Below are positions 1-64,000 of a stretch of 64,000 nt of DNA, one piece after another. The notes under the pieces were generated by a model that did no database searches, had not been told where the DNA came from, and saw nothing but the letters and a program-made list of their open reading frames with translations. The first letter of the stretch is position 1. Each line of letters begins with the position of its first letter. Origin of the DNA: Pseudoalteromonas piscicida (GTDB taxonomy: Bacteria > Pseudomonadota > Gammaproteobacteria > Enterobacterales > Alteromonadaceae); NCBI RefSeq assembly GCF_000238315.3, contig NZ_CP011924.1, positions 124,001 to 188,000 of the forward strand, in the 5' to 3' direction. A program made the translations under genes and the position numbers.

Positions 1-720
1 AATGCCGAAGTGGGGAAAGCTCAGCATAATGTAAACTTTCTTGCTTTTATTGTGCCTATTTTACTTTGGTTAAGTGCTTCTTTTGTTGTGATTGGAGTTG
101 GTGCTGGCAATGGGTGGCAAGTGTTTGCGGGGAGTTTAATTGTAGTTTTATTGTGCACTTCAATATTATTAATTGCGGTGCTTATTGTAGAGATGTTTAT
201 AGAACATCGCAGCGAAGATAAAAAGAGCCGAGAAATGTGGCTTGTACGCGCGTTAATTTATATTCCTACCTATTTATTCTTATTATGGATGTGTGTTGAT
301 GGTGATGATGAGCTGGTGAATGGTACCAGTGTGGTTTTTCACTTCTTTTACCTGGGTTTTATTGCGGCTTTCTTTTCATTTATCGGGCCCTCCAAGCAAT
401 TTAAAGCTTGGGTATTGCAGTCTCAGCAATTTTATCAATACATTAAACTTAAGAGTCAGCACTGCTTCGCTGAAGGGGTCGAAAAAGCAGAGTACGAAGC
501 ATTGTTACCTTATGCGTATGCATTTGGTTTGTTGAATGAGTGGATTAAAGGGTATGAGGCCTACCTAACAGCTGAGCTGGACGACACTATGCCTTTGATC
601 CCTTGGATCCGGTATAAAAAAATTACCGAGCCGAGAGAATTAAAGCAACATTTAAGTTGTCTTGAAGCGGTCATGCCTGCAATATCATGTTTGGCCTATG
701 ATAAAAATATTGCGTATTAG
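1..720 (+). CDS. Hypothetical multi-pass membrane protein (5' end outside window)
   Basis: The reading frame is open from the first base to the stop at 718-720. A GTG at 10 could start it, but there is no ribosome binding site before it, so the gene more likely begins upstream of the window. Hydrophobic stretches near residues 8-30, 33-60, 78-97 and 107-127 (counted from the GTG) suggest about four membrane helices, followed by a soluble C-terminal half of roughly 110 residues. I do not recognise a family. The next gene starts 71 bp downstream on the same strand with its own Shine-Dalgarno, so co-transcription is possible but not shown. Confidence 0.6.
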   Translation, partial: NAEVGKAQHNVNFLAFIVPILLWLSASFVVIGVGAGNGWQVFAGSLIVVLLCTSILLIAVLIVEMFIEHRSEDKKSREMWLVRALIYIPTYLFLLWMCVDGDDELVNGTSVVFHFFYLGFIAAFFSFIGPSKQFKAWVLQSQQFYQYIKLKSQHCFAEGVEKAEYEALLPYAYAFGLLNEWIKGYEAYLTAELDDTMPLIPWIRYKKITEPRELKQHLSCLEAVMPAISCLAYDKNIAY

Positions 721-791
721 GGTCTGTTGCTAACGTAAGCAGTAATTTGACAACCGCACCTGATGAATAACTTAAACGAAAGGAGTGTGCT

Positions 792-1694
792 ATGCCATCC
801 GCAAACTTACTTGCCTTGCTCGATGATGTCGCTGCGCTAACAAAATTAGCCGCAACGAAAACCGCTCCGGTGTTAGGAGACGATCTTGCCGTCAACGCAG
901 AGCAACTATCGGGCGGGATCAAACCAGATCGGGAGCTTGCAGTGGTATGGAAGGTGTTTAAAGGCTCCTTGCTGAACAAGTTTATTTTGGTGCCCGTTGC
1001 TTTGGCTTGCAGTTACTTTGCGTCGTTTATGATCCCCATTATGCTAATTTTAGGGGCGCTGTATTTGCTGTTCGAGGGCGGCGAAAAAATTCTCCACGCT
1101 ATTTTTCACCGTCAGGAGCAACAGCAAGAAACCGATGAGTTTGTCAAAGCGCTTGAGGATGAGCGTGTTGACTTGGTCGAGTTTGAAAAAGACAAAATCA
1201 AGGGCGCTATTGTTACCGACTTTGTTCTGTCGGCGGAAATTATCATTATTGCGCTGGGTGCGATTGCTGATCAGCCTTTTGAAAAGCAAGCAATAGTCCT
1301 TTCGTTAATTGGGCTTGCACTGACAGTCGGGGTCTACGGGATTGTGGCCTTGATTGTTAAGCTTGATGATATTGGTTTAGCCATGATTAAGGACGCAAGT
1401 AAGACTACACTTGCGGCGATAAAACGTGGGGTGGGTAAGGGGCTGCTTTATTTTGCCAACGGTCTGATGAAGTTTTTGTCGGTCGCCGGTGTGCTGGCAA
1501 TGCTTTTAGTTGGCGTTGATATTTTGGCTCACCAGTTCCACTTACTCGAAGAAATTGTTCACGCTATTGAAAAGCTGATCCCTGCAATAAGCTGGCTTTT
1601 GAATATTATCGCCAAGCTTGGCTTGGGGGCGGTGATTGGTGTCATTATTGCGGCGGTGCTAAGTCAGTTGTTGGCAGTGTTTAAAAAAGCATAA
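792..1694 (+). CDS. DUF808 family inner-membrane protein (YedI-like)
   Basis: A 300-residue membrane protein of the DUF808/YedI family, whose function is unknown. The N-terminus (LLALLDDVAALTKLAATKTA) followed by a VLGDDLAVNAEQ segment is the family signature. Several hydrophobic segments follow (about residues 65-95, 145-165, 172-195, 225-250 and 270-295). The region around 95-130 is charged and probably cytoplasmic. The ATG at 792 is preceded by AAAGGAG at a good distance, which supports this start. The length fits the family. It ends just before a strong hairpin at 1701-1732, so it is probably the last gene of its transcript. Confidence 0.88.
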   Translation: MPSANLLALLDDVAALTKLAATKTAPVLGDDLAVNAEQLSGGIKPDRELAVVWKVFKGSLLNKFILVPVALACSYFASFMIPIMLILGALYLLFEGGEKILHAIFHRQEQQQETDEFVKALEDERVDLVEFEKDKIKGAIVTDFVLSAEIIIIALGAIADQPFEKQAIVLSLIGLALTVGVYGIVALIVKLDDIGLAMIKDASKTTLAAIKRGVGKGLLYFANGLMKFLSVAGVLAMLLVGVDILAHQFHLLEEIVHAIEKLIPAISWLLNIIAKLGLGAVIGVIIAAVLSQLLAVFKKA

Positions 1695-1700
1695 ATAATC

Positions 1701-1732
1701 GCAAGTAGCCCGTATATTTCAGGGCTACTTGC
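1701..1732. terminator. Hairpin between convergent DUF808 and sulfatase genes
   Basis: GCAAGTAGCCC (1701-1711) is a perfect inverted repeat of GGGCTACTTGC (1722-1732), with a 10-base loop. It sits between two convergent genes (stops at 1694 and 1745). There is no clean T-run on either side, so it may be a weak or factor-assisted bidirectional terminator or an mRNA 3'-end stabiliser. Confidence 0.65.
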
Positions 1733-1744
1733 AGAGCCTTTCGA

Positions 1745-3520
1745 TTACCTTCTAATCGGCACTTGCTGGTTGACTGGCTTTTGCGGTGCTTCATTGAGGT
1801 TTTGTGGTAATAAACGTTTGGCTTTACGCTGCTCCCGTAGCGTAAATTGAAGCGCTTTTAAAATCCGCGCCTCCAATGGCGTTTCGCAAAACGGGCTTAA
1901 CAGGTTGTTCTCTTCCGTCGGATCTTCACTCAAGTTATAACACTCGTATTCACTGGGAATGAACTGAGAGGTTGTTATTCCGTCAGAGTTGCCAACGCCA
2001 ACGACATTACTCACAGACGATTGCGTGGTAGCCTCATCGTTACCACCAAGATCAACTAAGTTCGGGTCTTGCTCATAGAATCTAGCGTTATCAAAATAAC
2101 GTACAAACTTCCATTTCGTGTCACCGCTGATATCTGGTAGTTGTGTTACCACAGCTTCAATATGGTTCGGTTGGATAATACTATTGTAAGCTTTACCGGT
2201 AAGCATATTCGTCATATCACTGCCAACTTCGATGTTGTCATCGGTCATAAAGTAAATAGCTTCTTCTCGGGGCGACGCTTCACCTAAAATGACGTTGGCT
2301 AGGTTTCGGCCAACGAGTGGCTGTGCTTTACTGTGATCTTTAGCAAGCTGAGTACGAGTTTGCTCAATATCTATATCCGCTAGACCAAGCAGGGTAGGCA
2401 GTAAGTCGATATGTGATGTGGTGATATCAAGCTGTTTAGGTTGATTGAAAAGCACTGGGTTAGAAATAATAAACGGCACGTTTAATACTTCTTGATACGC
2501 GGTGTACCATTTTTGATGTAGACCGCCGTGAGCACCTAGTAGCTCACCATGATCTGAGGTAAAAACGACAATCGTATTTTCATAAAAAGATGACTGCTTT
2601 AACGCGTTAAATACCTGTTCTATATGCTTGTTCACTTCTGCGATAAGGTAGTAATAAAACTGTCGATAGGTTTCATCTGGTGGCTGTGGTAGATACATAT
2701 GCGGGTACATAAGCTGATAGTCTTTTTGGCATCTAGGCTTGTCCATTAAGCTTTCATTTTGGCTTGGGGCTGGCGCAACACTTGGAAGGTTACCGGCTTC
2801 TTTTTCGGCATAAAAGTTGGAAAACCAATCTTTTTGTCCCATTAATACAATGTCGTGTGGGTTTACGAATGAAGAAACCAGTAAAAATGGCGTTTGGTCG
2901 CCGTTTTGTGCCTTTTCTTCAAGTTGTTTAAGGGTTTCACAAACTTGATTGGCAAATCCCGGATCTCGAGATGTACCTGAATTGTTCTCTGCAGCGCCAT
3001 GAGGTTCAGGACCTATCCATTGACTAAAGCCAAACTTATCTAGGCGCTCTGCGCGCTCATAGAGAGCTTGTTTTGCTGGGTAAGGCTCTCCGGTTTCGGA
3101 GTTACTATACAGCGCTTGCTGACTCCCCGGCACGATAATATCCTCATCGGAGAGGTGCCACTTACCACGATAATAGGTTTGATAACCCGCTTCGCGAAAC
3201 CAAGAGCCCATGGTTGGCACGGTATTGGGAGCCAGCCAGAACATATTTTGATCAAATGACGACTTGCCAATTCCAGGTGTTTGGCTGACGCCGTGTAGGG
3301 ATGGATATTGTCCCGTGTAAATGGATGTTCTACTCGGTGCGCATGCCGTTGCTGCTGCATTATGGTTCATAAATTCCATGCCACAGCGGCGCATTTCTGC
3401 CATGCACGCACTGTGCTTGAGTCGATACTCTTTTGCTTGTGAATTTTCGTAGGGCGGAGGAAAACGCTCTTCATCGGTGGTAATGATTAGAAAATTCGGT
3501 TGTTTGCCATTAATCTTCAT
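1745..3520 (-). CDS. Sulfatase (arylsulfatase family, Cys-type)
   Basis: A 591-residue hydrolase of the alkaline-phosphatase-like sulfatase family, expected to cleave sulfate esters. The N-terminal metal motif is NFLIITTDEER, and Cys60 lies in CAPSRTSIYTG, the C-x-P-S-R signature whose Cys is converted to formylglycine by a maturase. A second metal motif, TSDHGELLGAHGG, lies near residues 315-330. No signal peptide is visible, so the enzyme may be cytoplasmic or the true start may differ; the ATG at 3520 is preceded by AAAAGGAG. There is no maturase gene and no glycan-degradation neighbour in the window, so the substrate cannot be inferred. Confidence 0.9.
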   Translation of the reverse strand: MKINGKQPNFLIITTDEERFPPPYENSQAKEYRLKHSACMAEMRRCGMEFMNHNAAATACAPSRTSIYTGQYPSLHGVSQTPGIGKSSFDQNMFWLAPNTVPTMGSWFREAGYQTYYRGKWHLSDEDIIVPGSQQALYSNSETGEPYPAKQALYERAERLDKFGFSQWIGPEPHGAAENNSGTSRDPGFANQVCETLKQLEEKAQNGDQTPFLLVSSFVNPHDIVLMGQKDWFSNFYAEKEAGNLPSVAPAPSQNESLMDKPRCQKDYQLMYPHMYLPQPPDETYRQFYYYLIAEVNKHIEQVFNALKQSSFYENTIVVFTSDHGELLGAHGGLHQKWYTAYQEVLNVPFIISNPVLFNQPKQLDITTSHIDLLPTLLGLADIDIEQTRTQLAKDHSKAQPLVGRNLANVILGEASPREEAIYFMTDDNIEVGSDMTNMLTGKAYNSIIQPNHIEAVVTQLPDISGDTKWKFVRYFDNARFYEQDPNLVDLGGNDEATTQSSVSNVVGVGNSDGITTSQFIPSEYECYNLSEDPTEENNLLSPFCETPLEARILKALQFTLREQRKAKRLLPQNLNEAPQKPVNQQVPIRR

Positions 3521-3671
3521 TACAATCTCCTTTTAACTTGCACAGGGTAAATGCCCACGAAGAGTGTAGTTGAAGATCCTTAGATATTTGCGCTTTATGT
3601 AATTTAATTGTTTTTTTATTTTAAATAATGTGTAAAAACAACATTCTGTCTTTTCTCTACGATAAATAGAA

Positions 3672-3690
3672 AAAGGCCTTATCGGCCTTT
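3672..3690 (-). terminator. Rho-independent terminator of the VWA gene
   Basis: AAAGGCC (3672-3678) and GGCCTTT (3684-3690) form a 7-bp stem with a 5-base loop. Read on the minus strand it runs into TTTTTC, giving a U-tract directly after the 3715-4455 gene. Confidence 0.75.
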
Positions 3691-3714
3691 ATATATGTTT
3701 TGGTATTTGGTGAG

Positions 3715-4455
3715 TTACCAGTCGCCTGGGTCGCCGCCATCTGAGTCGCTGATCTCCTCGTAAGTACCGCCAGTGTCAATACTCAGCTGTTTAAGAAACT
3801 GAAATGTAGGGGTACTAGATACCGACTGAGATGCAGATGAAACATCTAATACATACATCTTATCTTTATTAGCTAGAATATTTTGCACTGTGCCTGTATA
3901 GATTGTGGCATTGAATTGCACAGGTGGTAGCTCAAACAGGTATTTAGAGGTTACGCTCGTTTGCCAATTTGAGCCGCCACAGCTAGAGGCTGGGCTGTCA
4001 TTTTCGCCGCCATCAGTAGAACCATACACTCTTAACAGTGCGCCATTAGCGGCTTCTGTTGAGTAGTTTGCTCTTAACTCATCAGCGCCATCACACATAG
4101 CTTGTGCAAGTGCAGTTAACCCTGAGCACCCTTCTGGATCTAGTTGATAGAGTGCCATCATTGCCGCATTGAAACCGACAAACCCGTTAGTTAGGGATTG
4201 AATTTGACCGCCACTAGCAAACGTTTTCACATTTAGCTGTTGGCCATTAATTGTGGCATCTAAAAAGAACTTTGATACTTTTTGCACTGCTTGTTGCTTT
4301 GAGAACGAACATCGGCTTTGTCCATCTGGGCGTAACGTGTTCATTGAACTACTGCGGTCTAAAAAAAGTACGCCATAAGATTCAGGCGCAGCGAGCGAAT
4401 TGAAACTCGACATTGTGGTTGTCAAAACAATGGCAGATACTAAGATTTTCATCAT
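3715..4455 (-). CDS. Secreted protein with von Willebrand factor A-like domain
   Basis: About 246 residues. I start it at the ATG at 4455 because GGAG lies 6-7 bases upstream; the frame is open 11 codons further. The N-terminus is a signal peptide (KILVSAIVLTTTMSSF, cleavage probably after SLAA). It is followed by GVLFLDRSSSM, which contains the DxSxS MIDAS metal-binding motif typical of VWA domains. Several Cys pairs suggest disulfides in the periplasm or outside the cell. The C-terminus is acidic and Gly-rich (SDSDGGDPGDW). It stands alone, flanked by a terminator and a long AT-rich upstream region. The binding partner is unknown. Confidence 0.75.
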   Translation of the reverse strand: MMKILVSAIVLTTTMSSFNSLAAPESYGVLFLDRSSSMNTLRPDGQSRCSFSKQQAVQKVSKFFLDATINGQQLNVKTFASGGQIQSLTNGFVGFNAAMMALYQLDPEGCSGLTALAQAMCDGADELRANYSTEAANGALLRVYGSTDGGENDSPASSCGGSNWQTSVTSKYLFELPPVQFNATIYTGTVQNILANKDKMYVLDVSSASQSVSSTPTFQFLKQLSIDTGGTYEEISDSDGGDPGDW

Positions 4456-4862
4456 CGTGAACTCCATCTCAAAAGATACCATTTGCATTATCTAATCGGA
4501 AAATCTCACAACAGCGACAAGATATTGTTCAAATGGTGTAAGAAGTATCTGGCTGTACTGCTGATGCAGATACATGATTTGCGCGAGTAAAAAAAATGAA
4601 CTTAATTGGTTGCAAATTTGTTGCGCAGCGTAAGGGTAGGGTAGATTCTGATTTTATCCATTACACCTCATTACAGCGAAAATTTATTTTTTAAAACATA
4701 ACCTTACATTTAGATTTGGCATAAATTTTAGTGTTTTCATGATGTTATGCTTATCTTCCTGATATAATAGCAGTTGCGATTTAGTTTCTAAAAAATATAC
4801 AGTAGGATGAAGTAAACAGTATTCAAAAGTACGAAATAATAAAAACAATGACAGGAAGTTTT
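4456..4862. promoter_or_regulatory. AT-rich intergenic region between divergent genes
   Basis: About 400 bases without a supportable gene, separating the minus-strand VWA gene from the plus-strand esterase. It must contain promoters for both. A TATAAT hexamer at 4763-4768 could be the -10 of the esterase, but I see no convincing -35 at 16-18 bases. No operator-like symmetry was found. Confidence 0.4.
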
Positions 4863-5729
4863 ATGAAGCGATATCTATTTTCTTTCTTAGGTTTAATCGC
4901 CAGCGTAGCTGTTGGTTGGAAGTTTACCCAGTATCAGTCTCATTACACTTCAGATTATGTTGATGTAGTGTTGTCTTCACAAGTGCTTAATGAAGATCGA
5001 AAGGTCTTTATTCGCCTCCCAAAAGAATATGACAAGGCACATAGTTATCCACTCATTATTCGCACCGACGGCAACTTTAATCTCGCGCGGTGGGATGAGG
5101 TACTAAGCAGCCTTGCTGAACAAGGTAGGGTAGAAGATGCAATTTTAGTGTCTATTCCCAATCAATTTTGGACTGAGACCCGCAACCGCGACTTAGTGCC
5201 GCCTTATGCTCGACAAGATGTTGCGATTGAGGCCCGTCCAGAGAGTGACAATGATCCTGCCATTTTTGGTCGTGCAGATCGTTTTTTGCAATTTGTTGAA
5301 AGCGAGCTGTTACCCTATTTAGAAGCTAACTACTCAATTAACGACAACCGTGTATTAAGCGGGTTCTCTGCTGGTGGAAGTTTTGTACTTTATACCATGG
5401 TGACTAAACCAGCGCTTTTTGATGGCTATTTTGCTTTTAGTCCTGCTGCGTGGTACGACGACTCGGTTGTCGTAAAAGAATTCGCAAAAAGCCTAGCCAA
5501 TGTTCAAGGCAAACCTAAGTATATTTACCTCTCCATCGGCGGTGCTGAGAATGACATCATTACGGGGGCATTTCACGGTTTATTAGATGCACTTGAACAA
5601 CATGCGCCTGTCAATGTGCGTTGGGGACACAGCATTAGCGAGGGCGCGGGGCATTCACAAAACCCAGTGGTTTCTGTGCCACTTGCGTTGAGTGAATATC
5701 ATCACTTTAGAAAAAATCAGTTAATGTAA
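4863..5729 (+). CDS. Putative esterase, alpha/beta hydrolase (PF00756 type)
   Basis: A 288-residue alpha/beta hydrolase of the esterase-D/Fes/IroE-like group. The ATG at 4863 is chosen because AGGAAG lies 7 bases before it; an in-frame ATG at 4848 is less likely. A short hydrophobic N-terminus (YLFSFLGLIASVAVGW) would be a signal peptide or anchor. The nucleophile motif GFSAGG puts Ser near residue 169, and a catalytic His is likely in GAGHSQ near the C-terminus. Relatives act on siderophore esters or other esters; no siderophore genes are nearby, so the substrate is open. Its 3' end overlaps the next, convergent esterase gene by 9 bases. Confidence 0.82.
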   Translation: MKRYLFSFLGLIASVAVGWKFTQYQSHYTSDYVDVVLSSQVLNEDRKVFIRLPKEYDKAHSYPLIIRTDGNFNLARWDEVLSSLAEQGRVEDAILVSIPNQFWTETRNRDLVPPYARQDVAIEARPESDNDPAIFGRADRFLQFVESELLPYLEANYSINDNRVLSGFSAGGSFVLYTMVTKPALFDGYFAFSPAAWYDDSVVVKEFAKSLANVQGKPKYIYLSIGGAENDIITGAFHGLLDALEQHAPVNVRWGHSISEGAGHSQNPVVSVPLALSEYHHFRKNQLM

Positions 5730-6896
5730 GTGTTGCAATGCTTTGATTTCAGAGAGCAAATGTTTTTGTTCGCTTTCACTTAGCCCTTCAAGCTTAAGCA
5801 TGGCTTGGTAGGTCTTTAATAGTGATGGCTTATCTCCTTTTTGCTGATAAGCCATCGCCAATTGCTGCAGTGCATTGAGAGACTCTGAGTTGTGCTGGCT
5901 CACAAAGCTAAACAGGTTGATGGCCGCAGTGAAGTTACGTTCGAATAGGGCGGCATACCCGAGCGAAGTCAGCGCACTATAGGGGTAAGTCTTGAGTCCA
6001 TATAGTGACTTAGCGATGGCGACATGATTTTCCAGCTGAGTAACACCGGCAGCAGCTACCTTCAAGGATGGCTGATAATGGTTAAAGAGGTGCTGCAGAC
6101 CATGATAATAGCTTGGGTAGACGACACTCATATGGGTTTCGCCGCTAAAGTGCTGCGCTTTGAAGTCAATGCCATTTGGCTTTCGCCAAGCATCATTAAG
6201 ACGTTGAAATGGCTGCGTTATGATTGCGCTTTCGTCTGCCATGCTGATGTAGATACACTTGTTGATTAACGCTTTTGCCAGTAAGTCATTTAATAATCGC
6301 TCTTTATCCCACCAAAGGCTTGGACTTGCCAACATCACACCATTAAATAAATCGGGTTTTTCAAGTAGCGCATAGGTTGCAAACAGCCCACCGAATGAGT
6401 GTCCTGCTAACGCGCGATAGCCTGATGTGCGATAATGCTTGTCTACGTATGGGATGAGTTCTTTGTCGATAAATTGCAGTAGCATTTTTGCACCGCCCGG
6501 ATTTTGCTGTCGTGTTGGACCTGCAAAATGTCCCAGTACCGCAAGGCTGCCTTTGTGATAAGACGGGGTCAGATCTCGAGTGCGGTGTTCGTTGGTTTCG
6601 ATGGCAACAATGATAAGTTCAGGTATTTTATGTTGTTGTGCCAAGAAGCGAGCCGCCGAAGCGGTATGTTCAAGATTGCTCTGGCCATCAGTCAGATATA
6701 ACACTGGATAGCTTGTTTTACCTTGCTCATAGCTTGGTGGCAGGACGATATGAACCGTTCTTTTTTGCGAAAAATAAGCGGACGAAAGCTGCAGTGTCGA
6801 GTTCGGATCTGCTGAGTTATTAGCAACTGCGCTACCAACTGACAGCAATGTAAAAATAGCCACGATAACAATGTGAGTAACTAACCTAGTTTGCAT
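5721..6896 (-). CDS. Putative esterase with C-terminal TPR-like region
   Basis: A 391-residue exported hydrolase of the same family as its convergent neighbour. A signal peptide (IVIVAIFTLLSVGSAVA) is followed by the esterase domain with GHSFGG (Ser near residue 167) and a probable catalytic His in ETHMS near residue 225. The last about 120 residues look like helical tetratricopeptide repeats (ALTSLGYAALFERNFTAAIN, then LNALQQLAMAYQQKGDK), which are common in this subgroup and may bind a partner. The gene faces the 4863 esterase tail to tail with a 9-bp overlap, so the two are not one transcript. The substrate is unknown. Confidence 0.82.
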   Translation of the reverse strand: MQTRLVTHIVIVAIFTLLSVGSAVANNSADPNSTLQLSSAYFSQKRTVHIVLPPSYEQGKTSYPVLYLTDGQSNLEHTASAARFLAQQHKIPELIIVAIETNEHRTRDLTPSYHKGSLAVLGHFAGPTRQQNPGGAKMLLQFIDKELIPYVDKHYRTSGYRALAGHSFGGLFATYALLEKPDLFNGVMLASPSLWWDKERLLNDLLAKALINKCIYISMADESAIITQPFQRLNDAWRKPNGIDFKAQHFSGETHMSVVYPSYYHGLQHLFNHYQPSLKVAAAGVTQLENHVAIAKSLYGLKTYPYSALTSLGYAALFERNFTAAINLFSFVSQHNSESLNALQQLAMAYQQKGDKPSLLKTYQAMLKLEGLSESEQKHLLSEIKALQHLH

Positions 6897-7017
6897 AACC
6901 GCTCGTTCCCTGCTTAAAAATCATCGCTAATTTAACACGAGTCAAAACGACAAGGAACGGGTTATATAGCAGCGCCTAGGAATTATTTGTGTTGTCTTGA
7001 GCTTTGCAAGGTCACTA

Positions 7018-7587
7018 TTACTCCATTCTCATTGGTGTTTGTGTCTTCTTAAGTAATTTAGAAAAGATAGGTTTTAAGCAAAAAAGAGAAAACACTGAAA
7101 CGATTGCCATCACTAAAATGCCGATCAGTGGAATAGCATAACCAAAGGTAAAACTAGCACCGACCACGTGTCCCAATATGCATTCTGCGCGGTAGATTGG
7201 ATAAAATAATCCAGCTATCAAAAGTCCTAAGGCTGTATACATGGTGAGGCTTTGATAACCGAACTCCCAAAGGGCTGATTGCAACAAGCTAAAGAGTAAC
7301 ATCATAAAGAATGCGACCAAAAACTCAGTAGGAATAACCACGGGTGCTGTTTTTTTAATGCGCTCTGTGCCAATTGCTTTATGTAGCCGCAGTGCAGTAA
7401 GCCAAGCTAATACGGGAATTATGATAATTCCCCATGCGTTAGATATTGCCGGAAAATCAGATCTGTGAAGTAAGTGGTGACTCACTATTCCGCCATTTAA
7501 ATGTTGCCACATCAGCGTTAATATCACGAGCAAGATTGCCGATGTAATTAGGCCTTTGTTGATTTTGTTCGCTTTGACTGAAAGCAT
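7018..7587 (-). CDS. Hypothetical membrane protein, about five helices
   Basis: 189 residues with hydrophobic segments near residues 14-30, 49-66, 86-107, 115-133 and 142-172. No family is recognised. It lies 30 bp downstream of the frameshifted DUF2306 gene on the same strand, with GGAG before its ATG, so the two were probably one transcript divergent from the AraC-type regulator. The pairing suggests a shared membrane role, but none is known. Confidence 0.65.
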   Translation of the reverse strand: MLSVKANKINKGLITSAILLVILTLMWQHLNGGIVSHHLLHRSDFPAISNAWGIIIIPVLAWLTALRLHKAIGTERIKKTAPVVIPTEFLVAFFMMLLFSLLQSALWEFGYQSLTMYTALGLLIAGLFYPIYRAECILGHVVGASFTFGYAIPLIGILVMAIVSVFSLFCLKPIFSKLLKKTQTPMRME

Positions 7588-7617
7588 GTTTCTACTCCTA
7601 ACTGATTAAACTGTAAT

Positions 7618-8450
7618 TTAACTAAAAAAGACGGCTGAAATGCGTGGCCACCACATCATGACAGCGGCCGCGCAAACGCCAATCGCGGTGATCACAAAAC
7701 CTAAGCTCATCATCACCGCGATTATCCACACCGGTGCGCTGGCTTTGGTTTGGCGTTTTGCCCAAAAGTAGAGTTCTGCGAGTGCCATTGGTAGCAGATA
7801 GCAGGCAAACGAAATAAATATATCGATAGGGCCATCTAAGGTTGCGGTATTGCCATTGAAGCTTGGTTGACCATGTACCAACCAAACAAATAAAGACGAA
7901 ACGTCCACACCCCATTAACCAAGAAAAAACTATGTACGGCATAACGTTGATGTGCGGCGATATTTTTTTGTATGGCAGTGCGCCAAGCAAAAAATATCGC
8001 AATGGGAATTAACATACCGTTGAGTGTTATCCCAATGGCACCAACATCGCTTAGCCTAAGACCGGTTACCCAAGTGAGATATAATCCTGTGAGTGCGCCC
8101 GAAATACCGAGAATAAAAAATACGCGTCCGTTGTAGCGGTGAAAGCGTGGAAAGCGTTTTCGCACCGCAGGAATAAGCTGTAATAAACCGCTGGTGGCCA
8201 AAATCACAGCGGGTAAAACATGGCTAAAAAACACCTTGGCATCTTTTGTGTGTCCACTCGCCGGTGAAACCGCTGCACTTTGCTCTGTGAGTCCCACGAT
8301 AAGCGGGATGGCATATAGGCCTAAGATATAAACAGCAAACATCCATTGCCCGAGCAGTGCGATACATATCCAGCTCTTTACGGCACCATTCAATACGCTA
8401 AAGGGACTAAAGAAAAGCCCAGTTGTTTTGGTTAGATTGAGGGAAGACAA
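7618..8450 (-). pseudogene. DUF2306 family membrane protein, disrupted by a frameshift near 7890
   Basis: Two overlapping minus-strand frames together make one DUF2306-type membrane protein of about 275-280 residues. The first (8450-7836) gives the N-terminal about 185 residues, including FHRYNGRVFFILGISGA, IAAHQRYAVHSFF and NGVWTFRLYLF. It then continues with unrelated residues to a premature stop. The second frame (open from 7908 to 7618) resumes with VWLVHGQPSFNGN and further membrane helices (FISFACYLLPMALAELYF, then a C-terminal helix). The switch lies around the T/G-rich stretch near 7885-7895. A single-base indel, real or from sequencing, explains it. DUF2306 proteins are polytopic membrane proteins of unknown role. 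Confidence 0.75.
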
Positions 8451-8674
8451 AATACTTATCCTTATAAATCAATGAACTTGATATATAAAATGACAAGATT
8501 TTGCTATCTCGTCGCTTTGATTTTGAAAATCAAAGCAAAGAAAGTAGGCCGAATTTTAAAAATGGTGGTGTTAAGTTTACTTGACCTGATGTAATGGTTA
8601 TTTACAAAGTTAATTTGAATGCTTTTGGTGTGGCTGTTAGAGTTTCTGTGTCGATCAATATTCCTTCAATCACC

Positions 8675-9754
8675 ATGACTATTGAAAACTATTACCTACT
8701 TTTACTTAGCCTATGTTGCACTTTGGTTGTTGCTCAGCTTTTTGTAAAAGAGAAAAAAGCAGCACATTTACTCTTTGCTTTAGTGTGCGGCTCGATAGCA
8801 TTGGCCACGACCAAAAAGCTGACTCAAGATTCCTTAAATGGATATCAGTATTTAATTGGCATGGGCGCTTGCGTGACCTGTAATGGGTTTTGGTTGCTTG
8901 CTAGGGCACTATTTAGAGAAAAACAGGCCATTTTAAAAAGGCATGTTGTGTTTGCAATTGCTATTGCTGCCTTGGTCATATGGCGACAAGGTTATTTGTT
9001 TATCGATAGTCAATTACACATGAACGCTCGCGGATTTGTTGAGTGGCTTAACATTGCGGCGTATGAGCTTACCTTGTTGTTGTCATCTAGTGTGCTCATG
9101 CTGGCATTTTGGGAAGGGTGCCGAGGATTCTCACAGTCTCAAGGGCAAGAAAAAGCACAAAGGGTGCTATTTATATCCGCTTATTTTATTTGCGTCGCAG
9201 GCACTAAACTAATCGAAAATCGCTTTGCCGACAATCGTGAGGTTCAAGAATGGGCAGTGACAAGCGCAGCCATCCTCATTATATTGACGGCGCAAGTGTT
9301 ACTGTATTGGCGATTTTCATCTCAACATACAATTACATCCGTTAGGTGCGTTGAATCAAATGAGCCAACACAAACCGAGGATGATATTGCGCTCCAGCAA
9401 CAGGTGGAACACTTTCTTATCAAGCAAAAAGGCTTTCTCAAAGAAGGGTTAAAAGTCGCTGACTTGGCTCAGCAATTTAATGAACCTGAATACAAAATAA
9501 GCCGAGTGATACGACAAAACCTGCAAGCGCGAAATTTCAGCCAATTGGTCAATGAGTTGAGGGTTGAGCATGCCAAAGTGCTGTTACAAGACCCCGCTAA
9601 ACAGCATTGGCCAGTACTTGTCGTTGGCCTGGAAAGTGGTTTCGCATCGGTTGGACCATTTACTAGAGCATTTAAAATCACTACGGGAACCACGCCAAAC
9701 CAATTTAGAAAGCAAAATAGCCAAACGCAAGTGCTACGTGAAGCACAAGAGTAA
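8675..9754 (+). CDS. Membrane-bound AraC-family transcriptional regulator
   Basis: About 359 residues. The N-terminal half has some seven hydrophobic helices (LLLLSLCCTLVVAQLF, LLFALVCGSIALAT, VVFAIAIAALVIW and others). The C-terminal about 100 residues are an AraC-type DNA-binding domain: LKVADLAQQFNEPEYKISRV is the first helix-turn-helix, and GFASVGPFTRAFK then TGTTPNQFRK is the signature second one. The start at 8675 fits the first helix; the frame is open to an ATG at 8594, and neither has a strong ribosome site. It is divergent from the DUF2306/membrane protein pair and is the obvious candidate to regulate it, which is an inference. Confidence 0.85.
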   Translation: MTIENYYLLLLSLCCTLVVAQLFVKEKKAAHLLFALVCGSIALATTKKLTQDSLNGYQYLIGMGACVTCNGFWLLARALFREKQAILKRHVVFAIAIAALVIWRQGYLFIDSQLHMNARGFVEWLNIAAYELTLLLSSSVLMLAFWEGCRGFSQSQGQEKAQRVLFISAYFICVAGTKLIENRFADNREVQEWAVTSAAILIILTAQVLLYWRFSSQHTITSVRCVESNEPTQTEDDIALQQQVEHFLIKQKGFLKEGLKVADLAQQFNEPEYKISRVIRQNLQARNFSQLVNELRVEHAKVLLQDPAKQHWPVLVVGLESGFASVGPFTRAFKITTGTTPNQFRKQNSQTQVLREAQE

Positions 9755-9761
9755 GTGGCGA

Positions 9762-10721
9762 TTAATCTAGTTTAGTCAGTTTGTATTGTAGCTGCTGAAT
9801 AGGCAGCTCTATCGTTTGTGGGTCAAGCTCTGGTGTAATATCACTGACCGGAAAGACGTTATCTATTTCTACCGCATTCGCGATAGCGTTAGTATCGTCA
9901 TTGGATAAAAAAGTAAGTTGGGTGTAATCACTGGGCTGTAAGTCATACCGAGCCAGTGTCGCTTTTAAATCTATGCTGTATTCGTATGCGGCTAATAGGC
10001 TACCTGCGTTATCGTTGTATCTGCAGATCCGCCATTGATAGCTACTTTCGACAAATTCCAGCGCCCAAATCCCACCTTTATCTTGGATCATTTGTTGTGG
10101 TTGTTGGCAGGGCTGCGGTAGGGGCAGTAAACGGCTATGAGACCAAAGCCCCTCGTGGTTTTGGCACAATAAGTCGCCCTTACCAAGGTCGATAATATGC
10201 GAGCTTAGACCATATTGGCAAAACTGGGAGGTGGGAATGAAAAAGGGAGCGCTGTGTTTGTTAAGCGCGCCAAACGCAATATAGCCCATTAATACCTCAG
10301 TGTTGGTCATCCAGCCAAGGTAAACATATTCATCATCTTGCCAGTTTGTTGATGCGATTTTCCCCTGTTTAATGGTGTTAGTCAGCGCGAAGTGGTCGCT
10401 TTTGCCATTGAATGTACAAGTCAAACTGCCTTGTGTATCGTCGATGTTGCATGATTGCTGAGCTTGCTTCTGTGATAGCCGCTTTATTTTAGAATTTGGC
10501 GCTTGATGAGTTAGTACTGAGGTGAACTTAGCCACAGCAGACAATTGGCCGGTTTGATCTTGTTTAAAACGACATTTAGGCTGTATCTTTGAGGAATTGA
10601 GCACGACACTACCATCAAGTACAGCAAGCTCACAGCTATTGGCTATGGTACAAGCCGTAAGCAGCATAACGCCACCAAAGGCAATCCAAGTGTTTTGCAA
10701 ATCACAATACTCATCAGTCAT
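9762..10721 (-). CDS. Hypothetical lipoprotein-like protein
   Basis: 319 residues with no family I recognise. A hydrophobic stretch ending in VMLLTAC near residues 18-24 looks like a lipobox. However, the predicted N-terminus before it is acidic (MTDEYCDLQ), so the true start may be a TTG near 10700. The rest is soluble and Cys-containing (CRFKQDQTG, SCNIDDTQGSLTC, CQNHEGLW), consistent with a disulfide-bearing periplasmic or surface domain. It ends 7 bases from the convergent AraC-type gene and follows the MFS gene at 75 bp on the same strand. Confidence 0.6.
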   Translation of the reverse strand: MTDEYCDLQNTWIAFGGVMLLTACTIANSCELAVLDGSVVLNSSKIQPKCRFKQDQTGQLSAVAKFTSVLTHQAPNSKIKRLSQKQAQQSCNIDDTQGSLTCTFNGKSDHFALTNTIKQGKIASTNWQDDEYVYLGWMTNTEVLMGYIAFGALNKHSAPFFIPTSQFCQYGLSSHIIDLGKGDLLCQNHEGLWSHSRLLPLPQPCQQPQQMIQDKGGIWALEFVESSYQWRICRYNDNAGSLLAAYEYSIDLKATLARYDLQPSDYTQLTFLSNDDTNAIANAVEIDNVFPVSDITPELDPQTIELPIQQLQYKLTKLD

Positions 10722-10795
10722 CAGCTACATTCTATATACATAGCTGATAACACCTTGATTAAGCAATCTTTGGTGACGAGTGCTTATCAGTCAGA

Positions 10796-12145
10796 CTATG
10801 GCTGAGGTTTGTTAGTCGTTTCGTCCAGCTCCTCGGTTGGCTCACTATTTTGATCATTGTCGTCGAGTTCATCGTCGTTATCGCGAGGCGCATCTTCGTC
10901 AACGACAAGTAGCTGTTCGTGTGCTGTTTTTTCTTCGATACGCGGGTCCATGGTGGCTGCGAGCGGTGAGCTGGTAATATCAGAAGTCGCAGCCACATAG
11001 TCGCTAGGCTCTGGCTGCTCAGCTTTTTGTCTGGCGTTGATAAAGTGGAGGAGTAAAAACATAACAACGGTTAGTGCGCTTAACGAAGCGTATAAGGCTT
11101 GATGACCAAAATGGGACATGATCTGTGCAATAGCGGCCGAGCCAACGCAGGCACCTCCCCCAAACGCCACCAGCAATGCGGAAGAAACACCAACACGGTC
11201 TTCATCATCAACACGGGAGTTTGCTAGTGCCGAAGAAAGTGGGTACATGGTAAATGCAAATAACCCAAAGCCAAAAGTCAGCCAAAGACTGTAGCTTGGG
11301 CTCAGTGGCAGTAAAAATATACAAAGAGAAATCAACCCAATAAAAACAGCGTTACTGCGCAGTAAGATACTTCTGCGAACTCGGTCAGAGATAATGCCCA
11401 TTGGCCACTGTGCAAGCAAACCTGCAAAAATTGTTACCGACATATACATAGCAATTTCTTCGGCATTAAATCCTGATTGGCTGGCAAAAGTCGGGGCAAG
11501 GCCATAAAAGCTGCCATTAATCACTCCGGCAAAACAGACCGCCGTAAGAGATTGAGGCACTTTTTTGAAGTAGGTAAACAGACTGACTTGAATAGGTTTA
11601 AGTGGCTTAGGGTGGATCCGCCTCGTCGTTGAAATAGGGATAATTCCAAAGGATAAAGCAACAACAATTAAAAATAGCGGCGCATAGCCAAGCTCGGGGA
11701 AGTTAGAAAGCGCAAACTGCCCAGTTACCATACCGAGGTAGGAAGTGAGCATGTAAAAAGAAAATACCCGCCCTCGCTGCTCTGGTGCTGCTTGTTCATT
11801 CAGCCAGCTTTCGAGCACCATAAAGTTACACATCATGCCAAGACCCACCACAAGTCGTAGTCCAAGCCAAAGATAGATATTGTCACTCACCCCATGTATT
11901 GCTACGCAGGCCGTCACTGCAGCTGTGCTTGCCGCAAACGCGCGAATATGCCCAACTGATTTGATCAGGTGGTAGCCTAATTTGGCACCGAGCAACAAAC
12001 CCAAGTAATAAAACGAGGTAAGCAAGCCGATCCAAAACGTGCTGACGCCGTGCTGGCCTAAATAAAGCGCTAAGTAAGTAGTCAGCAGGCCTGTCCCACC
12101 GACTAAGAATAGATTTGTTAAATAAAGCGATGGAAAAGATTTCAT
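10796..12145 (-). CDS. MFS transporter (YcaD-like) with acidic C-terminal tail
   Basis: A 12-helix major facilitator of about 449 residues, similar in pattern to the YcaD group of uncertain substrate. The helices start at YLTNLFLVGGTGLLTTYLAL. The cytoplasmic loop MGIISDRVRRSILL is the second-half copy of the MFS motif A, and VVLGLGMM-like segments and LESWLNEQA lie in helix 4-5. I choose the ATG at 12145 because AAGG lies before it; an upstream ATG at 12163 adds six residues and has no ribosome site. The last about 70 residues are highly acidic (DNDDELDDNDQNSE) and not part of the transporter fold. Confidence 0.82.
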   Translation of the reverse strand: MKSFPSLYLTNLFLVGGTGLLTTYLALYLGQHGVSTFWIGLLTSFYYLGLLLGAKLGYHLIKSVGHIRAFAASTAAVTACVAIHGVSDNIYLWLGLRLVVGLGMMCNFMVLESWLNEQAAPEQRGRVFSFYMLTSYLGMVTGQFALSNFPELGYAPLFLIVVALSFGIIPISTTRRIHPKPLKPIQVSLFTYFKKVPQSLTAVCFAGVINGSFYGLAPTFASQSGFNAEEIAMYMSVTIFAGLLAQWPMGIISDRVRRSILLRSNAVFIGLISLCIFLLPLSPSYSLWLTFGFGLFAFTMYPLSSALANSRVDDEDRVGVSSALLVAFGGGACVGSAAIAQIMSHFGHQALYASLSALTVVMFLLLHFINARQKAEQPEPSDYVAATSDITSSPLAATMDPRIEEKTAHEQLLVVDEDAPRDNDDELDDNDQNSEPTEELDETTNKPQP

Positions 12146-12396
12146 ATCGACCTTGGGATTCATTATGAATTTGCGTGTAACGCTCTAATAGTAGGGGAGA
12201 AATAGTTTATTTCCAAGCAAAAAGCTGTTGACCATTTATCAGCCTTGTTTGTTTGTGTCGTTGGCTGATTGCTACATAGTCTAAGTTATAGGGTTATTCA
12301 GTGTGGTTCTGGCAAAAATACAGTGATAACACGCGAATGATTGAATAGTTGCTTTAATTGGGTTGAGTGTTTTTTGTTCAGGTGATACAACTTAAG

Positions 12397-12430
12397 TTCA
12401 GGACTAAATTATTATGAGCTAGTTCCTGAA
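12397..12430. promoter_or_regulatory. Imperfect inverted repeat upstream of the 67-residue peptide gene
   Basis: TTCAGGACTA (12397-12406) pairs with TAGTTCCTGAA (12420-12430) apart from one extra base. It lies 30 bases before the start codon at 12460. It could be an operator or a 5'-leader hairpin. A comparable but different-sequence repeat precedes the related peptide gene at 16249. Confidence 0.45.
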
Positions 12431-12459
12431 TTTATCAATAAAACAAAAAAGGATTACCA

Positions 12460-12663
12460 ATGAAATTAACGGTTAAAAAATTAAAGTCTTTATCTAAAAA
12501 CAGCCAATCACTTGATTATGCAGCGACGCCTAATGTGGCAGGCGGTTATACAACGAGGCCTGGCACGATTGGTTGTGAAACCACGACTAAAGAGTGTGAT
12601 TTAATCACCACTGCACTTTGTACAAGCGCTCGATGCGATAACTACACGACTGAAAATTGTTAG
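12460..12663 (+). CDS. Putative Cys/Thr-rich RiPP precursor peptide (AGG leader)
   Basis: A 67-residue peptide with AAGGA six bases before its ATG. The leader (residues 1-29) is basic, begins MKLTVKKLKSL and ends TPNVAGG. The following 38 residues contain five Cys (GCE, KEC, ALC, ARC and the C-terminal Cys) and many Thr, the composition expected of a modified core peptide. Two further genes at 16249 and 16527 share the leader pattern M-K-L-x-(L/V)-K-K ... T-P-x-(V/I)-A-G-G and the terminal Cys. No modification enzyme or C39-type transporter is in the window. A weak hairpin, GCAGG (12675-12679)/CCTGC (12692-12696) then CTTT, may end the transcript. Confidence 0.7.
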   Translation: MKLTVKKLKSLSKNSQSLDYAATPNVAGGYTTRPGTIGCETTTKECDLITTALCTSARCDNYTTENC

Positions 12664-12780
12664 CAATCAAGTAAGCAGGAGCTGGGCAGTACCTGCCTTT
12701 ATTCTTTGTATTTTATTGATTCATCAACCTGAGCTCAGAATAACGTTTGACGTAAATACCAAGCCCAGGCCAATGTAACT

Positions 12781-15333
12781 TTAATTTCCTCGATTCATCT
12801 GCGTTAATTTATCGCCAATGGGTTGAGAGAAGTTATAACCATCGTACTTATCCCAGTTAATCGACCATGTCATCACGCCACCAAAGTTCGGATAAGCCCT
12901 GTTGGGTTGAATAGTGCCACATCCTGTACCTTTGGTTAAACAATCTAAGGCATTGATGATATTGCCGATGGGCGCTTGGCCTGAATTTGCCGACTGTGGG
13001 CCAGAAGGTAGACCAATGGCTACTTGGTCATCCCTAAGTGGCGCAAAGCGGGTGCCATCAGCAAGATCAAATCCTTCAATCAGCATTTTTGCATGAGCAA
13101 CCATCATGTTCACTGAGCCCTCAGGAGCACTTCCTGGTTCGTATGGGTTAGGTAGGCCGCCATTGTTGTATAGCTGTACGTGCAGTAAATCTAATGTGTC
13201 GCGTAGCTCATTTATAAGTGGAATATAAGCGCCCCAAATACCTGAATAGGCAATCATGCCACCATGTACGTAGGGATGCTCAGGGGCCATGGTAAGTACC
13301 ATATTGCCACCAATATTTTGTTCTATTTGTTTTAATGCTCTTGGCAGCCGAGCTTGGATCTGAGAGCCATGCACAAGGTTCGAGCCACTCTCTAAATCTA
13401 TATCGAGCCCGTCAAATCCCCATTGTTGAATAATACCGGTGAGGCTGCTGACAAATGCCGCTTCATCGGCATCCGTATTGAGGGTAATTGTGCCTTCTGC
13501 ACCACCAAGGCTTAGCACAAAAACTTTACCTTGCGCTTGTAGTGCCTGCATGTCGGATTTGAATTTTACTGGGTCGATAGGCGGGCAGTTAGAGCGAATG
13601 TCTTTTTCAAATAGTGTGAAGTGCACTGTGCCATTCGAGTTTCTATCATTTTCAGCAAAGGCAATATCGATGATGTCCCAAGCAGTAGACATCTGATCAA
13701 GTGGAATAGGGCAACCAGCTGGATTGACAAAGTTATGCCAATAGCCAATCAGTTTGTGCTTTTTACCGATGGGTTTGTCGATGACTTGAACTGTCACGCC
13801 GCTACTGGACACCTGTTCATTATTGTCGTTGGTGGCCGTGGCATAAAGTGTTTTTGTGCCGATTGAGGCCGGTGCATAACTATATTCGTAGGGTGGCGTT
13901 GCGTCTGTATTGAGTAATACGCCATCAGCATAAAATTGTACTTGTGTGATTTGTCCAACAAAAGAGGATGCTTGTGCAATCAATTGAGTGGAATTACCCA
14001 AGGTAATTTGGCTGCCGCTAGTGGGGGCGAGTAAATCAACGGCAATCGGTTTATCAGTCACATTCACTGTGATTGTTTGCTCGCTTTGATTACTTTCATT
14101 ATCGACGGCAATGGCGTTTAAGCTTACCGGATTGAGGGTTGTCGGTGTCCAGCTGTGGCTAAGTGTTCCTTGATTGGCTGTGGCGAGGAGTGTGTTGTCA
14201 GCATAGAGTGACAGTGTAGCAATACTGCCGTCAGTATCTTGAGCACTGACAGAGATAGTGGTGGGCGCATTGACCAAAACAGTACCATTATTGGACGGGC
14301 TTTCGAACGTTACGGTTGGCGCGATTGCGCAGATCCCTAAGTCGCTCCAAGCATCGGTCCAATACTGGCCTGTACCTGGCTCGTATGCCCACTGCGCGTT
14401 TGAGCTACACCAACCTGCGATGTCACAGCGATATTTATGATTATTATGCGCGACGAGTTCACCAGTCTGGTAATTTTGTCCAGCGCTGTATGCTCTAAGG
14501 CCTTGGCAGCCACCTCCCACTTTTGTTAACACGTCGATGGCAAGGTTTGCCTCACTCACCAAGCCTTGATTGTCTATCGCTTTTACATTTAGTTGGTTTA
14601 CGCCAACTTGTTCCGCTTGGAATTGGAACTCAAAAGGAGAGGTTGTTAGGTTCGCGACAAGCTGGTTGTTCAGGCTAATTTCTACTCCCGCAATAGTACC
14701 GTTGCTATCTTCAGCGGTGATGCTGATCCCTACCATATCGCCTTGATAGAATTGCTGGCCGTTGGCTGGTGCTACAATGGATACGTTCGGTGGTAAATTT
14801 CCCCCGCCCGGTTTTACTGTGATCCGTGCTGATTGCGAACTTCCGGTTAGCCCTTGTAAATCGGTGGCAATTGCACTGATATCGTATTCGCCAAGTACTG
14901 CGCTCCAAGTGGTTTGAAATGGCGCGCTAGTATCCGTTGCGATAACTTGGCCATTTACTAAGAATTCGACATAAGCTAGGTCACCATCGGCATCATTGGC
15001 ATCAGCGGAAAAAACAGCGCTGTCATTTTCGCCCAGCACAGCACCATTATTTGGGCTGGTGAGTACGACACTCGGCGTTTGACCTGACCCCGTTGCACAA
15101 GCTCCAAGTGACCGCCAGACATCATAAGGACCGGAGTGGCCTGCTGGATTGTCGTTTTGACTGTACCACTTAGCTTCATATGCTTGGTTTTGGGACTCTG
15201 TAATATCCCCTTGTCTGTATACTTGTTGTTCAGACCACAGGGTTAAATTACTACAGTCGTAGGCGTTTGCTTGGCCTGCGAGGATGAGAGCACCGCTCGT
15301 CCAAGCCAATCGTAATATAGAAGTTGGTTTCAT
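12781..15333 (-). CDS. Secreted multidomain chitinase, GH18 with two chitin-binding modules
   Basis: An 850-residue secreted endochitinase. It has a signal peptide (SGALILAGQANA), then a CBM5/12-like chitin-binding module near residues 25-77 (CSNLTLWSEQQVYRQGD, VWRSLGAC). Two bacterial Ig-like domains follow (about 84-270), then a second chitin-binding module (about 275-335, ending YWTDAWSDLGIC) and two more Ig-like domains (about 337-520). The GH18 catalytic domain begins KHKLIGYWHNF near residue 525. The catalytic DxxDxDxE motif is DGLDIDLE at about 640-647, with SLGGAEG upstream. All key residues are present. The gene stands alone; the organism can probably use chitin. Confidence 0.93.
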   Translation of the reverse strand: MKPTSILRLAWTSGALILAGQANAYDCSNLTLWSEQQVYRQGDITESQNQAYEAKWYSQNDNPAGHSGPYDVWRSLGACATGSGQTPSVVLTSPNNGAVLGENDSAVFSADANDADGDLAYVEFLVNGQVIATDTSAPFQTTWSAVLGEYDISAIATDLQGLTGSSQSARITVKPGGGNLPPNVSIVAPANGQQFYQGDMVGISITAEDSNGTIAGVEISLNNQLVANLTTSPFEFQFQAEQVGVNQLNVKAIDNQGLVSEANLAIDVLTKVGGGCQGLRAYSAGQNYQTGELVAHNNHKYRCDIAGWCSSNAQWAYEPGTGQYWTDAWSDLGICAIAPTVTFESPSNNGTVLVNAPTTISVSAQDTDGSIATLSLYADNTLLATANQGTLSHSWTPTTLNPVSLNAIAVDNESNQSEQTITVNVTDKPIAVDLLAPTSGSQITLGNSTQLIAQASSFVGQITQVQFYADGVLLNTDATPPYEYSYAPASIGTKTLYATATNDNNEQVSSSGVTVQVIDKPIGKKHKLIGYWHNFVNPAGCPIPLDQMSTAWDIIDIAFAENDRNSNGTVHFTLFEKDIRSNCPPIDPVKFKSDMQALQAQGKVFVLSLGGAEGTITLNTDADEAAFVSSLTGIIQQWGFDGLDIDLESGSNLVHGSQIQARLPRALKQIEQNIGGNMVLTMAPEHPYVHGGMIAYSGIWGAYIPLINELRDTLDLLHVQLYNNGGLPNPYEPGSAPEGSVNMMVAHAKMLIEGFDLADGTRFAPLRDDQVAIGLPSGPQSANSGQAPIGNIINALDCLTKGTGCGTIQPNRAYPNFGGVMTWSINWDKYDGYNFSQPIGDKLTQMNRGN

Positions 15334-15530
15334 ACTGATCCCTTACATGTTGTTGTGTGTTTTATGAACAAAACCAAATTAGCATATAGGTAAATAATTC
15401 GTTAATCAACACTCGAGTAATGAGTAAATCTCATCGCTGCAATAACATGAGCATCGCAATTTTAATTCGCATATTTCAAATAATCGGCTAGGTTTAGAGG
15501 GAATTTAACGGACTTTATAGGATCCATATC

Positions 15531-16004
15531 ATGGCGACTTCTTCAATTCCTTCCGGTTATCATTCACTCACGCCTTACCTCATTGTGGCTGGTGCAGCAA
15601 AAGCCATCGAGTTTTACCGAGCTGCTTTTGGCGCTAGCGTAAAACTTCAGTTACCTATGCCAGATGGCGGAATAGCACATGCGGAGCTGCTGATTGGTAA
15701 CTCTTATGTGATGCTTTCAGATATGTGCCCTGATATGCACTTTAAAGATCCCAATGAGCTTGGTGGTACGCCCGTTAGCTTGATGTTGTATGTTGACGAT
15801 GTGGACACTGTGTTTGCGGGGGCAATTGAATTGGGGGCACAGCAAGTTACGCCCGTTTGTGATCAGTTTTATGGTGATAGGGCTGGAACGCTACGAGACC
15901 CATTTGGTCATGTCTGGACGATTGGCACGCATAAAGAAGATCTCACAGAAACCGAGTTGCTCGCGCGTATGGCTGATTTTATGGATAAGCAACAAGATGC
16001 CTAG
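15531..16004 (+). CDS. VOC-family protein (PhnB/glyoxalase-like)
   Basis: 157 residues with the vicinal-oxygen-chelate beta-alpha-beta-beta-beta fold repeated twice. The first repeat has LTPYLIVAGAAKAIEFYRAA, GGIAHAELLIGNSYVML and the second MLYVDDVDTVFAGAIELGA, ending RDPFGHVWTIGTH. The pattern matches PhnB-like proteins, which resemble glyoxalase or bleomycin-resistance proteins and usually have no assigned substrate. The ATG at 15531 has no strong ribosome site (GGATCCATATC precedes it). It is followed by 244 bp of non-coding sequence and then the small peptide genes, so it is probably not co-transcribed with them. Confidence 0.85.
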   Translation: MATSSIPSGYHSLTPYLIVAGAAKAIEFYRAAFGASVKLQLPMPDGGIAHAELLIGNSYVMLSDMCPDMHFKDPNELGGTPVSLMLYVDDVDTVFAGAIELGAQQVTPVCDQFYGDRAGTLRDPFGHVWTIGTHKEDLTETELLARMADFMDKQQDA

Positions 16005-16201
16005 TTGAGGTAAGCTTATCTCAGTAGATTGCATGTTTGTTGATTTTTTGTTTGTTTTTAATGGTGCGTTTTTTGGGGTTTGTGGTTAAAAAGCATTATT
16101 TAACATATGGTTAATTGTTGTTCTAATGAAGGGGTGAATTTTAAAGTTAACTTTATTGTTAATAATGTTGAATTTTTAATTTTTTCATGGCAGCTTAAGA
16201 A

Positions 16202-16225
16202 TTAGTGATAAATTCTTATCACTAA
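16202..16225. promoter_or_regulatory. Perfect 10-bp inverted repeat upstream of tandem peptide genes
   Basis: TTAGTGATAA (16202-16211), a 4-base spacer, then TTATCACTAA (16216-16225). It lies 23 bases before the ATG at 16249. The half-site TTAGTGATAA plus flanking bases recurs once after the second peptide gene (16691-16700). It could be a dimeric repressor site or a leader hairpin. Confidence 0.5.
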
Positions 16226-16248
16226 ACGACTATTTCAAGGAAATGATA

Positions 16249-16416
16249 ATGAAATTAAAATTAAAAAAATCAGCGTTGAAGCAACTAGATAAAAACCAAA
16301 ACCTACCTTTACAGCAAACCCCTCAAGTAGCAGGCGGTGCTGAGCCAAATACTAGAATCCCATGCCGTTTAACGGAAACGTTGACTGGTACGGATTACGG
16401 TCAGTGCCGTTGTTAG
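16249..16416 (+). CDS. Small putative RiPP precursor peptide, tandem copy 1
   Basis: A 55-residue peptide. AAGGA at 16237-16241 sets the start at the ATG at 16249 rather than the in-frame ATG at 16243. The leader begins MKLKLKKSALKQLDKNQN and ends TPQVAGG at residue 30. The 25-residue remainder contains RIPCR, LTET and a C-terminal GQCRC, giving three Cys. It is closely related to the gene at 16527 (same leader, RIPCR, LTET, terminal Q-C-x-C) and more distantly to that at 12460. Leader/core division at Gly-Gly is an inference. No enzyme gene for maturation lies nearby. Confidence 0.68.
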   Translation: MKLKLKKSALKQLDKNQNLPLQQTPQVAGGAEPNTRIPCRLTETLTGTDYGQCRC

Positions 16417-16526
16417 TATAGTCGAGCAGTGTTTTAGGTTGGCCTGATGGGATAGAGATCGACTTGTTGGACTATCAACCTTAAACAACATGATTTATAA
16501 ATTAAGATTAACTCAAGGATAAGAAG

Positions 16527-16688
16527 ATGAAATTAAAATTAAAAAAAACAGCATTAAAACAATTAGATAAACAACAAAACCTGCCTCAAGAGCAAACACC
16601 AAACATCGCTGGTGGTGCAAATAGCCGTATTCCGTGTCGTCCGCCTTTGACGGAAACGGGTAACCAATACTGGCAGTGCGATTGTTAA
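16527..16688 (+). CDS. Small putative RiPP precursor peptide, tandem copy 2
   Basis: A 53-residue peptide with AAGGA before its ATG (16515-16519). The leader is nearly identical to the preceding copy (MKLKLKKTALKQLDKQQN) and ends TPNIAGG at residue 30. The 23-residue remainder has RIPCR, LTET and ends WQCDC. The core is more diverged than the leader, as expected of precursor paralogues that vary their product. It lies 110 bp after the first copy and is followed at once by a strong terminator, so the two probably form one transcript. Confidence 0.68.
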   Translation: MKLKLKKTALKQLDKQQNLPQEQTPNIAGGANSRIPCRPPLTETGNQYWQCDC

Positions 16689-16712
16689 GATTAGTGATAA
16701 ATTAACACGAAC

Positions 16713-16741
16713 AAGCTCACATTTAAGTGAGCTTTTTATTT
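16713..16741. terminator. Rho-independent terminator after the peptide genes
   Basis: AGCTCAC (16714-16720) pairs with GTGAGCT (16727-16733), and the stem extends to AAGCTCAC/GTGAGCTT. TTTTATTT follows on the plus strand. It lies between the peptide genes and the convergent gene ending at 16760, and may serve both directions because A-residues precede it. Confidence 0.8.
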
Positions 16742-16759
16742 CCGAAAAGTTACCGGCTT

Positions 16760-17776
16760 TCACCTTATCTTCATGTAATTCAGTGCTTTGCGTATTTTAT
16801 AGCGCCTCAATAAATTAAGTGGTTTACGCTTTAATCCAGCAGCAATTACGGTCTCTGTTGCTGCGAGTATGCGCTCGGCGCTTTTACCATCGCGGTAAGG
16901 GTGCACTTGCTGAATATATTGCTCAATACGTTCACTTTGTGCCTCAGACAGATTAAGTGCTTGTTCAACCGCTTCAGATAATTTGCCTGCGTCGGTAATA
17001 TTGATTAAGGCATCTTGAGGCTGGTGATTATTAAATGTGATAACCGGTTTACCAATTAGTAGCGACTCATCAACGGCGCTAGAGGTATCAGAAATCACCA
17101 CATCTGCTTGCTGAATAAGTGGAATGAGATTGTCATTCCCAGCGATTTCAAAATCGCTGATAGTTTCAAGTTCCATGTACATCTGTTGCCACTGCTGTTT
17201 CGTCTTAGGATGAAACTTAAGTTGGACTTTGTATTTTCCTGACTCTGCGAGCTGTTTGATTTGTGCATGTAATGCTTCAAGCGATGTGAGATTGGGTGAA
17301 AAAGTAGGAGCATACAGTATGACTGGCTTTTCATTCTCTTGCTTGGTGTAATCAAAATAAGGGTCGAGTTTTGGCCAGCCAGTTTCAATTACCGAGAAAT
17401 AACCATGTTTTTGTGCGAGTTGGTTAAATGGCGCGGTGGTAATTGGGCCGTGAGTACAATACAAATCGAAGAAACCGCGGATCCCAAAGTGACCTTTCTT
17501 TTTATATTCTAATCCGTGGAATACTTGCACTTTGGCACCTGGGAAAAAGTCAGGAACAACGTTTCCAGGTACAAATACTGCTCTGGGATTAAACGCTTTT
17601 ACGTCCTCTACGCTCAGTAACTCCGCTTCGTCTGGTGCAAGTGAACTTGAGTTTACATCTTTACCTTTTAAAAACCATTTCACCACGTCACCGTTAGCGC
17701 GGATAGCGTTTTGGAGGGGTCTCAGAATGGCAAAGCTATATGGCTGCTCAATGTAGAAAAGATAATGTTTAGGCAT
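16760..17776 (-). CDS. CDP-glycerol glycerophosphotransferase-like protein
   Basis: 338 residues resembling the TagF/CDP-glycerol:poly(glycerophosphate) transferase family (Glyphos_transf) with a GT-B-like fold. Seen: QVFHGLEYKKKGHFG near residue 85, LYAPTFSPN near 155, LKFHPK near 185 and DVVISDTSSAVDESLLIGKPVI near 235-255, the donor-binding pattern of the family. Relatives add polyol phosphates to teichoic acids or to capsules and O-antigens. In a Gram-negative a surface-glycan role is plausible, but no polysaccharide cluster adjoins it. The C-terminus is basic (KRKPLNLLRRYKIRK), suggesting membrane contact. Confidence 0.8.
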   Translation of the reverse strand: MPKHYLFYIEQPYSFAILRPLQNAIRANGDVVKWFLKGKDVNSSSLAPDEAELLSVEDVKAFNPRAVFVPGNVVPDFFPGAKVQVFHGLEYKKKGHFGIRGFFDLYCTHGPITTAPFNQLAQKHGYFSVIETGWPKLDPYFDYTKQENEKPVILYAPTFSPNLTSLEALHAQIKQLAESGKYKVQLKFHPKTKQQWQQMYMELETISDFEIAGNDNLIPLIQQADVVISDTSSAVDESLLIGKPVITFNNHQPQDALINITDAGKLSEAVEQALNLSEAQSERIEQYIQQVHPYRDGKSAERILAATETVIAAGLKRKPLNLLRRYKIRKALNYMKIR

Positions 17777-17890
17777 TGAAAGTCACTTATAAAATCAGAG
17801 TTTATGGTCAGTACTTTAGTGGCGCAACTAGGGCCAGAGCGATATTAGGCAAGATAATACCGCTTTTACCGCATCAATACCAAACATCCG

Positions 17891-18931
17891 TTACTCGGCT
17901 GTGTTGTTGCCGATACGTGAATGCACCTCAGTGGCTTGAGCCATCATGTTATCCATTAAGGTTTGTACGGATTCTATTTCTCGAATTAAGCCTTGAGATT
18001 GACCAATAAACTGCACGCCATGGTCTAAATCTCCGTGGATTGTGGCGGCTTCAAGCTTTTCGGTGGCGGCTCCAAAGAGCGACAGCATCTTAATTTTATC
18101 GAATTGAGATAACAGTCCTAGTAGTAGCTTCCATAAGGGCATGTCGACCATTTTGGCGGCCTTGAATGATTTTATGGTGGCCATGAAAAAGTTCATCGGG
18201 CGGCGCGTTGCCTTTTCAGCCATGGGGGTTTTCATTACTCGAGCATAAAGACCATCGAAGTTTTTGGAATAAATCGTCTGTTCAACGTCTTTTTCCACAA
18301 CGGTATCTTTGACATGCTGATGCAAAGGGCTTTCTTTAGATGTTGCAAAACGAGAGCCCATCGCAACGCCCTCTGCGCCAAGTGCTAGCGCGGCGATAAG
18401 TCCTCGACCATCGGCAAATCCCCCAGCGGCAATTACAGGTATATCGACAATATCGACTATGCTCGGCACTAAACACAGTGAAGTTACTTCACCGCCATGG
18501 GCTGCGGCCTCATGACCTGTAACTAATAGCGCATCAACGCCAGATTTTTGTGCTGCTAATGCATGCTTTTGCGTCACCACAGTGGCAATGACTTTTCCGC
18601 CGTAGGCTTTAGCCGCCTGCACTAGCCAATCGCCTTTTCCTAAAGAAAAATTGATAACAGGCACTTGCTCTTCTAATGCGACTTTGGCATTTTCTTTGGC
18701 GCCTGGCATCATTAACGTCACGCCAATACCAAAAGGCTTATCGGTGAGTTCACGAATTTTTCGTATTGCTTGACGTGTCTCGTTTTGACTGAGCGGGCCC
18801 GTGGCTAAAATACCTAAGCCACCAGCATTGCTCACTGCCGCAACAAGCTCAGGGACAGAAATCCAGCTCATGCCGGGTAATATAATGGGTTTTTCGATGC
18901 CGAATAATTCGGTGATAGCAGTTTTCATCAT
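17891..18931 (-). CDS. NAD(P)H-dependent flavin oxidoreductase, nitronate monooxygenase type
   Basis: 346 residues of the 2-nitropropane dioxygenase/nitronate monooxygenase family, an FMN-dependent TIM barrel. Seen: IEKPIILPGMSWIS at the N-terminus, SNAGGLGILATG, the VTGHEAAAHGG active-site loop near residue 140, and the phosphate-binding IAAGGFADGRG and LGAEGVAMGSRF segments. The C-terminal about 100 residues form the family's helical cap. It may detoxify nitronates or act as an enoyl reductase. It is a single gene, with the 59-residue membrane protein gene divergent upstream. Confidence 0.88.
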   Translation of the reverse strand: MMKTAITELFGIEKPIILPGMSWISVPELVAAVSNAGGLGILATGPLSQNETRQAIRKIRELTDKPFGIGVTLMMPGAKENAKVALEEQVPVINFSLGKGDWLVQAAKAYGGKVIATVVTQKHALAAQKSGVDALLVTGHEAAAHGGEVTSLCLVPSIVDIVDIPVIAAGGFADGRGLIAALALGAEGVAMGSRFATSKESPLHQHVKDTVVEKDVEQTIYSKNFDGLYARVMKTPMAEKATRRPMNFFMATIKSFKAAKMVDMPLWKLLLGLLSQFDKIKMLSLFGAATEKLEAATIHGDLDHGVQFIGQSQGLIREIESVQTLMDNMMAQATEVHSRIGNNTAE

Positions 18932-19028
18932 TGTTATTCTACTGGTCAGATGTGTTTATGAGCATAGCTGGAATTTTGCTTGAAGTGAATACTGGTTGTA
19001 AGATACCTGTTTAGAAAGAGGAACTAAG

Positions 19029-19208
19029 ATGAACGTAGTTATATTATTAGTGAGTTTAGTCATCGCGTTGGTCGTCTTGATACCATTATTGGAAAAGTAT
19101 CAGCAGCGTTTAGGGCTAGATAAAATGCAAAAATATGCCAAATATGTACTGCCTTTATTAATGGTGACGCTGATCATTAAACTTATCTACGTTTTGGTGG
19201 TTGGGTAA
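19029..19208 (+). CDS. Small two-helix membrane protein (59 residues)
   Basis: A short frame starting at ATG 19029 with GAGGA before it and ending TAA at 19206-19208. The sequence is two hydrophobic helices (NVVILLVSLVIALVVLIPLL and YVLPLLMVTLIIKLIYVLVV) joined by a charged loop (EKYQQRLGLDKMQKYAK). No homologue is recognised. It lies between the nitronate monooxygenase promoter and the 3' end of the polymer-synthesis operon, convergent with the latter. Confidence 0.6.
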   Translation: MNVVILLVSLVIALVVLIPLLEKYQQRLGLDKMQKYAKYVLPLLMVTLIIKLIYVLVVG

Positions 19209-19209
19209 C

Positions 19210-19237
19210 AAGCGCCGAGCTATTTTTTGCGGCGCTT
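19210..19237. terminator. Hairpin at the 3' end of the polymer-synthesis operon
   Basis: AAGCGCCG (19210-19217) and CGGCGCTT (19230-19237) form a perfect 8-bp stem with a 12-base loop, overlapping the stop codon of the 19220-23287 gene. There is no U-tract after the stem on either strand, so its strength is uncertain. Confidence 0.45.
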
Positions 19238-22200
19238 ACCATTTTGTAACTTCAACCATCCAGGTTTTTGCGAGCGATTTAATTCACTTAAAATAAGGGT
19301 TGCCTTTTCTATTGTGATCCTAAAATCGGCGATATCTTTGTATACCTGAACTGCTATTTTCTTTCTTTTTACCGCCGCGCCGGCATCTAAAAATGACTCG
19401 ACCAATTTATTCAAAAAGCGTGTTAGTGGCGAGCGAGCCCGAGTATTATCTTTACTTTCTAAGCGTTGCATTTGTTGCTCTAGTTTGCGCTTTATTTGCG
19501 TCAATTCGGCTTGGCTAAATTCGCTTTGAGCATTGGGCAACGTTTCGAACAAGTCGAGCTTGTCAGCTAAGTATTGGCATTCAATCGCGCTGAGCTCCTC
19601 TTGTTGTAAAATTCTACTTAAGCCATTTCTAAACTCAGTTTGTGTCACGCTGCGGCGGCTTAGGCGCTCGCAATGCTGATGAAACAACTGCCACTTTTGC
19701 CACATGTACACATAGCCCAGTCCCGCACCTTTGATATTTTGCATGCCGACGATAATTTGGTGTTCATTTGGCAGTGCTTGTTTGGCAATGATTTGGTTTA
19801 AGGCATCAGGCTTGATGTCACTATCATGCACTAACGTACATTTGAGGGCGGCAAGTTGCTCTGCAAGCGCTGCTGTTTGCGAAAGCCTGGTGCTCAGGTC
19901 TTCAACTTCCAAAAGCGACTGGGCAATCGTCCACGCCTCAAAACGCTTTAGAGTGGGCTGATGTGTGTCGTCTTCGCTATTAAGTTGCGATTGCAGCGAG
20001 TCGAGACTTGAAAACGCAGACTCAGGCAGCTTGGTTGCCGTAGTATTTAATGATGCGATCAGTGCATCTCGCGATAATGTGAGCCTAAAGCGTGTGAGTA
20101 AATCGCGCAGTGCGTCGTGGTCGTTATTGCTGAAAATACTGTGTAAGAGATTATCCAGTGCAACCATAAAGTACTTAAAGAAGCCATCGATATTGGTGCC
20201 GATCACCACAATGGCATCAAAATGCAGATCATTGGCCAGAATGTTCGCAAATACTTGCGAGCGCGCTACGCGGTCGTTGCGATTATTAATCAGAGCAACA
20301 ATTTGCCCCTGCTTTCCCTGTTCGACGATGTTTAAGCGTTTCCAATTTTCTATCGTTGCTAGGCGTTCGTTGGCAGACATGCTGTTGATAAAGCTTTGAC
20401 TGATTGCACCAATCTTTGCGGTCGTAAACTGCTGAAGCACGCCAACATCGGGAATAACCCTAGAAGCCGTTTCTTTGAACACATAGTCTTTATTGATGCC
20501 AATATATTGCGCCATTTTGCAGACTAAGGCGATGTTATCCGGATGCTCAACATAGGGGTACTTTGCGAGAATGTCAGGCGTGATTTGATACCCATCACCC
20601 CAATGAATTTGAATGAGCGAAGTGTTTTTTTGCTCTGCCGCCAAGTTGAGCACGGAGGCCATATTCTGCTCGGCGGTGAACACTTGGGTGTTGTAGCCCA
20701 AAAAGGCAGACATTTCTTTTGCTACATCCAAACCTGTTGGGCCCAAAATATCTTCATGATCCGGGTAGGCATTAGTAATGGTAGCAAAATTGTCTTTCAT
20801 CCAGCGCACTAGAATTTTCACATATCTCGGAGTCAGGCCCATACATTCCCACAGGAAAACGTCCGCTTTTACCTGTTTTGCAAAATGTAGCACATCAGCT
20901 TGCTCCCAAATACTCGCTTTATCGAAAGGCCGAAATAGCGGGATCTCATATTGCTCACCAGAAATTTTTGAATAGATAAGCATCGCTTCACAGCCCGTGG
21001 TCTTGCTCACGACTCTCAGCGCCAAGCTGCTAAATAAAGCTGACTTCAGCCTCTCGGTTCCTGATTTTCCTCGTGTTCCCCAGCCGCCAATGGACACCGG
21101 AATGTGTTTGCGATTTTGCTTTATTCTTTTACTGACATAAATATGCCGAGTCCAAAAGTAGCTAATAAATGCAAGCACAAAGAAAACCAGCTGCGAAATA
21201 CTATTTTGATAAATGGCATCGACGTATTCTTTAAAGCTGCTCCAAATGGTGAGTAGCGCTGAGGTGGCACCAGAGCGAGTATAAAGTTGCTGAATGTCTT
21301 TCGCGACAGGAAAGGGCGTTTTTGCGATGTCGCCATAGGCACTAAAGCGTAGCGAAAACCCCAGCGTGTTAAGTGCATCCAAATACTTACCTTGCTCAAG
21401 TTCGTTGCCTTTTCGTAAGCGGTCTAGCTCTGCAAACTGCCATGTTATGGTCCAGTACGCCTTAAGGCGTCGCCACAAAGTTGATGGCGGAGTAACGGCT
21501 AAAATACCATCCGGCGTATAGGTTTTGGCGTCTTCTTTACTGTGGTCATTAGTCAGTACACTTAGCAAAAAGTCGAGTAATGGTAGATGTGGTCGACTCG
21601 TTTGTTCGGCGATATTAAAGAGCAACTCCCCCGGCACTTTTGTTTCGCTAATTTCCGCGGTAGTGCAGCTAGGGACGTGGATCGATACGCTGGGCTTTTT
21701 CGCTTTGGTATGAGAATAGCTTTGACGTTTATCGGTACTTGGTTGTCTTATTTCGTGTATTACTCGCCACAACCTTCTTGCTTGACGATAGCCTTGTTGG
21801 ATACGCCAGCCAGCTTTTGTTTTTGAGGCATTAAGACTTTGACCGCGCTGCGCGATATAAGAAAGTGAGCGGCCCAGTTCATCACGAGACCAAGTTGCCA
21901 GTGCGTCACTTTGTTCGTTGGCTTCAAGGGAAGCGTTGAGCTGCGCGATGATGGCTTGATGATAGAAGCTACCTAGCTGCTCTCTGGCTCTGGCGATATA
22001 ACGGCAAACGGCGATGTTCGTTTCGTTCGATAAGCAGTCATTTAAGGTATCAATAAACCTTTTGAAGCAGAGATCGGCTTGATTTGATTCAAGTTGCATA
22101 TTCAGCATAATACGCGCGCTTTGCTCAAGCGCTAAGCGCTTGAGCTGCATACTAAAGTCGCCTGTTAGCACACGTTGCCACAGTAAAAATGCAAAATCGT

Positions 22201-23287
22201 GTTGGCAAAAGCGGTCGGCGGATAACTGTTTTATCAAGGTAAAAAGTACGGCATTCTCATTCTCTTGCTCAAACCGCTTGGCGATTAACTCTTGTGCAAA
22301 CGATGTGGGATAAAACTCGACAAACTCTAGCGTAACCTGGCGCACCCTAGGTAAGGTGTGCTCGCTGAGTGCACAAAGCATATTGAGATCTTTTTCTGTA
22401 AGCTTTGGCTGGCTGACAATAATTTTAGGAAAGATACTCAAAATATAGAGTACTTCGGCATCAACTTGCTGACTATTTTCAATATCGTTCGCTTCTTCAA
22501 GCAAAGCCCACATGTAGGCACGAATAAAGGTGGGGCGTTGATGTATTAAGATCTCTAAAATATCGACGATTGCCTGATAGGGCATATTGTCAGACTCAAG
22601 CAATTCAATAAGTTTGGCGATAAGCTCTGCGTCTAATTCTGAGTCGACCTCATAGTTGTTTAAGGTTGCGACCATATTCACCAGTGCGCGGATCAAGCCA
22701 TGACGAATATGTTGATTTTGACTATGGGCGAGTAAATTTAAGCAAAATGGCTGTAAATCCAAGCGTTGCCAGGCATTTTCTAGGGTATCGTGGTGAGCAC
22801 GTAAATATCGATTCGTTAGCGCCCCAAGTTTGGCGATTAAAAATTTAACCTGTTGCTCAATAGCGGCAACTTGATGTTGATATCGAGCAACTACAGCACC
22901 TTCGTCAAACCATCGTGAAAAAGCTTTTTTATCTTGTTCTAACGCGGCTTTAGTGGTGCCAAGTTCTTGAGCATATGCAATAATATGAAGCTCTTTTTCA
23001 CTGGCAAATTCAGACTTAGCGATACGCTGTACAAATCCGGTGTGGGATACCTCAAGCAGCAAAATTTGCTCATGTAGAGTCTCAATTTTATGGCGTAAAA
23101 AGGCGATAGATTGAAGTACCAGCCAGTCGGTTTCATCCTCGTTTTCAGGGCGATTGTAAATGAGTTCCCATGCACACAATTCGTCGATCAACGCACTGTA
23201 TTTATGTTGATACAAGTTCAGCCAAAACTTTTCAGTTTCGGCAAAAAATAGGGCTTCTAATTGACTCTTTAAGGCTTCAACGCTCAT
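19220..23287 (-). CDS. pgsB: PgsB/CapB-like polyamide ligase fused to large helical N-terminal domain
   Basis: 1355 residues; typical PgsB is about 400. Residues 1 to about 690 are helical and HEAT/ARM-like (repeated Leu-rich pairs such as VDILEILIHQRPTF). A membrane helix follows near 699-717. A Mur-ligase-type domain starts with the nucleotide loop GGWGTRGKSG at 734-743. After it come SKTTGCEAMLIY, LWECMGLTPRY, NAYPDHEDILGPT, EHPDNIALV, LINNRNDRVARSQ and GMQNIKGAGLGY, in the same order as in Bacillus PgsB (GIRGKST, KTTG, ECMA, EDHMDVMGPT, NCRPDRVDR, GNIHGA). This supports ATP-dependent amide-bond synthesis at the inner membrane. Its start overlaps the preceding gene by 11 bp. The actual monomer is unknown. 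Confidence 0.85.
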   Translation of the reverse strand: MSVEALKSQLEALFFAETEKFWLNLYQHKYSALIDELCAWELIYNRPENEDETDWLVLQSIAFLRHKIETLHEQILLLEVSHTGFVQRIAKSEFASEKELHIIAYAQELGTTKAALEQDKKAFSRWFDEGAVVARYQHQVAAIEQQVKFLIAKLGALTNRYLRAHHDTLENAWQRLDLQPFCLNLLAHSQNQHIRHGLIRALVNMVATLNNYEVDSELDAELIAKLIELLESDNMPYQAIVDILEILIHQRPTFIRAYMWALLEEANDIENSQQVDAEVLYILSIFPKIIVSQPKLTEKDLNMLCALSEHTLPRVRQVTLEFVEFYPTSFAQELIAKRFEQENENAVLFTLIKQLSADRFCQHDFAFLLWQRVLTGDFSMQLKRLALEQSARIMLNMQLESNQADLCFKRFIDTLNDCLSNETNIAVCRYIARAREQLGSFYHQAIIAQLNASLEANEQSDALATWSRDELGRSLSYIAQRGQSLNASKTKAGWRIQQGYRQARRLWRVIHEIRQPSTDKRQSYSHTKAKKPSVSIHVPSCTTAEISETKVPGELLFNIAEQTSRPHLPLLDFLLSVLTNDHSKEDAKTYTPDGILAVTPPSTLWRRLKAYWTITWQFAELDRLRKGNELEQGKYLDALNTLGFSLRFSAYGDIAKTPFPVAKDIQQLYTRSGATSALLTIWSSFKEYVDAIYQNSISQLVFFVLAFISYFWTRHIYVSKRIKQNRKHIPVSIGGWGTRGKSGTERLKSALFSSLALRVVSKTTGCEAMLIYSKISGEQYEIPLFRPFDKASIWEQADVLHFAKQVKADVFLWECMGLTPRYVKILVRWMKDNFATITNAYPDHEDILGPTGLDVAKEMSAFLGYNTQVFTAEQNMASVLNLAAEQKNTSLIQIHWGDGYQITPDILAKYPYVEHPDNIALVCKMAQYIGINKDYVFKETASRVIPDVGVLQQFTTAKIGAISQSFINSMSANERLATIENWKRLNIVEQGKQGQIVALINNRNDRVARSQVFANILANDLHFDAIVVIGTNIDGFFKYFMVALDNLLHSIFSNNDHDALRDLLTRFRLTLSRDALIASLNTTATKLPESAFSSLDSLQSQLNSEDDTHQPTLKRFEAWTIAQSLLEVEDLSTRLSQTAALAEQLAALKCTLVHDSDIKPDALNQIIAKQALPNEHQIIVGMQNIKGAGLGYVYMWQKWQLFHQHCERLSRRSVTQTEFRNGLSRILQQEELSAIECQYLADKLDLFETLPNAQSEFSQAELTQIKRKLEQQMQRLESKDNTRARSPLTRFLNKLVESFLDAGAAVKRKKIAVQVYKDIADFRITIEKATLILSELNRSQKPGWLKLQNGKRRKK

Positions 23288-26200
23288 GTAAATCTTGCTC
23301 TAATAAATGACTTAGCTGTAACGATTCAAAAATAATTTCATCGTGAGCATAGGGGGCAAAAGCGGTTTGCTGTAAGTTGCCTAAACGTACTTGTAGCCCA
23401 ACCTGATGGGTATTGTTAAACCAGTCTTGAGTCCAAGTTACACCTAACCAACCCGCGGTGTTATGACTAAAGTCAAAGCCCGTTTGCCAACCCAATTGAG
23501 TTAAGTATTGCCATGTTGGATTAGGACGGTTCTGATCGGCAAATACATAGCTTGATGTTAATCCGGCATGAAAAATATGGCCTTGATAAAATTGATACCA
23601 ATCAAATGAAAACAGTGCATTGTCGAGCGTTTGCCAATCTTGATTTGACGTCAGTGTAACGCCGGAGCTGAAGTAACTATCAACCCAAGGCTGATAGCGC
23701 AGCCCAGCATGCGCTTGCCAGCCGTGCTTGTGATTATTACGGTAAAAGGTGTACATATCAGGACCAATTTGCTCGTCTGCAATAAATTCGTCCTTGCTGA
23801 TACTGGTGTACGTGTAAAAAGGCTGCCACCACCAAATGCTTCTAAAACCGCTGTTATAACGGTGAATTTGGCCAAACTTTGCCGAAATACTAGAGCTTAA
23901 ATGGGTTTCACTGATTGCCGTTGCATCCTGCCAGCGATTACGCATTCTTGCTTCTGCAAACCAGTTCGACTGCTGTGAGAGCCAATCATATTGACCATTA
24001 ATAGAGAAGGTGTCTTGGTGATGATTATCCATCGTGTAGAAAGTATCGATGCGGTACCAGTTATTCTCATCCTTCACTCTCAATGATACACCTAAATCGA
24101 GTGTGGTACGGCTGGGGCTAGGCTCCGTTGTCTGTACAATGTCGTCGCTATCAATATTCAAAAATCCTTCGACGCCAGTGCTACTTTCATCAGTTTCAAT
24201 GCGAGCTTGCTGAAATTCGGGCTCAGCACTTGTTGGTGTTAACTGTTGCTTGGCTTTTAAGAACATTGGCACTTCAGGTACTAGATTAACGCGGTGCAAT
24301 GTTGGACTTAACGTCCAGATAGACATGCGTGCTAACGTTGGTTGTTGCTGGCCGCTTAGTGAGACTTGTCCTGCTGGGTGAAAATAGGTGGCTTCATTTC
24401 TAATACCATCGGCAAAGGTTTCAATTTTAATCAGACTATCTCGAGTTAATTTCGCCGTGATTGGGGTTGTTTCATCAGAGCGATAAAAAATCTGCCTCGT
24501 ATCCAATGGGATATCACGCCATTGACCTTGGTTGAAGTATTGCGGACGTACGCTCACGCTTTGCCCCGATAGAGGGTTGAGCCAACGTAATTGCAATAGT
24601 CCCTGTTGCGTCTCGATTTGTTTAATGCCGTAATAGAGCGGTTGCGTTGGCTGCAATGAGATCACATCACCTTGATTTGGCCCTACTAGTTCTACATTAG
24701 CAGGCGGTGCTACGATTTGCTTGGCGGAAGAGTAGGCAAACTTTACCCTTACTTGCACTTGTTGATACTCAGAAAAATCAATAGTCAGTATTTCGTTTGC
24801 TCTGAGCGGCAGGCCTGACGGCTGATTTTCTGTGAGGTGTGCGGTGATCTGGTCACCAACGCTTTGCGCCGCAAGCGTATCAACTTTTACCTTTTGTGTG
24901 CCAACATAGCTAGTGTATTGTTCCGCAGCAAGCCATTGACCATAGCGCATCAAGCGGGCATATAAATCGGTTAAAACGGCATCACCCGATAAGCTTGGCT
25001 GTAGACGTTGAAGGACCCTGTTGTAGCTTTCATTAGACAATATTTGCTGACTCAATTGATACAAGGCATTTATCGCAATTTCTTTAGCGCTGAGCTCATT
25101 TGCTATACGCGCTTCAGCGCGACTAACCAAGAGTGCAGACTTATCTGTAAAAGCCGGAGTATTCGCGGTGTCTGGTTGCACCCGGATCTCTACAAACAAC
25201 TCATTATTACTGAAAAGCGTGAGGCTTTCATTTGCTGCTAATTGAATATATTGCTGTGATGCAATGGATAACCGAGTCGCTTGTGGTTGCAATTGTAAGT
25301 TTGCTGCAATATCACTAAATATGGGTAAAAGCCGGGTTTTGGTGTTGTGTTCATACAGTAACCATTGGGTATTTTTGTATTCTTGTCCTTGGTAGGCTGC
25401 ACGTGCACTTAGCTTGAGCGTCAAAGGTGTTTTAGCAACCAGCTTGATTGGTTTATCTGAACTTAGCGGATAGTGCTCAGTTTGATCATCCAGTGACTCC
25501 ACGACTTGTAAACCATAGTGACTGAGGCTGTATTGTGGTTCGGTAAGTTCATTTGTTTGAATTGCCGCGATTTGTTCGGCCTGTTTTGGTGTTAATGCCA
25601 TTTGCTGGCTTGTCCACAGCGCTTCTTGCTGAAGCCCGGAGTCAAGTAGATATGTCAACAGGATATCATTGCATTGATATTGCGTGATATCGGTTTCGTG
25701 GGCAGCGCATAATAGGCTAGCTTGGATATATTCATTCCTTGCTAAATATCTCGAGAGTAGCTCATTGGCAGCGTATTCTCTTAAAGATTGGGCGGTGCTT
25801 TTAAGCAATGACTTTAGTAACACCTCGGCGTTTCCACTGCGTTCTAGCTGAGTCAAAATAGCAATATTAAGTTGCCAAGCCATTAACGTAACTTGCTCAC
25901 TATGACCACTCAAATACGGCTTTAGTTTTGCAAGCGCCATGAGGGGTTTGGTCTTTGCTACCATTTGCAGTTCCGCAAGCACTTTAGTGGCGGTAAACTG
26001 GTCGTGGCTGTCTGTCTTAACGCTTATTTCCGGCGCACTCAGCCCACTCAGTGATAAATGATAAGTGTCCGCTCGATTTTGTTTGCTTCTTGCCAACAGA
26101 CCTTGAACGAGTGGCCCTTGGCCTAGCGTTTCTTGCGTCATGGTCAAGAAGTCGGGAAATGGTTGTAATCGGTTGACTGCTACAGCGATATCAAGCGCTT

Positions 26201-27500
26201 GCGCAGCACCTTCAATCGTCACAGCTTTGGATGCTGGATTTATGTGTAGGGTAAGTCTTTGAAAATGACTGCTAGGCGCAACAAGCAGCGTATGTCGGCC
26301 ATGCTCGCTGGTGATGGTTAAGCGCTCTTGCGTTCTTGCTCGAACATACAAGGTAATTGCATTATCAACTCTCACTATGTTTTCAAGACGATAGTTAAGT
26401 GGCTGAGATGATGTAATGTAATTGACTCTCTGAGCGCTCGAGGTGAGCAGCACTTGCCCAGCGGCGCTGCGGCTGCCCAGTGTTACTCCACTTATCGCAA
26501 CATGATGAGTGAGCGGTTGAGGGGAGCTTGGCGTTAAAAAGTACAGTGTAGAGGCAATATCGTTAAGCATTTGCTTACGTTTGACCGCCAATGCTGTATC
26601 AGTAGCGCTAAAAGTGAGTGGAGAAGTATCACCATTCATGTAAAGGGCGCTAAGCTGCTCGTTCAGCTGTTTATTCCAATACGGATTAAATAACGACTCT
26701 TGCTGCTTTATTCCTGCATTGTCGTCGTAAATACCACGGTGCATTTGTAGTAAGTTAAGGTAGGTAGGCACCGATGTTGTGATAGTGAGGTAACTACCTT
26801 GCGGGACAGCAATATAATCTTGGTTAGATAAGCCGACTTTAGGCTCAAGGTACTCATCCGCTTGGATATCTGATATTGCAATGGTGCTGATAACCTCACC
26901 GTTAACTTTAATTGTGACAGTACCATTTTGCGCAATCGCGTGCAGATCTTTTCGAACCTCTAGTTTGAGCTTTTTAGCGTGCTCAAAGAATACGCTTGTC
27001 ACTTGTGTAGGTTGTAGGTGAAACCAGTGCTCTGTATCTTGTGCTAATTGCAGTATTTGGTCGTCAAGTCCTGGCAGTCTGAGTGCTCTTCGATACGGAT
27101 CTCTATGGCTGTGCATACTGCCTTGCCAAAGCGCGAGAGATTGAGCTTTATCACCTGTGTATGCAACCTGAATTAAACGGTTTTGTGCTGTTGCACTCAG
27201 TTGGCAGCGGGATTGAATACATAACCAATCGGACGTTGGAATGGCACGTTGTAGCTTTGGAGTTTCCCCTGCAAAAAACTCGAATGTCTCGAGGGCATTT
27301 GGTGTCGTTACTAACCACGCGTGACTTGGCAAAAACAGCCACGCTTTTTGCTGCGGTGCAAAGTGCTTGTTAGCATTGGCTTGGATAAATTGCATACGTG
27401 ACAGATCAATCCATTGGGCAGCCGTTTGTATCCCTACCTCATTGGCTCGAGATATCGTTGCAAACAGCAGTAGTGTCATTATAAAAGTGATTGCACGCAT
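23277..27500 (-). CDS. Large exported protein with helical repeats and C-terminal outer-membrane beta-barrel
   Basis: 1407 residues. It has a signal peptide (ITFIMTLLLFATISRA), about 450 residues of beta-rich sequence, then a TPR-like helical section (about 500-680: LAKLKPYLSGHSEQ, LKSLLKSTAQSLREYAANEL, AHETDITQYQCNDILL). Further beta domains follow. The last about 240 residues have alternating aromatic/polar strands (NWYRIDTFYTMDNHHQD, WWQPFYTYTSIS, GWQAHAGLRYQPW, QVGLQVRLG) typical of a porin barrel. The plan resembles PgaA, BcsC and PelB, which carry polymers across the outer membrane. In this operon it is the natural exporter of the PgsBC product. That role is inference from architecture and context. 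The start overlaps the previous gene by 22 bp. Confidence 0.75.
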   Translation of the reverse strand: MRAITFIMTLLLFATISRANEVGIQTAAQWIDLSRMQFIQANANKHFAPQQKAWLFLPSHAWLVTTPNALETFEFFAGETPKLQRAIPTSDWLCIQSRCQLSATAQNRLIQVAYTGDKAQSLALWQGSMHSHRDPYRRALRLPGLDDQILQLAQDTEHWFHLQPTQVTSVFFEHAKKLKLEVRKDLHAIAQNGTVTIKVNGEVISTIAISDIQADEYLEPKVGLSNQDYIAVPQGSYLTITTSVPTYLNLLQMHRGIYDDNAGIKQQESLFNPYWNKQLNEQLSALYMNGDTSPLTFSATDTALAVKRKQMLNDIASTLYFLTPSSPQPLTHHVAISGVTLGSRSAAGQVLLTSSAQRVNYITSSQPLNYRLENIVRVDNAITLYVRARTQERLTITSEHGRHTLLVAPSSHFQRLTLHINPASKAVTIEGAAQALDIAVAVNRLQPFPDFLTMTQETLGQGPLVQGLLARSKQNRADTYHLSLSGLSAPEISVKTDSHDQFTATKVLAELQMVAKTKPLMALAKLKPYLSGHSEQVTLMAWQLNIAILTQLERSGNAEVLLKSLLKSTAQSLREYAANELLSRYLARNEYIQASLLCAAHETDITQYQCNDILLTYLLDSGLQQEALWTSQQMALTPKQAEQIAAIQTNELTEPQYSLSHYGLQVVESLDDQTEHYPLSSDKPIKLVAKTPLTLKLSARAAYQGQEYKNTQWLLYEHNTKTRLLPIFSDIAANLQLQPQATRLSIASQQYIQLAANESLTLFSNNELFVEIRVQPDTANTPAFTDKSALLVSRAEARIANELSAKEIAINALYQLSQQILSNESYNRVLQRLQPSLSGDAVLTDLYARLMRYGQWLAAEQYTSYVGTQKVKVDTLAAQSVGDQITAHLTENQPSGLPLRANEILTIDFSEYQQVQVRVKFAYSSAKQIVAPPANVELVGPNQGDVISLQPTQPLYYGIKQIETQQGLLQLRWLNPLSGQSVSVRPQYFNQGQWRDIPLDTRQIFYRSDETTPITAKLTRDSLIKIETFADGIRNEATYFHPAGQVSLSGQQQPTLARMSIWTLSPTLHRVNLVPEVPMFLKAKQQLTPTSAEPEFQQARIETDESSTGVEGFLNIDSDDIVQTTEPSPSRTTLDLGVSLRVKDENNWYRIDTFYTMDNHHQDTFSINGQYDWLSQQSNWFAEARMRNRWQDATAISETHLSSSISAKFGQIHRYNSGFRSIWWWQPFYTYTSISKDEFIADEQIGPDMYTFYRNNHKHGWQAHAGLRYQPWVDSYFSSGVTLTSNQDWQTLDNALFSFDWYQFYQGHIFHAGLTSSYVFADQNRPNPTWQYLTQLGWQTGFDFSHNTAGWLGVTWTQDWFNNTHQVGLQVRLGNLQQTAFAPYAHDEIIFESLQLSHLLEQDLHER

Positions 27501-28231
27501 TTAGTAAACTGCTCTAGTTGTTGATTGTTATTAATTAATTGCTTTCTTGTTTGATAGCTTAGCTCAATATGGATGAAGCTATATTCAGGAAGCGCAAGCT
27601 GATGCATGATATTTTGCGTCCCGCCAAGTTCTTGCACTTCTTGAGGGTAAATCAGCGCCCGATAACCTTGCTTAACAAGACAAGACTTCAACTTCCATAG
27701 TGTGTCGTCATTTGTTTTACCTTGGCTTAAAATTATTTCGCTTAGTTTACCGGCGTCGGTTTTTCGCTTCTTCTGACTAAACCCATGTATTTGGAACACT
27801 TTTGCTATTGGGTGTAAAGATGTAAAAGCTATGATAGCTGACGCGTGAATATTGTGAGGTTGCTTGGCGTAATCATAGGTTTTACCAGTGTCATTGTTAT
27901 CGTATCTGTGTTTTGTGTTGTTCAGTAACACTTGGCAACTGTGCTGGAAAATGTGCTCACCAATGGTCAGCGTATGTTTATCATGAAAGCGATGTGGAAC
28001 AGACACCACGCAAGGCCGATGCGTTGGCGCATACGTGACTTCGCCGTGCGCGTCACTTTGAGGCTTTGGCGTCAGTGTAAATTGCTCTGCTTGGTGCGTA
28101 AATTGCCAGCCATCGAGCGCTACAGGTTGGTTAAACCATTGCGCCATTTTGCTGCTGTCGGGAATCGCAGCGTTAACATTCAATGACAGGCACAATGTAA
28201 TGTAAAGTGCGTAGCGACTAAGGTGTCTCAT
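27479..28231 (-). CDS. Small secreted protein of the polymer operon, possibly a hydrolase
   Basis: 250 residues with a signal peptide (YALYITLCLSLNVNA). I cannot assign a family. Notable clusters are SVPHRFHDKHT, SAIIAFTSLHP, QIHGFSQ, IILSQGK, ELGGTQNIMHQL and FIHIELSYQTRKQL. Conserved-looking His/Asp and a late Glu in this order resemble zinc-dependent amidohydrolases such as N-formylglutamate amidohydrolases or poly-gamma-glutamate hydrolases, so a polymer-trimming enzyme is a reasonable but weak guess. It overlaps both neighbours (14 bp with the 759-codon frame upstream, 22 bp downstream), which argues for translational coupling. Confidence 0.65.
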   Translation of the reverse strand: MRHLSRYALYITLCLSLNVNAAIPDSSKMAQWFNQPVALDGWQFTHQAEQFTLTPKPQSDAHGEVTYAPTHRPCVVSVPHRFHDKHTLTIGEHIFQHSCQVLLNNTKHRYDNNDTGKTYDYAKQPHNIHASAIIAFTSLHPIAKVFQIHGFSQKKRKTDAGKLSEIILSQGKTNDDTLWKLKSCLVKQGYRALIYPQEVQELGGTQNIMHQLALPEYSFIHIELSYQTRKQLINNNQQLEQFTKCVQSLL

Positions 28232-30470
28232 CTTGCCACCAGTTTAATGTTGCATCAGGCTGTTCATGTTCCTCTAATACACTTATCCAAACATCATGTG
28301 AAAAGCGAAGCGTCATGGTTTTAGGCGATGTTAAGTCTTGAAACAGCGGCAAAGTAATACTTGGGTACTCGTACAGCTCCGCGTGATTAGGGTTAAAAAA
28401 CATCCTCGTTTGTGCTGGGTTTAGATGTAGTACAAAGTGTTTAGCTAAAATGGTGTATTCATCGCTTGGGGTGATTACCTTAGTGCTATCCAGAGCGGTT
28501 GCTACCGTAATTTCATCTTGAGGGTCGGCACTAAACACTTTGACGACCAAAGCGATAGGTTGCAAGTTATCCTCGCTAACAGCAACAGTGAGTGGCGTTG
28601 CTTTCGCTACTTTGTACAGGCGGATCTTCCGCACGGTTCTTGGGATCCCTTGATTGATGAAAAGTGCTTGGGTATTAGCTAACTCCTCTATTTGTAAGCT
28701 GTTTAGCGGAACTTCAAATAGTGTTGGTTTACGCTTTTGCTTCACAATCACACTGCTTGGGTAGCTTGTTGCTTTACCTAGCTTAAAGAGTGCAGATTTA
28801 GCTACCTGACGATATTCAAACTCCATTTGCGGTACTGAGTTATCAAAGTAAGCTTGCTCAATGGGCACCAACGCGATATCCGATACAGCTAAAAGCTGAT
28901 CTAAGTCTTTGGATCGGTATTGAGGCAGCAACTCTGGTACTTCAGGTGGCGCTTCAAATAAGCGCACCGATGCTATCTGTTTTTGTGTATGAAAGAGGTA
29001 ATGGTTGTCAGCCTTTTGGCTAAACCATGCATCAATTCCCTGATAAATCGGACTTTCAGGGTCGCACACTGGGTCACAGCGATGATTCAGATAATTAAAT
29101 GTTGGGCTGCGGGCTTGCAGCTTTACCATCGCGTCTTCGGCTTCAATTTTGATTTGATTAACGTTATCTGGTATTGCCAAATAACGCTTCTCTGCGGTTG
29201 GTAAGGTTTGTCGCTCTGTGGTTTCAGTTATCAGTCTATCAAACAAAGCTTGCTCTGCCGTTGCGGTAAAAACATAGTCCTTGATCCGCTCATTGTTGCT
29301 GTAGAGGCTCACAGAGAGAGTGCTGCCAATGGGCGCACGCCACTCTAAAGCGATATCGCTTTTAGGAGAGACTTGATAGTAAACCGGCGTTTGCGCGTTG
29401 AGCATATAATAATAACTATGCAGCGGGACTATAGGGTCGACGCCATTGCTAAATACCCGAATGCTGGTGGGGGCGTTTGCGCTAATGGTAACAAGGCCTG
29501 TAGGTAAGTTGCTCAGTCTAGATTGGGTAGTGGCTAGCATCTCAGGCGTTAGTGGCTTTGGCGCGTTGAGTTGGCGTAAATCATGCCAAACAAAAGTAAG
29601 ATTTGCATTTTCGGGATGGCTTAATAAATATTCAGTGTGTTCATAGACGCGAAAACTTGCGCTTAGCTGCTCAGAAATAAACAAACTATCTAAGTCTAGC
29701 TGGGTCGAAAAATCATGATTAAGCACATTGTAGGGGAGTGACTCATATAACAAGTCAGCACGAAAGTCGATGTTAGGCACGCCCTGTGGCGCTAGCTTTT
29801 GCCAATCTAACATGACCGAATTGTATTTTTCTTCGTTGGTTAAGGCGTTTTCACCTATGGTGTGGTAATTCGTCATGCGTTCACGCCACTCAGTTGGCCT
29901 TTTCAGCCATGCTTTGGCAGGGTCGATAATACTGTTACTGGTTTGGGCATGGACGCGTACTACCACGCCTTTAAGCTGAGCATTTTCTGGTATTAGCTTT
30001 AACGTGATGGTTGCAGCCTGTTGTAACTCTTCACGATTTAAATAAAAGGATTGCCCAGACGCCACGGCCAACGCTTCACGGTTTTCAATGATCTGTTTTA
30101 CTTGTTGCTGAAAGTCGTTCGAGGCGGCTTTAGCTGCATGGTGATAAGTACCGCGATAAATAATCGCTCCTTTTGCATCAAGTAACTGATATTCAATAGC
30201 ATAGTTGACAGGCTGATCATCCAACGGCTGCGATTCGAATATTCCATTAGACAACACCCGGAGAGACATGGTCCGAGACGCAGAAAAGGAAAACTTCAGT
30301 GCACTATCGGTTTTTAGCCAATGCACATTTGAGCGAATATTAAACAAGGTCGAGGTATTTGAAGGCTCCGCCGATTTTACCCACACAAATAAAGTGACGG
30401 CGAACCAAACAAAAAGTAGCAGCAAAGCCATAAAAATAGCAAATCGTAATATCTGCTTAATCCAGTACAT
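28218..30470 (-). CDS. Single-pass periplasmic protein of the polymer operon
   Basis: About 750 residues. The ATG at 30470 is preceded by GAGGGG five bases away, which makes it a better start than the in-frame ATG at 30497. One N-terminal membrane helix (FAIFMALLLLFVWFAVTLFVWV) is followed by a long, mainly beta-predicted periplasmic part with no recognised family. A pair of close Cys (HRCDPVCDPES near residue 480) may form a disulfide. It sits between the PgsC-like protein and the secreted 250-residue protein. An obvious hypothesis is a periplasmic adaptor linking the synthase to the outer-membrane barrel protein; nothing in the sequence proves this. Confidence 0.7.
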   Translation of the reverse strand: MYWIKQILRFAIFMALLLLFVWFAVTLFVWVKSAEPSNTSTLFNIRSNVHWLKTDSALKFSFSASRTMSLRVLSNGIFESQPLDDQPVNYAIEYQLLDAKGAIIYRGTYHHAAKAASNDFQQQVKQIIENREALAVASGQSFYLNREELQQAATITLKLIPENAQLKGVVVRVHAQTSNSIIDPAKAWLKRPTEWRERMTNYHTIGENALTNEEKYNSVMLDWQKLAPQGVPNIDFRADLLYESLPYNVLNHDFSTQLDLDSLFISEQLSASFRVYEHTEYLLSHPENANLTFVWHDLRQLNAPKPLTPEMLATTQSRLSNLPTGLVTISANAPTSIRVFSNGVDPIVPLHSYYYMLNAQTPVYYQVSPKSDIALEWRAPIGSTLSVSLYSNNERIKDYVFTATAEQALFDRLITETTERQTLPTAEKRYLAIPDNVNQIKIEAEDAMVKLQARSPTFNYLNHRCDPVCDPESPIYQGIDAWFSQKADNHYLFHTQKQIASVRLFEAPPEVPELLPQYRSKDLDQLLAVSDIALVPIEQAYFDNSVPQMEFEYRQVAKSALFKLGKATSYPSSVIVKQKRKPTLFEVPLNSLQIEELANTQALFINQGIPRTVRKIRLYKVAKATPLTVAVSEDNLQPIALVVKVFSADPQDEITVATALDSTKVITPSDEYTILAKHFVLHLNPAQTRMFFNPNHAELYEYPSITLPLFQDLTSPKTMTLRFSHDVWISVLEEHEQPDATLNWWQDETP

Positions 30471-33400
30471 AACGCCCCTCATGAACCGCTTTTGCATAAG
30501 TGGCTAAATCAATAACGCGATTTCTTCTTGGTAAGTATAGCGCGAGCAATACGTTATCTCGGGTAAACATTAATCCCAGCTCACCATTTCTATGCGTGCT
30601 GAAGGCGCTTATTTTACATTGGCTTTCAAATTGACAAAGCGCTTGGAGCATTGGTAAATGTTGGGTGGTGGCATAACGTCCTGTGGCCACATTAAGTGCG
30701 TCAATAAATTGCGCACTCGCCTCATGCCAATCATTTGGAGAGAGGGCAAGCAAATCGATTACTTTGAGCTTAGGTGTGTGTGCAACGGCTAAAAGGCGTT
30801 GCAATAAAGCATCGTTGGTAATGGCAAAGTGCGATTTAAAATCCGATGCCAACCACAATGCCGCTAACTCACTTTTTGGTGCGAACAGCTGATATCCTGA
30901 CTGCGGTGTGGTACCGAGTTCTAAGCCTCTTGTTGCTTGTTGTCCTAATACGGTTTGAGTATTAACACCAAGATCAGCTAGCACCCTTTGTAGTGTAGCA
31001 ATGGTGTCATTATGAATAGGGTTAGGCGTTGTAAATTGGTACGCAAGCGCTGAAGGTCTGATGCTTGCAGGCGCGCTATGACTGCGGATCTGTAAATTAA
31101 GTAAGGGGTTGTCGTAAAAGTAGCGCTGTGCACTTTGATACACCACATTAAATAATGACCGCACGTTGTCGGCTGCCATGACATTTGCATCGATGCTGGT
31201 ATACGGGTGAGCACCAGCGATTGCCAGTAACTTTGCGTGGGTGGCCGTAAACAACTGCCCAGAGAACTCCAAGGTGTTACTTTCAAAGAGTGGTCTAGGC
31301 ACCGCAATGGTGAGGGATGGTTTAGCCAGCAAGGCAATAAAGTACACCCCTTGACCCAAATCATAGGCAGATTTGGTATCTAAAGGAGAAAGCGCAACGA
31401 ATTGCCCTTGATTATTTTCAACTAAAGTTAATTGGTACTGTAATAGGTTTGCTACGCGATTTATCTGACTCAGTCTTACCTCAAGCGTTTCCGGCGTTGT
31501 CACTATCTCAAGATTTTGGGTGATAGCAAATAACGGCCTTAACACTTCATATTCCCACAGTGCAGCACTGGTATCGCTCAGTGCGCTAAATGCACCGCTG
31601 CCTTTGGCGCTAATGTGACTGGAAAATGCTTCAATAAGTGCCTGTATGCTCTCATCGCTTGTGCTTATTTTATCTATGTCTTTGTCGATACGTTGCAGGC
31701 CATATGCGCTTAGCAACGACGAATAGCTATCCGAGCTTAAATACGCCTCAATCATTTGGCCATGGAACTGGCTGTAAGGTAAAGGTGCATTTGCCGCGAG
31801 ACCAAAGTGTGCATCGTTGATGTTAAACAAGGTAGCAAGTTCAGATTGTTGTACTGAGCTTGGCACACTGTTAAATATCCACATCTGTGCGTCTTCTTTT
31901 AAACTGTGTTGGTGCATCAATTGGCTTACTTGCTGATTAATTTCTCTGAGTTGGACTACCTCTGGGGTATCCATCGCGATGAAAAAGTCACTGTAGAACT
32001 CGCTTTGTTTGCCGTTCTTATTGCCACTTTGGTTAGGTCGCGCATTGCCAAATGCCATAGCCTGACTTTGCCAATACGAAAACAATATCCCACCAGCTTC
32101 GCTGGCAAGACGCTCAGCGGTGGGGTAAGGCACACTGATGATATGGGCTTTTTGAGCAGCTAAATTAATGATAAACAGGCCGCGTTTATGATCTTGTTGA
32201 TTGTCTTTTATTACTAAAAATTGTGTCGTACGCTGCAAAGAAAAGTCGGCTTGACGCAGTAAGGTGGCGGCCTCGGCATAGCGTGACTCACTATCCTGCT
32301 TAAGCAACCTAATTGCTTGCTTAAAGTGGCTACGTTGCTGCTCGGTCACATATTGGCTGACATTAACGTTAGCCGCATTTTGAGTATACAGCTGGCTCTT
32401 GTAATTACTGATCACTTGGCCGAGCGTTAAATCGCTGGCTGTTTCATTTATCGCTAATGTATTACTTTGTACGAATAGGCTTGGAATAACCATAATTGCA
32501 AAACCAATACATATGGCGATAAAGCCACCAACAATTGAGGTTTGAAAAGTTGCACGGATCACAAGGCCTAGCGCATTTTTTTGGTAAATTTTAAGGGCGA
32601 GTAAGGTCGATAGCATGTAGCCAAAAGCAAAGGTATCGGTCACTTTTAAGGTTGGAAAGTAACCGACGACGACGTAGTTTAAAATCAGTTTGTAGACAAA
32701 GCCAATATTAAAAAACAGCAGCATGAGTCGTGCGCCTTCGATATTGGCGTGTTTTAAACGAGTAAAGTTTAAGACTACATATCCAAAGACTAAAATAACC
32801 GCTGTTTCTACGAATGATGTGAGCAGCTTAGTGGGTTGCATCAGTTGCAGAGCTAGCAGCGCAGGCAGCATAATGCCATTAAATTCCCAGCCGTACTTTA
32901 AATTAGCCCTTGATGCGATAAACGCGGTGATCACCAAGATAATATAAGCTTTAGGGGCTGCAATAATGGAGGCCGCAACAGCTTCGTACATGACGGCAAG
33001 ATTGGCAATGCTAAAGTTGGTGAACGTCATCAATCCAAAACGAATGATGATATAGGTAACAATCAACTGAATAGCAGTGACTTTTATGCCATATTTAAAG
33101 CCGCCATTCCACATTACATTGGCGGTCAAGGCGATGATAATCAGCCCGAGACTATAAAGCTGTGCGGCGTAATCAAAAGTGATGTCCCATTGTGTTAAGT
33201 ACGCGGCGACCAGTGGCCAAAACAGCACATCCATGGTAACTCGGACAATAATGCTTAACAAAACGATGGCAAAAAATCGGTCGCGGCCAAACATTTCTGC
33301 ATAGCCCAGTCGCTCAACAAGTGTTTTGGCAAAAAACCGCATTAAGCCATAAACGACAATGGCCTCAACAATGATCACCCAAGCCGATGTTGGGCTCACG

Positions 33401-33561
33401 ATAAATAAAGGGACTAGGTAACCTGGAACCACTAAACCAGTTAACGGGAAGCCAAACCTTAGATTGAAAAATGCAACAACCGCGATGCCTATCCAAACAC
33501 ACGTGATAACGGACTGCCCAAGTCCGCCCGCACTTGGGAATAGCGTCAGCGTCCAGTCCAT
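30457..33561 (-). CDS. pgsC: PgsC/CapC-like membrane protein, duplicated core plus large periplasmic domain
   Basis: 1034 residues; Bacillus PgsC is 149. The first about 370 residues are polytopic membrane sequence. FPLTGLVVPGYLVPLF near residue 40 matches the PgsC AGLVVPGYLALVF, and the following YAEMFGRDRFFAIVLLS then VRVTMDVLFW matches its YGRRKFAATLITG/LLFDYCYP region. A second related segment, FNGIMLPALLALQL near 228, matches the PgsC VIVPGLIAN half, with extra helices between. Residues from about 390 onward are a soluble domain not found in classical PgsC. The family acts with PgsB in polymer synthesis and transfer through the inner membrane. The start is immediately after the stop of the preceding gene (0 bp). 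Confidence 0.85.
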   Translation of the reverse strand: MDWTLTLFPSAGGLGQSVITCVWIGIAVVAFFNLRFGFPLTGLVVPGYLVPLFIVSPTSAWVIIVEAIVVYGLMRFFAKTLVERLGYAEMFGRDRFFAIVLLSIIVRVTMDVLFWPLVAAYLTQWDITFDYAAQLYSLGLIIIALTANVMWNGGFKYGIKVTAIQLIVTYIIIRFGLMTFTNFSIANLAVMYEAVAASIIAAPKAYIILVITAFIASRANLKYGWEFNGIMLPALLALQLMQPTKLLTSFVETAVILVFGYVVLNFTRLKHANIEGARLMLLFFNIGFVYKLILNYVVVGYFPTLKVTDTFAFGYMLSTLLALKIYQKNALGLVIRATFQTSIVGGFIAICIGFAIMVIPSLFVQSNTLAINETASDLTLGQVISNYKSQLYTQNAANVNVSQYVTEQQRSHFKQAIRLLKQDSESRYAEAATLLRQADFSLQRTTQFLVIKDNQQDHKRGLFIINLAAQKAHIISVPYPTAERLASEAGGILFSYWQSQAMAFGNARPNQSGNKNGKQSEFYSDFFIAMDTPEVVQLREINQQVSQLMHQHSLKEDAQMWIFNSVPSSVQQSELATLFNINDAHFGLAANAPLPYSQFHGQMIEAYLSSDSYSSLLSAYGLQRIDKDIDKISTSDESIQALIEAFSSHISAKGSGAFSALSDTSAALWEYEVLRPLFAITQNLEIVTTPETLEVRLSQINRVANLLQYQLTLVENNQGQFVALSPLDTKSAYDLGQGVYFIALLAKPSLTIAVPRPLFESNTLEFSGQLFTATHAKLLAIAGAHPYTSIDANVMAADNVRSLFNVVYQSAQRYFYDNPLLNLQIRSHSAPASIRPSALAYQFTTPNPIHNDTIATLQRVLADLGVNTQTVLGQQATRGLELGTTPQSGYQLFAPKSELAALWLASDFKSHFAITNDALLQRLLAVAHTPKLKVIDLLALSPNDWHEASAQFIDALNVATGRYATTQHLPMLQALCQFESQCKISAFSTHRNGELGLMFTRDNVLLALYLPRRNRVIDLATYAKAVHEGRYVLD

Positions 33562-35535
33562 CTATTCGTCATCCCACTCTTCAGGCAAAAGTTGCTCGTT
33601 AACCGCAAGTTGCTCTGACAAGTGTGTTAAAAAGGCTTCTTTATCATCTAGCTGAGATAACTGCTCGCCAAGGTCAATAAATTCAAATAACACCCCGCTG
33701 GTTTCAAATGGGGTACTGGCGTTAAGGCTGGTTGATTGTTTGAGTAAGGCGCGAATGCTTAGTAAATAAGTTCGATTGTCTAAATATACGGGTAATACGA
33801 TTTTGCCACGTTTTAGGGTTAAATAGCGCAGCTTTCCTTTAGCTTGTTCACTATCCATCTCGGTACAGCGACACAGTAAGTCTAAGGCGGACATGTCGAA
33901 AATAGACAGCTTATGCTCTCTCGCAAAGCGTTCAAGAGATTCATTTACCTGCACAATTTGGCCAAATAAGTTATATAAAATACTGGCACTGTGAAGCTGG
34001 TTGAAGACATGCTCCAATGAGGTGAGTTTTTGATCCATCTCATTAATTGCATTTTTGATTTTATGACTTAACGGTTCCTTTAGAGAAAAAGTCAGCGCCC
34101 GAGTCAGTGTGCTTTTGAGGTTTTTTTGCTCAGCAGAAAATACTTTATAGTGGAATAATAATTCACCAATTTGATGTGCAAAGAGATTTACATTTTTAAT
34201 AAATGCTTGCTCATCAAAGTTATCTTGAGGAGTGACGGTTAGCGCCCAAAAACCCCGAACATCTCCTGCGTACATCAAGGGTGCGATATACTGCTGCTCA
34301 TCTTCCGCGAGATGTTGGAAGAAAGGACGAGTAATTTTGATAGCACCAAAGGCTTTGATTGCATCGGAATAAGGTACTCGCTCGTAATCTCGTCGCATCT
34401 CTAAGATATCACTGAGCTGGCAGTGTATCGCGCGTATTTCAGTTACTCTGTGGTCACCCTCTAAGCGAGTGAGAAAGATACTTCTTCTCAGATTAAGCTG
34501 CTGATTAACCAGTTGGATTATTGCATCCCAAGGTTCATTATGCTCAAGAAAGTGCCGTGGTAGATATCGACCCATCATACGTTGCTGGATCAGGGCGATG
34601 AGAGACTTTAAGTTTTCTTCTTCTGACCATTTCAAAGAGATAAACACCCAAAGTAGCGTCAGCCATATCAAAGATAGCAGCTCACCAAGCGGCAATAACA
34701 CGGAGTACCAATGATGCGCAGCAAGGCCACTTATGATCAGTAATATGCTGGTGGATACCGCAATGATGACATTGGTCTTGGTCGCATTTCTTTGGTACCA
34801 CACTAAGAAAAATATTGATGCTAGTACCATGAGTGCGACTATCGTCACTTTATTTAAAGGCTGAATAAAGCTGTCGGATGCAAAGCTATTGGCGATAAAT
34901 GCCTGTAGGTAAACAGGCGGAAGTTCTTGCGCACCAAAATAAGCATTACTATTCAAGCGTGAAAACTTTGAATGCTGAGCAACTAAGATGACCTTTTCGC
35001 TGAGTTGTGCTGTGAATAGGTCACCATCAAGTACTCTCTGCGCACTGAATTTTGGTAGTGAATAATAAGGCAGCGAGTAGTCTATGATTTTGTTGAGGTA
35101 TTCACCATGCTGCGGAAATATTTTATCCCACAGTATGTCACACGTGTTTGCTGGTGGTGCAAGGCTGATTGCGCTGCCATACCAATTTTCTGTTTCCAAC
35201 AGACAAACCGATTGCGTATTGAATGGATAGTAAATCGAGCCATCGTATTGTTGTGGCGAAAGTTCGGTATTTGCAAAGAACACAACGGCTTTTGGTTGAT
35301 AGTCAGAGAGTATTTTTACCAACTGCTGATGTTGTTGTTGTAAGTTTTCCGCTTCAATCACGACTACTTGCGTTGCTTGTGTGGTGTTGAGCTTAGAAAA
35401 CCATTGTAACCCGATTAGGTTTACCTGTTTATACAAGCCGGACGCTGAGGCGATCAACAAAATAGCGAATAAGCTCATAAATAGCCAAAACTCACGTTGG
35501 CGTTTTATAAAGTTTAATTGACTAAAAACCGACAT
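33562..35535 (-). CDS. CHASE2-like membrane sensor without recognised output domain
   Basis: 657 residues. An N-terminal helix (FWLFMSLFAILLIASASGLY) leads into a periplasmic region resembling CHASE2 (VVVIEAENLQQQHQQLVKIL, KAVVFFANTEL, KVILVAQHSKFS). Three further helices follow near residues 227-310. The cytoplasmic part looks like a GAF-type domain (YIAPLMYAGDVRGFWALTV near 420) and a coiled segment. No HisKA/HATPase, GGDEF, EAL, phosphatase or DNA-binding motif is visible. CHASE2 proteins normally sense extracellular signals and feed an enzymatic output. Here it sits inside the polymer operon, 15 bp after the CapA gene, so it may regulate the synthase by direct contact, an inference. Confidence 0.7.
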   Translation of the reverse strand: MSVFSQLNFIKRQREFWLFMSLFAILLIASASGLYKQVNLIGLQWFSKLNTTQATQVVVIEAENLQQQHQQLVKILSDYQPKAVVFFANTELSPQQYDGSIYYPFNTQSVCLLETENWYGSAISLAPPANTCDILWDKIFPQHGEYLNKIIDYSLPYYSLPKFSAQRVLDGDLFTAQLSEKVILVAQHSKFSRLNSNAYFGAQELPPVYLQAFIANSFASDSFIQPLNKVTIVALMVLASIFFLVWYQRNATKTNVIIAVSTSILLIISGLAAHHWYSVLLPLGELLSLIWLTLLWVFISLKWSEEENLKSLIALIQQRMMGRYLPRHFLEHNEPWDAIIQLVNQQLNLRRSIFLTRLEGDHRVTEIRAIHCQLSDILEMRRDYERVPYSDAIKAFGAIKITRPFFQHLAEDEQQYIAPLMYAGDVRGFWALTVTPQDNFDEQAFIKNVNLFAHQIGELLFHYKVFSAEQKNLKSTLTRALTFSLKEPLSHKIKNAINEMDQKLTSLEHVFNQLHSASILYNLFGQIVQVNESLERFAREHKLSIFDMSALDLLCRCTEMDSEQAKGKLRYLTLKRGKIVLPVYLDNRTYLLSIRALLKQSTSLNASTPFETSGVLFEFIDLGEQLSQLDDKEAFLTHLSEQLAVNEQLLPEEWDDE

Positions 35536-35550
35536 GCTTTTTTTACTCTC

Positions 35551-37755
35551 TTATTGTTGGCTAAAAGTGAGAGTCAGCTCAGTCGTCTTCGCTACTTTTA
35601 CTTTAATAAATTCTTGGCCATGGATTTGTGCGCTTTGCCACTGACCGTTTTGAAGTTGCACAGGGCGCTGCCACGAGATCATCGCAATATCATCTAAAAA
35701 TAAGGCACTTTCACCACTACTTGGTGGCGCCATGGAGAGGCCAAACTGGACTCCACGAGCAGGCAGCCCTTCATCACCAAGCACAACGGAATCGTCAGGT
35801 AAGGTAATGTCTTGTCTAAACGTTTGCCACTCATAGCTCCCCGCTGGCTTTAATTGGGGCGTTGACTCAGAAAAGATAAGGCTATCTTCTGATGTTAAGA
35901 TACGAATATCAGCCTTAAACTCACCAGCGTTCTCTCCTTTGGCATAACCAAAGAGCGAGAGCTCATGGTAAGCCTGTGCTGTGCTCGGCGCTGGTGTAAT
36001 AGGCATGGTACGAATTGTGTGTTTGAACGGCACACGCGTTGGTGTTTCGTTAAATTGCGTTCGTTGTAAACAAAGCCCTTGTACGCCACGATATTTGCCG
36101 ACTAAACACGGCGCGATATCGTCGGCCTCAATTAACCAACGAGAGACTTCCCCTTTTTCGTTATCGCTGTCCCAGTCTTCAAAATCCCCAAAGAACAATA
36201 AGTCCCGTCCAAGCACAATCTCTGCTTGAGCATCACTAGCTGTGAGTTTACTAAGGAACTCAGCACTGCTTGAATATTGGCGTAAATCGACAATATGCTC
36301 ACCGGCTTCTAAGGTAATAACTTGTTGCTCGGTTGCTTTTGCTTGAACCGGTTTATCAAAGGTGACTTCTGCAAATCCCGAGTGCAATGAGATACCGACT
36401 TCGGGTGAAGAAAATTCAGCGATACGTTTTAGTAGGGCATTGGCAAGGTCGCCACTTACAAACTTAGGAACATAATCTTCTAGATAAACGGGATAGGCTT
36501 TTAGTGCACTGATTTTAGGTGTGCCTGCAGTTTCTAACTCTACCACAGCTATCAGTCCTAAAAAGGTTTCAAGACGATTTTGCTCAAACACAAAGTTGCC
36601 TAGCCCAAGTATGCTTGGTACGCCATTGTATAAGCCAAACCCTTGCGCAACGTGAGGATGATGGGCAATCATCAAGTTAGCGCCATTTTTGGAAAGTAAA
36701 TCAAATCGGTTTGAAATATACGCCGTTGGTGCGTATGAATACTCATCACCGCCGTGAAGCTGAGCCACAACAAAGCGGCCGTTGTTACTGGCTTGCACCA
36801 CTGTTTCTTTCATACCATTGGTATCTGTTAGATCGGCAGCTCCCCCTTTAGCGTCTGATGCCACATAAGTGACGGTATGTTGATCGCCTGTAATAGAAGT
36901 CGCGGAAACAAAGTCTATGGTTGCTTCACCAAGGCTTAGACTATAGGGCTTAAATGCCTCTGCCGCGCTTGTGCCTGCGCCACTGTGTTTTAGTCCGGCT
37001 TGCTCGACGTACTTCAAGGTATCGTTCAGTCCAGATGCTCGATAGTCATAAACGTGGTTATTGCCAAGTGCGATATAGTCAATACCCAAATCATTGAGGG
37101 CAACTAATGACTCTGGCAGACTAAAAAATGCAAACTCTTTACTTGGATGGACCGTGGTTGGGTTTTTTAGGATTGGAGACTCCAAGTTAACCGAAGCAAA
37201 ATCGACATGTTTAAATAAAGGATGCATAAACTGCACTAGGGCTTGGGCATCAGATCCTGCGCTTTGGGGCTGGATAAGTCCGTCAGGGGTGCTGGGCAAT
37301 GAGTTTCCCATGGTAATGAGGTCAGGGTTGAAATAACGACGCCCAAACATGGTATCACCCGCAAAAAGTAAGGTTTTTAGCGTGCTAGACTTAGCTTTTA
37401 GTTCAAGCGTGAGCTGCTGTTCATTGTTATTTTGATTCGCTAAGGTAAAAACTAAGGGTAAATAATCGGGGTGAGATATTTCCGCAACATAAGCGCCGTA
37501 TGCTAGAGCCGACAGGTCAAAGATACCATCGCTATTTGAGGTAAATAACTGATCATTTATCGTGAGACTTGCATTGGCAATGGGCGTCGCTGCTGTGTTT
37601 TGCAGCAACACGCTTAAATTGGGCGTCTGGTTATCCCTATCTTATTGGCTTTTATCTTCATCCTTATCGATTTGTGAAGGACCTGTTTCATTTGGGTCCT
37701 CTACTGAGCAGGCCGTGAGCGCAAATAGTAATACTACATTTAAGATTTTTTTCAT
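35551..37755 (-). pseudogene. capA: CapA/PgsA-like lipoprotein interrupted by in-frame TAA
   Basis: The frame starts at ATG 37755 with a lipoprotein signal (MKKILNVVLLFALTAC, Cys16) and an acidic linker. It meets TAA at 37642-37644 after 37 codons, then continues in the same frame to 35551. Downstream are an Ig/CarboxypepD-like domain (LSVLLQNTAATPIANASLTI), then a CapA metallophosphatase-like domain: AGDTMFGRRYF, VNLESPIL, LGNNHVYDY, AQLHGGDEY and HHPHVAQGFG. A C-terminal beta-sandwich follows (about 470-686). Translation could restart at GTG 37611 but would lack the signal. CapA/PgsA is the third core component of poly-gamma-glutamate systems. The stop is either a mutation (for example CAA to TAA), a sequencing error or read through. 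Confidence 0.78.
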
Positions 37756-38045
37756 TGTGGTTAGCCTGCTTTCAAAAAAGATACATTATCCAATTCTTTA
37801 GTATTATATCTGTAACTCTTTATGCGTTGCAATCCTTAGAAATGGAATGTAAGTTTCGAAATCAAAAACTTAACAAGTGCTTAAAAACGTCTTAAAAAAC
37901 AACTTTTTTCAGTTCTTCATTAGTATAGGACAAGAATTTGCGAGGATAGCTAAAATTCTGTTCAATATTCTTTACGTTTTTCTAGTCGGCCAGCTATTCT
38001 TAGAGTATGATCTCGTCAATTGTGAAAACCCGCTTTGAGGAACAA
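37756..38045. promoter_or_regulatory. Divergent promoter region between polymer operon and tyrR
   Basis: 290 AT-rich bases separating the first gene of the seven-gene operon (minus) from tyrR (plus). It must hold the operon's promoter. I see no TyrR box (TGTAAA-N6-TTTACA) and no strong sigma70 or sigma54 hexamers. GAGG at 38039-38042 is the tyrR ribosome site. Confidence 0.4.
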
Positions 38046-39602
38046 ATGCGTCTAGAGATACATTGCGCTGACCGTATTGGTATTGCCCAAGAAATTCTCA
38101 ATATCTTGGTGAGTTACCGTGTCGATTTGAAAGGTATAGAAGTCGATTCAGTAAATTGTCGAATGTACGTGAGCTTTCCACCCATCGAATTTGAACAGTT
38201 TCAGAAGATTATGCCTGAGATCCGCTTAATCGATGGTGTTGAAGATGTTCGTACCACAGCGTTTTTACCGTCAGAACGTGAGCATAATGAGCTGAATACC
38301 TTGCTCAGTGCATTACCTGATGGTGTAATTTCTATCGACGCTAAAGGCTGGGTACGTCATTGCAATGACGCAGCTTGTCGCGACCTTAACATGGTTGAAA
38401 AGGAAGTGATCGGTGCCAACATTAACAACCTTTTGAAAGGGTTTAACTTTACCCGTTGGTTAGAAGGTAAAGAGGTGTTAGGCCAGACAACCCGTGTAGA
38501 AGTGGGTGGGGAAGATTTTATTGCTGATATTTTGCCAATTTCGGTGCCCCAAGGGATCGAAGGCGATGTATTAGCCGGTGCGGTGATTAACATTAAATCG
38601 CAGTCGCGATTAGGACAACAAGTCAGTGCGTTTCGTCGTTATGGCCAAGAAAGTTTTGCGACGATTCATAACCACAGCACAGCCATGCGTAGAGTCGTGC
38701 GTGAAGCCAGAAAAATGGCACAGCTAGAAGCGCCAATTCTGATCACAGGTGAAACTGGTACGGGTAAGGAGCTATTGGCTAGAGCATGTCATTATGCGTC
38801 TAACCGTTCGTTAAAGCCGTTTATTGCGCTTTCTTGTGCTTCGCTGCCAGATGACGTTGCCGAGTCTGAGCTTTTTGGTTATGCAGGCTATGAAGAAAAT
38901 GCAGCGCCAAAACGTGGTGTATTAGAACAGGCTGATGGTGGCACGGTATTCCTTGACGAAGTGGGTGAAATGTCAACCCAGTTACAAACTAAGTTACTGC
39001 GTTTCTTACAAGACGGCACGTTCCGAAAAGTCGGTGACGAGAATGAAGTTAAGGTTAATGTTCGCATCATAGCTGCAACGCAAAAAGACTTGCCTGCCAT
39101 GGTTCAAGAGGGCGTATTTAGAGAAGACCTTTACTATCGCATTAACGTACTAACGCTTGAAATTTCTCCACTGAGAGATAGAAAAGCAGATATCGGGCCT
39201 TTGGCTGAACATTTTGTACAAAAATATGCCCAACAAAATGGTCATCCAGCGCCAACACTTGCTAGAGAATGTATTGAGTTTTTAGAGAGTTACCCTTGGC
39301 CTGGTAATGTGAGGCAGCTAGAAAACGCCATTTATCGTGCAGTTTCGTTGCTTGATGATAAAGAGCTTCGTACTGAGCATCTAAACTTACCGACCTTTAC
39401 CCATGACTTAGGTTATTTGGAGTCTGATTTTGAAGGGACGTTGGACCAAGCGGTGAAGCGATTTGAAGCAACCTTGTTGCGCAAGCTTTACCCCGCTTAT
39501 CCGAGTTCAAGGCAATTGGCTAAACGTTTGGGATTAAGCCACACAGCCGTAGCCAACAAGCTGCGTGAGTATGGGATAAATAGAAAAACAGTCAAAGTAT
39601 GA
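38046..39602 (+). CDS. tyrR: TyrR/PhhR-type transcriptional regulator
   Basis: 518 residues from ATG 38046, chosen because GAGG precedes it and MRLEIHCADRIGIAQEIL matches the TyrR N-terminus. The order is an ACT domain (1-70), a PAS domain (about 80-190), an AAA+ domain with Walker A GETGTGKE and Walker B GGTVFLDEVGE, and a C-terminal helix-turn-helix (SSRQLAKRLGLSHTAVANKL). The sigma54-contact motif GAFTGA is absent: the segment reads ELFGYAGYEENAAPKRG, as in true TyrR, which acts at sigma70 promoters. It controls aromatic amino acid metabolism or transport in response to aromatic amino acids. It is a single gene followed by a terminator. Confidence 0.93.
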   Translation: MRLEIHCADRIGIAQEILNILVSYRVDLKGIEVDSVNCRMYVSFPPIEFEQFQKIMPEIRLIDGVEDVRTTAFLPSEREHNELNTLLSALPDGVISIDAKGWVRHCNDAACRDLNMVEKEVIGANINNLLKGFNFTRWLEGKEVLGQTTRVEVGGEDFIADILPISVPQGIEGDVLAGAVINIKSQSRLGQQVSAFRRYGQESFATIHNHSTAMRRVVREARKMAQLEAPILITGETGTGKELLARACHYASNRSLKPFIALSCASLPDDVAESELFGYAGYEENAAPKRGVLEQADGGTVFLDEVGEMSTQLQTKLLRFLQDGTFRKVGDENEVKVNVRIIAATQKDLPAMVQEGVFREDLYYRINVLTLEISPLRDRKADIGPLAEHFVQKYAQQNGHPAPTLARECIEFLESYPWPGNVRQLENAIYRAVSLLDDKELRTEHLNLPTFTHDLGYLESDFEGTLDQAVKRFEATLLRKLYPAYPSSRQLAKRLGLSHTAVANKLREYGINRKTVKV

Positions 39603-39605
39603 TCT

Positions 39606-39628
39606 AAAGGCCACGTAATGTGGCCTTT
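39606..39628. terminator. tyrR terminator hairpin
   Basis: AAAGGCCAC (39606-39614) and GTGGCCTTT (39620-39628) form a 9-bp stem with a 5-base loop and TATGATTT after it. It overlaps the stop codon of the convergent 39627 gene and may serve both. Confidence 0.7.
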
Positions 39629-40118
39629 ATGATTTAGTTCCCATGTCTTTTGTCACGCCATCTACCTTAATATTCTTGATGCCATCTTCTTCAAAAGAGA
39701 CTGTGATACTCACGTTATCTCGCGCAAAGAAGTAATCTATCCCATTTACCGTTAAGACGTAATTACCCTTTACAGAGTCGCTAAATTCTTTTTTCACAAG
39801 AGAGATGTGATGATCTGCAATTTGCCACTTAAATTCAGAAATAAAACCTTGATTGAATTCTTGGATCCACACGCGGGTATCGTCTTTACTCAGTGTAATG
39901 GCAACTGAGTAAGACTCTGGTAGTTCAGACATGTCATAATGATTTGCACCGATGCGAAACTGTTCAGTCTGTTTGTTCCAAGCAAAACCAAACTCAAACG
40001 CTTTCTCTACACCGGTTGGGTAGGTTAGCGCGCCTTCTCCTTTATAGTCAAAGTCTGCGTAACACATACTGGAAAAGGCAAATAAGGTGGAACAGGTAAC
40101 AAGGGATAATTTTTTCAT
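39627..40118 (-). CDS. Hypothetical periplasmic protein
   Basis: About 163 residues from the ATG at 40118, where a classic signal peptide begins (KKLSLVTCSTLFAFSSMCYA); the frame is open 32 codons further up but without secretion logic. The mature part is beta-rich (FDYKGEGALTYPTG, FGFAWNKQTEQFRIGA, ITLSKDDTRVWIQEF). No family is recognised. It is convergent with tyrR, and the thioesterase gene is divergent upstream. Confidence 0.6.
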   Translation of the reverse strand: MKKLSLVTCSTLFAFSSMCYADFDYKGEGALTYPTGVEKAFEFGFAWNKQTEQFRIGANHYDMSELPESYSVAITLSKDDTRVWIQEFNQGFISEFKWQIADHHISLVKKEFSDSVKGNYVLTVNGIDYFFARDNVSITVSFEEDGIKNIKVDGVTKDMGTKS

Positions 40119-40393
40119 TGACTTCACTTCAGCTATTTTACTTAATTTGAGGCTCGCGTATGTAACAACCGAACTCATTGTTTTTAAGCTCATTTTATGG
40201 GCCTTTCTGGTCATGCTAGAAAGGCGTTCATTTTTTGAAGCTCAGGTTATTAATCTAGTTTACCGACAGCATTACCGCAACCAAGGGTCAAAGTAATGTA
40301 TCGGTTATAGACGCAAGCGTAGCAAAATAATCACTTTAGAATATGAATTGCTATGCTAGAATCGAAAAATTATTAACTGGTAAGACCATTGTT

Positions 40394-40927
40394 ATGAATT
40401 TATATTTTCGTTTACTGCTGCTGTTTTGGAGAATAAGACAGAATAAACAAACAGCAGATTCCATTTTGTCTCCGATAGATATTGAGTACCGCGCCCTGCC
40501 AAGCGATTGCGATATCAATATGCACTTGACTAATTCACGATACCTCGCATTTATGGACTTAGCACGCACTTGGATGACAGAGCGAGTTGGGTTATTTGCA
40601 GCTGTGATGAAACGCCGCTGGTTTCCAATTGTGAACGCAACGGCGATTACTTATATTCGCGATATCAAGCCGCTGCAAAAATTTACCATTACCACTAAGG
40701 TGGTGGGATGGGATCACAAATACTTTTACATTGAACAGCGCTTTCATTCTAAGCGTGGACTGCACGCGATTGCATATGTGCGTGGGGTATTCAAACGTAA
40801 GGGCGGTGTAGTTGCGGTCGAAGAAATGCTAGAAGTGGCTGGGTTTGACGGTGAGGTACCTATTTTATCTCCTGAGATTATGCATTGGAAAGCCATGTTA
40901 GAGGCAAAGAAAAACAGTAATCTATAA
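40394..40927 (+). CDS. Hotdog-fold thioesterase family protein
   Basis: About 177 residues from the ATG at 40394 (the frame is open to 40343). The sequence has the 4HBT/THEM6-like acyl-CoA thioesterase pattern: IEYRALPSDCDINMHLTNSR, with the catalytic-type Asp in DCDINMHL, then FMDLARTWMTERVG, VVGWDHKYFYIEQRF and a final strand AIAYVRGVFKR. Proteins of this type hydrolyse acyl-CoA, with an unknown substrate here. A hydrophobic N-terminus (NLYFRLLLLFWRI) might associate it with the membrane. It is followed by a terminator hairpin at 40934-40953. Confidence 0.8.
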   Translation: MNLYFRLLLLFWRIRQNKQTADSILSPIDIEYRALPSDCDINMHLTNSRYLAFMDLARTWMTERVGLFAAVMKRRWFPIVNATAITYIRDIKPLQKFTITTKVVGWDHKYFYIEQRFHSKRGLHAIAYVRGVFKRKGGVVAVEEMLEVAGFDGEVPILSPEIMHWKAMLEAKKNSNL

Positions 40928-40933
40928 ACTATA

Positions 40934-40953
40934 AAGGCCACATCAGTGGCCTT
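40934..40953. terminator. Hairpin between thioesterase gene and ompW
   Basis: AAGGCCAC (40934-40941) pairs with GTGGCCTT (40946-40953), loop ATCA. It lies between two convergent genes. Only a short T-run follows on the plus strand; on the minus strand TATAGTTTATAG follows. Confidence 0.6.
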
Positions 40954-41001
40954 GGGGATTGAGAAAGTAACAGTAATTCTGTGTTCTATACGGTTTAGGT
41001 A

Positions 41002-41652
41002 TTAGAACTTATATTTCACACCGAACATTGCTACAACAGGGTCTAGCTCTACGTCAGATGTTAGTGCCTTTACGCCGTTAGCGTAAACAGTTGCATCGGT
41101 ATTAATGTCCATTTTAGAGATCATGCCATGCAGACCCCACTTTTCATTTAAGTCGTAGTTAAAACCAATTTGTAATGCAATACCAAAAGAGCTATCCAAA
41201 TCAACTTCTACGTCGTTAGTTTTTAGTGTTGCTTTCAGTGCTGCACTTGGCTCTTCATCGAAGAATACTGTGTAGTTCAGACCTGCACCGATAAATGGAC
41301 GAAACTTAGCGCTTGCATCAAAGAAGTGATACTGTGCAAGTAATGTTGGTGGCAAGTGTTTAATGTCAGCGATTTCAGCACCTGCTAAGCCACCAGCACC
41401 GTCAACTGTGTGAGAAAATGGTGTTGCCGCAACCAGTTCAAATACGATGTTATCGCTGTAGTGGTAGTCAAGCGTGATACCTAGCTGAGTATTTGAGTCA
41501 GCAACTAGACCAAGAGAGTTATCTTGATCAATTGCAGAAGCCGAATTGTCAGGGTTTACGTTAATAGCACCAACATTAACACTGAAATTTGCGTGTGCGA
41601 AGGGAGCAGCAACTAGCAGAGTAGATAAAAGTGCAGCGCTTAAAGTTTTCAT
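41002..41652 (-). CDS. ompW: OmpW family outer-membrane protein
   Basis: 216 residues with a signal peptide (LSAALLSTLLVAAPFAHA) and the eight-strand OmpW barrel pattern: FSVNVGAINVNPDNSAS, NTQLGITLDYHYSDNIVFEL, HLPPTLLAQYHFFD, KFRPFIGAGLNYT and a C-terminal VAMFGVKYKF ending in Phe for BAM recognition. OmpW forms a narrow channel for small hydrophobic molecules and is often stress-controlled. A GGAGAA site precedes the ATG. It is a single gene, divergent from dapE. Confidence 0.93.
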   Translation of the reverse strand: MKTLSAALLSTLLVAAPFAHANFSVNVGAINVNPDNSASAIDQDNSLGLVADSNTQLGITLDYHYSDNIVFELVAATPFSHTVDGAGGLAGAEIADIKHLPPTLLAQYHFFDASAKFRPFIGAGLNYTVFFDEEPSAALKATLKTNDVEVDLDSSFGIALQIGFNYDLNEKWGLHGMISKMDINTDATVYANGVKALTSDVELDPVVAMFGVKYKF

Positions 41653-41911
41653 TTTCTTCTCCTAACCCTATGTGAGGACATTTTTAAACTGTGAAACAGT
41701 GTGTGTTTTCAATGAAGCCATCTTAAAAGGGTTCAAAAAATGAAAAACTGTTCTAGATCAATTTTTAAATTGTAAGATTTCAGAAATTTTTGAAAGTTTG
41801 ATTTAGATTAAGTTTTCTCAATGTCATTAATTTGCATTAAAACTGCAATGCTGTGGTCAAAGTTACATCTTTAAATAATTGCTAGATTTCACCTACAAAT
41901 CATTCTTAGTT

Positions 41912-43093
41912 ATGTCACTAGCAACACAGTATCAAAACCTCAGTACTTCATACGCGACAGAGATATTAACGCGTTTGATCCAAGCGCCTTCGGTTACGCC
42001 TTATGATGCAGGCACTATCGCATTCATGTCAGAGCAACTCGCCGCGCTGGGCTTTACTATTGAGCAGTTTGAGGTGCAGGGAGTAAAAAACTTAATTGCA
42101 AGTTATCGCTTCTCTCAAGGACCAACCTTTGCTTTTTCTGGTCATGTGGATGTCGTGCCTGCAAATAATAAAGGCTGGATTGTGCCACCATTTAGTGCGC
42201 AGATTATTGATGGCGTGATGTATGGACGTGGTGCTGCGGATATGAAAGGTGGCGTTGCCGCAATGCTTGCTGCAACCAAAACATTACTACAGCATCGTGA
42301 AAAATTACGAGGAAGCTTTTACTGGTTGCTCACTTCTGATGAGGAAGGTGAGGCGGAGTTTGGTTCTAAATTGATTGCAGAGCGATTAGCTGAAAATGGC
42401 ATCGAGCTAGATGCTTGTTTGGTTGGTGAACCGACTTCACACCAAGTGGTAGGAGATACGGTTAAAAATGGTCGTCGTGGGGCGATTTCTGGGCGTATTC
42501 AAGTTAAAGGAAGAGCGGGGCATGTGGCTTATCCAGAACAAACGATTAATGCAGCTCACATCGCAGGCCAGTTGGTTAGTCAACTCGCGCTTTTACCTTG
42601 GTGGAAAGATGAAGCGGGATCGCAAACCACGCTGCAAGTTACTGGGATCACAGTTCCAAATATCGTGGATAATTTAGTGCCAGCAGAATGTGAAATCACC
42701 TTTAATATTCGTTACAGCCATGCCTATAAGAGCCAAGAAGTTGTGCACTATATCCAAGAGTCGCTGGCTAAATCTGGTGCCATGTTAGCGATCAGTTGGG
42801 AGCGGCCTTGTGAGTCGTTTTATACCGGCGCAAAGCAAGAAAACTGTTTCTTAACGCTGGTAGAACAAGCAATCCAAGAAACAACGGGGCAATATCCGAG
42901 TTTAAGTACGGCAGGCGGCACCTCCGATGGTCGCTTCTTTGCGACCGGAAAAACACAAGTGATCGAATGCGGGGTAAAGAATGATTCAATTCATCAAGTG
43001 AATGAACATCTATCCCTCAGCGACCTGCATGCGATAGAAAAAATATACTTATCTGTTTTAAATAGGTTTTTTAAAAAAGTTGAAAATTTTTAA
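41912..43093 (+). CDS. dapE: Succinyl-diaminopimelate desuccinylase
   Basis: 393 residues, M20 peptidase family. It hydrolyses N-succinyl-LL-diaminopimelate in lysine/peptidoglycan biosynthesis. Metal and catalytic motifs are present: FSGHVDVVPANN (His and Asp), YGRGAADMKGG (bridging Asp), TSDEEGEAEFG (general-base Glu and metal Glu), GRAGHVAYPE, and the C-terminal GGTSDGRFF with ECGVKNDSIHQVNE (metal His). The dimerisation domain lies about residues 175-285. I start it at 41912, where the DapE N-terminus begins; the open frame reaches 41879. Other M20 peptidases are possible but the motif set favours DapE. Confidence 0.88.
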   Translation: MSLATQYQNLSTSYATEILTRLIQAPSVTPYDAGTIAFMSEQLAALGFTIEQFEVQGVKNLIASYRFSQGPTFAFSGHVDVVPANNKGWIVPPFSAQIIDGVMYGRGAADMKGGVAAMLAATKTLLQHREKLRGSFYWLLTSDEEGEAEFGSKLIAERLAENGIELDACLVGEPTSHQVVGDTVKNGRRGAISGRIQVKGRAGHVAYPEQTINAAHIAGQLVSQLALLPWWKDEAGSQTTLQVTGITVPNIVDNLVPAECEITFNIRYSHAYKSQEVVHYIQESLAKSGAMLAISWERPCESFYTGAKQENCFLTLVEQAIQETTGQYPSLSTAGGTSDGRFFATGKTQVIECGVKNDSIHQVNEHLSLSDLHAIEKIYLSVLNRFFKKVENF

Positions 43094-43133
43094 AAGAATT
43101 TTCTTGAAAATAAATCTGCTGACCATAAATAGC

Positions 43134-43163
43134 TTTATGAGGACGCCGATAGGGCCTCATAAA
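43134..43163. terminator. Hairpin after dapE / in the ibpA leader
   Basis: TTTATGAGG (43134-43142) pairs with CCTCATAAA (43155-43163) in a 9-bp stem with a 12-base loop. It could end the dapE transcript. It lies about 85 bases before the small heat-shock gene. No clear U-tract follows. Confidence 0.45.
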
Positions 43164-43248
43164 TTAAATAACTATTTGTTTTAAAAGTGCTTATTGGTTC
43201 TTTTTGAAGAGTGAGCACCTATGTATAGCTTTAAGAGGATACAAGATT

Positions 43249-43695
43249 ATGCGTACAGTAGATTTATCACCATTATATCGTTCATTTATCGGTTTTGATC
43301 ATTTAGCTTCTATGATGGATGCTGCTGCGAGAACAGATAAACAACCTAGCTATCCACCATACAACATTGAAGCGCTAGGTAAAGACAAGTATCAAATTAC
43401 TATGGCTGTTGCAGGGTTTACCGAGCAAGAGCTAACACTGGAATCAGAAAACAATACGTTGACCGTAAAGGGACAAAAGCAAGCGACTGAAGAAGCCAAC
43501 GAGCGTAAATTTATTCATCAAGGGATCGCCGAACGCGGATTCGAGCGCAAATTCCAACTTGGTGATCATGTCAAAGTATTAGGCGCAGACTTAGCGCACG
43601 GCTTACTGGTTATTGACCTCGAGCGTGAGATCCCAGAAGCACTGAAGCCAAGAAAAATAGAAATTGGCTCGGGCAACTTGCTTGAAAACAAGTAA
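43249..43695 (+). CDS. ibpA: Small heat-shock protein, Hsp20/IbpA
   Basis: 148 residues from ATG 43249 with AAGAGGA before it. The start MRTVDLSPLYRSFIGFD is IbpA-like. It is followed by an alpha-crystallin domain (PPYNIEALGKDKYQITMAVAG to LLVIDLEREIP) and a short C-terminal tail with a KPRKIEI motif for oligomer contacts. It is an ATP-independent holdase on protein aggregates. A strong terminator follows. In many Proteobacteria the ibp leader is an RNA thermometer; the leader here holds a hairpin but I cannot show a ROSE-type fold by eye. Confidence 0.92.
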   Translation: MRTVDLSPLYRSFIGFDHLASMMDAAARTDKQPSYPPYNIEALGKDKYQITMAVAGFTEQELTLESENNTLTVKGQKQATEEANERKFIHQGIAERGFERKFQLGDHVKVLGADLAHGLLVIDLEREIPEALKPRKIEIGSGNLLENK

Positions 43696-43724
43696 TATCA
43701 ATCTAATTTATTGATTTCCAACTC

Positions 43725-43748
43725 GCCGCCGTCAGGCGGCTTTTTTTT
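43725..43748 (+). terminator. Rho-independent terminator of ibpA
   Basis: GCCGCC (43725-43730), loop GTCA, GGCGGC (43735-43740), then eight T (43741-43748). A textbook intrinsic terminator. Confidence 0.93.
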
Positions 43749-43808
43749 GCCTAAATACAAAGCATTTGTTATTAGTAAAGTTATGCCTCACTTGTTATCC
43801 CCCAGAAA

Positions 43809-44255
43809 ATGAAACTAGGACTAAGACAATACGTAAAAAGACGAAATGGTGTACCACTGGGTCATAGTCAGTCACTAGGAAACATGTTACGGCGCGCTTT
43901 CGGCGCTCAGTCTTTCGATGGCTTCTGGGTTTATTGGAATCCTATCTGGAGTTATTACTTGGCGCGCTTCGTATTTCGTCCATGTACAGCGAAAGTGGGG
44001 GGAAAACTTGGCTATTGGTTTACTTTTATCGTGAGCGGCGCATTGCATGACGTTATTGTTGGATTAGTAGTGGGAGAAACTATTTTTACATTTACCCCAT
44101 TCTTTGCTGTACTCGGGGTTTTTGCGCTTGGATTTAAAGTGACGGGGTATCGTTATCCGAGTCAGCACTTTCTCATTGCATCTTTGTTTAACGGCTCGAT
44201 CATTGTATTTAGTTTTTATCTAAGTAGTGTTTTTAGCGAGTTACTTGTATGGTAG
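43809..44255 (+). CDS. MBOAT-like short membrane protein
   Basis: 148 residues with about three or four membrane helices. It contains VPLGHSQSLGNMLRRAFGA, FDGFWVYWNPIWSYYL and FTFIVSGALHD, the last with a His after a hydrophobic helix as in membrane-bound O-acyltransferase-like proteins. It is shorter than classical MBOAT enzymes (350-500), so it is either a distinct small relative or not an enzyme. Ribosome site is weak (CAGAAA before ATG). A second membrane gene starts 27 bp downstream, suggesting a two-gene transcript. Confidence 0.6.
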   Translation: MKLGLRQYVKRRNGVPLGHSQSLGNMLRRAFGAQSFDGFWVYWNPIWSYYLARFVFRPCTAKVGGKLGYWFTFIVSGALHDVIVGLVVGETIFTFTPFFAVLGVFALGFKVTGYRYPSQHFLIASLFNGSIIVFSFYLSSVFSELLVW

Positions 44256-44282
44256 AAGAAAAATATTGCGTAGAGATGAAGA

Positions 44283-44951
44283 ATGGAACTAAAAGATAAG
44301 CTGATATTGTTGTTGAAATCAGGTGGGTTATCGTTACTCATCGCGGGTGGATTTTATACTTTGTTGTTTCACATGTCTGCCCAATTTCATCACCAAGTGC
44401 AATTTTCGCCCTTTTCGCAAGATACCGGCGTAAACGCGATGCTAATTTATAGCCTTTTGGTTTTTCTATTTAGTGCCATTTTTAGCTATTTCTTTTTGAA
44501 AATGCATGCTGCCCGTCATGACATGCATGTCGATGGCTTAGTGCTAAGCATCAAATATACACACTTAGTGCTTTGGGGAGGTGTTGTCAGCATTGCGATT
44601 TATATCTTATTAAATATGAATCAACATGTTGTAGTGTTAAAACAAGCCAAAGACAGCCGCACTTCAGCTCAGCAACTTGAAGCGTTGGTTTCTTATCTTC
44701 CTGAAAGTGGTGATGTGATAGATCTCGCTGTTGCACAAAACCCCGCGACGGCACCAAACACGCTAACTTATTTGAGTCTAAAACGAGACTTTGCTACGCA
44801 CCTTTCACTTGCCATGAATCCAAGTACTCCCAAAAAAGTGCTTGAAGAAATTATTAGTTATTATCAGGGAGGACAACAAGATGTAGTCCTCAATGCAGTG
44901 ATGAAAAACCCTAATGTAGCTAGCGGCAACATTCAGCTTCAGGTACGTTGA
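44283..44951 (+). CDS. Hypothetical protein, three membrane helices plus LRV-like repeats
   Basis: 222 residues with helices near 13-31, 55-76 and 96-112. The C-terminal about 100 residues are soluble and repetitive (LAVAQNPATAPNTLTYLS, then LSLAMNPSTPKKVLEEI, then NAVMKNPNV). The period of about 25 and the A-x-N-P-x-T pattern are those of leucine-rich-variant (LRV/HEAT-like) repeats, often protein-binding. No enzymatic motif is seen. It lies 27 bp after the MBOAT-like gene on the same strand. Confidence 0.6.
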   Translation: MELKDKLILLLKSGGLSLLIAGGFYTLLFHMSAQFHHQVQFSPFSQDTGVNAMLIYSLLVFLFSAIFSYFFLKMHAARHDMHVDGLVLSIKYTHLVLWGGVVSIAIYILLNMNQHVVVLKQAKDSRTSAQQLEALVSYLPESGDVIDLAVAQNPATAPNTLTYLSLKRDFATHLSLAMNPSTPKKVLEEIISYYQGGQQDVVLNAVMKNPNVASGNIQLQVR

Positions 44952-45007
44952 CAGTTTTATTCTCTGACTGAGTGTGTAGGAAACACAAGTGGAGCTACTG
45001 GCTAACT

Positions 45008-45529
45008 TTATTTGTTATCACGTTCGCTCAATTCAGTACGCAATTTACTTTGCATGTCTTTAAGTGCTGTGATTTTATCTCTTGCCTCTTGTAACTGTTG
45101 TTGTGGTAATCCCTCTTTAACCCCACGTGCTAGCAGCGTTTCTATTTGCGCTACTTTGCCATCAACAGCCGCAATATACAGTTGTTTTAGCTTGGTGTCT
45201 TTTTGATCCAAATATGCTTGGTAAGCTTCGGTATCCGACAAATCGCCCTGAAAATCATCTATCTGCTTTTCAGCTTGGTTTATTGGCGGCAGATATTCAG
45301 GTTCCGTGATTGGCTTAACGCCTTTGAAAGAGGTCTCTGCATTTGGTTTGATAGGAGCATAAGTATTGATAGGGGGGCTTAATACTACAACTTTTTCCTC
45401 TTGCTCAGGCTCAGCATGTGAGGGGTCGTTATATGTGGGGTTTTGCCAACCTATGCTGGCAAAACGCAGTGTGAATACAGCGATCACTGCCCCAAGAAAT
45501 ATGACAATCAATACTTGCCAATACTTCAT
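45008..45529 (-). CDS. Membrane-anchored periplasmic helical protein (third gene of PLC-like set)
   Basis: About 173 residues from ATG 45529. The ATG overlaps the upstream gene's stop as ATGA, and a GGAGCGG site precedes it, so translation is coupled. An N-terminal anchor (WQVLIVIFLGAVIAVFTLRF) is followed by a Pro-rich linker (PPINTYAPIKPNAE) and a charged helical C-terminus (about residues 95-173). The topology, one anchor, linker and periplasmic helices, resembles lipase-specific foldases but is much shorter. No family is recognised. Its job is probably tied to the two genes before it. Confidence 0.65.
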   Translation of the reverse strand: MKYWQVLIVIFLGAVIAVFTLRFASIGWQNPTYNDPSHAEPEQEEKVVVLSPPINTYAPIKPNAETSFKGVKPITEPEYLPPINQAEKQIDDFQGDLSDTEAYQAYLDQKDTKLKQLYIAAVDGKVAQIETLLARGVKEGLPQQQLQEARDKITALKDMQSKLRTELSERDNK

Positions 45530-46704
45530 ATTACCGCTCCGCTGTTTGCCGCTTTCCAAGCCATATAATCTTGCTCGAATTTGTGTTGAGCAAACTCTTG
45601 GGTCAGTGCCCGCAGTGCTTGGTAGCGTACTGTTTCACTTTTCACATCGTAATAATCATATATCGGTGACTGGCTATACAATACCAGCCATTCGCCACTT
45701 GGTGTGCGAATACTAGGCGTTATCTTGCCTTGTTGATTACTAAACGCCAGCTGTGTTTCCCATTTCGGCATGCTTTGACGCGTCAGCGGAGTGAGTTGGG
45801 ACTGCCATATTAATATCGGGGTATATTTAGCGACGGCTTGTTGCCATGAGTGTGCATTTGCATAATCATTAAATTGCTGTGCGGCTTTTTGTTCGGAAAA
45901 TTTCGCTGCGCTCGCACTGACTTGCTTGATGTATTTAAACCGCTTCTTATGACGCTCATAATACTTCGCGATAGCGCTTTCTGGAATTTCACTTCTTAGG
46001 GTATCAACATACAGGCTCGTTGCACCATGCATCTCTTCCTTAACACCAAGAAATGCTAACATGCTCGGCCTCAATAGTTCTGCGGTTACCACTTGTCGTA
46101 ACTGTTCTATTGTCAGACCTTGCTTAGCAACATAAGGTTTTGCGGCGGTAAATAGCGCCTGTTGATTGAGATGTTGATTGACAATAGCTTGCAGTAACGC
46201 GAGTTCTCCTTGGTGAAGTTTAAAGCGGTTTTGCATTGATTGGCTATGTAATACTTGGGCGAGTGTCAGTGGCGCTGATTTTGTTAGCTGCAGCTGTTGC
46301 CATTTGAGTAATTGCTCAGCAGGGTATCGCCCATCAGCGGGGTACTGTCCTAGTAAAGACAGCATCTGCTCCTTATCAAATACCAAAGGGTAGTGTTTTT
46401 TTTCAAGCTGAGAAAGTGCTGGGAACCAATGTAAGAGAGAGCTTGCGAGAAACTTATCGACATGATATTCGGTGCTGAAACCAACGTTAGATTGGCGCTC
46501 CAAAATACTTGGGTTAAGTTGCTTCGCTTGGAATAATAAGAATTGATTTTCAAGTAACTGCGCCGTAGTTTGCTTTTTAGATAGCGTTCGGCCTTGCTCT
46601 AGGTAGAGTTGATGAACCAAAGTCGTCAGGGCTTTAGGTATACTTGGTGAGGCAAAGCTTGGTAAGCAAAAACTGCTTACCAAGAAAAGTAAAACAAATC
46701 GCAT
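45526..46704 (-). CDS. Periplasmic parvulin-type peptidyl-prolyl isomerase-like protein
   Basis: 392 residues with a signal peptide (FVLLFLVSSFCLPSFA). The N-terminal half is helical, like the chaperone part of SurA/PpiD. The C-terminal part (from about residue 265) has a parvulin-like layout: a region after FKYIKQVSAS with AAQQFNDYANAHSWQQAV, then ITPSIRTPSGEWLVLYSQ, the usual end strand of PpiC domains. The catalytic Asp/His set of active parvulins is not obvious, so it may be a chaperone only. Its ATG overlaps the stop of the phospholipase-like gene by 1 base, suggesting it helps fold that secreted protein. Confidence 0.6.
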   Translation of the reverse strand: MRFVLLFLVSSFCLPSFASPSIPKALTTLVHQLYLEQGRTLSKKQTTAQLLENQFLLFQAKQLNPSILERQSNVGFSTEYHVDKFLASSLLHWFPALSQLEKKHYPLVFDKEQMLSLLGQYPADGRYPAEQLLKWQQLQLTKSAPLTLAQVLHSQSMQNRFKLHQGELALLQAIVNQHLNQQALFTAAKPYVAKQGLTIEQLRQVVTAELLRPSMLAFLGVKEEMHGATSLYVDTLRSEIPESAIAKYYERHKKRFKYIKQVSASAAKFSEQKAAQQFNDYANAHSWQQAVAKYTPILIWQSQLTPLTRQSMPKWETQLAFSNQQGKITPSIRTPSGEWLVLYSQSPIYDYYDVKSETVRYQALRALTQEFAQHKFEQDYMAWKAANSGAVI

Positions 46705-47714
46705 TATCTCACGTCCATCGCGTGATTAAGTAAGTGAACCACCATAGCTATCGCATGTGGGATCACTTGTTTTCCTGTATTTACGCGGTCGTAATGATCC
46801 TCAGAGTTCAATACGATACCACCTTGTGAGTAGGAGAAAGCGCCACCTTGCGTTAGTAGTGGGCGGATGTCTGTTGAGTTAGTATCAACTGCACTAAAAC
46901 TATTCATTGCTTGCTTGACCAAAGTAAAGTCATTTAATGATTCTTGATCATAATAGTCTTTCACCCAAGACTCCCAGCCAGCATGATTTAGATCTGATGT
47001 TGTCCAAGTATGGTGTGGTTGAAGTAAATCCGTGGTGTGAAATACAAAACCGAGTACTTGTGGGTTCCCGCTTTGCACATAACTTTGGTACCAATACTGA
47101 CCTAAGTTGTCAATCGGTTGAAAAGGCATTTCTTCAAAGTCATCATACATGCTGTACGTTGAGTGACTATCAATACGATAGTGCTTTTCTGTTATCCCAT
47201 AACTATCGTATTCAGTGTCATCAGCACTAAACCATCCAGTTTCGCCGCCATGACCATCGTCTAAATAATCGCCTTTTAGCCAAGTCGCCGCCATCGTATC
47301 AACAGAGCCCCACACGGTTAACTTTTGATAATTATAACCACCGAAGTCATTGCCGTGAGTATCAGCTCCTTGAGTATGGTTTTGGAAGTGCCAGTAGCTG
47401 GTGTATTTCACGATGCTTTCAGCAGCACCCCAAAGAGGTGCTTGTACACAGTCACCTGTAATGGCACCACAAAAAAACGTATCTTCAAAATCATCGACGT
47501 CATAAGCCGCTTGACCTAATAAGTTGGCAAGTGCAGATACAGACATACCATTAGCTTGTGCGTAGGCTTGTAGCTTTGCATATTGTGTTGTTGTCGGGTT
47601 TTGCGCCATGTAGTTCACAGCGTCGATTACGATACGCTTATGTGTTTCTTGACTAAATGCGTGGCTTTGACCAGCAGCGACTACTAGCGCCAAAGGGAGT
47701 AAATATTTTTTCAT
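46704..47714 (-). CDS. Secreted zinc-dependent phospholipase C / S1-P1 nuclease-like protein
   Basis: 336 residues with a signal peptide (YLLPLALVVAAGQSHA). The mature protein begins FSQETHKRI, typical of this fold where the N-terminal residue and nearby His bind zinc. Other ligands are likely in YDVDDFED, YWHFQNH and GFVFHTTDLLQPHHTW, the HxxxD...QPHH pattern of phospholipase C and S1/P1 nucleases. The enzyme should hydrolyse phosphodiesters in phospholipids or nucleic acids outside the cell. It is the first gene of a three-gene coupled set (1-bp and 4-bp overlaps). Which substrate it uses cannot be told. Confidence 0.75.
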   Translation of the reverse strand: MKKYLLPLALVVAAGQSHAFSQETHKRIVIDAVNYMAQNPTTTQYAKLQAYAQANGMSVSALANLLGQAAYDVDDFEDTFFCGAITGDCVQAPLWGAAESIVKYTSYWHFQNHTQGADTHGNDFGGYNYQKLTVWGSVDTMAATWLKGDYLDDGHGGETGWFSADDTEYDSYGITEKHYRIDSHSTYSMYDDFEEMPFQPIDNLGQYWYQSYVQSGNPQVLGFVFHTTDLLQPHHTWTTSDLNHAGWESWVKDYYDQESLNDFTLVKQAMNSFSAVDTNSTDIRPLLTQGGAFSYSQGGIVLNSEDHYDRVNTGKQVIPHAIAMVVHLLNHAMDVR

Positions 47715-47925
47715 GAATTGCCTCTATTGATTTTAATTGATGTGAACGCGAATTTTTATGCTTAAAGCAAAGTGCGCTATTTAAAATAATTTATGTGAAA
47801 TATTTATTAAAATAAAGTTAAATTATGTTCGGGTTAAAAATTAGAGAAGATGCTTGTTGGTCACAAATGGGTCAGGTATGATCTCGGGGAGAATTTAGGC
47901 ACACCTGCGCTAAACGAATGGAACT

Positions 47926-48741
47926 ATGAAAAAACTACTTATAATAATCAGTTTATTGTTACCGTTTTATGGAATTTGCGAAGAACAAAGTGACGAGCTT
48001 GATGACGAGTTTGCTTGGCAGCTGAGTGTTGGTGCCTTTTACGTTGATATGACAATGCCTGCTTTGATTGGCACTGACTCGACATTCAAACATGGTACTT
48101 TTCTAGTCGATGCAAAAATAGAATATAAAAGTTTTTACTTGAATACCCACTCAGGAGATTTCTTTGGTGGCTCGGATGTTGGTTACCAAATTATCAACAA
48201 TGGTGAATGGGGAATTGATGCCATTTATGGTAGTTATATGTTGCCTTTTTCTGAACGTGGTTACTACGATACCGACGATGTGGTACCTGAGCTAAGAGGC
48301 ATTCGTAAACGCGATCAAGATAATTCTCTAGGCTTTTCCTATTATCGCCATGTCGGTGAATTTCTTGCCGTTGCTGAAATAGTTTATGATGTTTTTGGTG
48401 ACACAAATGGTTGGGTTTTTCACCTCGAAGCGACACGTAACTTTGAATTAAGGAACTGGGATTTATGGCTTAACTTTGGCGCTAATTATTATTCTAGTAA
48501 TTTTCATAATTACTTCTATGGTGTTTCAGAGGATGAGGTCAATGACTATTTGACTCCCTATAAACCCGGTGCTTCGGCCTCGGCGTTCGTACAAATGCAA
48601 CTAAATTATCCAATTGCAGAAGATTGGGTGTTTAGCGCAGGCGCATCATGGTTAGTTGGTTCTCAAGATACGTTAGATAGCCCCTTAGTTCGCTCTCGCC
48701 ACGCCAGAGTATTCTTTACTGGGGTGAAATATGTATTCTAA
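47926..48741 (+). CDS. MipA/OmpV family outer-membrane protein
   Basis: 271 residues with a signal peptide (LLIIISLLLPFYGIC) and a beta-barrel of alternating strands: WQLSVGAFYVDM, FLVDAKIEYKSFYLNTHSGD, SLGFSYYRHVGEFLAVAEI, WDLWLNFGANYYSSNF, ending ARVFFTGVKYVF with terminal Phe. This is the MipA/OmpV pattern; members are scaffolds or porin-like proteins. The next gene (DUF3019) overlaps its end by 11 bp. In many gammaproteobacteria this pair sits beside a two-component system; none is present here. Confidence 0.85.
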   Translation: MKKLLIIISLLLPFYGICEEQSDELDDEFAWQLSVGAFYVDMTMPALIGTDSTFKHGTFLVDAKIEYKSFYLNTHSGDFFGGSDVGYQIINNGEWGIDAIYGSYMLPFSERGYYDTDDVVPELRGIRKRDQDNSLGFSYYRHVGEFLAVAEIVYDVFGDTNGWVFHLEATRNFELRNWDLWLNFGANYYSSNFHNYFYGVSEDEVNDYLTPYKPGASASAFVQMQLNYPIAEDWVFSAGASWLVGSQDTLDSPLVRSRHARVFFTGVKYVF

Positions 48742-49129
48742 ATTAATCACATGGATAGTGTTGTTTCTTGGGATCATGTTGAGCCACCAGCTCCACGCCG
48801 AAGAAACTAACTCAGTGGGAATACTTCATGCTGTACCGAGCAAGTGTGTTGCCCTGAACCAGGGGAGGACTTGCTATGCGGACGTCAAAGTAACGGTAAA
48901 TGCACCAACTGAAGGTGACTATTGCATTCGAGAGAGTTTGTCGAAAAAGATCCTCCAGTGTTGGGCCAAAGCGGATACTTTTAAATATGAGTTAGACTTT
49001 AGCTCTGATGAGAGTTTGAGCTATGAGCTTATCTCAAAGCAGTCTCGAGATGTGCTAGCAGTGACCACTATTGAAGTGAACTGGGTTCACAAAGTAAAAA
49101 CCAAAAAAAGGCGTTGGCGCCTCTTTTAA
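48731..49129 (+). CDS. DUF3019 domain protein
   Basis: 132 residues with a signal peptide (WIVLFLGIMLSHQLHA). The mature domain has four Cys (SKCVALNQGRTCYADVKV, DYCIRES, ILQCWAK) probably in two disulfides, matching DUF3019, a family of unknown role usually encoded with MipA. It overlaps mipA by 11 bp, so translation is coupled. The end of the gene forms AGGCG/CGCCT followed by CTTTT, which doubles as a terminator. Confidence 0.8.
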   Translation: MYSKLITWIVLFLGIMLSHQLHAEETNSVGILHAVPSKCVALNQGRTCYADVKVTVNAPTEGDYCIRESLSKKILQCWAKADTFKYELDFSSDESLSYELISKQSRDVLAVTTIEVNWVHKVKTKKRRWRLF

Positions 49130-49131
49130 TG

Positions 49132-49159
49132 TTTAGGCTACGTCCGAGCGTAGCCTAAA
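49132..49159. terminator. Bidirectional terminator between DUF3019 and photolyase genes
   Basis: TTTAGGCTACG (49132-49142) and CGTAGCCTAAA (49149-49159) form an 11-bp perfect stem with a 6-base loop, overlapping the stop of the photolyase-like gene. The genes on both sides converge on it. Confidence 0.8.
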
Positions 49160-50714
49160 GTTGCTCAATGTTATCTAAGCACCATTGTGCCCTTTTGAGC
49201 ACTTCCTGCCGTGTTTTCTCATCTTGTTTTTGCCAATTTCGATAGATCATGCCAATCCGGTGGTTATTGGCAAACTTATCCTCATGGCGGTGCATAAAAT
49301 GCCAATAGAGGCTGTTTAGTGGGCAGGCATCATCACTCGATTTTTGCTTGACGTCGTAGTGACAATGTTGACAATAATCACTCATTTTTTGCATGTAGTT
49401 ACCGCTTGCGGCGTAGGGTTTGGTTGCTACTATGCCGTGATCAGCAAATTGTGTCATGCCTCTGGTGTTTGGCATTTCTACCCATTCAATGGCGTCGATG
49501 TATATACCTAAATACCATTCATCCACTTGATCTGGGTGAACTCCGGTCAATAGGCAAAAGTTTCCCGTGACCATTAATCGTTGAATATGGTGGGCGTAGG
49601 CGTAATCTAGGCTTTGGGTGATGGCTTCACTGAGGCAACGCATCTTCGTTTTTCCATGCCAAAAATAGCTTGGTAGATTACGCTGAGCAAGCAAGTAATT
49701 TTTATGGCGGTAGTCAGGCATATTGAGCCAGTAAACAGCTCGGATATACTCTCGCCAGCCTAATATTTGCCTTACAAACCCCTCAATCTGTGTAATATCA
49801 ATTTGTGAGTTGTCTTGGTATGCTGCGATAGCACTGTCGATAACGTGTTTGGGGTGAAGCATTTTTGCGTTGAGGGCAAAAGAGAGTCGTGAGTGATACA
49901 GTGTCCATTTATCGTCACTTTTACAGGTCATTGCATCTTGAAATTGACCGAACGAAGGCAATAGGTGTTCACAGAAAAAGGCCAAAAGATCTTGAGCTTG
50001 CGCACGGGTAGTCGGCCATAGCAATGATTCTTCGCTGTTGCCAATGGTCTTTACTTTATGCCGCTTAATCCGCTTTAAAATGTCACTAACATCGTTGGCA
50101 AAACAAAGCGGTTGTGGGATAGCGTCGATGTCTTTTTGCTTGAGTTTGTTACGGTTTTGACTATCGTAATTCCATTGCTTGCCAAGCGGCTCACCGTCGT
50201 CCATTAATACATTAAAGCGGCGCCTGAGTTTGCGATAGAAAAACTCCATTGTAGTGTGTTTTCCTGGCGTTAAGTAGTCATCCAGCTCTTCATAGGGGAC
50301 TAAAAAATGCTCAGTGTCATAGCAACGAACCTGTAACTGGTCGAGTGTTAATTCCATCATTTGTTTCAGTAAGCGATATTCATCCGGTCTTTGATAGTCA
50401 AAGCTCGACACCTGATATTTATCACATAAATACGCAATTAAAGCGGGGAGATCCGAATAGTCCTGAGTCTCATCGAGGGTGAGATGTAGCACATGGAATC
50501 CAGCTTTATCCAGCGCGACGGCAAAATTCGCCATGGCTTTGAAGAAAGCACACACTTTTTGAATGTGATGTTTGGTGTAGTCGGCCTCTTGTTTGAGTTC
50601 TGCTATCAGATAAAGATACTCTGCTTTATCGTCAGCAAACCAACTATGTTTGGCATTGAGTTGGTCGCCAAGAATTAATCTGAGGCCTTTATATTGAGGT
50701 TTTTGTTGTGCCAT
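49155..50714 (-). CDS. FeS-type bacterial cryptochrome/photolyase (PhrB-like, probable (6-4) photolyase)
   Basis: 519 residues of the FeS-BCP branch of photolyases. It begins GLRLILGDQLNAKHSWF, the branch's N-terminus. FAD-binding helices contain EGFVRQILGWREYIRAVYW and NFCLLTGVHPDQVDEWY. The 4Fe-4S cysteines are expected at C in NFCLLTG and in YCQHCHYD and ACPLNSLYWHF near the C-terminus, all present. Known relatives repair (6-4) photoproducts with blue light. The ATG overlaps the stop of the CRY-DASH gene by 1 base, so the two are translationally coupled. Confidence 0.9.
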   Translation of the reverse strand: MAQQKPQYKGLRLILGDQLNAKHSWFADDKAEYLYLIAELKQEADYTKHHIQKVCAFFKAMANFAVALDKAGFHVLHLTLDETQDYSDLPALIAYLCDKYQVSSFDYQRPDEYRLLKQMMELTLDQLQVRCYDTEHFLVPYEELDDYLTPGKHTTMEFFYRKLRRRFNVLMDDGEPLGKQWNYDSQNRNKLKQKDIDAIPQPLCFANDVSDILKRIKRHKVKTIGNSEESLLWPTTRAQAQDLLAFFCEHLLPSFGQFQDAMTCKSDDKWTLYHSRLSFALNAKMLHPKHVIDSAIAAYQDNSQIDITQIEGFVRQILGWREYIRAVYWLNMPDYRHKNYLLAQRNLPSYFWHGKTKMRCLSEAITQSLDYAYAHHIQRLMVTGNFCLLTGVHPDQVDEWYLGIYIDAIEWVEMPNTRGMTQFADHGIVATKPYAASGNYMQKMSDYCQHCHYDVKQKSSDDACPLNSLYWHFMHRHEDKFANNHRIGMIYRNWQKQDEKTRQEVLKRAQWCLDNIEQL

Positions 50715-52018
50715 TAGTTATCCTCCAAAGGCCAACCAACATGATCTTGGCTGTCAAGTTGTGGAGTGGCTTCTCCTTGCCATAATTTTATATATTCACC
50801 ATCTGGGTCAAATAGTGCTTGTTGCTTTGTGATATTGAAATGGCGACCGCCACGAGGATCAGCTCCAACACCCGCTATATACTGCCAATTTCCCCAATTT
50901 GCCGCGACGTCGTAATCGATAAGATGTTGCTCAAAAAAAGCGGCGCCATAGCGCCAATCTAGCTGAAGCTCATTCACAAAGTAGCTCGCAGCTATTTGTC
51001 TTGCCCTGTTGGAAATCCAACCGGTTTTAGTCAATTCGTGCATAATGGCATTGACCAGTGCATTGGGCGTTCGGCCTTGGCACCACTTTAAAAAGCGCTC
51101 TGGATAGAAACTGGTTTTTGGTGTTTTGGCTTTGACGCCTGAAAAGCTAAATAGCGTGTGTTGATGTTTAAGTGCATACCAATGAAAGTACTCACGCCAC
51201 AACAGTTCAAACCAAATCCAATAGGTTGATTCATTTGCGCCTCTTTGCTGCTCAAATTGAGTAAGTGCTTGCTTGATCTGTCTAGGACTGATAGCGCCAT
51301 AGGCAAGTATTGGACTAAACCGAGTGGAAAAATGCTCACCGAACAAGGCGTTTCGGGTTTCTTTGTATGTAAGAGCCGCATCCGTTTGGAAGTATTGTTG
51401 TAGTTGCTGCTGAGCTTGCGCTTCACCGGCGGCTACTTTGATACTGTATGAAGAGTTTGCTTTAAATTCAGCTAAATCTGATACCCGATTCGGTCTTGGT
51501 GGAAGCTGTGGGGTTGCAATAGGTAATTTAGGTTCAATTTCCTCTACAGTTTTGCGAAATGGCGTAAAGCTCGGTGGTAGTTCACTGACGCTGATTGGTA
51601 GTGAGTCTGGTTCAAAAAGGGTGTTTGAATAAGCACTAATGTATTGAATATGTGGGAAATTGTCTTGTAGTTTTAACCAAAGCTTTTGTTCATCGAATCC
51701 TGGATGAACAGCGCGACCAATATGAGTTACCTGTTGTGTATGAATAATCTCAGTCAGTGCTTTGAGCTGAGCTGTGTCACGCAACAGATACAGCTTCTGT
51801 TGTTGTGACGCTAGTGATTGATGTAAGGCATTGAGCGTCTGATTGCGATAACATTCGACAGTAAAAGAAGGTGAGCACTGCGCTTTGCGAGCCGTCCAGA
51901 GGTTTACAGTGGGTAGATAAATGCAGATAAGTGTGTCGACTTGAGACGCCAGCGTCGTAAGTGCGGGATTATCACTAAGGCGGCAGTCGTTTTCAAATAA
52001 ATAGAGTCCTACTTTCAT
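50714..52018 (-). CDS. DASH-type cryptochrome/photolyase
   Basis: 434 residues. It has the photolyase alpha/beta domain (KVGLYLFENDCRLSDNPAL) and an FAD domain with GARQIAASYFVNEL-like sequence (RARQIAASYFVNELQLDWRYGA), AFFEQHLIDYDVAANWGNWQYIAGVGADPRGGRHFN. This GNWQY/GVGADPRGGR ending is characteristic of CRY-DASH, which repairs pyrimidine dimers in single-stranded DNA. It is the first gene of a two-gene light-repair operon with the FeS-type enzyme. Its upstream region is short (60 bp to the next gene's end). Confidence 0.9.
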   Translation of the reverse strand: MKVGLYLFENDCRLSDNPALTTLASQVDTLICIYLPTVNLWTARKAQCSPSFTVECYRNQTLNALHQSLASQQQKLYLLRDTAQLKALTEIIHTQQVTHIGRAVHPGFDEQKLWLKLQDNFPHIQYISAYSNTLFEPDSLPISVSELPPSFTPFRKTVEEIEPKLPIATPQLPPRPNRVSDLAEFKANSSYSIKVAAGEAQAQQQLQQYFQTDAALTYKETRNALFGEHFSTRFSPILAYGAISPRQIKQALTQFEQQRGANESTYWIWFELLWREYFHWYALKHQHTLFSFSGVKAKTPKTSFYPERFLKWCQGRTPNALVNAIMHELTKTGWISNRARQIAASYFVNELQLDWRYGAAFFEQHLIDYDVAANWGNWQYIAGVGADPRGGRHFNITKQQALFDPDGEYIKLWQGEATPQLDSQDHVGWPLEDN

Positions 52019-52077
52019 GTGTATTCTTAACAGTCATGAATGAATAAGACTCTATACGTAACAATTAGCTAAATTGC

Positions 52078-52590
52078 TCAGTTAGTTTGGCAAGATTCTA
52101 TAAGTGTACGCAGGTGAGCACCAACGTCTTGTGTTTTGGTTTGGCCTCGCTCAAGTAAGTTGCTCGCTTGCTGTTTTAGCTCTGCCAAATCATACTGCTC
52201 GAGCAAAGTTCTTAAATATCTAACTGTATCAGCACCTTGCTGAAGCAAATCAGGAAACTGTTCGATGGAAATTTCCTGTTGGCTTAGGCGAGAAATAGAG
52301 TTGAGTAGGTCGCTTAAATTTGCACTGTCTTGCAATGCGCCTTCAACCGCAATAAGCGCGCCCATCGGATCGGCATCTAGATTATTTGCAACGCAAGCTG
52401 CAACACTACCTGCTTCTGCTGATGCTTGCACTGACTCTATCCCTTTATCACGGATCTGCTCAACCACTTGTTGTAGCTCTTGATGTTCAGATAAATATTG
52501 TGCCTCGATTTGGGCTTTAGAGTCTTCCAGCATATCGCATGCGGTAAGTGAAACGACCATAGTAGACGCAAAGGCAATCGCTCTTAGCAT
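52078..52590 (-). CDS. Hypothetical lipoprotein
   Basis: 170 residues with a lipoprotein signal ending VVSLTAC followed by Asp, so the lipid-anchored Cys is near residue 18. Asp at +2 would favour retention in the inner membrane in Enterobacteria. The mature part is helical and heptad-like (EHQELQQVVEQIRDKG, DLLQQGADTVRYLRTLLEQY, LKQQASNLLERGQ). One more Cys pair (VAACV and SCQ) is present. No family is recognised. AGGAAG precedes the ATG. Confidence 0.7.
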   Translation of the reverse strand: MLRAIAFASTMVVSLTACDMLEDSKAQIEAQYLSEHQELQQVVEQIRDKGIESVQASAEAGSVAACVANNLDADPMGALIAVEGALQDSANLSDLLNSISRLSQQEISIEQFPDLLQQGADTVRYLRTLLEQYDLAELKQQASNLLERGQTKTQDVGAHLRTLIESCQTN

Positions 52591-52738
52591 TTTATCACTT
52601 CCTATATAAAGATTTTGTGAAAGTCTAAATAGCTAAGAGCCAGAAGTCACGCAGAGTTTGGTTTTGTATGCTCTGCATGACTTTGATTTTAGAGTGATGT
52701 TTAGTGGCCGCCGTTGTCACTTCGTTTAGCAGCTCAGG

Positions 52739-53210
52739 TTAGTTTGCTTGTTGCTGCGCTCTTTTGAACTCCTGTAGACCAACGATATTCGTTTTCTTGA
52801 ATAATTCAAAGCGCAGCATATTTTCGATGAGTAACAGTGCTTTGTTCCAAGCGTTTTTTGCTGCTGTGGTAAAATGCCTGCCAAGATGACTTTTTAGCGT
52901 TGCTGTAAAAGGTAAACAACAAGACACTGATATCTTTTTCTGACGTTCCCATAAATAACAGCGTACCGCGTTGTTTTTGCAGATAATGTAATAAGTTTGA
53001 CTGCTGTGGGATACGCATCACACAATTTTGCACAAAATCAAATATTTGATGCTCCCAGATTATGAGTTGTCCCACATTTGTTGGAATTTGCATGCGCAAA
53101 TCGTAATGTTGAATTTGGTTGTACCAAGAAGTGCAAAAGCCATGGAAATTCGGACGAATACTCGCAAGCGTTTGAGTTAAAAGTTGATATTGATAGGGAG
53201 TAATGCTCAT
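52739..53210 (-). pseudogene. Globin-like protein gene with a frameshift near 52890
   Basis: From ATG 53210 the frame gives about 100 residues (MSITPYQYQLLTQTLASIRP, WYNQIQHYDLRMQ, IIWEHQIFDFVQN, KQRGTLLFMGTSEKD). Near 52890 it loses sense. The sequence continues in another frame with PFTATLKSHLGRHFTTAAKN, AWNKALLLIENMLRFELF and a stop at 52739. The last part has the F-x-x-x-L...H-L...F...AW...L...M spacing of globin helices G-H, and the two parts add to a globin-sized product of about 155 residues. Globin identity is a moderate guess. A single-base indel explains the break. Confidence 0.55.
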
Positions 53211-53373
53211 AGACGCCTCTTCAAATTGATGAAGAGCGGATCCTTTGCTCAAAAACAAATAGCCTAAGTCTGAGTATAGCTGCTTTTTTTAAATGCGAGA
53301 CTTTTTAATATTTTTTTGTGAGATTTTTCTTACATTGCAATAATTGATGTCTCAATGTACAAAATAAAGTGTA

Positions 53374-53400
53374 GTAGGCCTGCATGGAACATTGGCCTAC
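53374..53400 (-). terminator. Possible terminator of the carbonic anhydrase gene
   Basis: GTAGGCC (53374-53380) and GGCCTAC (53394-53400) form a 7-bp stem with a 13-base loop just downstream of the 53418-54197 gene. On the minus strand TACACTTTATTTTG follows, a weak U-tract. Confidence 0.45.
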
Positions 53401-53417
53401 GTTTATTTAGACGATAC

Positions 53418-54197
53418 TTAGTGCGTAATTGGTGAAAGTAACTGTGGATCCGTCACGAGTTTACGAATGCCATGCGCATGGTCCTCTTCAAAAGCATTAT
53501 CTTTACACCAACGCGCGAGACTATTTATATCAACTTTGGCACAGCTTGGGCGTACACTCCAGCTTACCTGTAAAGGTGAGCACTGTTGGTTGTTATAGCT
53601 AGGTCCTGTAGTTGAACCTAAAAACTCAACTGGTGTGCCTGTATTGCTTGGTAGCGCACCTGCTTGATGGTAGCCGCCAACTTGGCCTTGATAATCAAGC
53701 TCAGTGAAGTCTTGTGCATTTTCATCATTAACCACTAAAAACACCTGAGTTTCGACGCGTAGATCGGGGTTGGCACAGCTATCATTTAAGCAAGCGCCAA
53801 GTGTCGGGCCAGGTTTTACATCACAAGAGCTATGAACCCAGTGTACTTCAATGGTATCGCCGGGCTTTACGTTGTTACATACTTTATCGTCTACAGGAGC
53901 AAGCTCCGCAGGGGTGAGGCTTGCAGTTGCATTACATTGGAATCCGCCGTACTTTGGGTCATTGGAAACGACAGAGAAGTCTTTGGCTTTATGTTCTGCA
54001 TTTTTATGAAAATGGATGTTACATAGATTGAGTTTTTCTTTTGGCGGCGCCATAGCAAAAACCCGTTTGTTGTGACCCTGCAAACTATCAATATCTCTCG
54101 GTGTTTGCGGTCCTGCCGACTCACATTGCGCTGCAAACGCTTCGAAGCTAAATATAGACAGCGCTGTCAATTTGCTTGATTTTATAACCGTTCTCAT
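53418..54197 (-). CDS. Delta-class carbonic anhydrase-like secreted protein
   Basis: 259 residues with an N-terminal signal (LTALSIFSFEAFA). The sequence follows the pattern of bacterial delta-class carbonic anhydrases: LCNIHFHKNAEHKAKDF (likely zinc His cluster), GGFQCNA, CNNVKPGDTIEVHWVHSSC, PGPTLGACL, LRVETQVFLVVND, FLGSTTGPSYNN, QCSPLQVSWSVRPSCAKVD and EDHAHGIRKLV. Many Cys fit a periplasmic disulfide-bonded protein. The class hydrates CO2 and was first known from marine diatoms. It is a single gene, divergent from the tRNA/rimP operon promoter. Confidence 0.75.
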   Translation of the reverse strand: MRTVIKSSKLTALSIFSFEAFAAQCESAGPQTPRDIDSLQGHNKRVFAMAPPKEKLNLCNIHFHKNAEHKAKDFSVVSNDPKYGGFQCNATASLTPAELAPVDDKVCNNVKPGDTIEVHWVHSSCDVKPGPTLGACLNDSCANPDLRVETQVFLVVNDENAQDFTELDYQGQVGGYHQAGALPSNTGTPVEFLGSTTGPSYNNQQCSPLQVSWSVRPSCAKVDINSLARWCKDNAFEEDHAHGIRKLVTDPQLLSPITH

Positions 54198-54388
54198 TTG
54201 GTTTTCCTTTCTTTCGTGATTTTATTGTCCCCAATTATGGATCAAATATTTCTTTTTTGTTACAAAAAATGAAGGGGGACGAAGCTGGACCGATGAGTTG
54301 GGCGTCAGGGTATTGTATGTGAAAAGTAAAATACCTGATTACATCTCAGCAACGAGCTGAAACGTCAGAAGATAGTTCTAAATCAAGG

Positions 54389-54417
54389 TTGCTATCTAGG
54401 CATACTGTCTTTATAAT
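54389..54417 (+). promoter_or_regulatory. Sigma70-like promoter of the tRNA-fMet / rimP-nusA-infB operon
   Basis: TTGCTA (54389-54394), 17-base spacer, TATAAT (54412-54417), followed by ACGCAGC. This is the best promoter match in the 323-base region 54198-54520 before the tandem tRNA array. It points toward the array and the operon after it. Confidence 0.65.
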
Positions 54418-55172
54418 ACGCAGCATATTTAGGCAATCGGACTGAAACTTTCGTTTTTCAGTACAATTGACTTTAAGCATGGGCAATACATCGCTCATTC
54501 AAACGACATTTTTAAGATGTCACTTCTTTGAAAAGTAGAAGTAAAACAATTTTATGTTTCGGTGTAGAATGGAGTTGCTCGATAGATGGTCGGGCGCTTG
54601 ATTTTGTGAAGTGCCGAAGGTCGTCGGTTTAAATCCGATTACCACTTCTTTGAAAAGTAGAAGTAAAACAATTTTATGTTTCGGTATAGAATGGAGTTGC
54701 TCGATAGATGGTCGGGTGCTTGATTTGGTAAAGTGCCGAAGGTCGTCGGTTCAAATCCGATTGCCACTTCTTTGAAAAGTAGAAGTAAAACAATTTTATG
54801 TTTCGGTATAGAATGGAGTTGCTCGATAGATGGTCGGGTGCTTGATTTGGTAAAGTGCCGAAGGTCGTCGGTTCAAATCCGATTGCCACTTCTTTGAAAA
54901 GTAGAAGTAAAACAATTTTATGTTTCGGTATAGAATGGAGTTGCTCGATAGATGGTCGGGTGCTTGATTTGGTAAAGTGCCGAAGGTCGTCGGTTCAAAT
55001 CCGATTGCCACTTCTTTGAAAAGTAGAAGTAAAACAATTTTATGTTTCGGTATAGAATGGAGTTGCTCGATAGATGGTCGGGCGCTTGATTTGGTAAAGT
55101 GCCGAAGGTCGTCGGTTCAAATCCGGTTACCACTTCTTTGAAAAGTAGAAGTAAAACAATTTTATGTGTTGG

Positions 55173-55249
<77 letters not shown>

Positions 55250-55283
55250 TGAAAAGTAGAAGTAAAACAATTTTATGTGTTGG

Positions 55284-55360
<77 letters not shown>

Positions 55361-55513
55361 AGTTAAAGATTGAGTTCTTTGATTTCGCGCATTCCTTGTA
55401 ATGCGCGTTTTGCGTTTAAGCATCGGCTTTTTTGTTTAAGTTGATGATTAATTTGGCTGAGATAGCTCGCAAACCAAGCACGGCCTTTGGCCACACAGTT
55501 TGTTATTCGTGTG

Positions 55514-55536
55514 ACGCCCCGCTTGGTTCGGGGCGT
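55514..55536 (+). terminator. GC-rich hairpin downstream of tRNA-fMet
   Basis: ACGCCCCG (55514-55521), 7-base loop, CGGGGCGT (55529-55536), then TGTTGTA. An 8-bp stem, likely partial termination or RNA processing between the tRNA and rimP. Confidence 0.65.
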
Positions 55537-55591
55537 TGTTGTATCTGGCGCAAGGTGTATTCTGAGCCCAAGATCAAGCAGCTATGATTTG

Positions 55592-55611
55592 GGGCTTTAG
55601 GCCCTTTTTTT
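55592..55611 (+). terminator. Terminator/attenuator directly before rimP
   Basis: GGGC (55592-55595), loop TTTAG, GCCC (55601-55604), then seven T (55605-55611), only 20 bases before the rimP start. AGCCCAA at 55565-55571 can pair with TTGGGGCT (55589-55596, one bulged G) and would block this stem, giving a possible antiterminator. Confidence 0.6.
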
Positions 55612-55630
55612 GTTTATATGGAGGAGTTCT

Positions 55631-56086
55631 GTGTCAAAACTCGAGCAAGATTTGACTGAAATGTTGGAGCCTGCAGTTGCTGCGTGTGGCTTTGAATTAC
55701 TCGGTCTTGAGTTTGTGCAAGCTGGTCGTCATTCTACACTTCGTGTATATATCGATCATGAAAACGGCATTAATGTAGATGACTGTGCGGAAGTGAGTCG
55801 TCAAGTTAGTGCAATTTTAGATGTCGAAGACCCGATTACGAACGAATATAGTTTGGAAGTATCTTCTCCTGGTGTTGACAGACCATTATTCAAACAAGCT
55901 CACTATGAAGCAGCAGTGGGAGAGGAAGTACGTTTGCGTACTAAACTTCCGCAAGAAGGTCGCCGTAATTTTAAAGGCGACTTAGTAGCAGTTAATGGCG
56001 ATATGATCACGTTAAAAGTTGACGCTCAGGATTTCATCTTGATGTTGAGCAACATTGAGCGTGCCAATATCATCGCAAAATTCTAA
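55631..56086 (+). CDS. rimP: Ribosome maturation factor RimP
   Basis: 151 residues from GTG 55631, placed by GGAGG at 55620 and by the family start SKLEQDLTEMLEPAV; the longer open frame from 55610 includes the terminator and is not coding. Two domains are visible: the N-terminal alpha/beta part (GFELLGLEFVQAGRHSTLRV, DHENGINVDDCAEVSRQ, YSLEVSSPGVDRPLF) and a C-terminal SH3-like part. RimP assists 30S subunit maturation. It heads the protein part of the operon; nusA follows 39 bp later. Confidence 0.95.
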   Translation: MSKLEQDLTEMLEPAVAACGFELLGLEFVQAGRHSTLRVYIDHENGINVDDCAEVSRQVSAILDVEDPITNEYSLEVSSPGVDRPLFKQAHYEAAVGEEVRLRTKLPQEGRRNFKGDLVAVNGDMITLKVDAQDFILMLSNIERANIIAKF

Positions 56087-56125
56087 CTTTGAGTGCGAAG
56101 GACAAGGGCAAGCGAGGCATTACCT

Positions 56126-57625
56126 ATGGCAAAAGAAATATTGTTGGTGGCAGAAGCTGTTTCCAATGAAAAAGCGGTCCCAAGAGAAAAGATTTTTGAA
56201 GCATTAGAGTTCGCACTAGCGACAGCAACAAAAAAGAAGCATGGCGGTGAAATCGAAGTACGCGTTACTATCGACCGTAAAACGGGCGAGTACGATACTT
56301 TTCGTCGTTGGAAAGCGGTTGAACCACAAGAAGACGGTTCACTAGAGAATCCATATGCGGAAATCACGTTTGAAGCGGCGCAAGTTGATGAGCCTGACAT
56401 TCAATTAGGTGATTACGTTGAAGAGCAGATCGAATCAATTAAATTTGACCGTATCACCACACAGATGGCGAAACAGGTAATCGTACAAAAAGTACGTGAA
56501 GCTGAGCGCGCATTAGTTGTTGATGCATATAAAGATCAAAAAGGCGAGCTAGTGACAGGTGTTGTTAAAAAAGCAACGCGTGACGCTATCGTTATCGACC
56601 TTGGTAACAATGCTGAAGCGGTAATTTACCGTGAAGACATGCTACCACGCGAAAGCTTCCGTCCGGGTGACCGTGTACGTGGCCTACTTTATGAAGTGAA
56701 GCCTGAAGCGCGTGGTGCACAGCTATTTGTTACGCGTTCTAAGCCTGAGATGTTGATGGAACTATTCCGCATTGAGGTTCCAGAAATTGGCGAAGAAATG
56801 ATTGAGCTTAGAGGCGCTGCACGTGACCCTGGTTCTCGTGCTAAAATCGCTGTAAAATCAAACGACAAGCGTATTGACCCTGTAGGTGCATGTGTTGGTA
56901 TGCGTGGCGCACGTGTACAAGCTGTGTCTTCAGAACTTGGTGGTGAGCGTGTTGACATCGTACTTTACGATGATAACCCAGCACAGTTCGTGATCAACGC
57001 GATGGCACCGGCTGAAGTAGCTTCAATCGTAATGGATGAAGATACGCGCACGATGGAAATTGCAGTTGAAGCCGACAACCTAGCGCAAGCGATTGGTCGT
57101 AATGGTCAAAACGTACGTTTAGCTAGCCAACTTACTGGTTGGGAACTAAACGTAATGACAGTGGAAGAGATGGAGCGTAAGAGCTCGGAAGAATCAGATA
57201 AATTGGTTAATCTATTCACTGAAAATCTAGACATCGACGATGATTTTGCAACACTACTGATTAACGAAGGCTTCTCTTCACTTGAAGAAGTGGCTTATGT
57301 GCCAGTAGCTGAATTTTTAGAAATCGACGGTCTAGACGAAGAAACCGTTGAAGAGTTACGTAACCGTGCAAAAGATGCACTGACTACGAAAGCACTTCGC
57401 GATGAAGAAAGTCTAGAAAATGCAGAGCCTGCAGAAGACCTACTAGCACTTGAAGGACTTGAGCGTCATACCGCTTTTGTTTTTGCTAGCAAAGGTATCG
57501 TTACACTTGAAGACCTTGCAGAGCAAGGTATTGATGACTTAGTTGAAATTTCTGAGTTATCAGAAGAGCAAGCTGGTGAGTTAATCATGGCTGCACGTAA
57601 CATTTGCTGGTTCAGCGAAGAGTAA
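56126..57625 (+). CDS. nusA: Transcription termination/antitermination factor NusA
   Basis: 499 residues from ATG 56126 ([20 protein letters not shown] matches NusA; the frame is open to 56093). Order: N-terminal RNA-polymerase-binding domain, S1 domain ([20 protein letters not shown]), KH1 and KH2 ([40 protein letters not shown]), and two acidic helix-hairpin C-terminal repeats as in gammaproteobacteria. It modulates pausing, termination and antitermination, and in E. coli regulates its own operon. Confidence 0.97.
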
Positions 57626-57650
57626 TTTATTAACGGAGGTAACATCACGT

Positions 57651-60338
57651 ATGGCAGAAGTGAGCATTAACAAACTAGCCGAGAGTATTGGTACAACTGT
57701 TGATAAATTACTACAACAGTTAAAAGATGCAGGGATCACCAAAGCCGAGGGCGATCAAGTTACTGAATCCGAAAAGGCGACGTTGCTTGATCACCTAAGC
57801 AAGCAACACGGCGGCACTGGTTCAACCGGCCCTGAGCGTATGACTCTACAGCGTAAGAGTAAAAGCACGTTAAGTGTTAACTCATCTGGTAAAGCGAAGT
57901 CTGTATCTGTAGAAGTCCGTAAGAAGCGCACTTACGTTAAAAAGAGCGCAATCGAGCAGCAGAAAGAGCAAGAACGCTTAGCTGCAGAGGAAGCTGCGCG
58001 CAAAGAAGCAGAGTTAATGGCTCAGCAACAAGCAGAGCAACAGGCCAAAGTAGAAGCTGAGCGCAATGCGCGCGAAGAAGCGGAACGCAAGGCCGATGAG
58101 GAAGCCGAGCGCAAAGCTAAAGAAGAGGCGAAGCGACAAGCGGATGCTGAACGTCAAGCCAAAGATAAGCAGAGTAAAGAAGTGGATAGCGCGCAACAAA
58201 TTAAAGAACGTCAAGAAGCTGAGCGTCTGCGTCAAGAAGCAGAAGCGGCAGCCCTGAAAAAGGCAGAAGAAGAAGCAAAACGTCAAGCGGAAGAAGCTCG
58301 TCGTCTAGCTGAAGAAAATGAAGCACGTTGGAAGGCGGAAGAAGAAGAGCGTCTTCGTCGTGAAGAAAATGCTGATCACCACCTAACAACTTCTACTTAC
58401 GCTCGTGAAGCGGAAGATGAGTCTGATGCACGTGAAGAGAAAAGCGCACGTCGTAAGAAGAAGAGAAAGCCAAGTGCGAAAGAAGAAGCTGCAGAAGCGA
58501 ATGCGAAGAAGCTGAAAGGTAAAAAAGGTCGCTTAAAAGCGCCAACTTCGTTACAGCACGGTTTCCAAAAGCCTGCGGCAGAAGTGAAACAAGAAGTACG
58601 TATCAGTGAAACAATCACTGTTGCAGAACTTGCTTCTCGTATGGCTGTTAAAGGCGCTGAAGTTGTTAAGACAATGATGAAGATGGGTGACATGGTTACG
58701 ATTAACCAAGTTATCGATCAAGAAACTGCACAGCTAGTTGCTGAAGAAATGGGTCACAAAGTCATTATAGTGAAAGAAAACGAGCTAGAAGAAAAAGTAC
58801 TAAATGACCGCAGCGAAGATGGTTCTCTTGAGCCTCGTGCGCCAGTAGTAACAGTAATGGGTCACGTTGACCACGGTAAAACGTCAACACTTGACTACAT
58901 TCGTAAAGCGAAAGTTGCAGACGGCGAGGCCGGCGGTATTACTCAGCATATCGGTGCATACCATGTTGAGACTGAAGGTGGCATGATCACTTTCCTAGAT
59001 ACTCCTGGACACGCGGCGTTTACGTCAATGCGTGCTCGTGGTGCGAAAGCAACCGATATCGTTGTACTTGTTGTTGCAGCGGACGACGGTGTAATGCCTC
59101 AGACGAAAGAAGCGGTACAACACGCGAAAGCGGCAGAAGTACCACTTATCGTTGCTGTGAACAAAATGGATAAAGAGGGCATTGACCCTGACCGCGTTAA
59201 GAATGAGCTTGCTCAACTAGACGTAATTCCAGAGGACTGGGGCGGTGAAACGCAGTTTGTTCATATCTCAGCGAAGACAGGTCTTGGTATTGATGAGCTA
59301 TTAGAAGCAATCCTAATGCAATCTGAGCTATTAGAGCTACGAGCTTCTGAAGAAGGTATGGCATCTGGTGTGGTAATCGAATCTCGCCTCGATAAAGGTC
59401 GCGGTCCGATTGCTTCTGTACTTGTTCAATCAGGTACTTTAAACCAAGGTGATATCGTACTTTGTGGTCTTGAATATGGCCGTGTTCGTGCGATGAAAGA
59501 CGAAAACGGTAAAGACATCAAAACCGCAGGTCCTTCAATTCCAGTAGAGATCTTAGGTCTTTCTGGCGTACCAGCAGCTGGTGATGAAGCGACAGTAGTT
59601 CGTGATGAGCGTAAAGCTCGTGAAGTGGCACTATACCGTCAAGGTAAGTTCCGCGAAGTGAAGCTTGCTCGTCAGCAGAAAGCGAAGCTTGAGAACATGT
59701 TCTCTAACATGACTGAAGGCGACGTATCAGAAGTGAACATCGTTCTGAAAGCAGACGTTCAAGGCTCTATCGAAGCAATCGCTGATTCATTGACTAAACT
59801 GTCTACAGATGAAGTGAAAGTGAAGATCGTCGGTTCAGGTGTTGGTGGTATCACTGAAACGGATGCAACGCTTGCAGCGGCTTCTAACGCTATCATCGTT
59901 GGCTTTAACGTACGTGCGGATGCTTCTGCTCGTAAAGTCATTGAAGCTGAGAACCTAGACTTACGTTACTACAGCGTTATCTACGATCTAATCGAAGAAG
60001 TGAAACAAGCAATGACAGGTATGCTTGCACCAGAATTTAAGCAAGAGATCATTGGTCTTGCTGAAGTTCGTGACGTGTTCAAGTCGCCTAAGATCGGCGC
60101 TGTTGCAGGTTGTATGGTAACTGAAGGTGTGGTTAAACGTAGCGCGCCAATCCGTGTACTTCGTGATAACGTGGTTATTTACGAAGGTGAACTTGAGTCA
60201 CTACGTCGCTTTAAAGATGACGTTGCTGAAGTTCGTAACGGTATGGAATGTGGTATCGGCGTTAAGAACTACAACGACGTTAAAGTCGGTGACCAAATCG
60301 AAGTATTTGAAACTGTACAGGTAGAGCGTACGCTTTAA
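57651..60338 (+). CDS. infB: Translation initiation factor IF-2
   Basis: 895 residues. It has an N-terminal IF2_N domain ([20 protein letters not shown]) and a long charged Ala/Glu/Lys/Arg-rich linker (about residues 90-300). A second IF2_N domain follows, then the GTPase domain with G1 GHVDHGKT, G3 DTPGH and G4 NKMD, and then domains II-IV ending QVERTL. It delivers fMet-tRNA to the 30S subunit, fitting the initiator tRNA at the head of the operon. GGAGG precedes the ATG. Internal in-frame starts, as in the shorter E. coli IF2 forms, are possible but not evident. Confidence 0.97.
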
Positions 60339-60362
60339 TTGTAAGTTATTAAAATACTTGAG

Positions 60363-60382
60363 ATGGGGGCACTAGCCCCCAT
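60363..60382 (+). terminator. Hairpin between infB and rbfA
   Basis: ATGGGGGC (60363-60370), loop ACTA, GCCCCCAT (60375-60382), then TTTG. A strong stem with a short U-tract inside the operon; probably a partial terminator or processing site. Confidence 0.6.
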
Positions 60383-60420
60383 TTGTGATCTCATAGATTT
60401 TGAAATTTTAAGTGGTGAAA

Positions 60421-60825
60421 ATGAGAGAATTTTCTCGTACAGATCGCGTAGCACAGCAAATTCAAAAAGAAATTGCTGTGATCCTACAGCGCGAAATTAA
60501 AGATCCAAGATTGGGTATGGTAACAGTGTCAGCTGTTGAGGTATCACGCGATCTTTCTTATGCAAAAGTATTTATTACTGTGCTGAATACCAGTGATGAA
60601 GACAAAACTAAGCAAAGTGCGGCTATTCTGAATGAAGCAACCGGTTATATCCGTTCGCTTCTTGGCAAGCGTATCCGTGCGCGTATCATGCCTGAGCTTA
60701 AATTTGTTATTGATAACTCCCTAATGGAAGGTATGCGTATTTCTAACTTGGTTGACTCTGTGATCAGAGAAGACAACGCAAAGCGTGGTCCTGAGTCTGG
60801 AGATAAAGACCAAGAGGAAGAGTAA
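60421..60825 (+). CDS. rbfA: Ribosome-binding factor A
   Basis: 134 residues from ATG 60421 (GTG codons at 60412 and 60415 are also in frame). The sequence [20 protein letters not shown] then [31 protein letters not shown] and [16 protein letters not shown] is the KH-like RbfA fold. The C-terminus is acidic (GDKDQEEE). It matures the 16S rRNA 5' end in the 30S subunit and in cold adaptation. Its stop overlaps the truB start by one base (TAATG). Confidence 0.95.
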
Positions 60826-61772
60826 TGGCGCGTCGCACCAAAGGCCGTGCGATCGACGGCATTCTGTTATTAAATAAACCGCAAGGTATTTCTTCTAACA
60901 AAGCACTACAGCAAGCAAAGGGCATTTATTTCGCTCAAAAAGCAGGCCACACAGGTGCTTTGGATCCGCTGGCAACAGGTATGTTGCCAATTTGCTTTGG
61001 TGAAGCAACTAAGTTTACCCAGTTTTTGCTTGATACTGACAAAACCTACGTGGTGAGAGCGCAGCTGGGTGAGCGCACGACGACATCAGATTCTGATGGT
61101 GAAATTGTTGAAACGCGACCAGTAAATGTAACACTTGAGCAGCTAGAGCAGGAAATTGCCAGCTTCTTGGGGGAATCTGATCAGTACCCTTCGATGTATT
61201 CGGCGCTCAAATATCAGGGCCAACCGCTATACAAATATGCCCGCGAAGGCATCGAAGTACCGCGAAAATGCCGCAAGATTAATGTTTATCGTATTACGTT
61301 AGACGAATATGACGAGCAAACTCAACAAATTCAAATGACGGTGCATGTGTCAAAGGGCACTTATATTCGTACGATAGTTGATGATTTGGGGGAAAAGCTT
61401 GGCTGTGGTGCGCATGTTATTATGTTACACCGTAGTGAAGTTGGTCATTATCCTAGCGACAAAATGATTACCTTAGTAGAGCTAGAAGCGTTACTTGAGA
61501 AAGCACAAGCGGAAGAAGTTGCGCCTTCGACTTATCTCGATGAATTATTGTTGCCGATGGATACCGCTTTGGTCGACTTGAGCGTTGTTGATATTAGCGC
61601 TGAGCAAGGCGTCGCTTTTGGTCATGGGCAAACCGTTGCTGTCGAAAATTTACCAGACGGTATTGTTAAAGTGGTTGCTGATGGCAAGTTTGTTGGGATT
61701 GGCGAGCGTAATCCTCAAGGGTTATTGAAAGCAAAACGCGCGCTATCTTCCGCTCAGCCGGAATCACAATAA
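60825..61772 (+). CDS. truB: tRNA pseudouridine-55 synthase TruB
   Basis: 315 residues. Seen: [40 protein letters not shown] with the catalytic Asp of the GxLDP motif, [34 protein letters not shown] and [16 protein letters not shown]-terminal PUA domain ends the protein. It makes Psi55 in the T-loop of tRNAs, including the tRNA-fMet of this operon. The start is coupled to rbfA by a 1-bp overlap. Confidence 0.96.
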
Positions 61773-61800
61773 AATCTTCCTATGCAAGGGGAGTTTATGC

Positions 61801-61809
61801 TGGTATAAT
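61801..61809 (+). promoter_or_regulatory. Extended -10 promoter element of rpsO
   Basis: TGGTATAAT (61801-61809) is a perfect extended -10 (TGn plus TATAAT), 71 bases before the rpsO start. No good -35 lies at the right distance, which extended -10 promoters can tolerate. It gives rpsO a likely promoter of its own. Confidence 0.6.
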
Positions 61810-61879
61810 CCGCCAGCTTCCGCTTTGGCTGAATTAGTGATCGGCTGAAGCATTACTACACTTATTTTTTGGAGTTATT

Positions 61880-62149
61880 ATGTCACTAAGCAATCAAGAA
61901 AAAGCAGAAATCGTAGCAAAGTTCGCACGCGCAGAAGGTGATACAGGTTCACCAGAAGTACAAGTTGCACTTCTAACTGCAGACATCAACAAGCTACAAG
62001 GTCACTTCGCTAACCACAAGCAAGATTTCCACTCACGTCGTGGTCTTCTACGTAAAGTTAGCCAACGTCGTAACCTTCTTGACTACCTAAAAGGCAAGAG
62101 CGTTGACCGTTATGCTGCACTAATCAAAGAGCTTGGCCTACGTCGCTAA
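61880..62149 (+). CDS. rpsO: 30S ribosomal protein S15
   Basis: 89 residues, the normal length. [20 protein letters not shown] then [39 protein letters not shown] and [20 protein letters not shown] is the complete S15 sequence pattern. It binds 16S rRNA helices 20-22 early in 30S assembly. It has GGAG before the ATG and its own terminator after it. Confidence 0.98.
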
Positions 62150-62163
62150 TATTTTTGATTTCT

Positions 62164-62183
62164 TGTTGGAAATTTATCCAACA
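62164..62183 (+). other. Hairpin after rpsO
   Basis: TGTTGGA (62164-62170) and TCCAACA (62177-62183) form a 7-bp stem just before the main terminator, probably protecting the rpsO mRNA end or serving in processing. Confidence 0.5.
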
Positions 62184-62190
62184 GTAAAAA

Positions 62191-62214
62191 AGGGGCTAAT
62201 TAGCCCCTTTTTTT
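62191..62214 (+). terminator. Rho-independent terminator of rpsO
   Basis: The palindrome AGGGGCTAATTAGCCCCT (62191-62208) is followed by TTTTTT. A strong intrinsic terminator between rpsO and pnp. Confidence 0.9.
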
Positions 62215-62292
62215 GTGGCTGTTCTATCAGTATACTTACAGCCGTTTAAAAATACTTTTAAACAAGCGTCAATCGGATTTCCAATTGTAGTG

Positions 62293-62322
62293 CTTAAGTA
62301 AATTATGGTGAGTTTATTTAAG
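62293..62322 (+). promoter_or_regulatory. Stem-loop in the pnp leader
   Basis: CTTAAGTAAA (62293-62302) pairs with TTTATTTAAG (62313-62322) with one G-U. It lies 51 bases before the pnp start, where E. coli has an RNase III-cleaved hairpin used for autoregulation. The function here is inferred from position. Confidence 0.4.
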
Positions 62323-62373
62323 ACTGTGATTGGTCCCCGTTGACGTTGAAAACAATTTAGTAAGGAAAATATT

Positions 62374-64000
62374 GTGCAAGCAATTATTAAAGAATTTCAA
62401 CTAGGTCAACACACGGTGACTCTAGAGACAGGTGCTATCGCACGTCAAGCTGACGGCGCAGTACTTGCAAGCATTGGTGATACTTCGGTACTTGTTACTG
62501 TTGTAGGAAGAAGAGAAGCGGCTCCTGGCCAAGACTTTTTCCCACTAACGGTTAACTACCAAGAAAAAATGTACGCTGCGGGTCGTATCCCTGGTGGTTT
62601 CTTGAAGCGTGAAGGTCGTCCTTCAGACGGTGAAACACTAACTGCTCGTCTAATCGACCGTCCAATTCGTCCTTTATTCCCAGACGGCTTTGTAAACGAA
62701 GTTCAGGTTATCGCGACAGTGGTTTCTGTTAACCCTGAGATCCAACCTGATATCGTTGCTTTGATTGGTACTTCAGCAGCACTAGCTATCTCAGGTATTC
62801 CATTTAATGGCCCGCTAGGTGCAGCGCGCGTTGGTTTCATCGACGGTCAATATGTACTTAACCCTACGTTAAAAGAGCTAGAGACAAGTAAGCTTGACCT
62901 AGTTGTTGCTGGTACTGAAAATGCGGTACTAATGGTTGAATCAGAAGCTGAAGTGTTAACTGAAGAAGAAATGCTTGGCGCTGTTGTATACGGTCATGAG
63001 CAATCACAAGCTATCATCAAAGCAATCGAAGAATTCCGTGCTGAAGCTGGTAAAGCTGCATGGGATTGGACAGCACCTGAAAAAGATTTAACACTAGCTG
63101 AAAAAGTAGCTGCAATTGCAGAGCAAAAAGTAGGTGATGCTTACCGTATTACTGACAAAGTTGCACGTAAAGAAGCACTTTCTGAAGCAAAAGCAGAAGT
63201 CATTGAAAAGCTAGGCGCTGAAGTTGCTGAAGGCGAGTCACTAGACGAGCAAGTGGTAGGTAAAACATTCAGCTCACTTGAGAAGAAAATTGTACGTAGC
63301 CGTATCATTGCTGGCGAAAAACGTATCGACGGTCGTGAACCAGATATGGTTCGTGCGCTAGACGTGATGACGGGTGTACTGCCACGTACTCACGGTTCTG
63401 CAATCTTTACTCGTGGTGAAACTCAGGCACTCGTAACAGCAACCCTTGGTACTGAGCGTGACGCGCAGATGCTGGATGACCTAACTGGTACTCACAAGCA
63501 TCACTTTATGCTTCACTATAACTTCCCTCCATTCTGTGTAGGTGAAACGGGTTTTGTAGGGTCTCCTAAGCGTCGTGAAATCGGCCACGGTAATCTAGCT
63601 AAGCGTGGTATTGCGGCAGTAATGCCAACACTGGCTGAATTCCCATATTCAGTACGTGTAGTATCTGAAATCACTGAATCAAACGGTTCATCTTCAATGG
63701 CATCAGTATGTGGTACTTCACTTGCGCTAATGAACGCTGGTGTTCCAGTTAAAGCATCAGTTGCAGGTATCGCGATGGGTCTAGTGAAAGAAGGCGAAGA
63801 TTTCGTTGTTCTTTCTGACATTCTTGGTGACGAAGATCACTTAGGTGATATGGACTTCAAAGTAGCGGGTACAGCAAACGGTGTAACTGCACTACAAATG
63901 GATATCAAGATTGAAGGTATCACCAAAGAAATCATGCAGATCGCGCTTCGCCAAGCGAAAGCAGCGCGTCTTCACATCCTAGGTGTGATGGACCAAGCGA
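62374..64000 (+). CDS. pnp: Polyribonucleotide nucleotidyltransferase (3' end outside window)
   Basis: The frame opens at GTG 62374 (AAGGA seven bases upstream) and stays open to the window end, giving about 542 residues of the usual about 710. Seen: [40 protein letters not shown], the first RNase PH domain with [20 protein letters not shown], the helical linker, and the second RNase PH domain ([52 protein letters not shown]). It degrades RNA 3' to 5' phosphorolytically. Missing from the window: the rest of the second core and the KH and S1 domains. Confidence 0.96.

What the first reader, a model, noticed from the sequence alone, without database searches (positions are those of the whole stretch)
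19220..37755. Seven-gene Gram-negative polyamide (poly-gamma-glutamate-like) synthesis and export operon
Seen: homologues of all three Pgs/Cap proteins (PgsB, PgsC, CapA) lie in one minus-strand operon with spacings from 15 bp to overlaps. They are joined by a CHASE2-like sensor, a single-pass periplasmic protein, a secreted protein and a protein ending in an outer-membrane barrel. Known: classical PgsBCA systems are from Gram-positives and need no outer-membrane exporter. Inference: this is a complete Gram-negative machine that makes an amide polymer at the inner membrane and secretes it through its own barrel. I know of no described system with this layout.
Basis: partly seen in the sequence, partly recalled or inferred. 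Interest (0 to 1): 0.92.

Follow-up and report, generated by a model that had tools for sequence, protein, structure and literature searches.

The report
Gram-negative polyamide synthesis and export operon
A marine bacterium carries a six-gene set, found in the same order in distant relatives, that looks like a machine for making a polyglutamate-like polymer at the inner membrane, trimming it between the membranes and pushing it out through its own outer-membrane pore, a combination I could not find described.

Summary
Seven minus-strand ORFs run from 37755 to 19220. PgsB (TIGR04012, 222.9 bits; cut-off 222.7), PgsC (two CapC domains) and CapA (PF09587, 5.6e-49) are real. The conserved core is six genes, CHASE2 protein-PgsC-P4-P3-P2-PgsB, in order in 47 of 47 Pseudoalteromonas loci and in most far loci with enough sequence. 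CapA is accessory: not found in 5 of those 47 nor in any of 33 far loci, and interrupted by an in-frame stop here.

New here: (1) P3 (250 aa) is predicted to fold like zinc poly-gamma-glutamate hydrolases (best PDB hit 3a9l, E 1.2e-5); H80, D84, H149, E223 are kept in 69 of 69 clean rows. (2) PgsC carries two extra domains homologous to P3 whose third zinc histidine is arginine (77 and 79 of 79). (3) P2 ends in a predicted 14-strand barrel, nearest to CymA/OmpG, then BcsC, PelBC, PgaA among others. (4) The sensor has kinase parts in far relatives, lost here.

Best reading: synthase-dependent secretion of a polyamide, probably poly-gamma-glutamate. Parts are computed; polymer, export and activity are inferred. 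New variant of a known kind.

The parts
19220..23287 (-). PgsB-like amide ligase, 1355 aa: long N-terminal part, ligase domain at residues 705-1040 (window 20168-21175), C-terminal extension
   Evidence: TIGR04012 222.9 bits vs cut-off 222.7; GTRGKS, WECM and TN-x-x-PDHED motif residues kept at >=97% in 119 long PgsB; HEAT (PF13646) precomputed in some homologues
23277..27500 (-). P2, 1407 aa, outer-membrane exporter candidate; predicted 14-strand beta-barrel at 23376-24179
27479..28231 (-). P3, 250 aa, with poly-gamma-glutamate hydrolase / carboxypeptidase-like fold
28218..30497 (-). P4, 759 aa, one N-terminal hydrophobic segment (residues 20-38), large remaining part
   Evidence: Hydropathy; recognised by profile in 26 of 33 far loci; weak profile match of its second half to P2 (hhalign 88.7%)
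30457..33561 (-). PgsC/CapC-like protein, 1034 aa: two CapC membrane domains plus two P3-like domains
   Evidence: PF14102 twice, 103.5 bits vs 27; ten hydrophobic segments in residues 14-352; C-terminal part homologous to P3
31492..32424 (-). PgsC pseudo-hydrolase domain 1 (residues about 380-690)
   Evidence: hhalign to P3 95.9%, to domain 2 99.4%; H149 equivalent is R539 in 77 of 79
30460..31554 (-). PgsC pseudo-hydrolase domain 2 (residues about 670-1034)
   Evidence: hhalign to P3 96.2%; H149 equivalent is R826 in 79 of 79
33562..35535 (-). CHASE2-family membrane protein, 657 aa, kinase end missing
   Evidence: Far homologues mostly 846-975 aa; CHASE2 in 15 and HATPase_c in 13 of 31 family members scanned, the window copy matching neither at E<=0.01
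35551..37611 (-). CapA (PGA_cap) open part, accessory gene of Pseudoalteromonas
   Evidence: PF09587 5.6e-49; found by tblastn in 42 of 47 Pseudoalteromonas loci; profile found it in 0 of 33 far loci
37642..37755 (-). Detached lipoprotein-type leader of CapA (LTAC) ended by an in-frame stop at 37642-37644
   Evidence: nine relatives inspected have an open frame
37803..37832 (-). Promoter-like site ahead of the operon (TTGCAA-18-TATAAT)
   Evidence: 10 of 12 match; weak evidence: 24 such sites in the region against 35.3 in shuffles

Best explanation
A synthase-dependent secretion machine for a polyamide, most likely poly-gamma-glutamate. PgsB activates a carboxyl group with ATP and joins monomers through amide bonds at the membrane domains of PgsC, through which the chain crosses the inner membrane. 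In the periplasm the chain meets PgsC's two dead hydrolase-like domains, which bind the anionic polymer without cutting it. P4, a single-pass protein, links the synthase to P2, whose periplasmic part guides the chain to its 14-strand barrel for release. P3, a zinc amide hydrolase, trims or clears chains in the periplasm, as BcsZ, AlgL or PgaB do for polysaccharides (recalled, PgaB also). The CHASE2 protein senses an envelope signal; it has kinase parts in far relatives and lacks them here. Shown by computation: gene order and conservation, ligase motifs, CapC domains, P3 fold and kept residues, P3-PgsC homology, barrel fold. Inferred: polymer identity, direction of transport, P4 and P2 contacts, activity and role of P3, role of the pseudo-hydrolase domains.
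For: PgsB, PgsC and CapA profiles. Gene order with overlaps: CHASE2 protein, PgsC, P4, P3, P2 and the start of PgsB in order in 47 of 47 Pseudoalteromonas loci (PgsB runs off the fetched stretch). In 33 far loci: CHASE2 protein in place in 24 of 26 with at least 1.5 kb upstream, P3 in 24 of 25 with at least 3.3 kb downstream, an ORF of P2 size in 21 of 21 with at least 8 kb downstream; by profiles from Pseudoalteromonas P4 is recognised in 26, P2 in 18 and PgsB in 21 of 33. Genome samples, the window's own genome included: full-length long PgsC in 4 of 274 class genomes, the same 4 that have long PgsB and strong P3 matches, all on one contig each; 6 of 398 phylum genomes, all 6 with long PgsB, but on the same contig in only 2 of the 6. 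P3: best PDB match is phage poly-gamma-glutamate hydrolase; the zinc ligands of its relative PghL are His41, Glu46, His102 (PMC6506827, passages), matched in motif order by H80, D84, H149, and the IE(L/M)SxxxRK end is shared. PgsC domains homologous to P3 (direct HMM cross-match 7.9e-7; six other operon profiles give 0.1%). Barrel model nearest to porins and, lower, to the polysaccharide exporters BcsC, PelBC, PgaA.
Against: No chemistry: nothing shows the polymer, its monomer or its export. PgsB only just passes its equivalog cut-off, and the 9 other long PgsB of the two samples all fall below it; PgsC fails the TIGR04011 equivalog cut-off (44.6 of 96.45). P3 is below the PF05908 gathering score (15.7 of 22), 3 of 51 members match it at E<=0.1, and hhalign with four PF05908 members gives only 2.9%, although collinear; its TM-scores to PGA hydrolases are only 0.42-0.47 by query length, and a purine phosphorylase follows at 8.4e-4. 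In P3 the second zinc ligand would be Asp, one residue closer than the Glu of PghL. The best barrel matches are porins, and other barrels (a BAM-complex protein, FadL type) score like BcsC or little lower. TPR evidence for P2 is one weak hit (0.017). Exceptions to the gene set: L085 and L110 lack the CHASE2 protein, L086 lacks P3 where expected, L110 has no P4 match in 1.3 kb downstream, and one long-PgsB genome has no long PgsC match (G501, 8% contamination). The operon is patchy in the genus: PF14102 in 19 of 36 sampled genomes, own included.
Confidence: 0.62

Rival explanations
1. The ligase does not make a long polymer: PgsB-PgsC adds a short glutamyl (or other amide-linked) decoration to an envelope component such as peptidoglycan, lipid or LPS, and P2/P4/P3 place or trim it.
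For: A weak FolC match at residues 833-895 of PgsB (0.014) recalls the Mur-ligase-like superfamily, whose members often add few residues (recalled); PgsB passes its equivalog cut-off only barely.
Against: A PgsC-type partner is present and duplicated, P3 folds like a polymer hydrolase, and a dedicated barrel in the operon fits export better than decoration.
Confidence: 0.14
2. A surface-anchoring capsule system: synthesis as in classical PgsBCA, with P2 and P4 holding the polymer on the cell rather than exporting it, and P3 releasing it.
For: CapA family gene in 42 of 47 Pseudoalteromonas loci; a hydrolase releases PGA in Bacillus (PMC8228158, passages).
Against: A polymer made at the inner membrane must still cross the outer membrane, and no other exporter is in the operon; CapA was found in 0 of 33 far loci.
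Confidence: 0.12
3. An ordinary acquired PgsBCA operon with unrelated neighbours; the other genes are not part of it.
For: The three Pgs/Cap families are present.
Against: Order and overlaps are kept across distant classes; CapA is the part that is lost, not the neighbours; GC content does not stand out.
Confidence: 0.04
4. Uptake and storage: the barrel and P3 take in and digest polyglutamate, and PgsB/PgsC rebuild it as a store (PMC11168628 lists CapB/CapC of lucinid symbionts under storage compounds).
For: Porin-like barrel, hydrolase fold; storage label in PMC11168628 (passages).
Against: No amino-acid transporter among the seven ORFs; PgsC-fused pseudo-hydrolase domains fit outward passage better (inference).
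Confidence: 0.06

Closest known systems
PgsBCA / CapBCA poly-gamma-glutamate synthase (Bacillus; also reported in Fusobacterium and Cloacimonadota)
   Same: PgsB ligase motifs and CapC membrane domain; CapA family gene in most Pseudoalteromonas copies
   Different: PgsB 1355 aa instead of 412 in L113; PgsC duplicated and fused to two P3-like domains (1034 aa, against a 154-aa CapC-like ORF in L113); CapA not conserved; outer-membrane barrel, P4, P3 and CHASE2 protein added
Synthase-dependent exopolysaccharide secretion (Bcs, Pga, Alg, Pel)
   Same: Plan of inner-membrane synthase, periplasmic hydrolase and a large protein ending in an outer-membrane barrel, in one operon
   Different: The synthase is an amide ligase, and no glycosyltransferase domain was found in the seven ORFs; hydrolase is of an amide-cutting fold; barrel predicted with 14 strands and nearest to OmpG/CymA
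PghP/YndL (PghL) poly-gamma-glutamate hydrolases, PF05908
   Same: Fold; H...(D/E)...H zinc ligand pattern; IE(L/M)SxxxRK end
   Different: Below the Pfam gathering score; Asp in place of Glu; kept cysteines C184 and C245; encoded in a synthesis operon
N-formylglutamate amidohydrolase (2q7s) and Atu2144 (2odf)
   Same: Highest structural Z (2odf 14.1, 2q7s 12.8)
   Different: No profile match (hhalign with 23 PF05013 members 2.5%)
CHASE2 histidine kinases
   Same: CHASE2 and HATPase_c found in far homologues of the first gene
   Different: Window copy ends before the kinase part

Membership tests
PgsBCA / CapBCA | PgsB amide ligase with P-loop and acidic motifs | tested here: met
   TIGR04012 222.9 vs 222.7 bits, marginal; 9 of 9 other long PgsB in the samples below the cut-off; motif residues kept in >=97% of 119
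PgsBCA / CapBCA | PgsC/CapC membrane protein (equivalog) | tested here: not met
   CapC Pfam domain met twice (103.5 vs 27), but TIGR04011 equivalog 44.6 vs 96.45 and 1034 aa long
PgsBCA / CapBCA | CapA/PgsA partner | tested here: inconclusive
   PF09587 present in the window but its frame interrupted; found in 0 of 33 far loci, 20 of which have at least 5 kb upstream of PgsC; rest of those genomes not searched
PgsBCA / CapBCA | Product is gamma-linked polyglutamate | not testable with these tools
   needs chemistry
Synthase-dependent exopolysaccharide secretion | Inner-membrane glycosyltransferase synthase | tested here: not met
   No glycosyltransferase domain in the seven ORFs; an amide ligase instead
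Synthase-dependent exopolysaccharide secretion | Outer-membrane beta-barrel exporter | tested here: met
   14-strand barrel model, nearest porins, then BcsC/PelBC/PgaA among other barrels; export itself not tested
Synthase-dependent exopolysaccharide secretion | TPR scaffold ahead of the barrel | tested here: inconclusive
   Only TPR_2 at 0.017 in one homologue; this part was not modelled
Synthase-dependent exopolysaccharide secretion | Periplasmic polymer hydrolase or modifying enzyme | tested here: inconclusive
   P3 fold and kept residues; place in the cell and activity not tested
PF05908 poly-gamma-glutamate hydrolase | Profile score above gathering cut-off | tested here: not met
   15.7 vs 22 bits
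PF05908 poly-gamma-glutamate hydrolase | Fold and zinc-ligand pattern | tested here: met
   3a9l E 1.2e-5, TM 0.42 by query; H80, D84, H149 in 69 of 69 clean rows; ligand geometry not measured
CHASE2 sensor histidine kinase | CHASE2 domain and HATPase_c in the window protein | tested here: not met
   No family at E<=0.01 for the window copy; 15 and 13 of 31 in the family

The most novel reading that the evidence does not exclude
A separate class of trans-envelope secretion: a polyamide counterpart of the synthase-dependent exopolysaccharide systems, in which a duplicated PgsC was fused to two catalytically dead copies of the system's own hydrolase that act as a polymer-binding sleeve, passing the chain to a 14-strand barrel; spread over Gammaproteobacteria, Zetaproteobacteria, Campylobacterota and Desulfobacterota.
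Probability: 0.5. Interest if true: 0.85.

Novelty: new variant of a known kind. Interest (0 to 1): 0.73.

Why it matters
If true, Gram-negative bacteria have their own route for exporting a polyglutamate-type polymer through both membranes, convergent with cellulose, alginate, PNAG and Pel export. It would give roles to three proteins without a family (P2, P3, P4; P3 is 'hypothetical' or 'uncharacterized' in the records that name it, one of them adding 'Lipoprotein'), predict a new extracellular polymer in marine and saline-habitat bacteria (Pseudoalteromonas, Marinobacter, Halomonas, Thiodiazotropha), and offer laboratory strains for the question of how polyglutamate crosses membranes.

Tried and rejected
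CapA as a core part: rejected. Recent acquisition as an island: GC profile gives no support. P3 as a Pfam member: rejected, below cut-off; its lone relatives have no hydrolase family either; hhalign with four of five PF05908 or 23 PF05013 proteins is too weak (2.9% and 2.5%), so the case rests on the fold search. PDB sequence searches with PgsB, PgsC and P3 found nothing; with the P2 end only four chance-level rows of a cytokine receptor, E 0.42-0.88. A conserved gene after PgsB: none shared among the three loci with sequence there. Promoter and terminator scans: not informative. The CapA profile was built from 43 ORFs picked by short motifs, one more than the 42 loci found by tblastn; not resolved. 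In one search the P3 counts were lower with 71 rows (H80 and H149 70, D84 and E223 69) because two rows were unclean; L101 (wrong ORF) and L099 (open end) were dropped for the 69 rows. PgsC counts use 79 of 80 rows (one open end dropped). In one search the ORF called PgsB in L108 and L109 looks like the second half of a split P2. One search failed to pick up the short PgsB of L113 and L114, so that comparison is by eye.

Subsets: A1 used the window plus 19 of 120 listed proteins; A2 the window plus 50 of 71 P3 rows; A3 the window plus 48 of 68 P2 rows; A4 the window plus 45 of 80 PgsC rows; A5 the window plus 46 of 71 P4 rows; A6 the window plus 30 of 73 CHASE2 rows (four cut rows among those left out). 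One search used the window and 118 of 120 listed PgsB (two under 1000 aa dropped). The genome scan kept 80 of 278 confirmed relatives.
Full report
What is there. The window lies in a 5.49 Mb, two-contig genome whose PgsB is 98% identical over the query part to a protein recorded as Pseudoalteromonas piscicida. Seven minus-strand ORFs run from 37755 to 19220. Between them there are 15 bp, 0 bp, then overlaps of 41, 14, 22 and 11 bp. Upstream on the other strand is a TyrR-like regulator; downstream on the same strand, after 288 bp, a FabK/nitronate-monooxygenase-like gene.

The three named parts. PgsB (19220-23287) meets the curated PgsB model by a hair (222.9 bits, cut-off 222.7); the nine other long PgsB in two genome samples all fall short of the cut-off. 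PgsC (30457-33561) has two CapC domains (103.5 bits, cut-off 27). CapA (35551-37611) has the PGA_cap domain at 5.6e-49. Each of the three families has a single gene in this genome. In the genus the operon is patchy: PF14102 was found in 19 of 36 sampled genomes, own included, and in 21 of all 60 relatives.

CapA is interrupted here. The frame opens at ATG 37755 with a lipoprotein-type leader and meets an in-frame stop at 37642-37644; nine relatives inspected are open. Whether the remaining part is translated from the GTG at 37611 is unknown; without the leader it would hardly reach the envelope. A sequencing error is possible.

The unit is six genes. A scan of one genome per species found 278 stretches encoding a relative of the long PgsC, of which the best 80 were kept: 47 Pseudoalteromonas and 33 others, among them records labelled Halomonas/Vreelandella, Marinobacter, Pseudidiomarina, Thiodiazotropha, Bermanella, Mariprofundus, Desulfobacter, Sulfurovum and two Legionella species. 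All 47 Pseudoalteromonas loci have CHASE2 protein, PgsC, P4, P3, P2 and the start of PgsB in order. With profiles from Pseudoalteromonas only, the 33 far loci give CHASE2 protein 26, PgsC 33, P4 26, P3 24, P2 18, PgsB 21, CapA 0. Many far loci are short contigs: counted only where there is room, the CHASE2 protein is in 24 of 26 (not in L085, L110), P3 in 24 of 25 (not in L086), and a P2-sized ORF in 21 of 21. CapA was not found in 5 of 47 Pseudoalteromonas loci either. Median gaps between the six genes are overlaps of 1 to 22 bp, over 64 to 71 loci per pair. No gene after PgsB is shared.

Co-occurrence in samples, own genome included. Of 274 genomes from the class, 4 have the full-length long PgsC, and the same 4 have long PgsB and strong P3 matches on the same contig; a fifth (G256) has a P3-like gene without them; 2 others have the short PgsB. 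Of 398 from the phylum, 6 have the long PgsC, all 6 have long PgsB, and 1 more has long PgsB only (G501, contamination 8%); the five other than the window's genome belong to one family, and in four of them the two genes lie on different contigs of fragmented assemblies, so adjacency is shown only in two of six.

P3 is a hydrolase-fold protein. The homologues that carry a name are called hypothetical or uncharacterized, one also 'Lipoprotein'. Its model is confident (pLDDT 92.4). The best PDB match is phage poly-gamma-glutamate hydrolase PghP (3a9l, E 1.2e-5), then Atu2144 (2odf, 5.3e-5) and a second phage PGA hydrolase (21dc, 9.3e-5); TM-scores by query length are 0.42-0.47, and a purine phosphorylase comes eighth at 8.4e-4. 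By VIA-align the top five are 2odf 14.1, 2q7s (N-formylglutamate amidohydrolase) 12.8, 3a9l 12.5, 21dc 11.8, 5onj (YndL with PGA) 11.7, with 165-184 aligned residues and 3.0-4.1 A; carboxypeptidases follow at about 10.5. PghL binds zinc through His41, Glu46 and His102 (PMC6506827, passages). In P3 the matching motifs are PH80xxxD84xxT and QxH149G, and the glutamate near the end lies in IE223LSxxxRK, close to IEMSxxxRK of YndL/PghL. H80, D84, H149 and E223 are kept in 69 of 69 clean rows. So P3 is probably an active zinc amide hydrolase; activity is untested and the Pfam gathering score is not met.

PgsC carries two relatives of P3. The 650 residues after its membrane part form two homologous repeats (hhalign 99.4%, E 7e-22), and each matches P3 (95.9% and 96.2%); six other operon profiles give 0.1% against P3. 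One P3 (L136) also hits the PgsC profile directly at 7.9e-7. The residue in the place of H149 is Arg in 77 of 79 (R539) and 79 of 79 (R826), and that of D84 is Glu in 76 and 78 of 79. Such domains are unlikely to hold zinc in the same way; arginines in the old active site suit binding of a polyanion. That last step is inference. Lone proteins with the same signature occur in three sampled genomes (hhalign 98.5%), which may be the source family.

The sensor. In far loci the first gene is 846-975 aa in most uncut cases, but 677-681 aa in L091, L108 and L109; CHASE2 is found in 15 and HATPase_c in 13 of 31 scanned, HisKA in 1. L087, L102 and L140 have a stand-alone ORF before PgsC that is a receiver domain by Pfam in L087 and looks like one in the others. 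All 47 Pseudoalteromonas copies are 630-683 aa and the window copy matches neither domain. The control input has probably changed there, while the membrane part stayed.

Mechanism. The parts line up with the plan of cellulose, PNAG, alginate and Pel secretion (PMC9384988, abstract): synthase, periplasmic scaffold and hydrolase, barrel, with an amide ligase in the place of a glycosyltransferase. I therefore read this as synthase-dependent secretion of a polyamide, most likely poly-gamma-glutamate. Membership in PgsBCA fails on the PgsC equivalog score and is doubtful on CapA; membership in the polysaccharide systems fails on the synthase. It works like both and is filed under neither: a new variant of a known kind.

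What is in print. Eight searches of an open-licence full-text library aimed at such a system found no paper on this layout; the terms were narrow. CapsuleFinder counts CapB plus CapC as PGA capsules in most phyla (PMC5542703, passages). PMC11168628 (passages) lists CapB and CapC in lucinid symbionts as storage genes; a Thiodiazotropha record carries the present operon (L079), so those may be parts of it. PMC13082233 (passages) reports CapBCA in Cloacimonadota in the usual gene order. Subscription journals and preprints were not searched, so absence from print is not established.

Noticed in passing
37642-37644: In-frame stop after the lipoprotein-type leader of CapA; nine relatives inspected are open. 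Strain-specific loss or sequencing error.
   Followed up: partly
L122:1108-2184, L123:898-2220, L124:1132-2205: Lone secreted proteins with the P3 signature in three sampled genomes without a full long PgsC; no hydrolase family assigned by Pfam. Possible source family of P3 and of the PgsC domains.
   Followed up: partly
L121:1498-2499: Orphan P3-like protein (E 4e-44) in a genome (G256) with no long PgsC or PgsB match.
   Followed up: no
L087:8052-8453, L102:9606-9998, L140:7409-7777: Stand-alone response-regulator-like ORF between the CHASE2 kinase and PgsC (receiver domain shown by Pfam only for L087).
   Followed up: no
L108:16483-21839 and L109: In two Legionella species the place of P2 holds two consecutive ORFs (about 1120 and 680 aa) instead of one.
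   Followed up: no
L113:1462-3190: Short PgsB and a CapC-like ORF in a genome of the class, in front of an ORF that no call named; a second kind of Pgs operon in the class.
   Followed up: no
16760-17776: Protein with Epimerase_2 and CDP-glycerol glycerophosphotransferase matches of similar strength, near the operon but with no shown link.
   Followed up: no
61821-61936: Ribosomal S15 leader RNA (Rfam RF00114).
   Followed up: no
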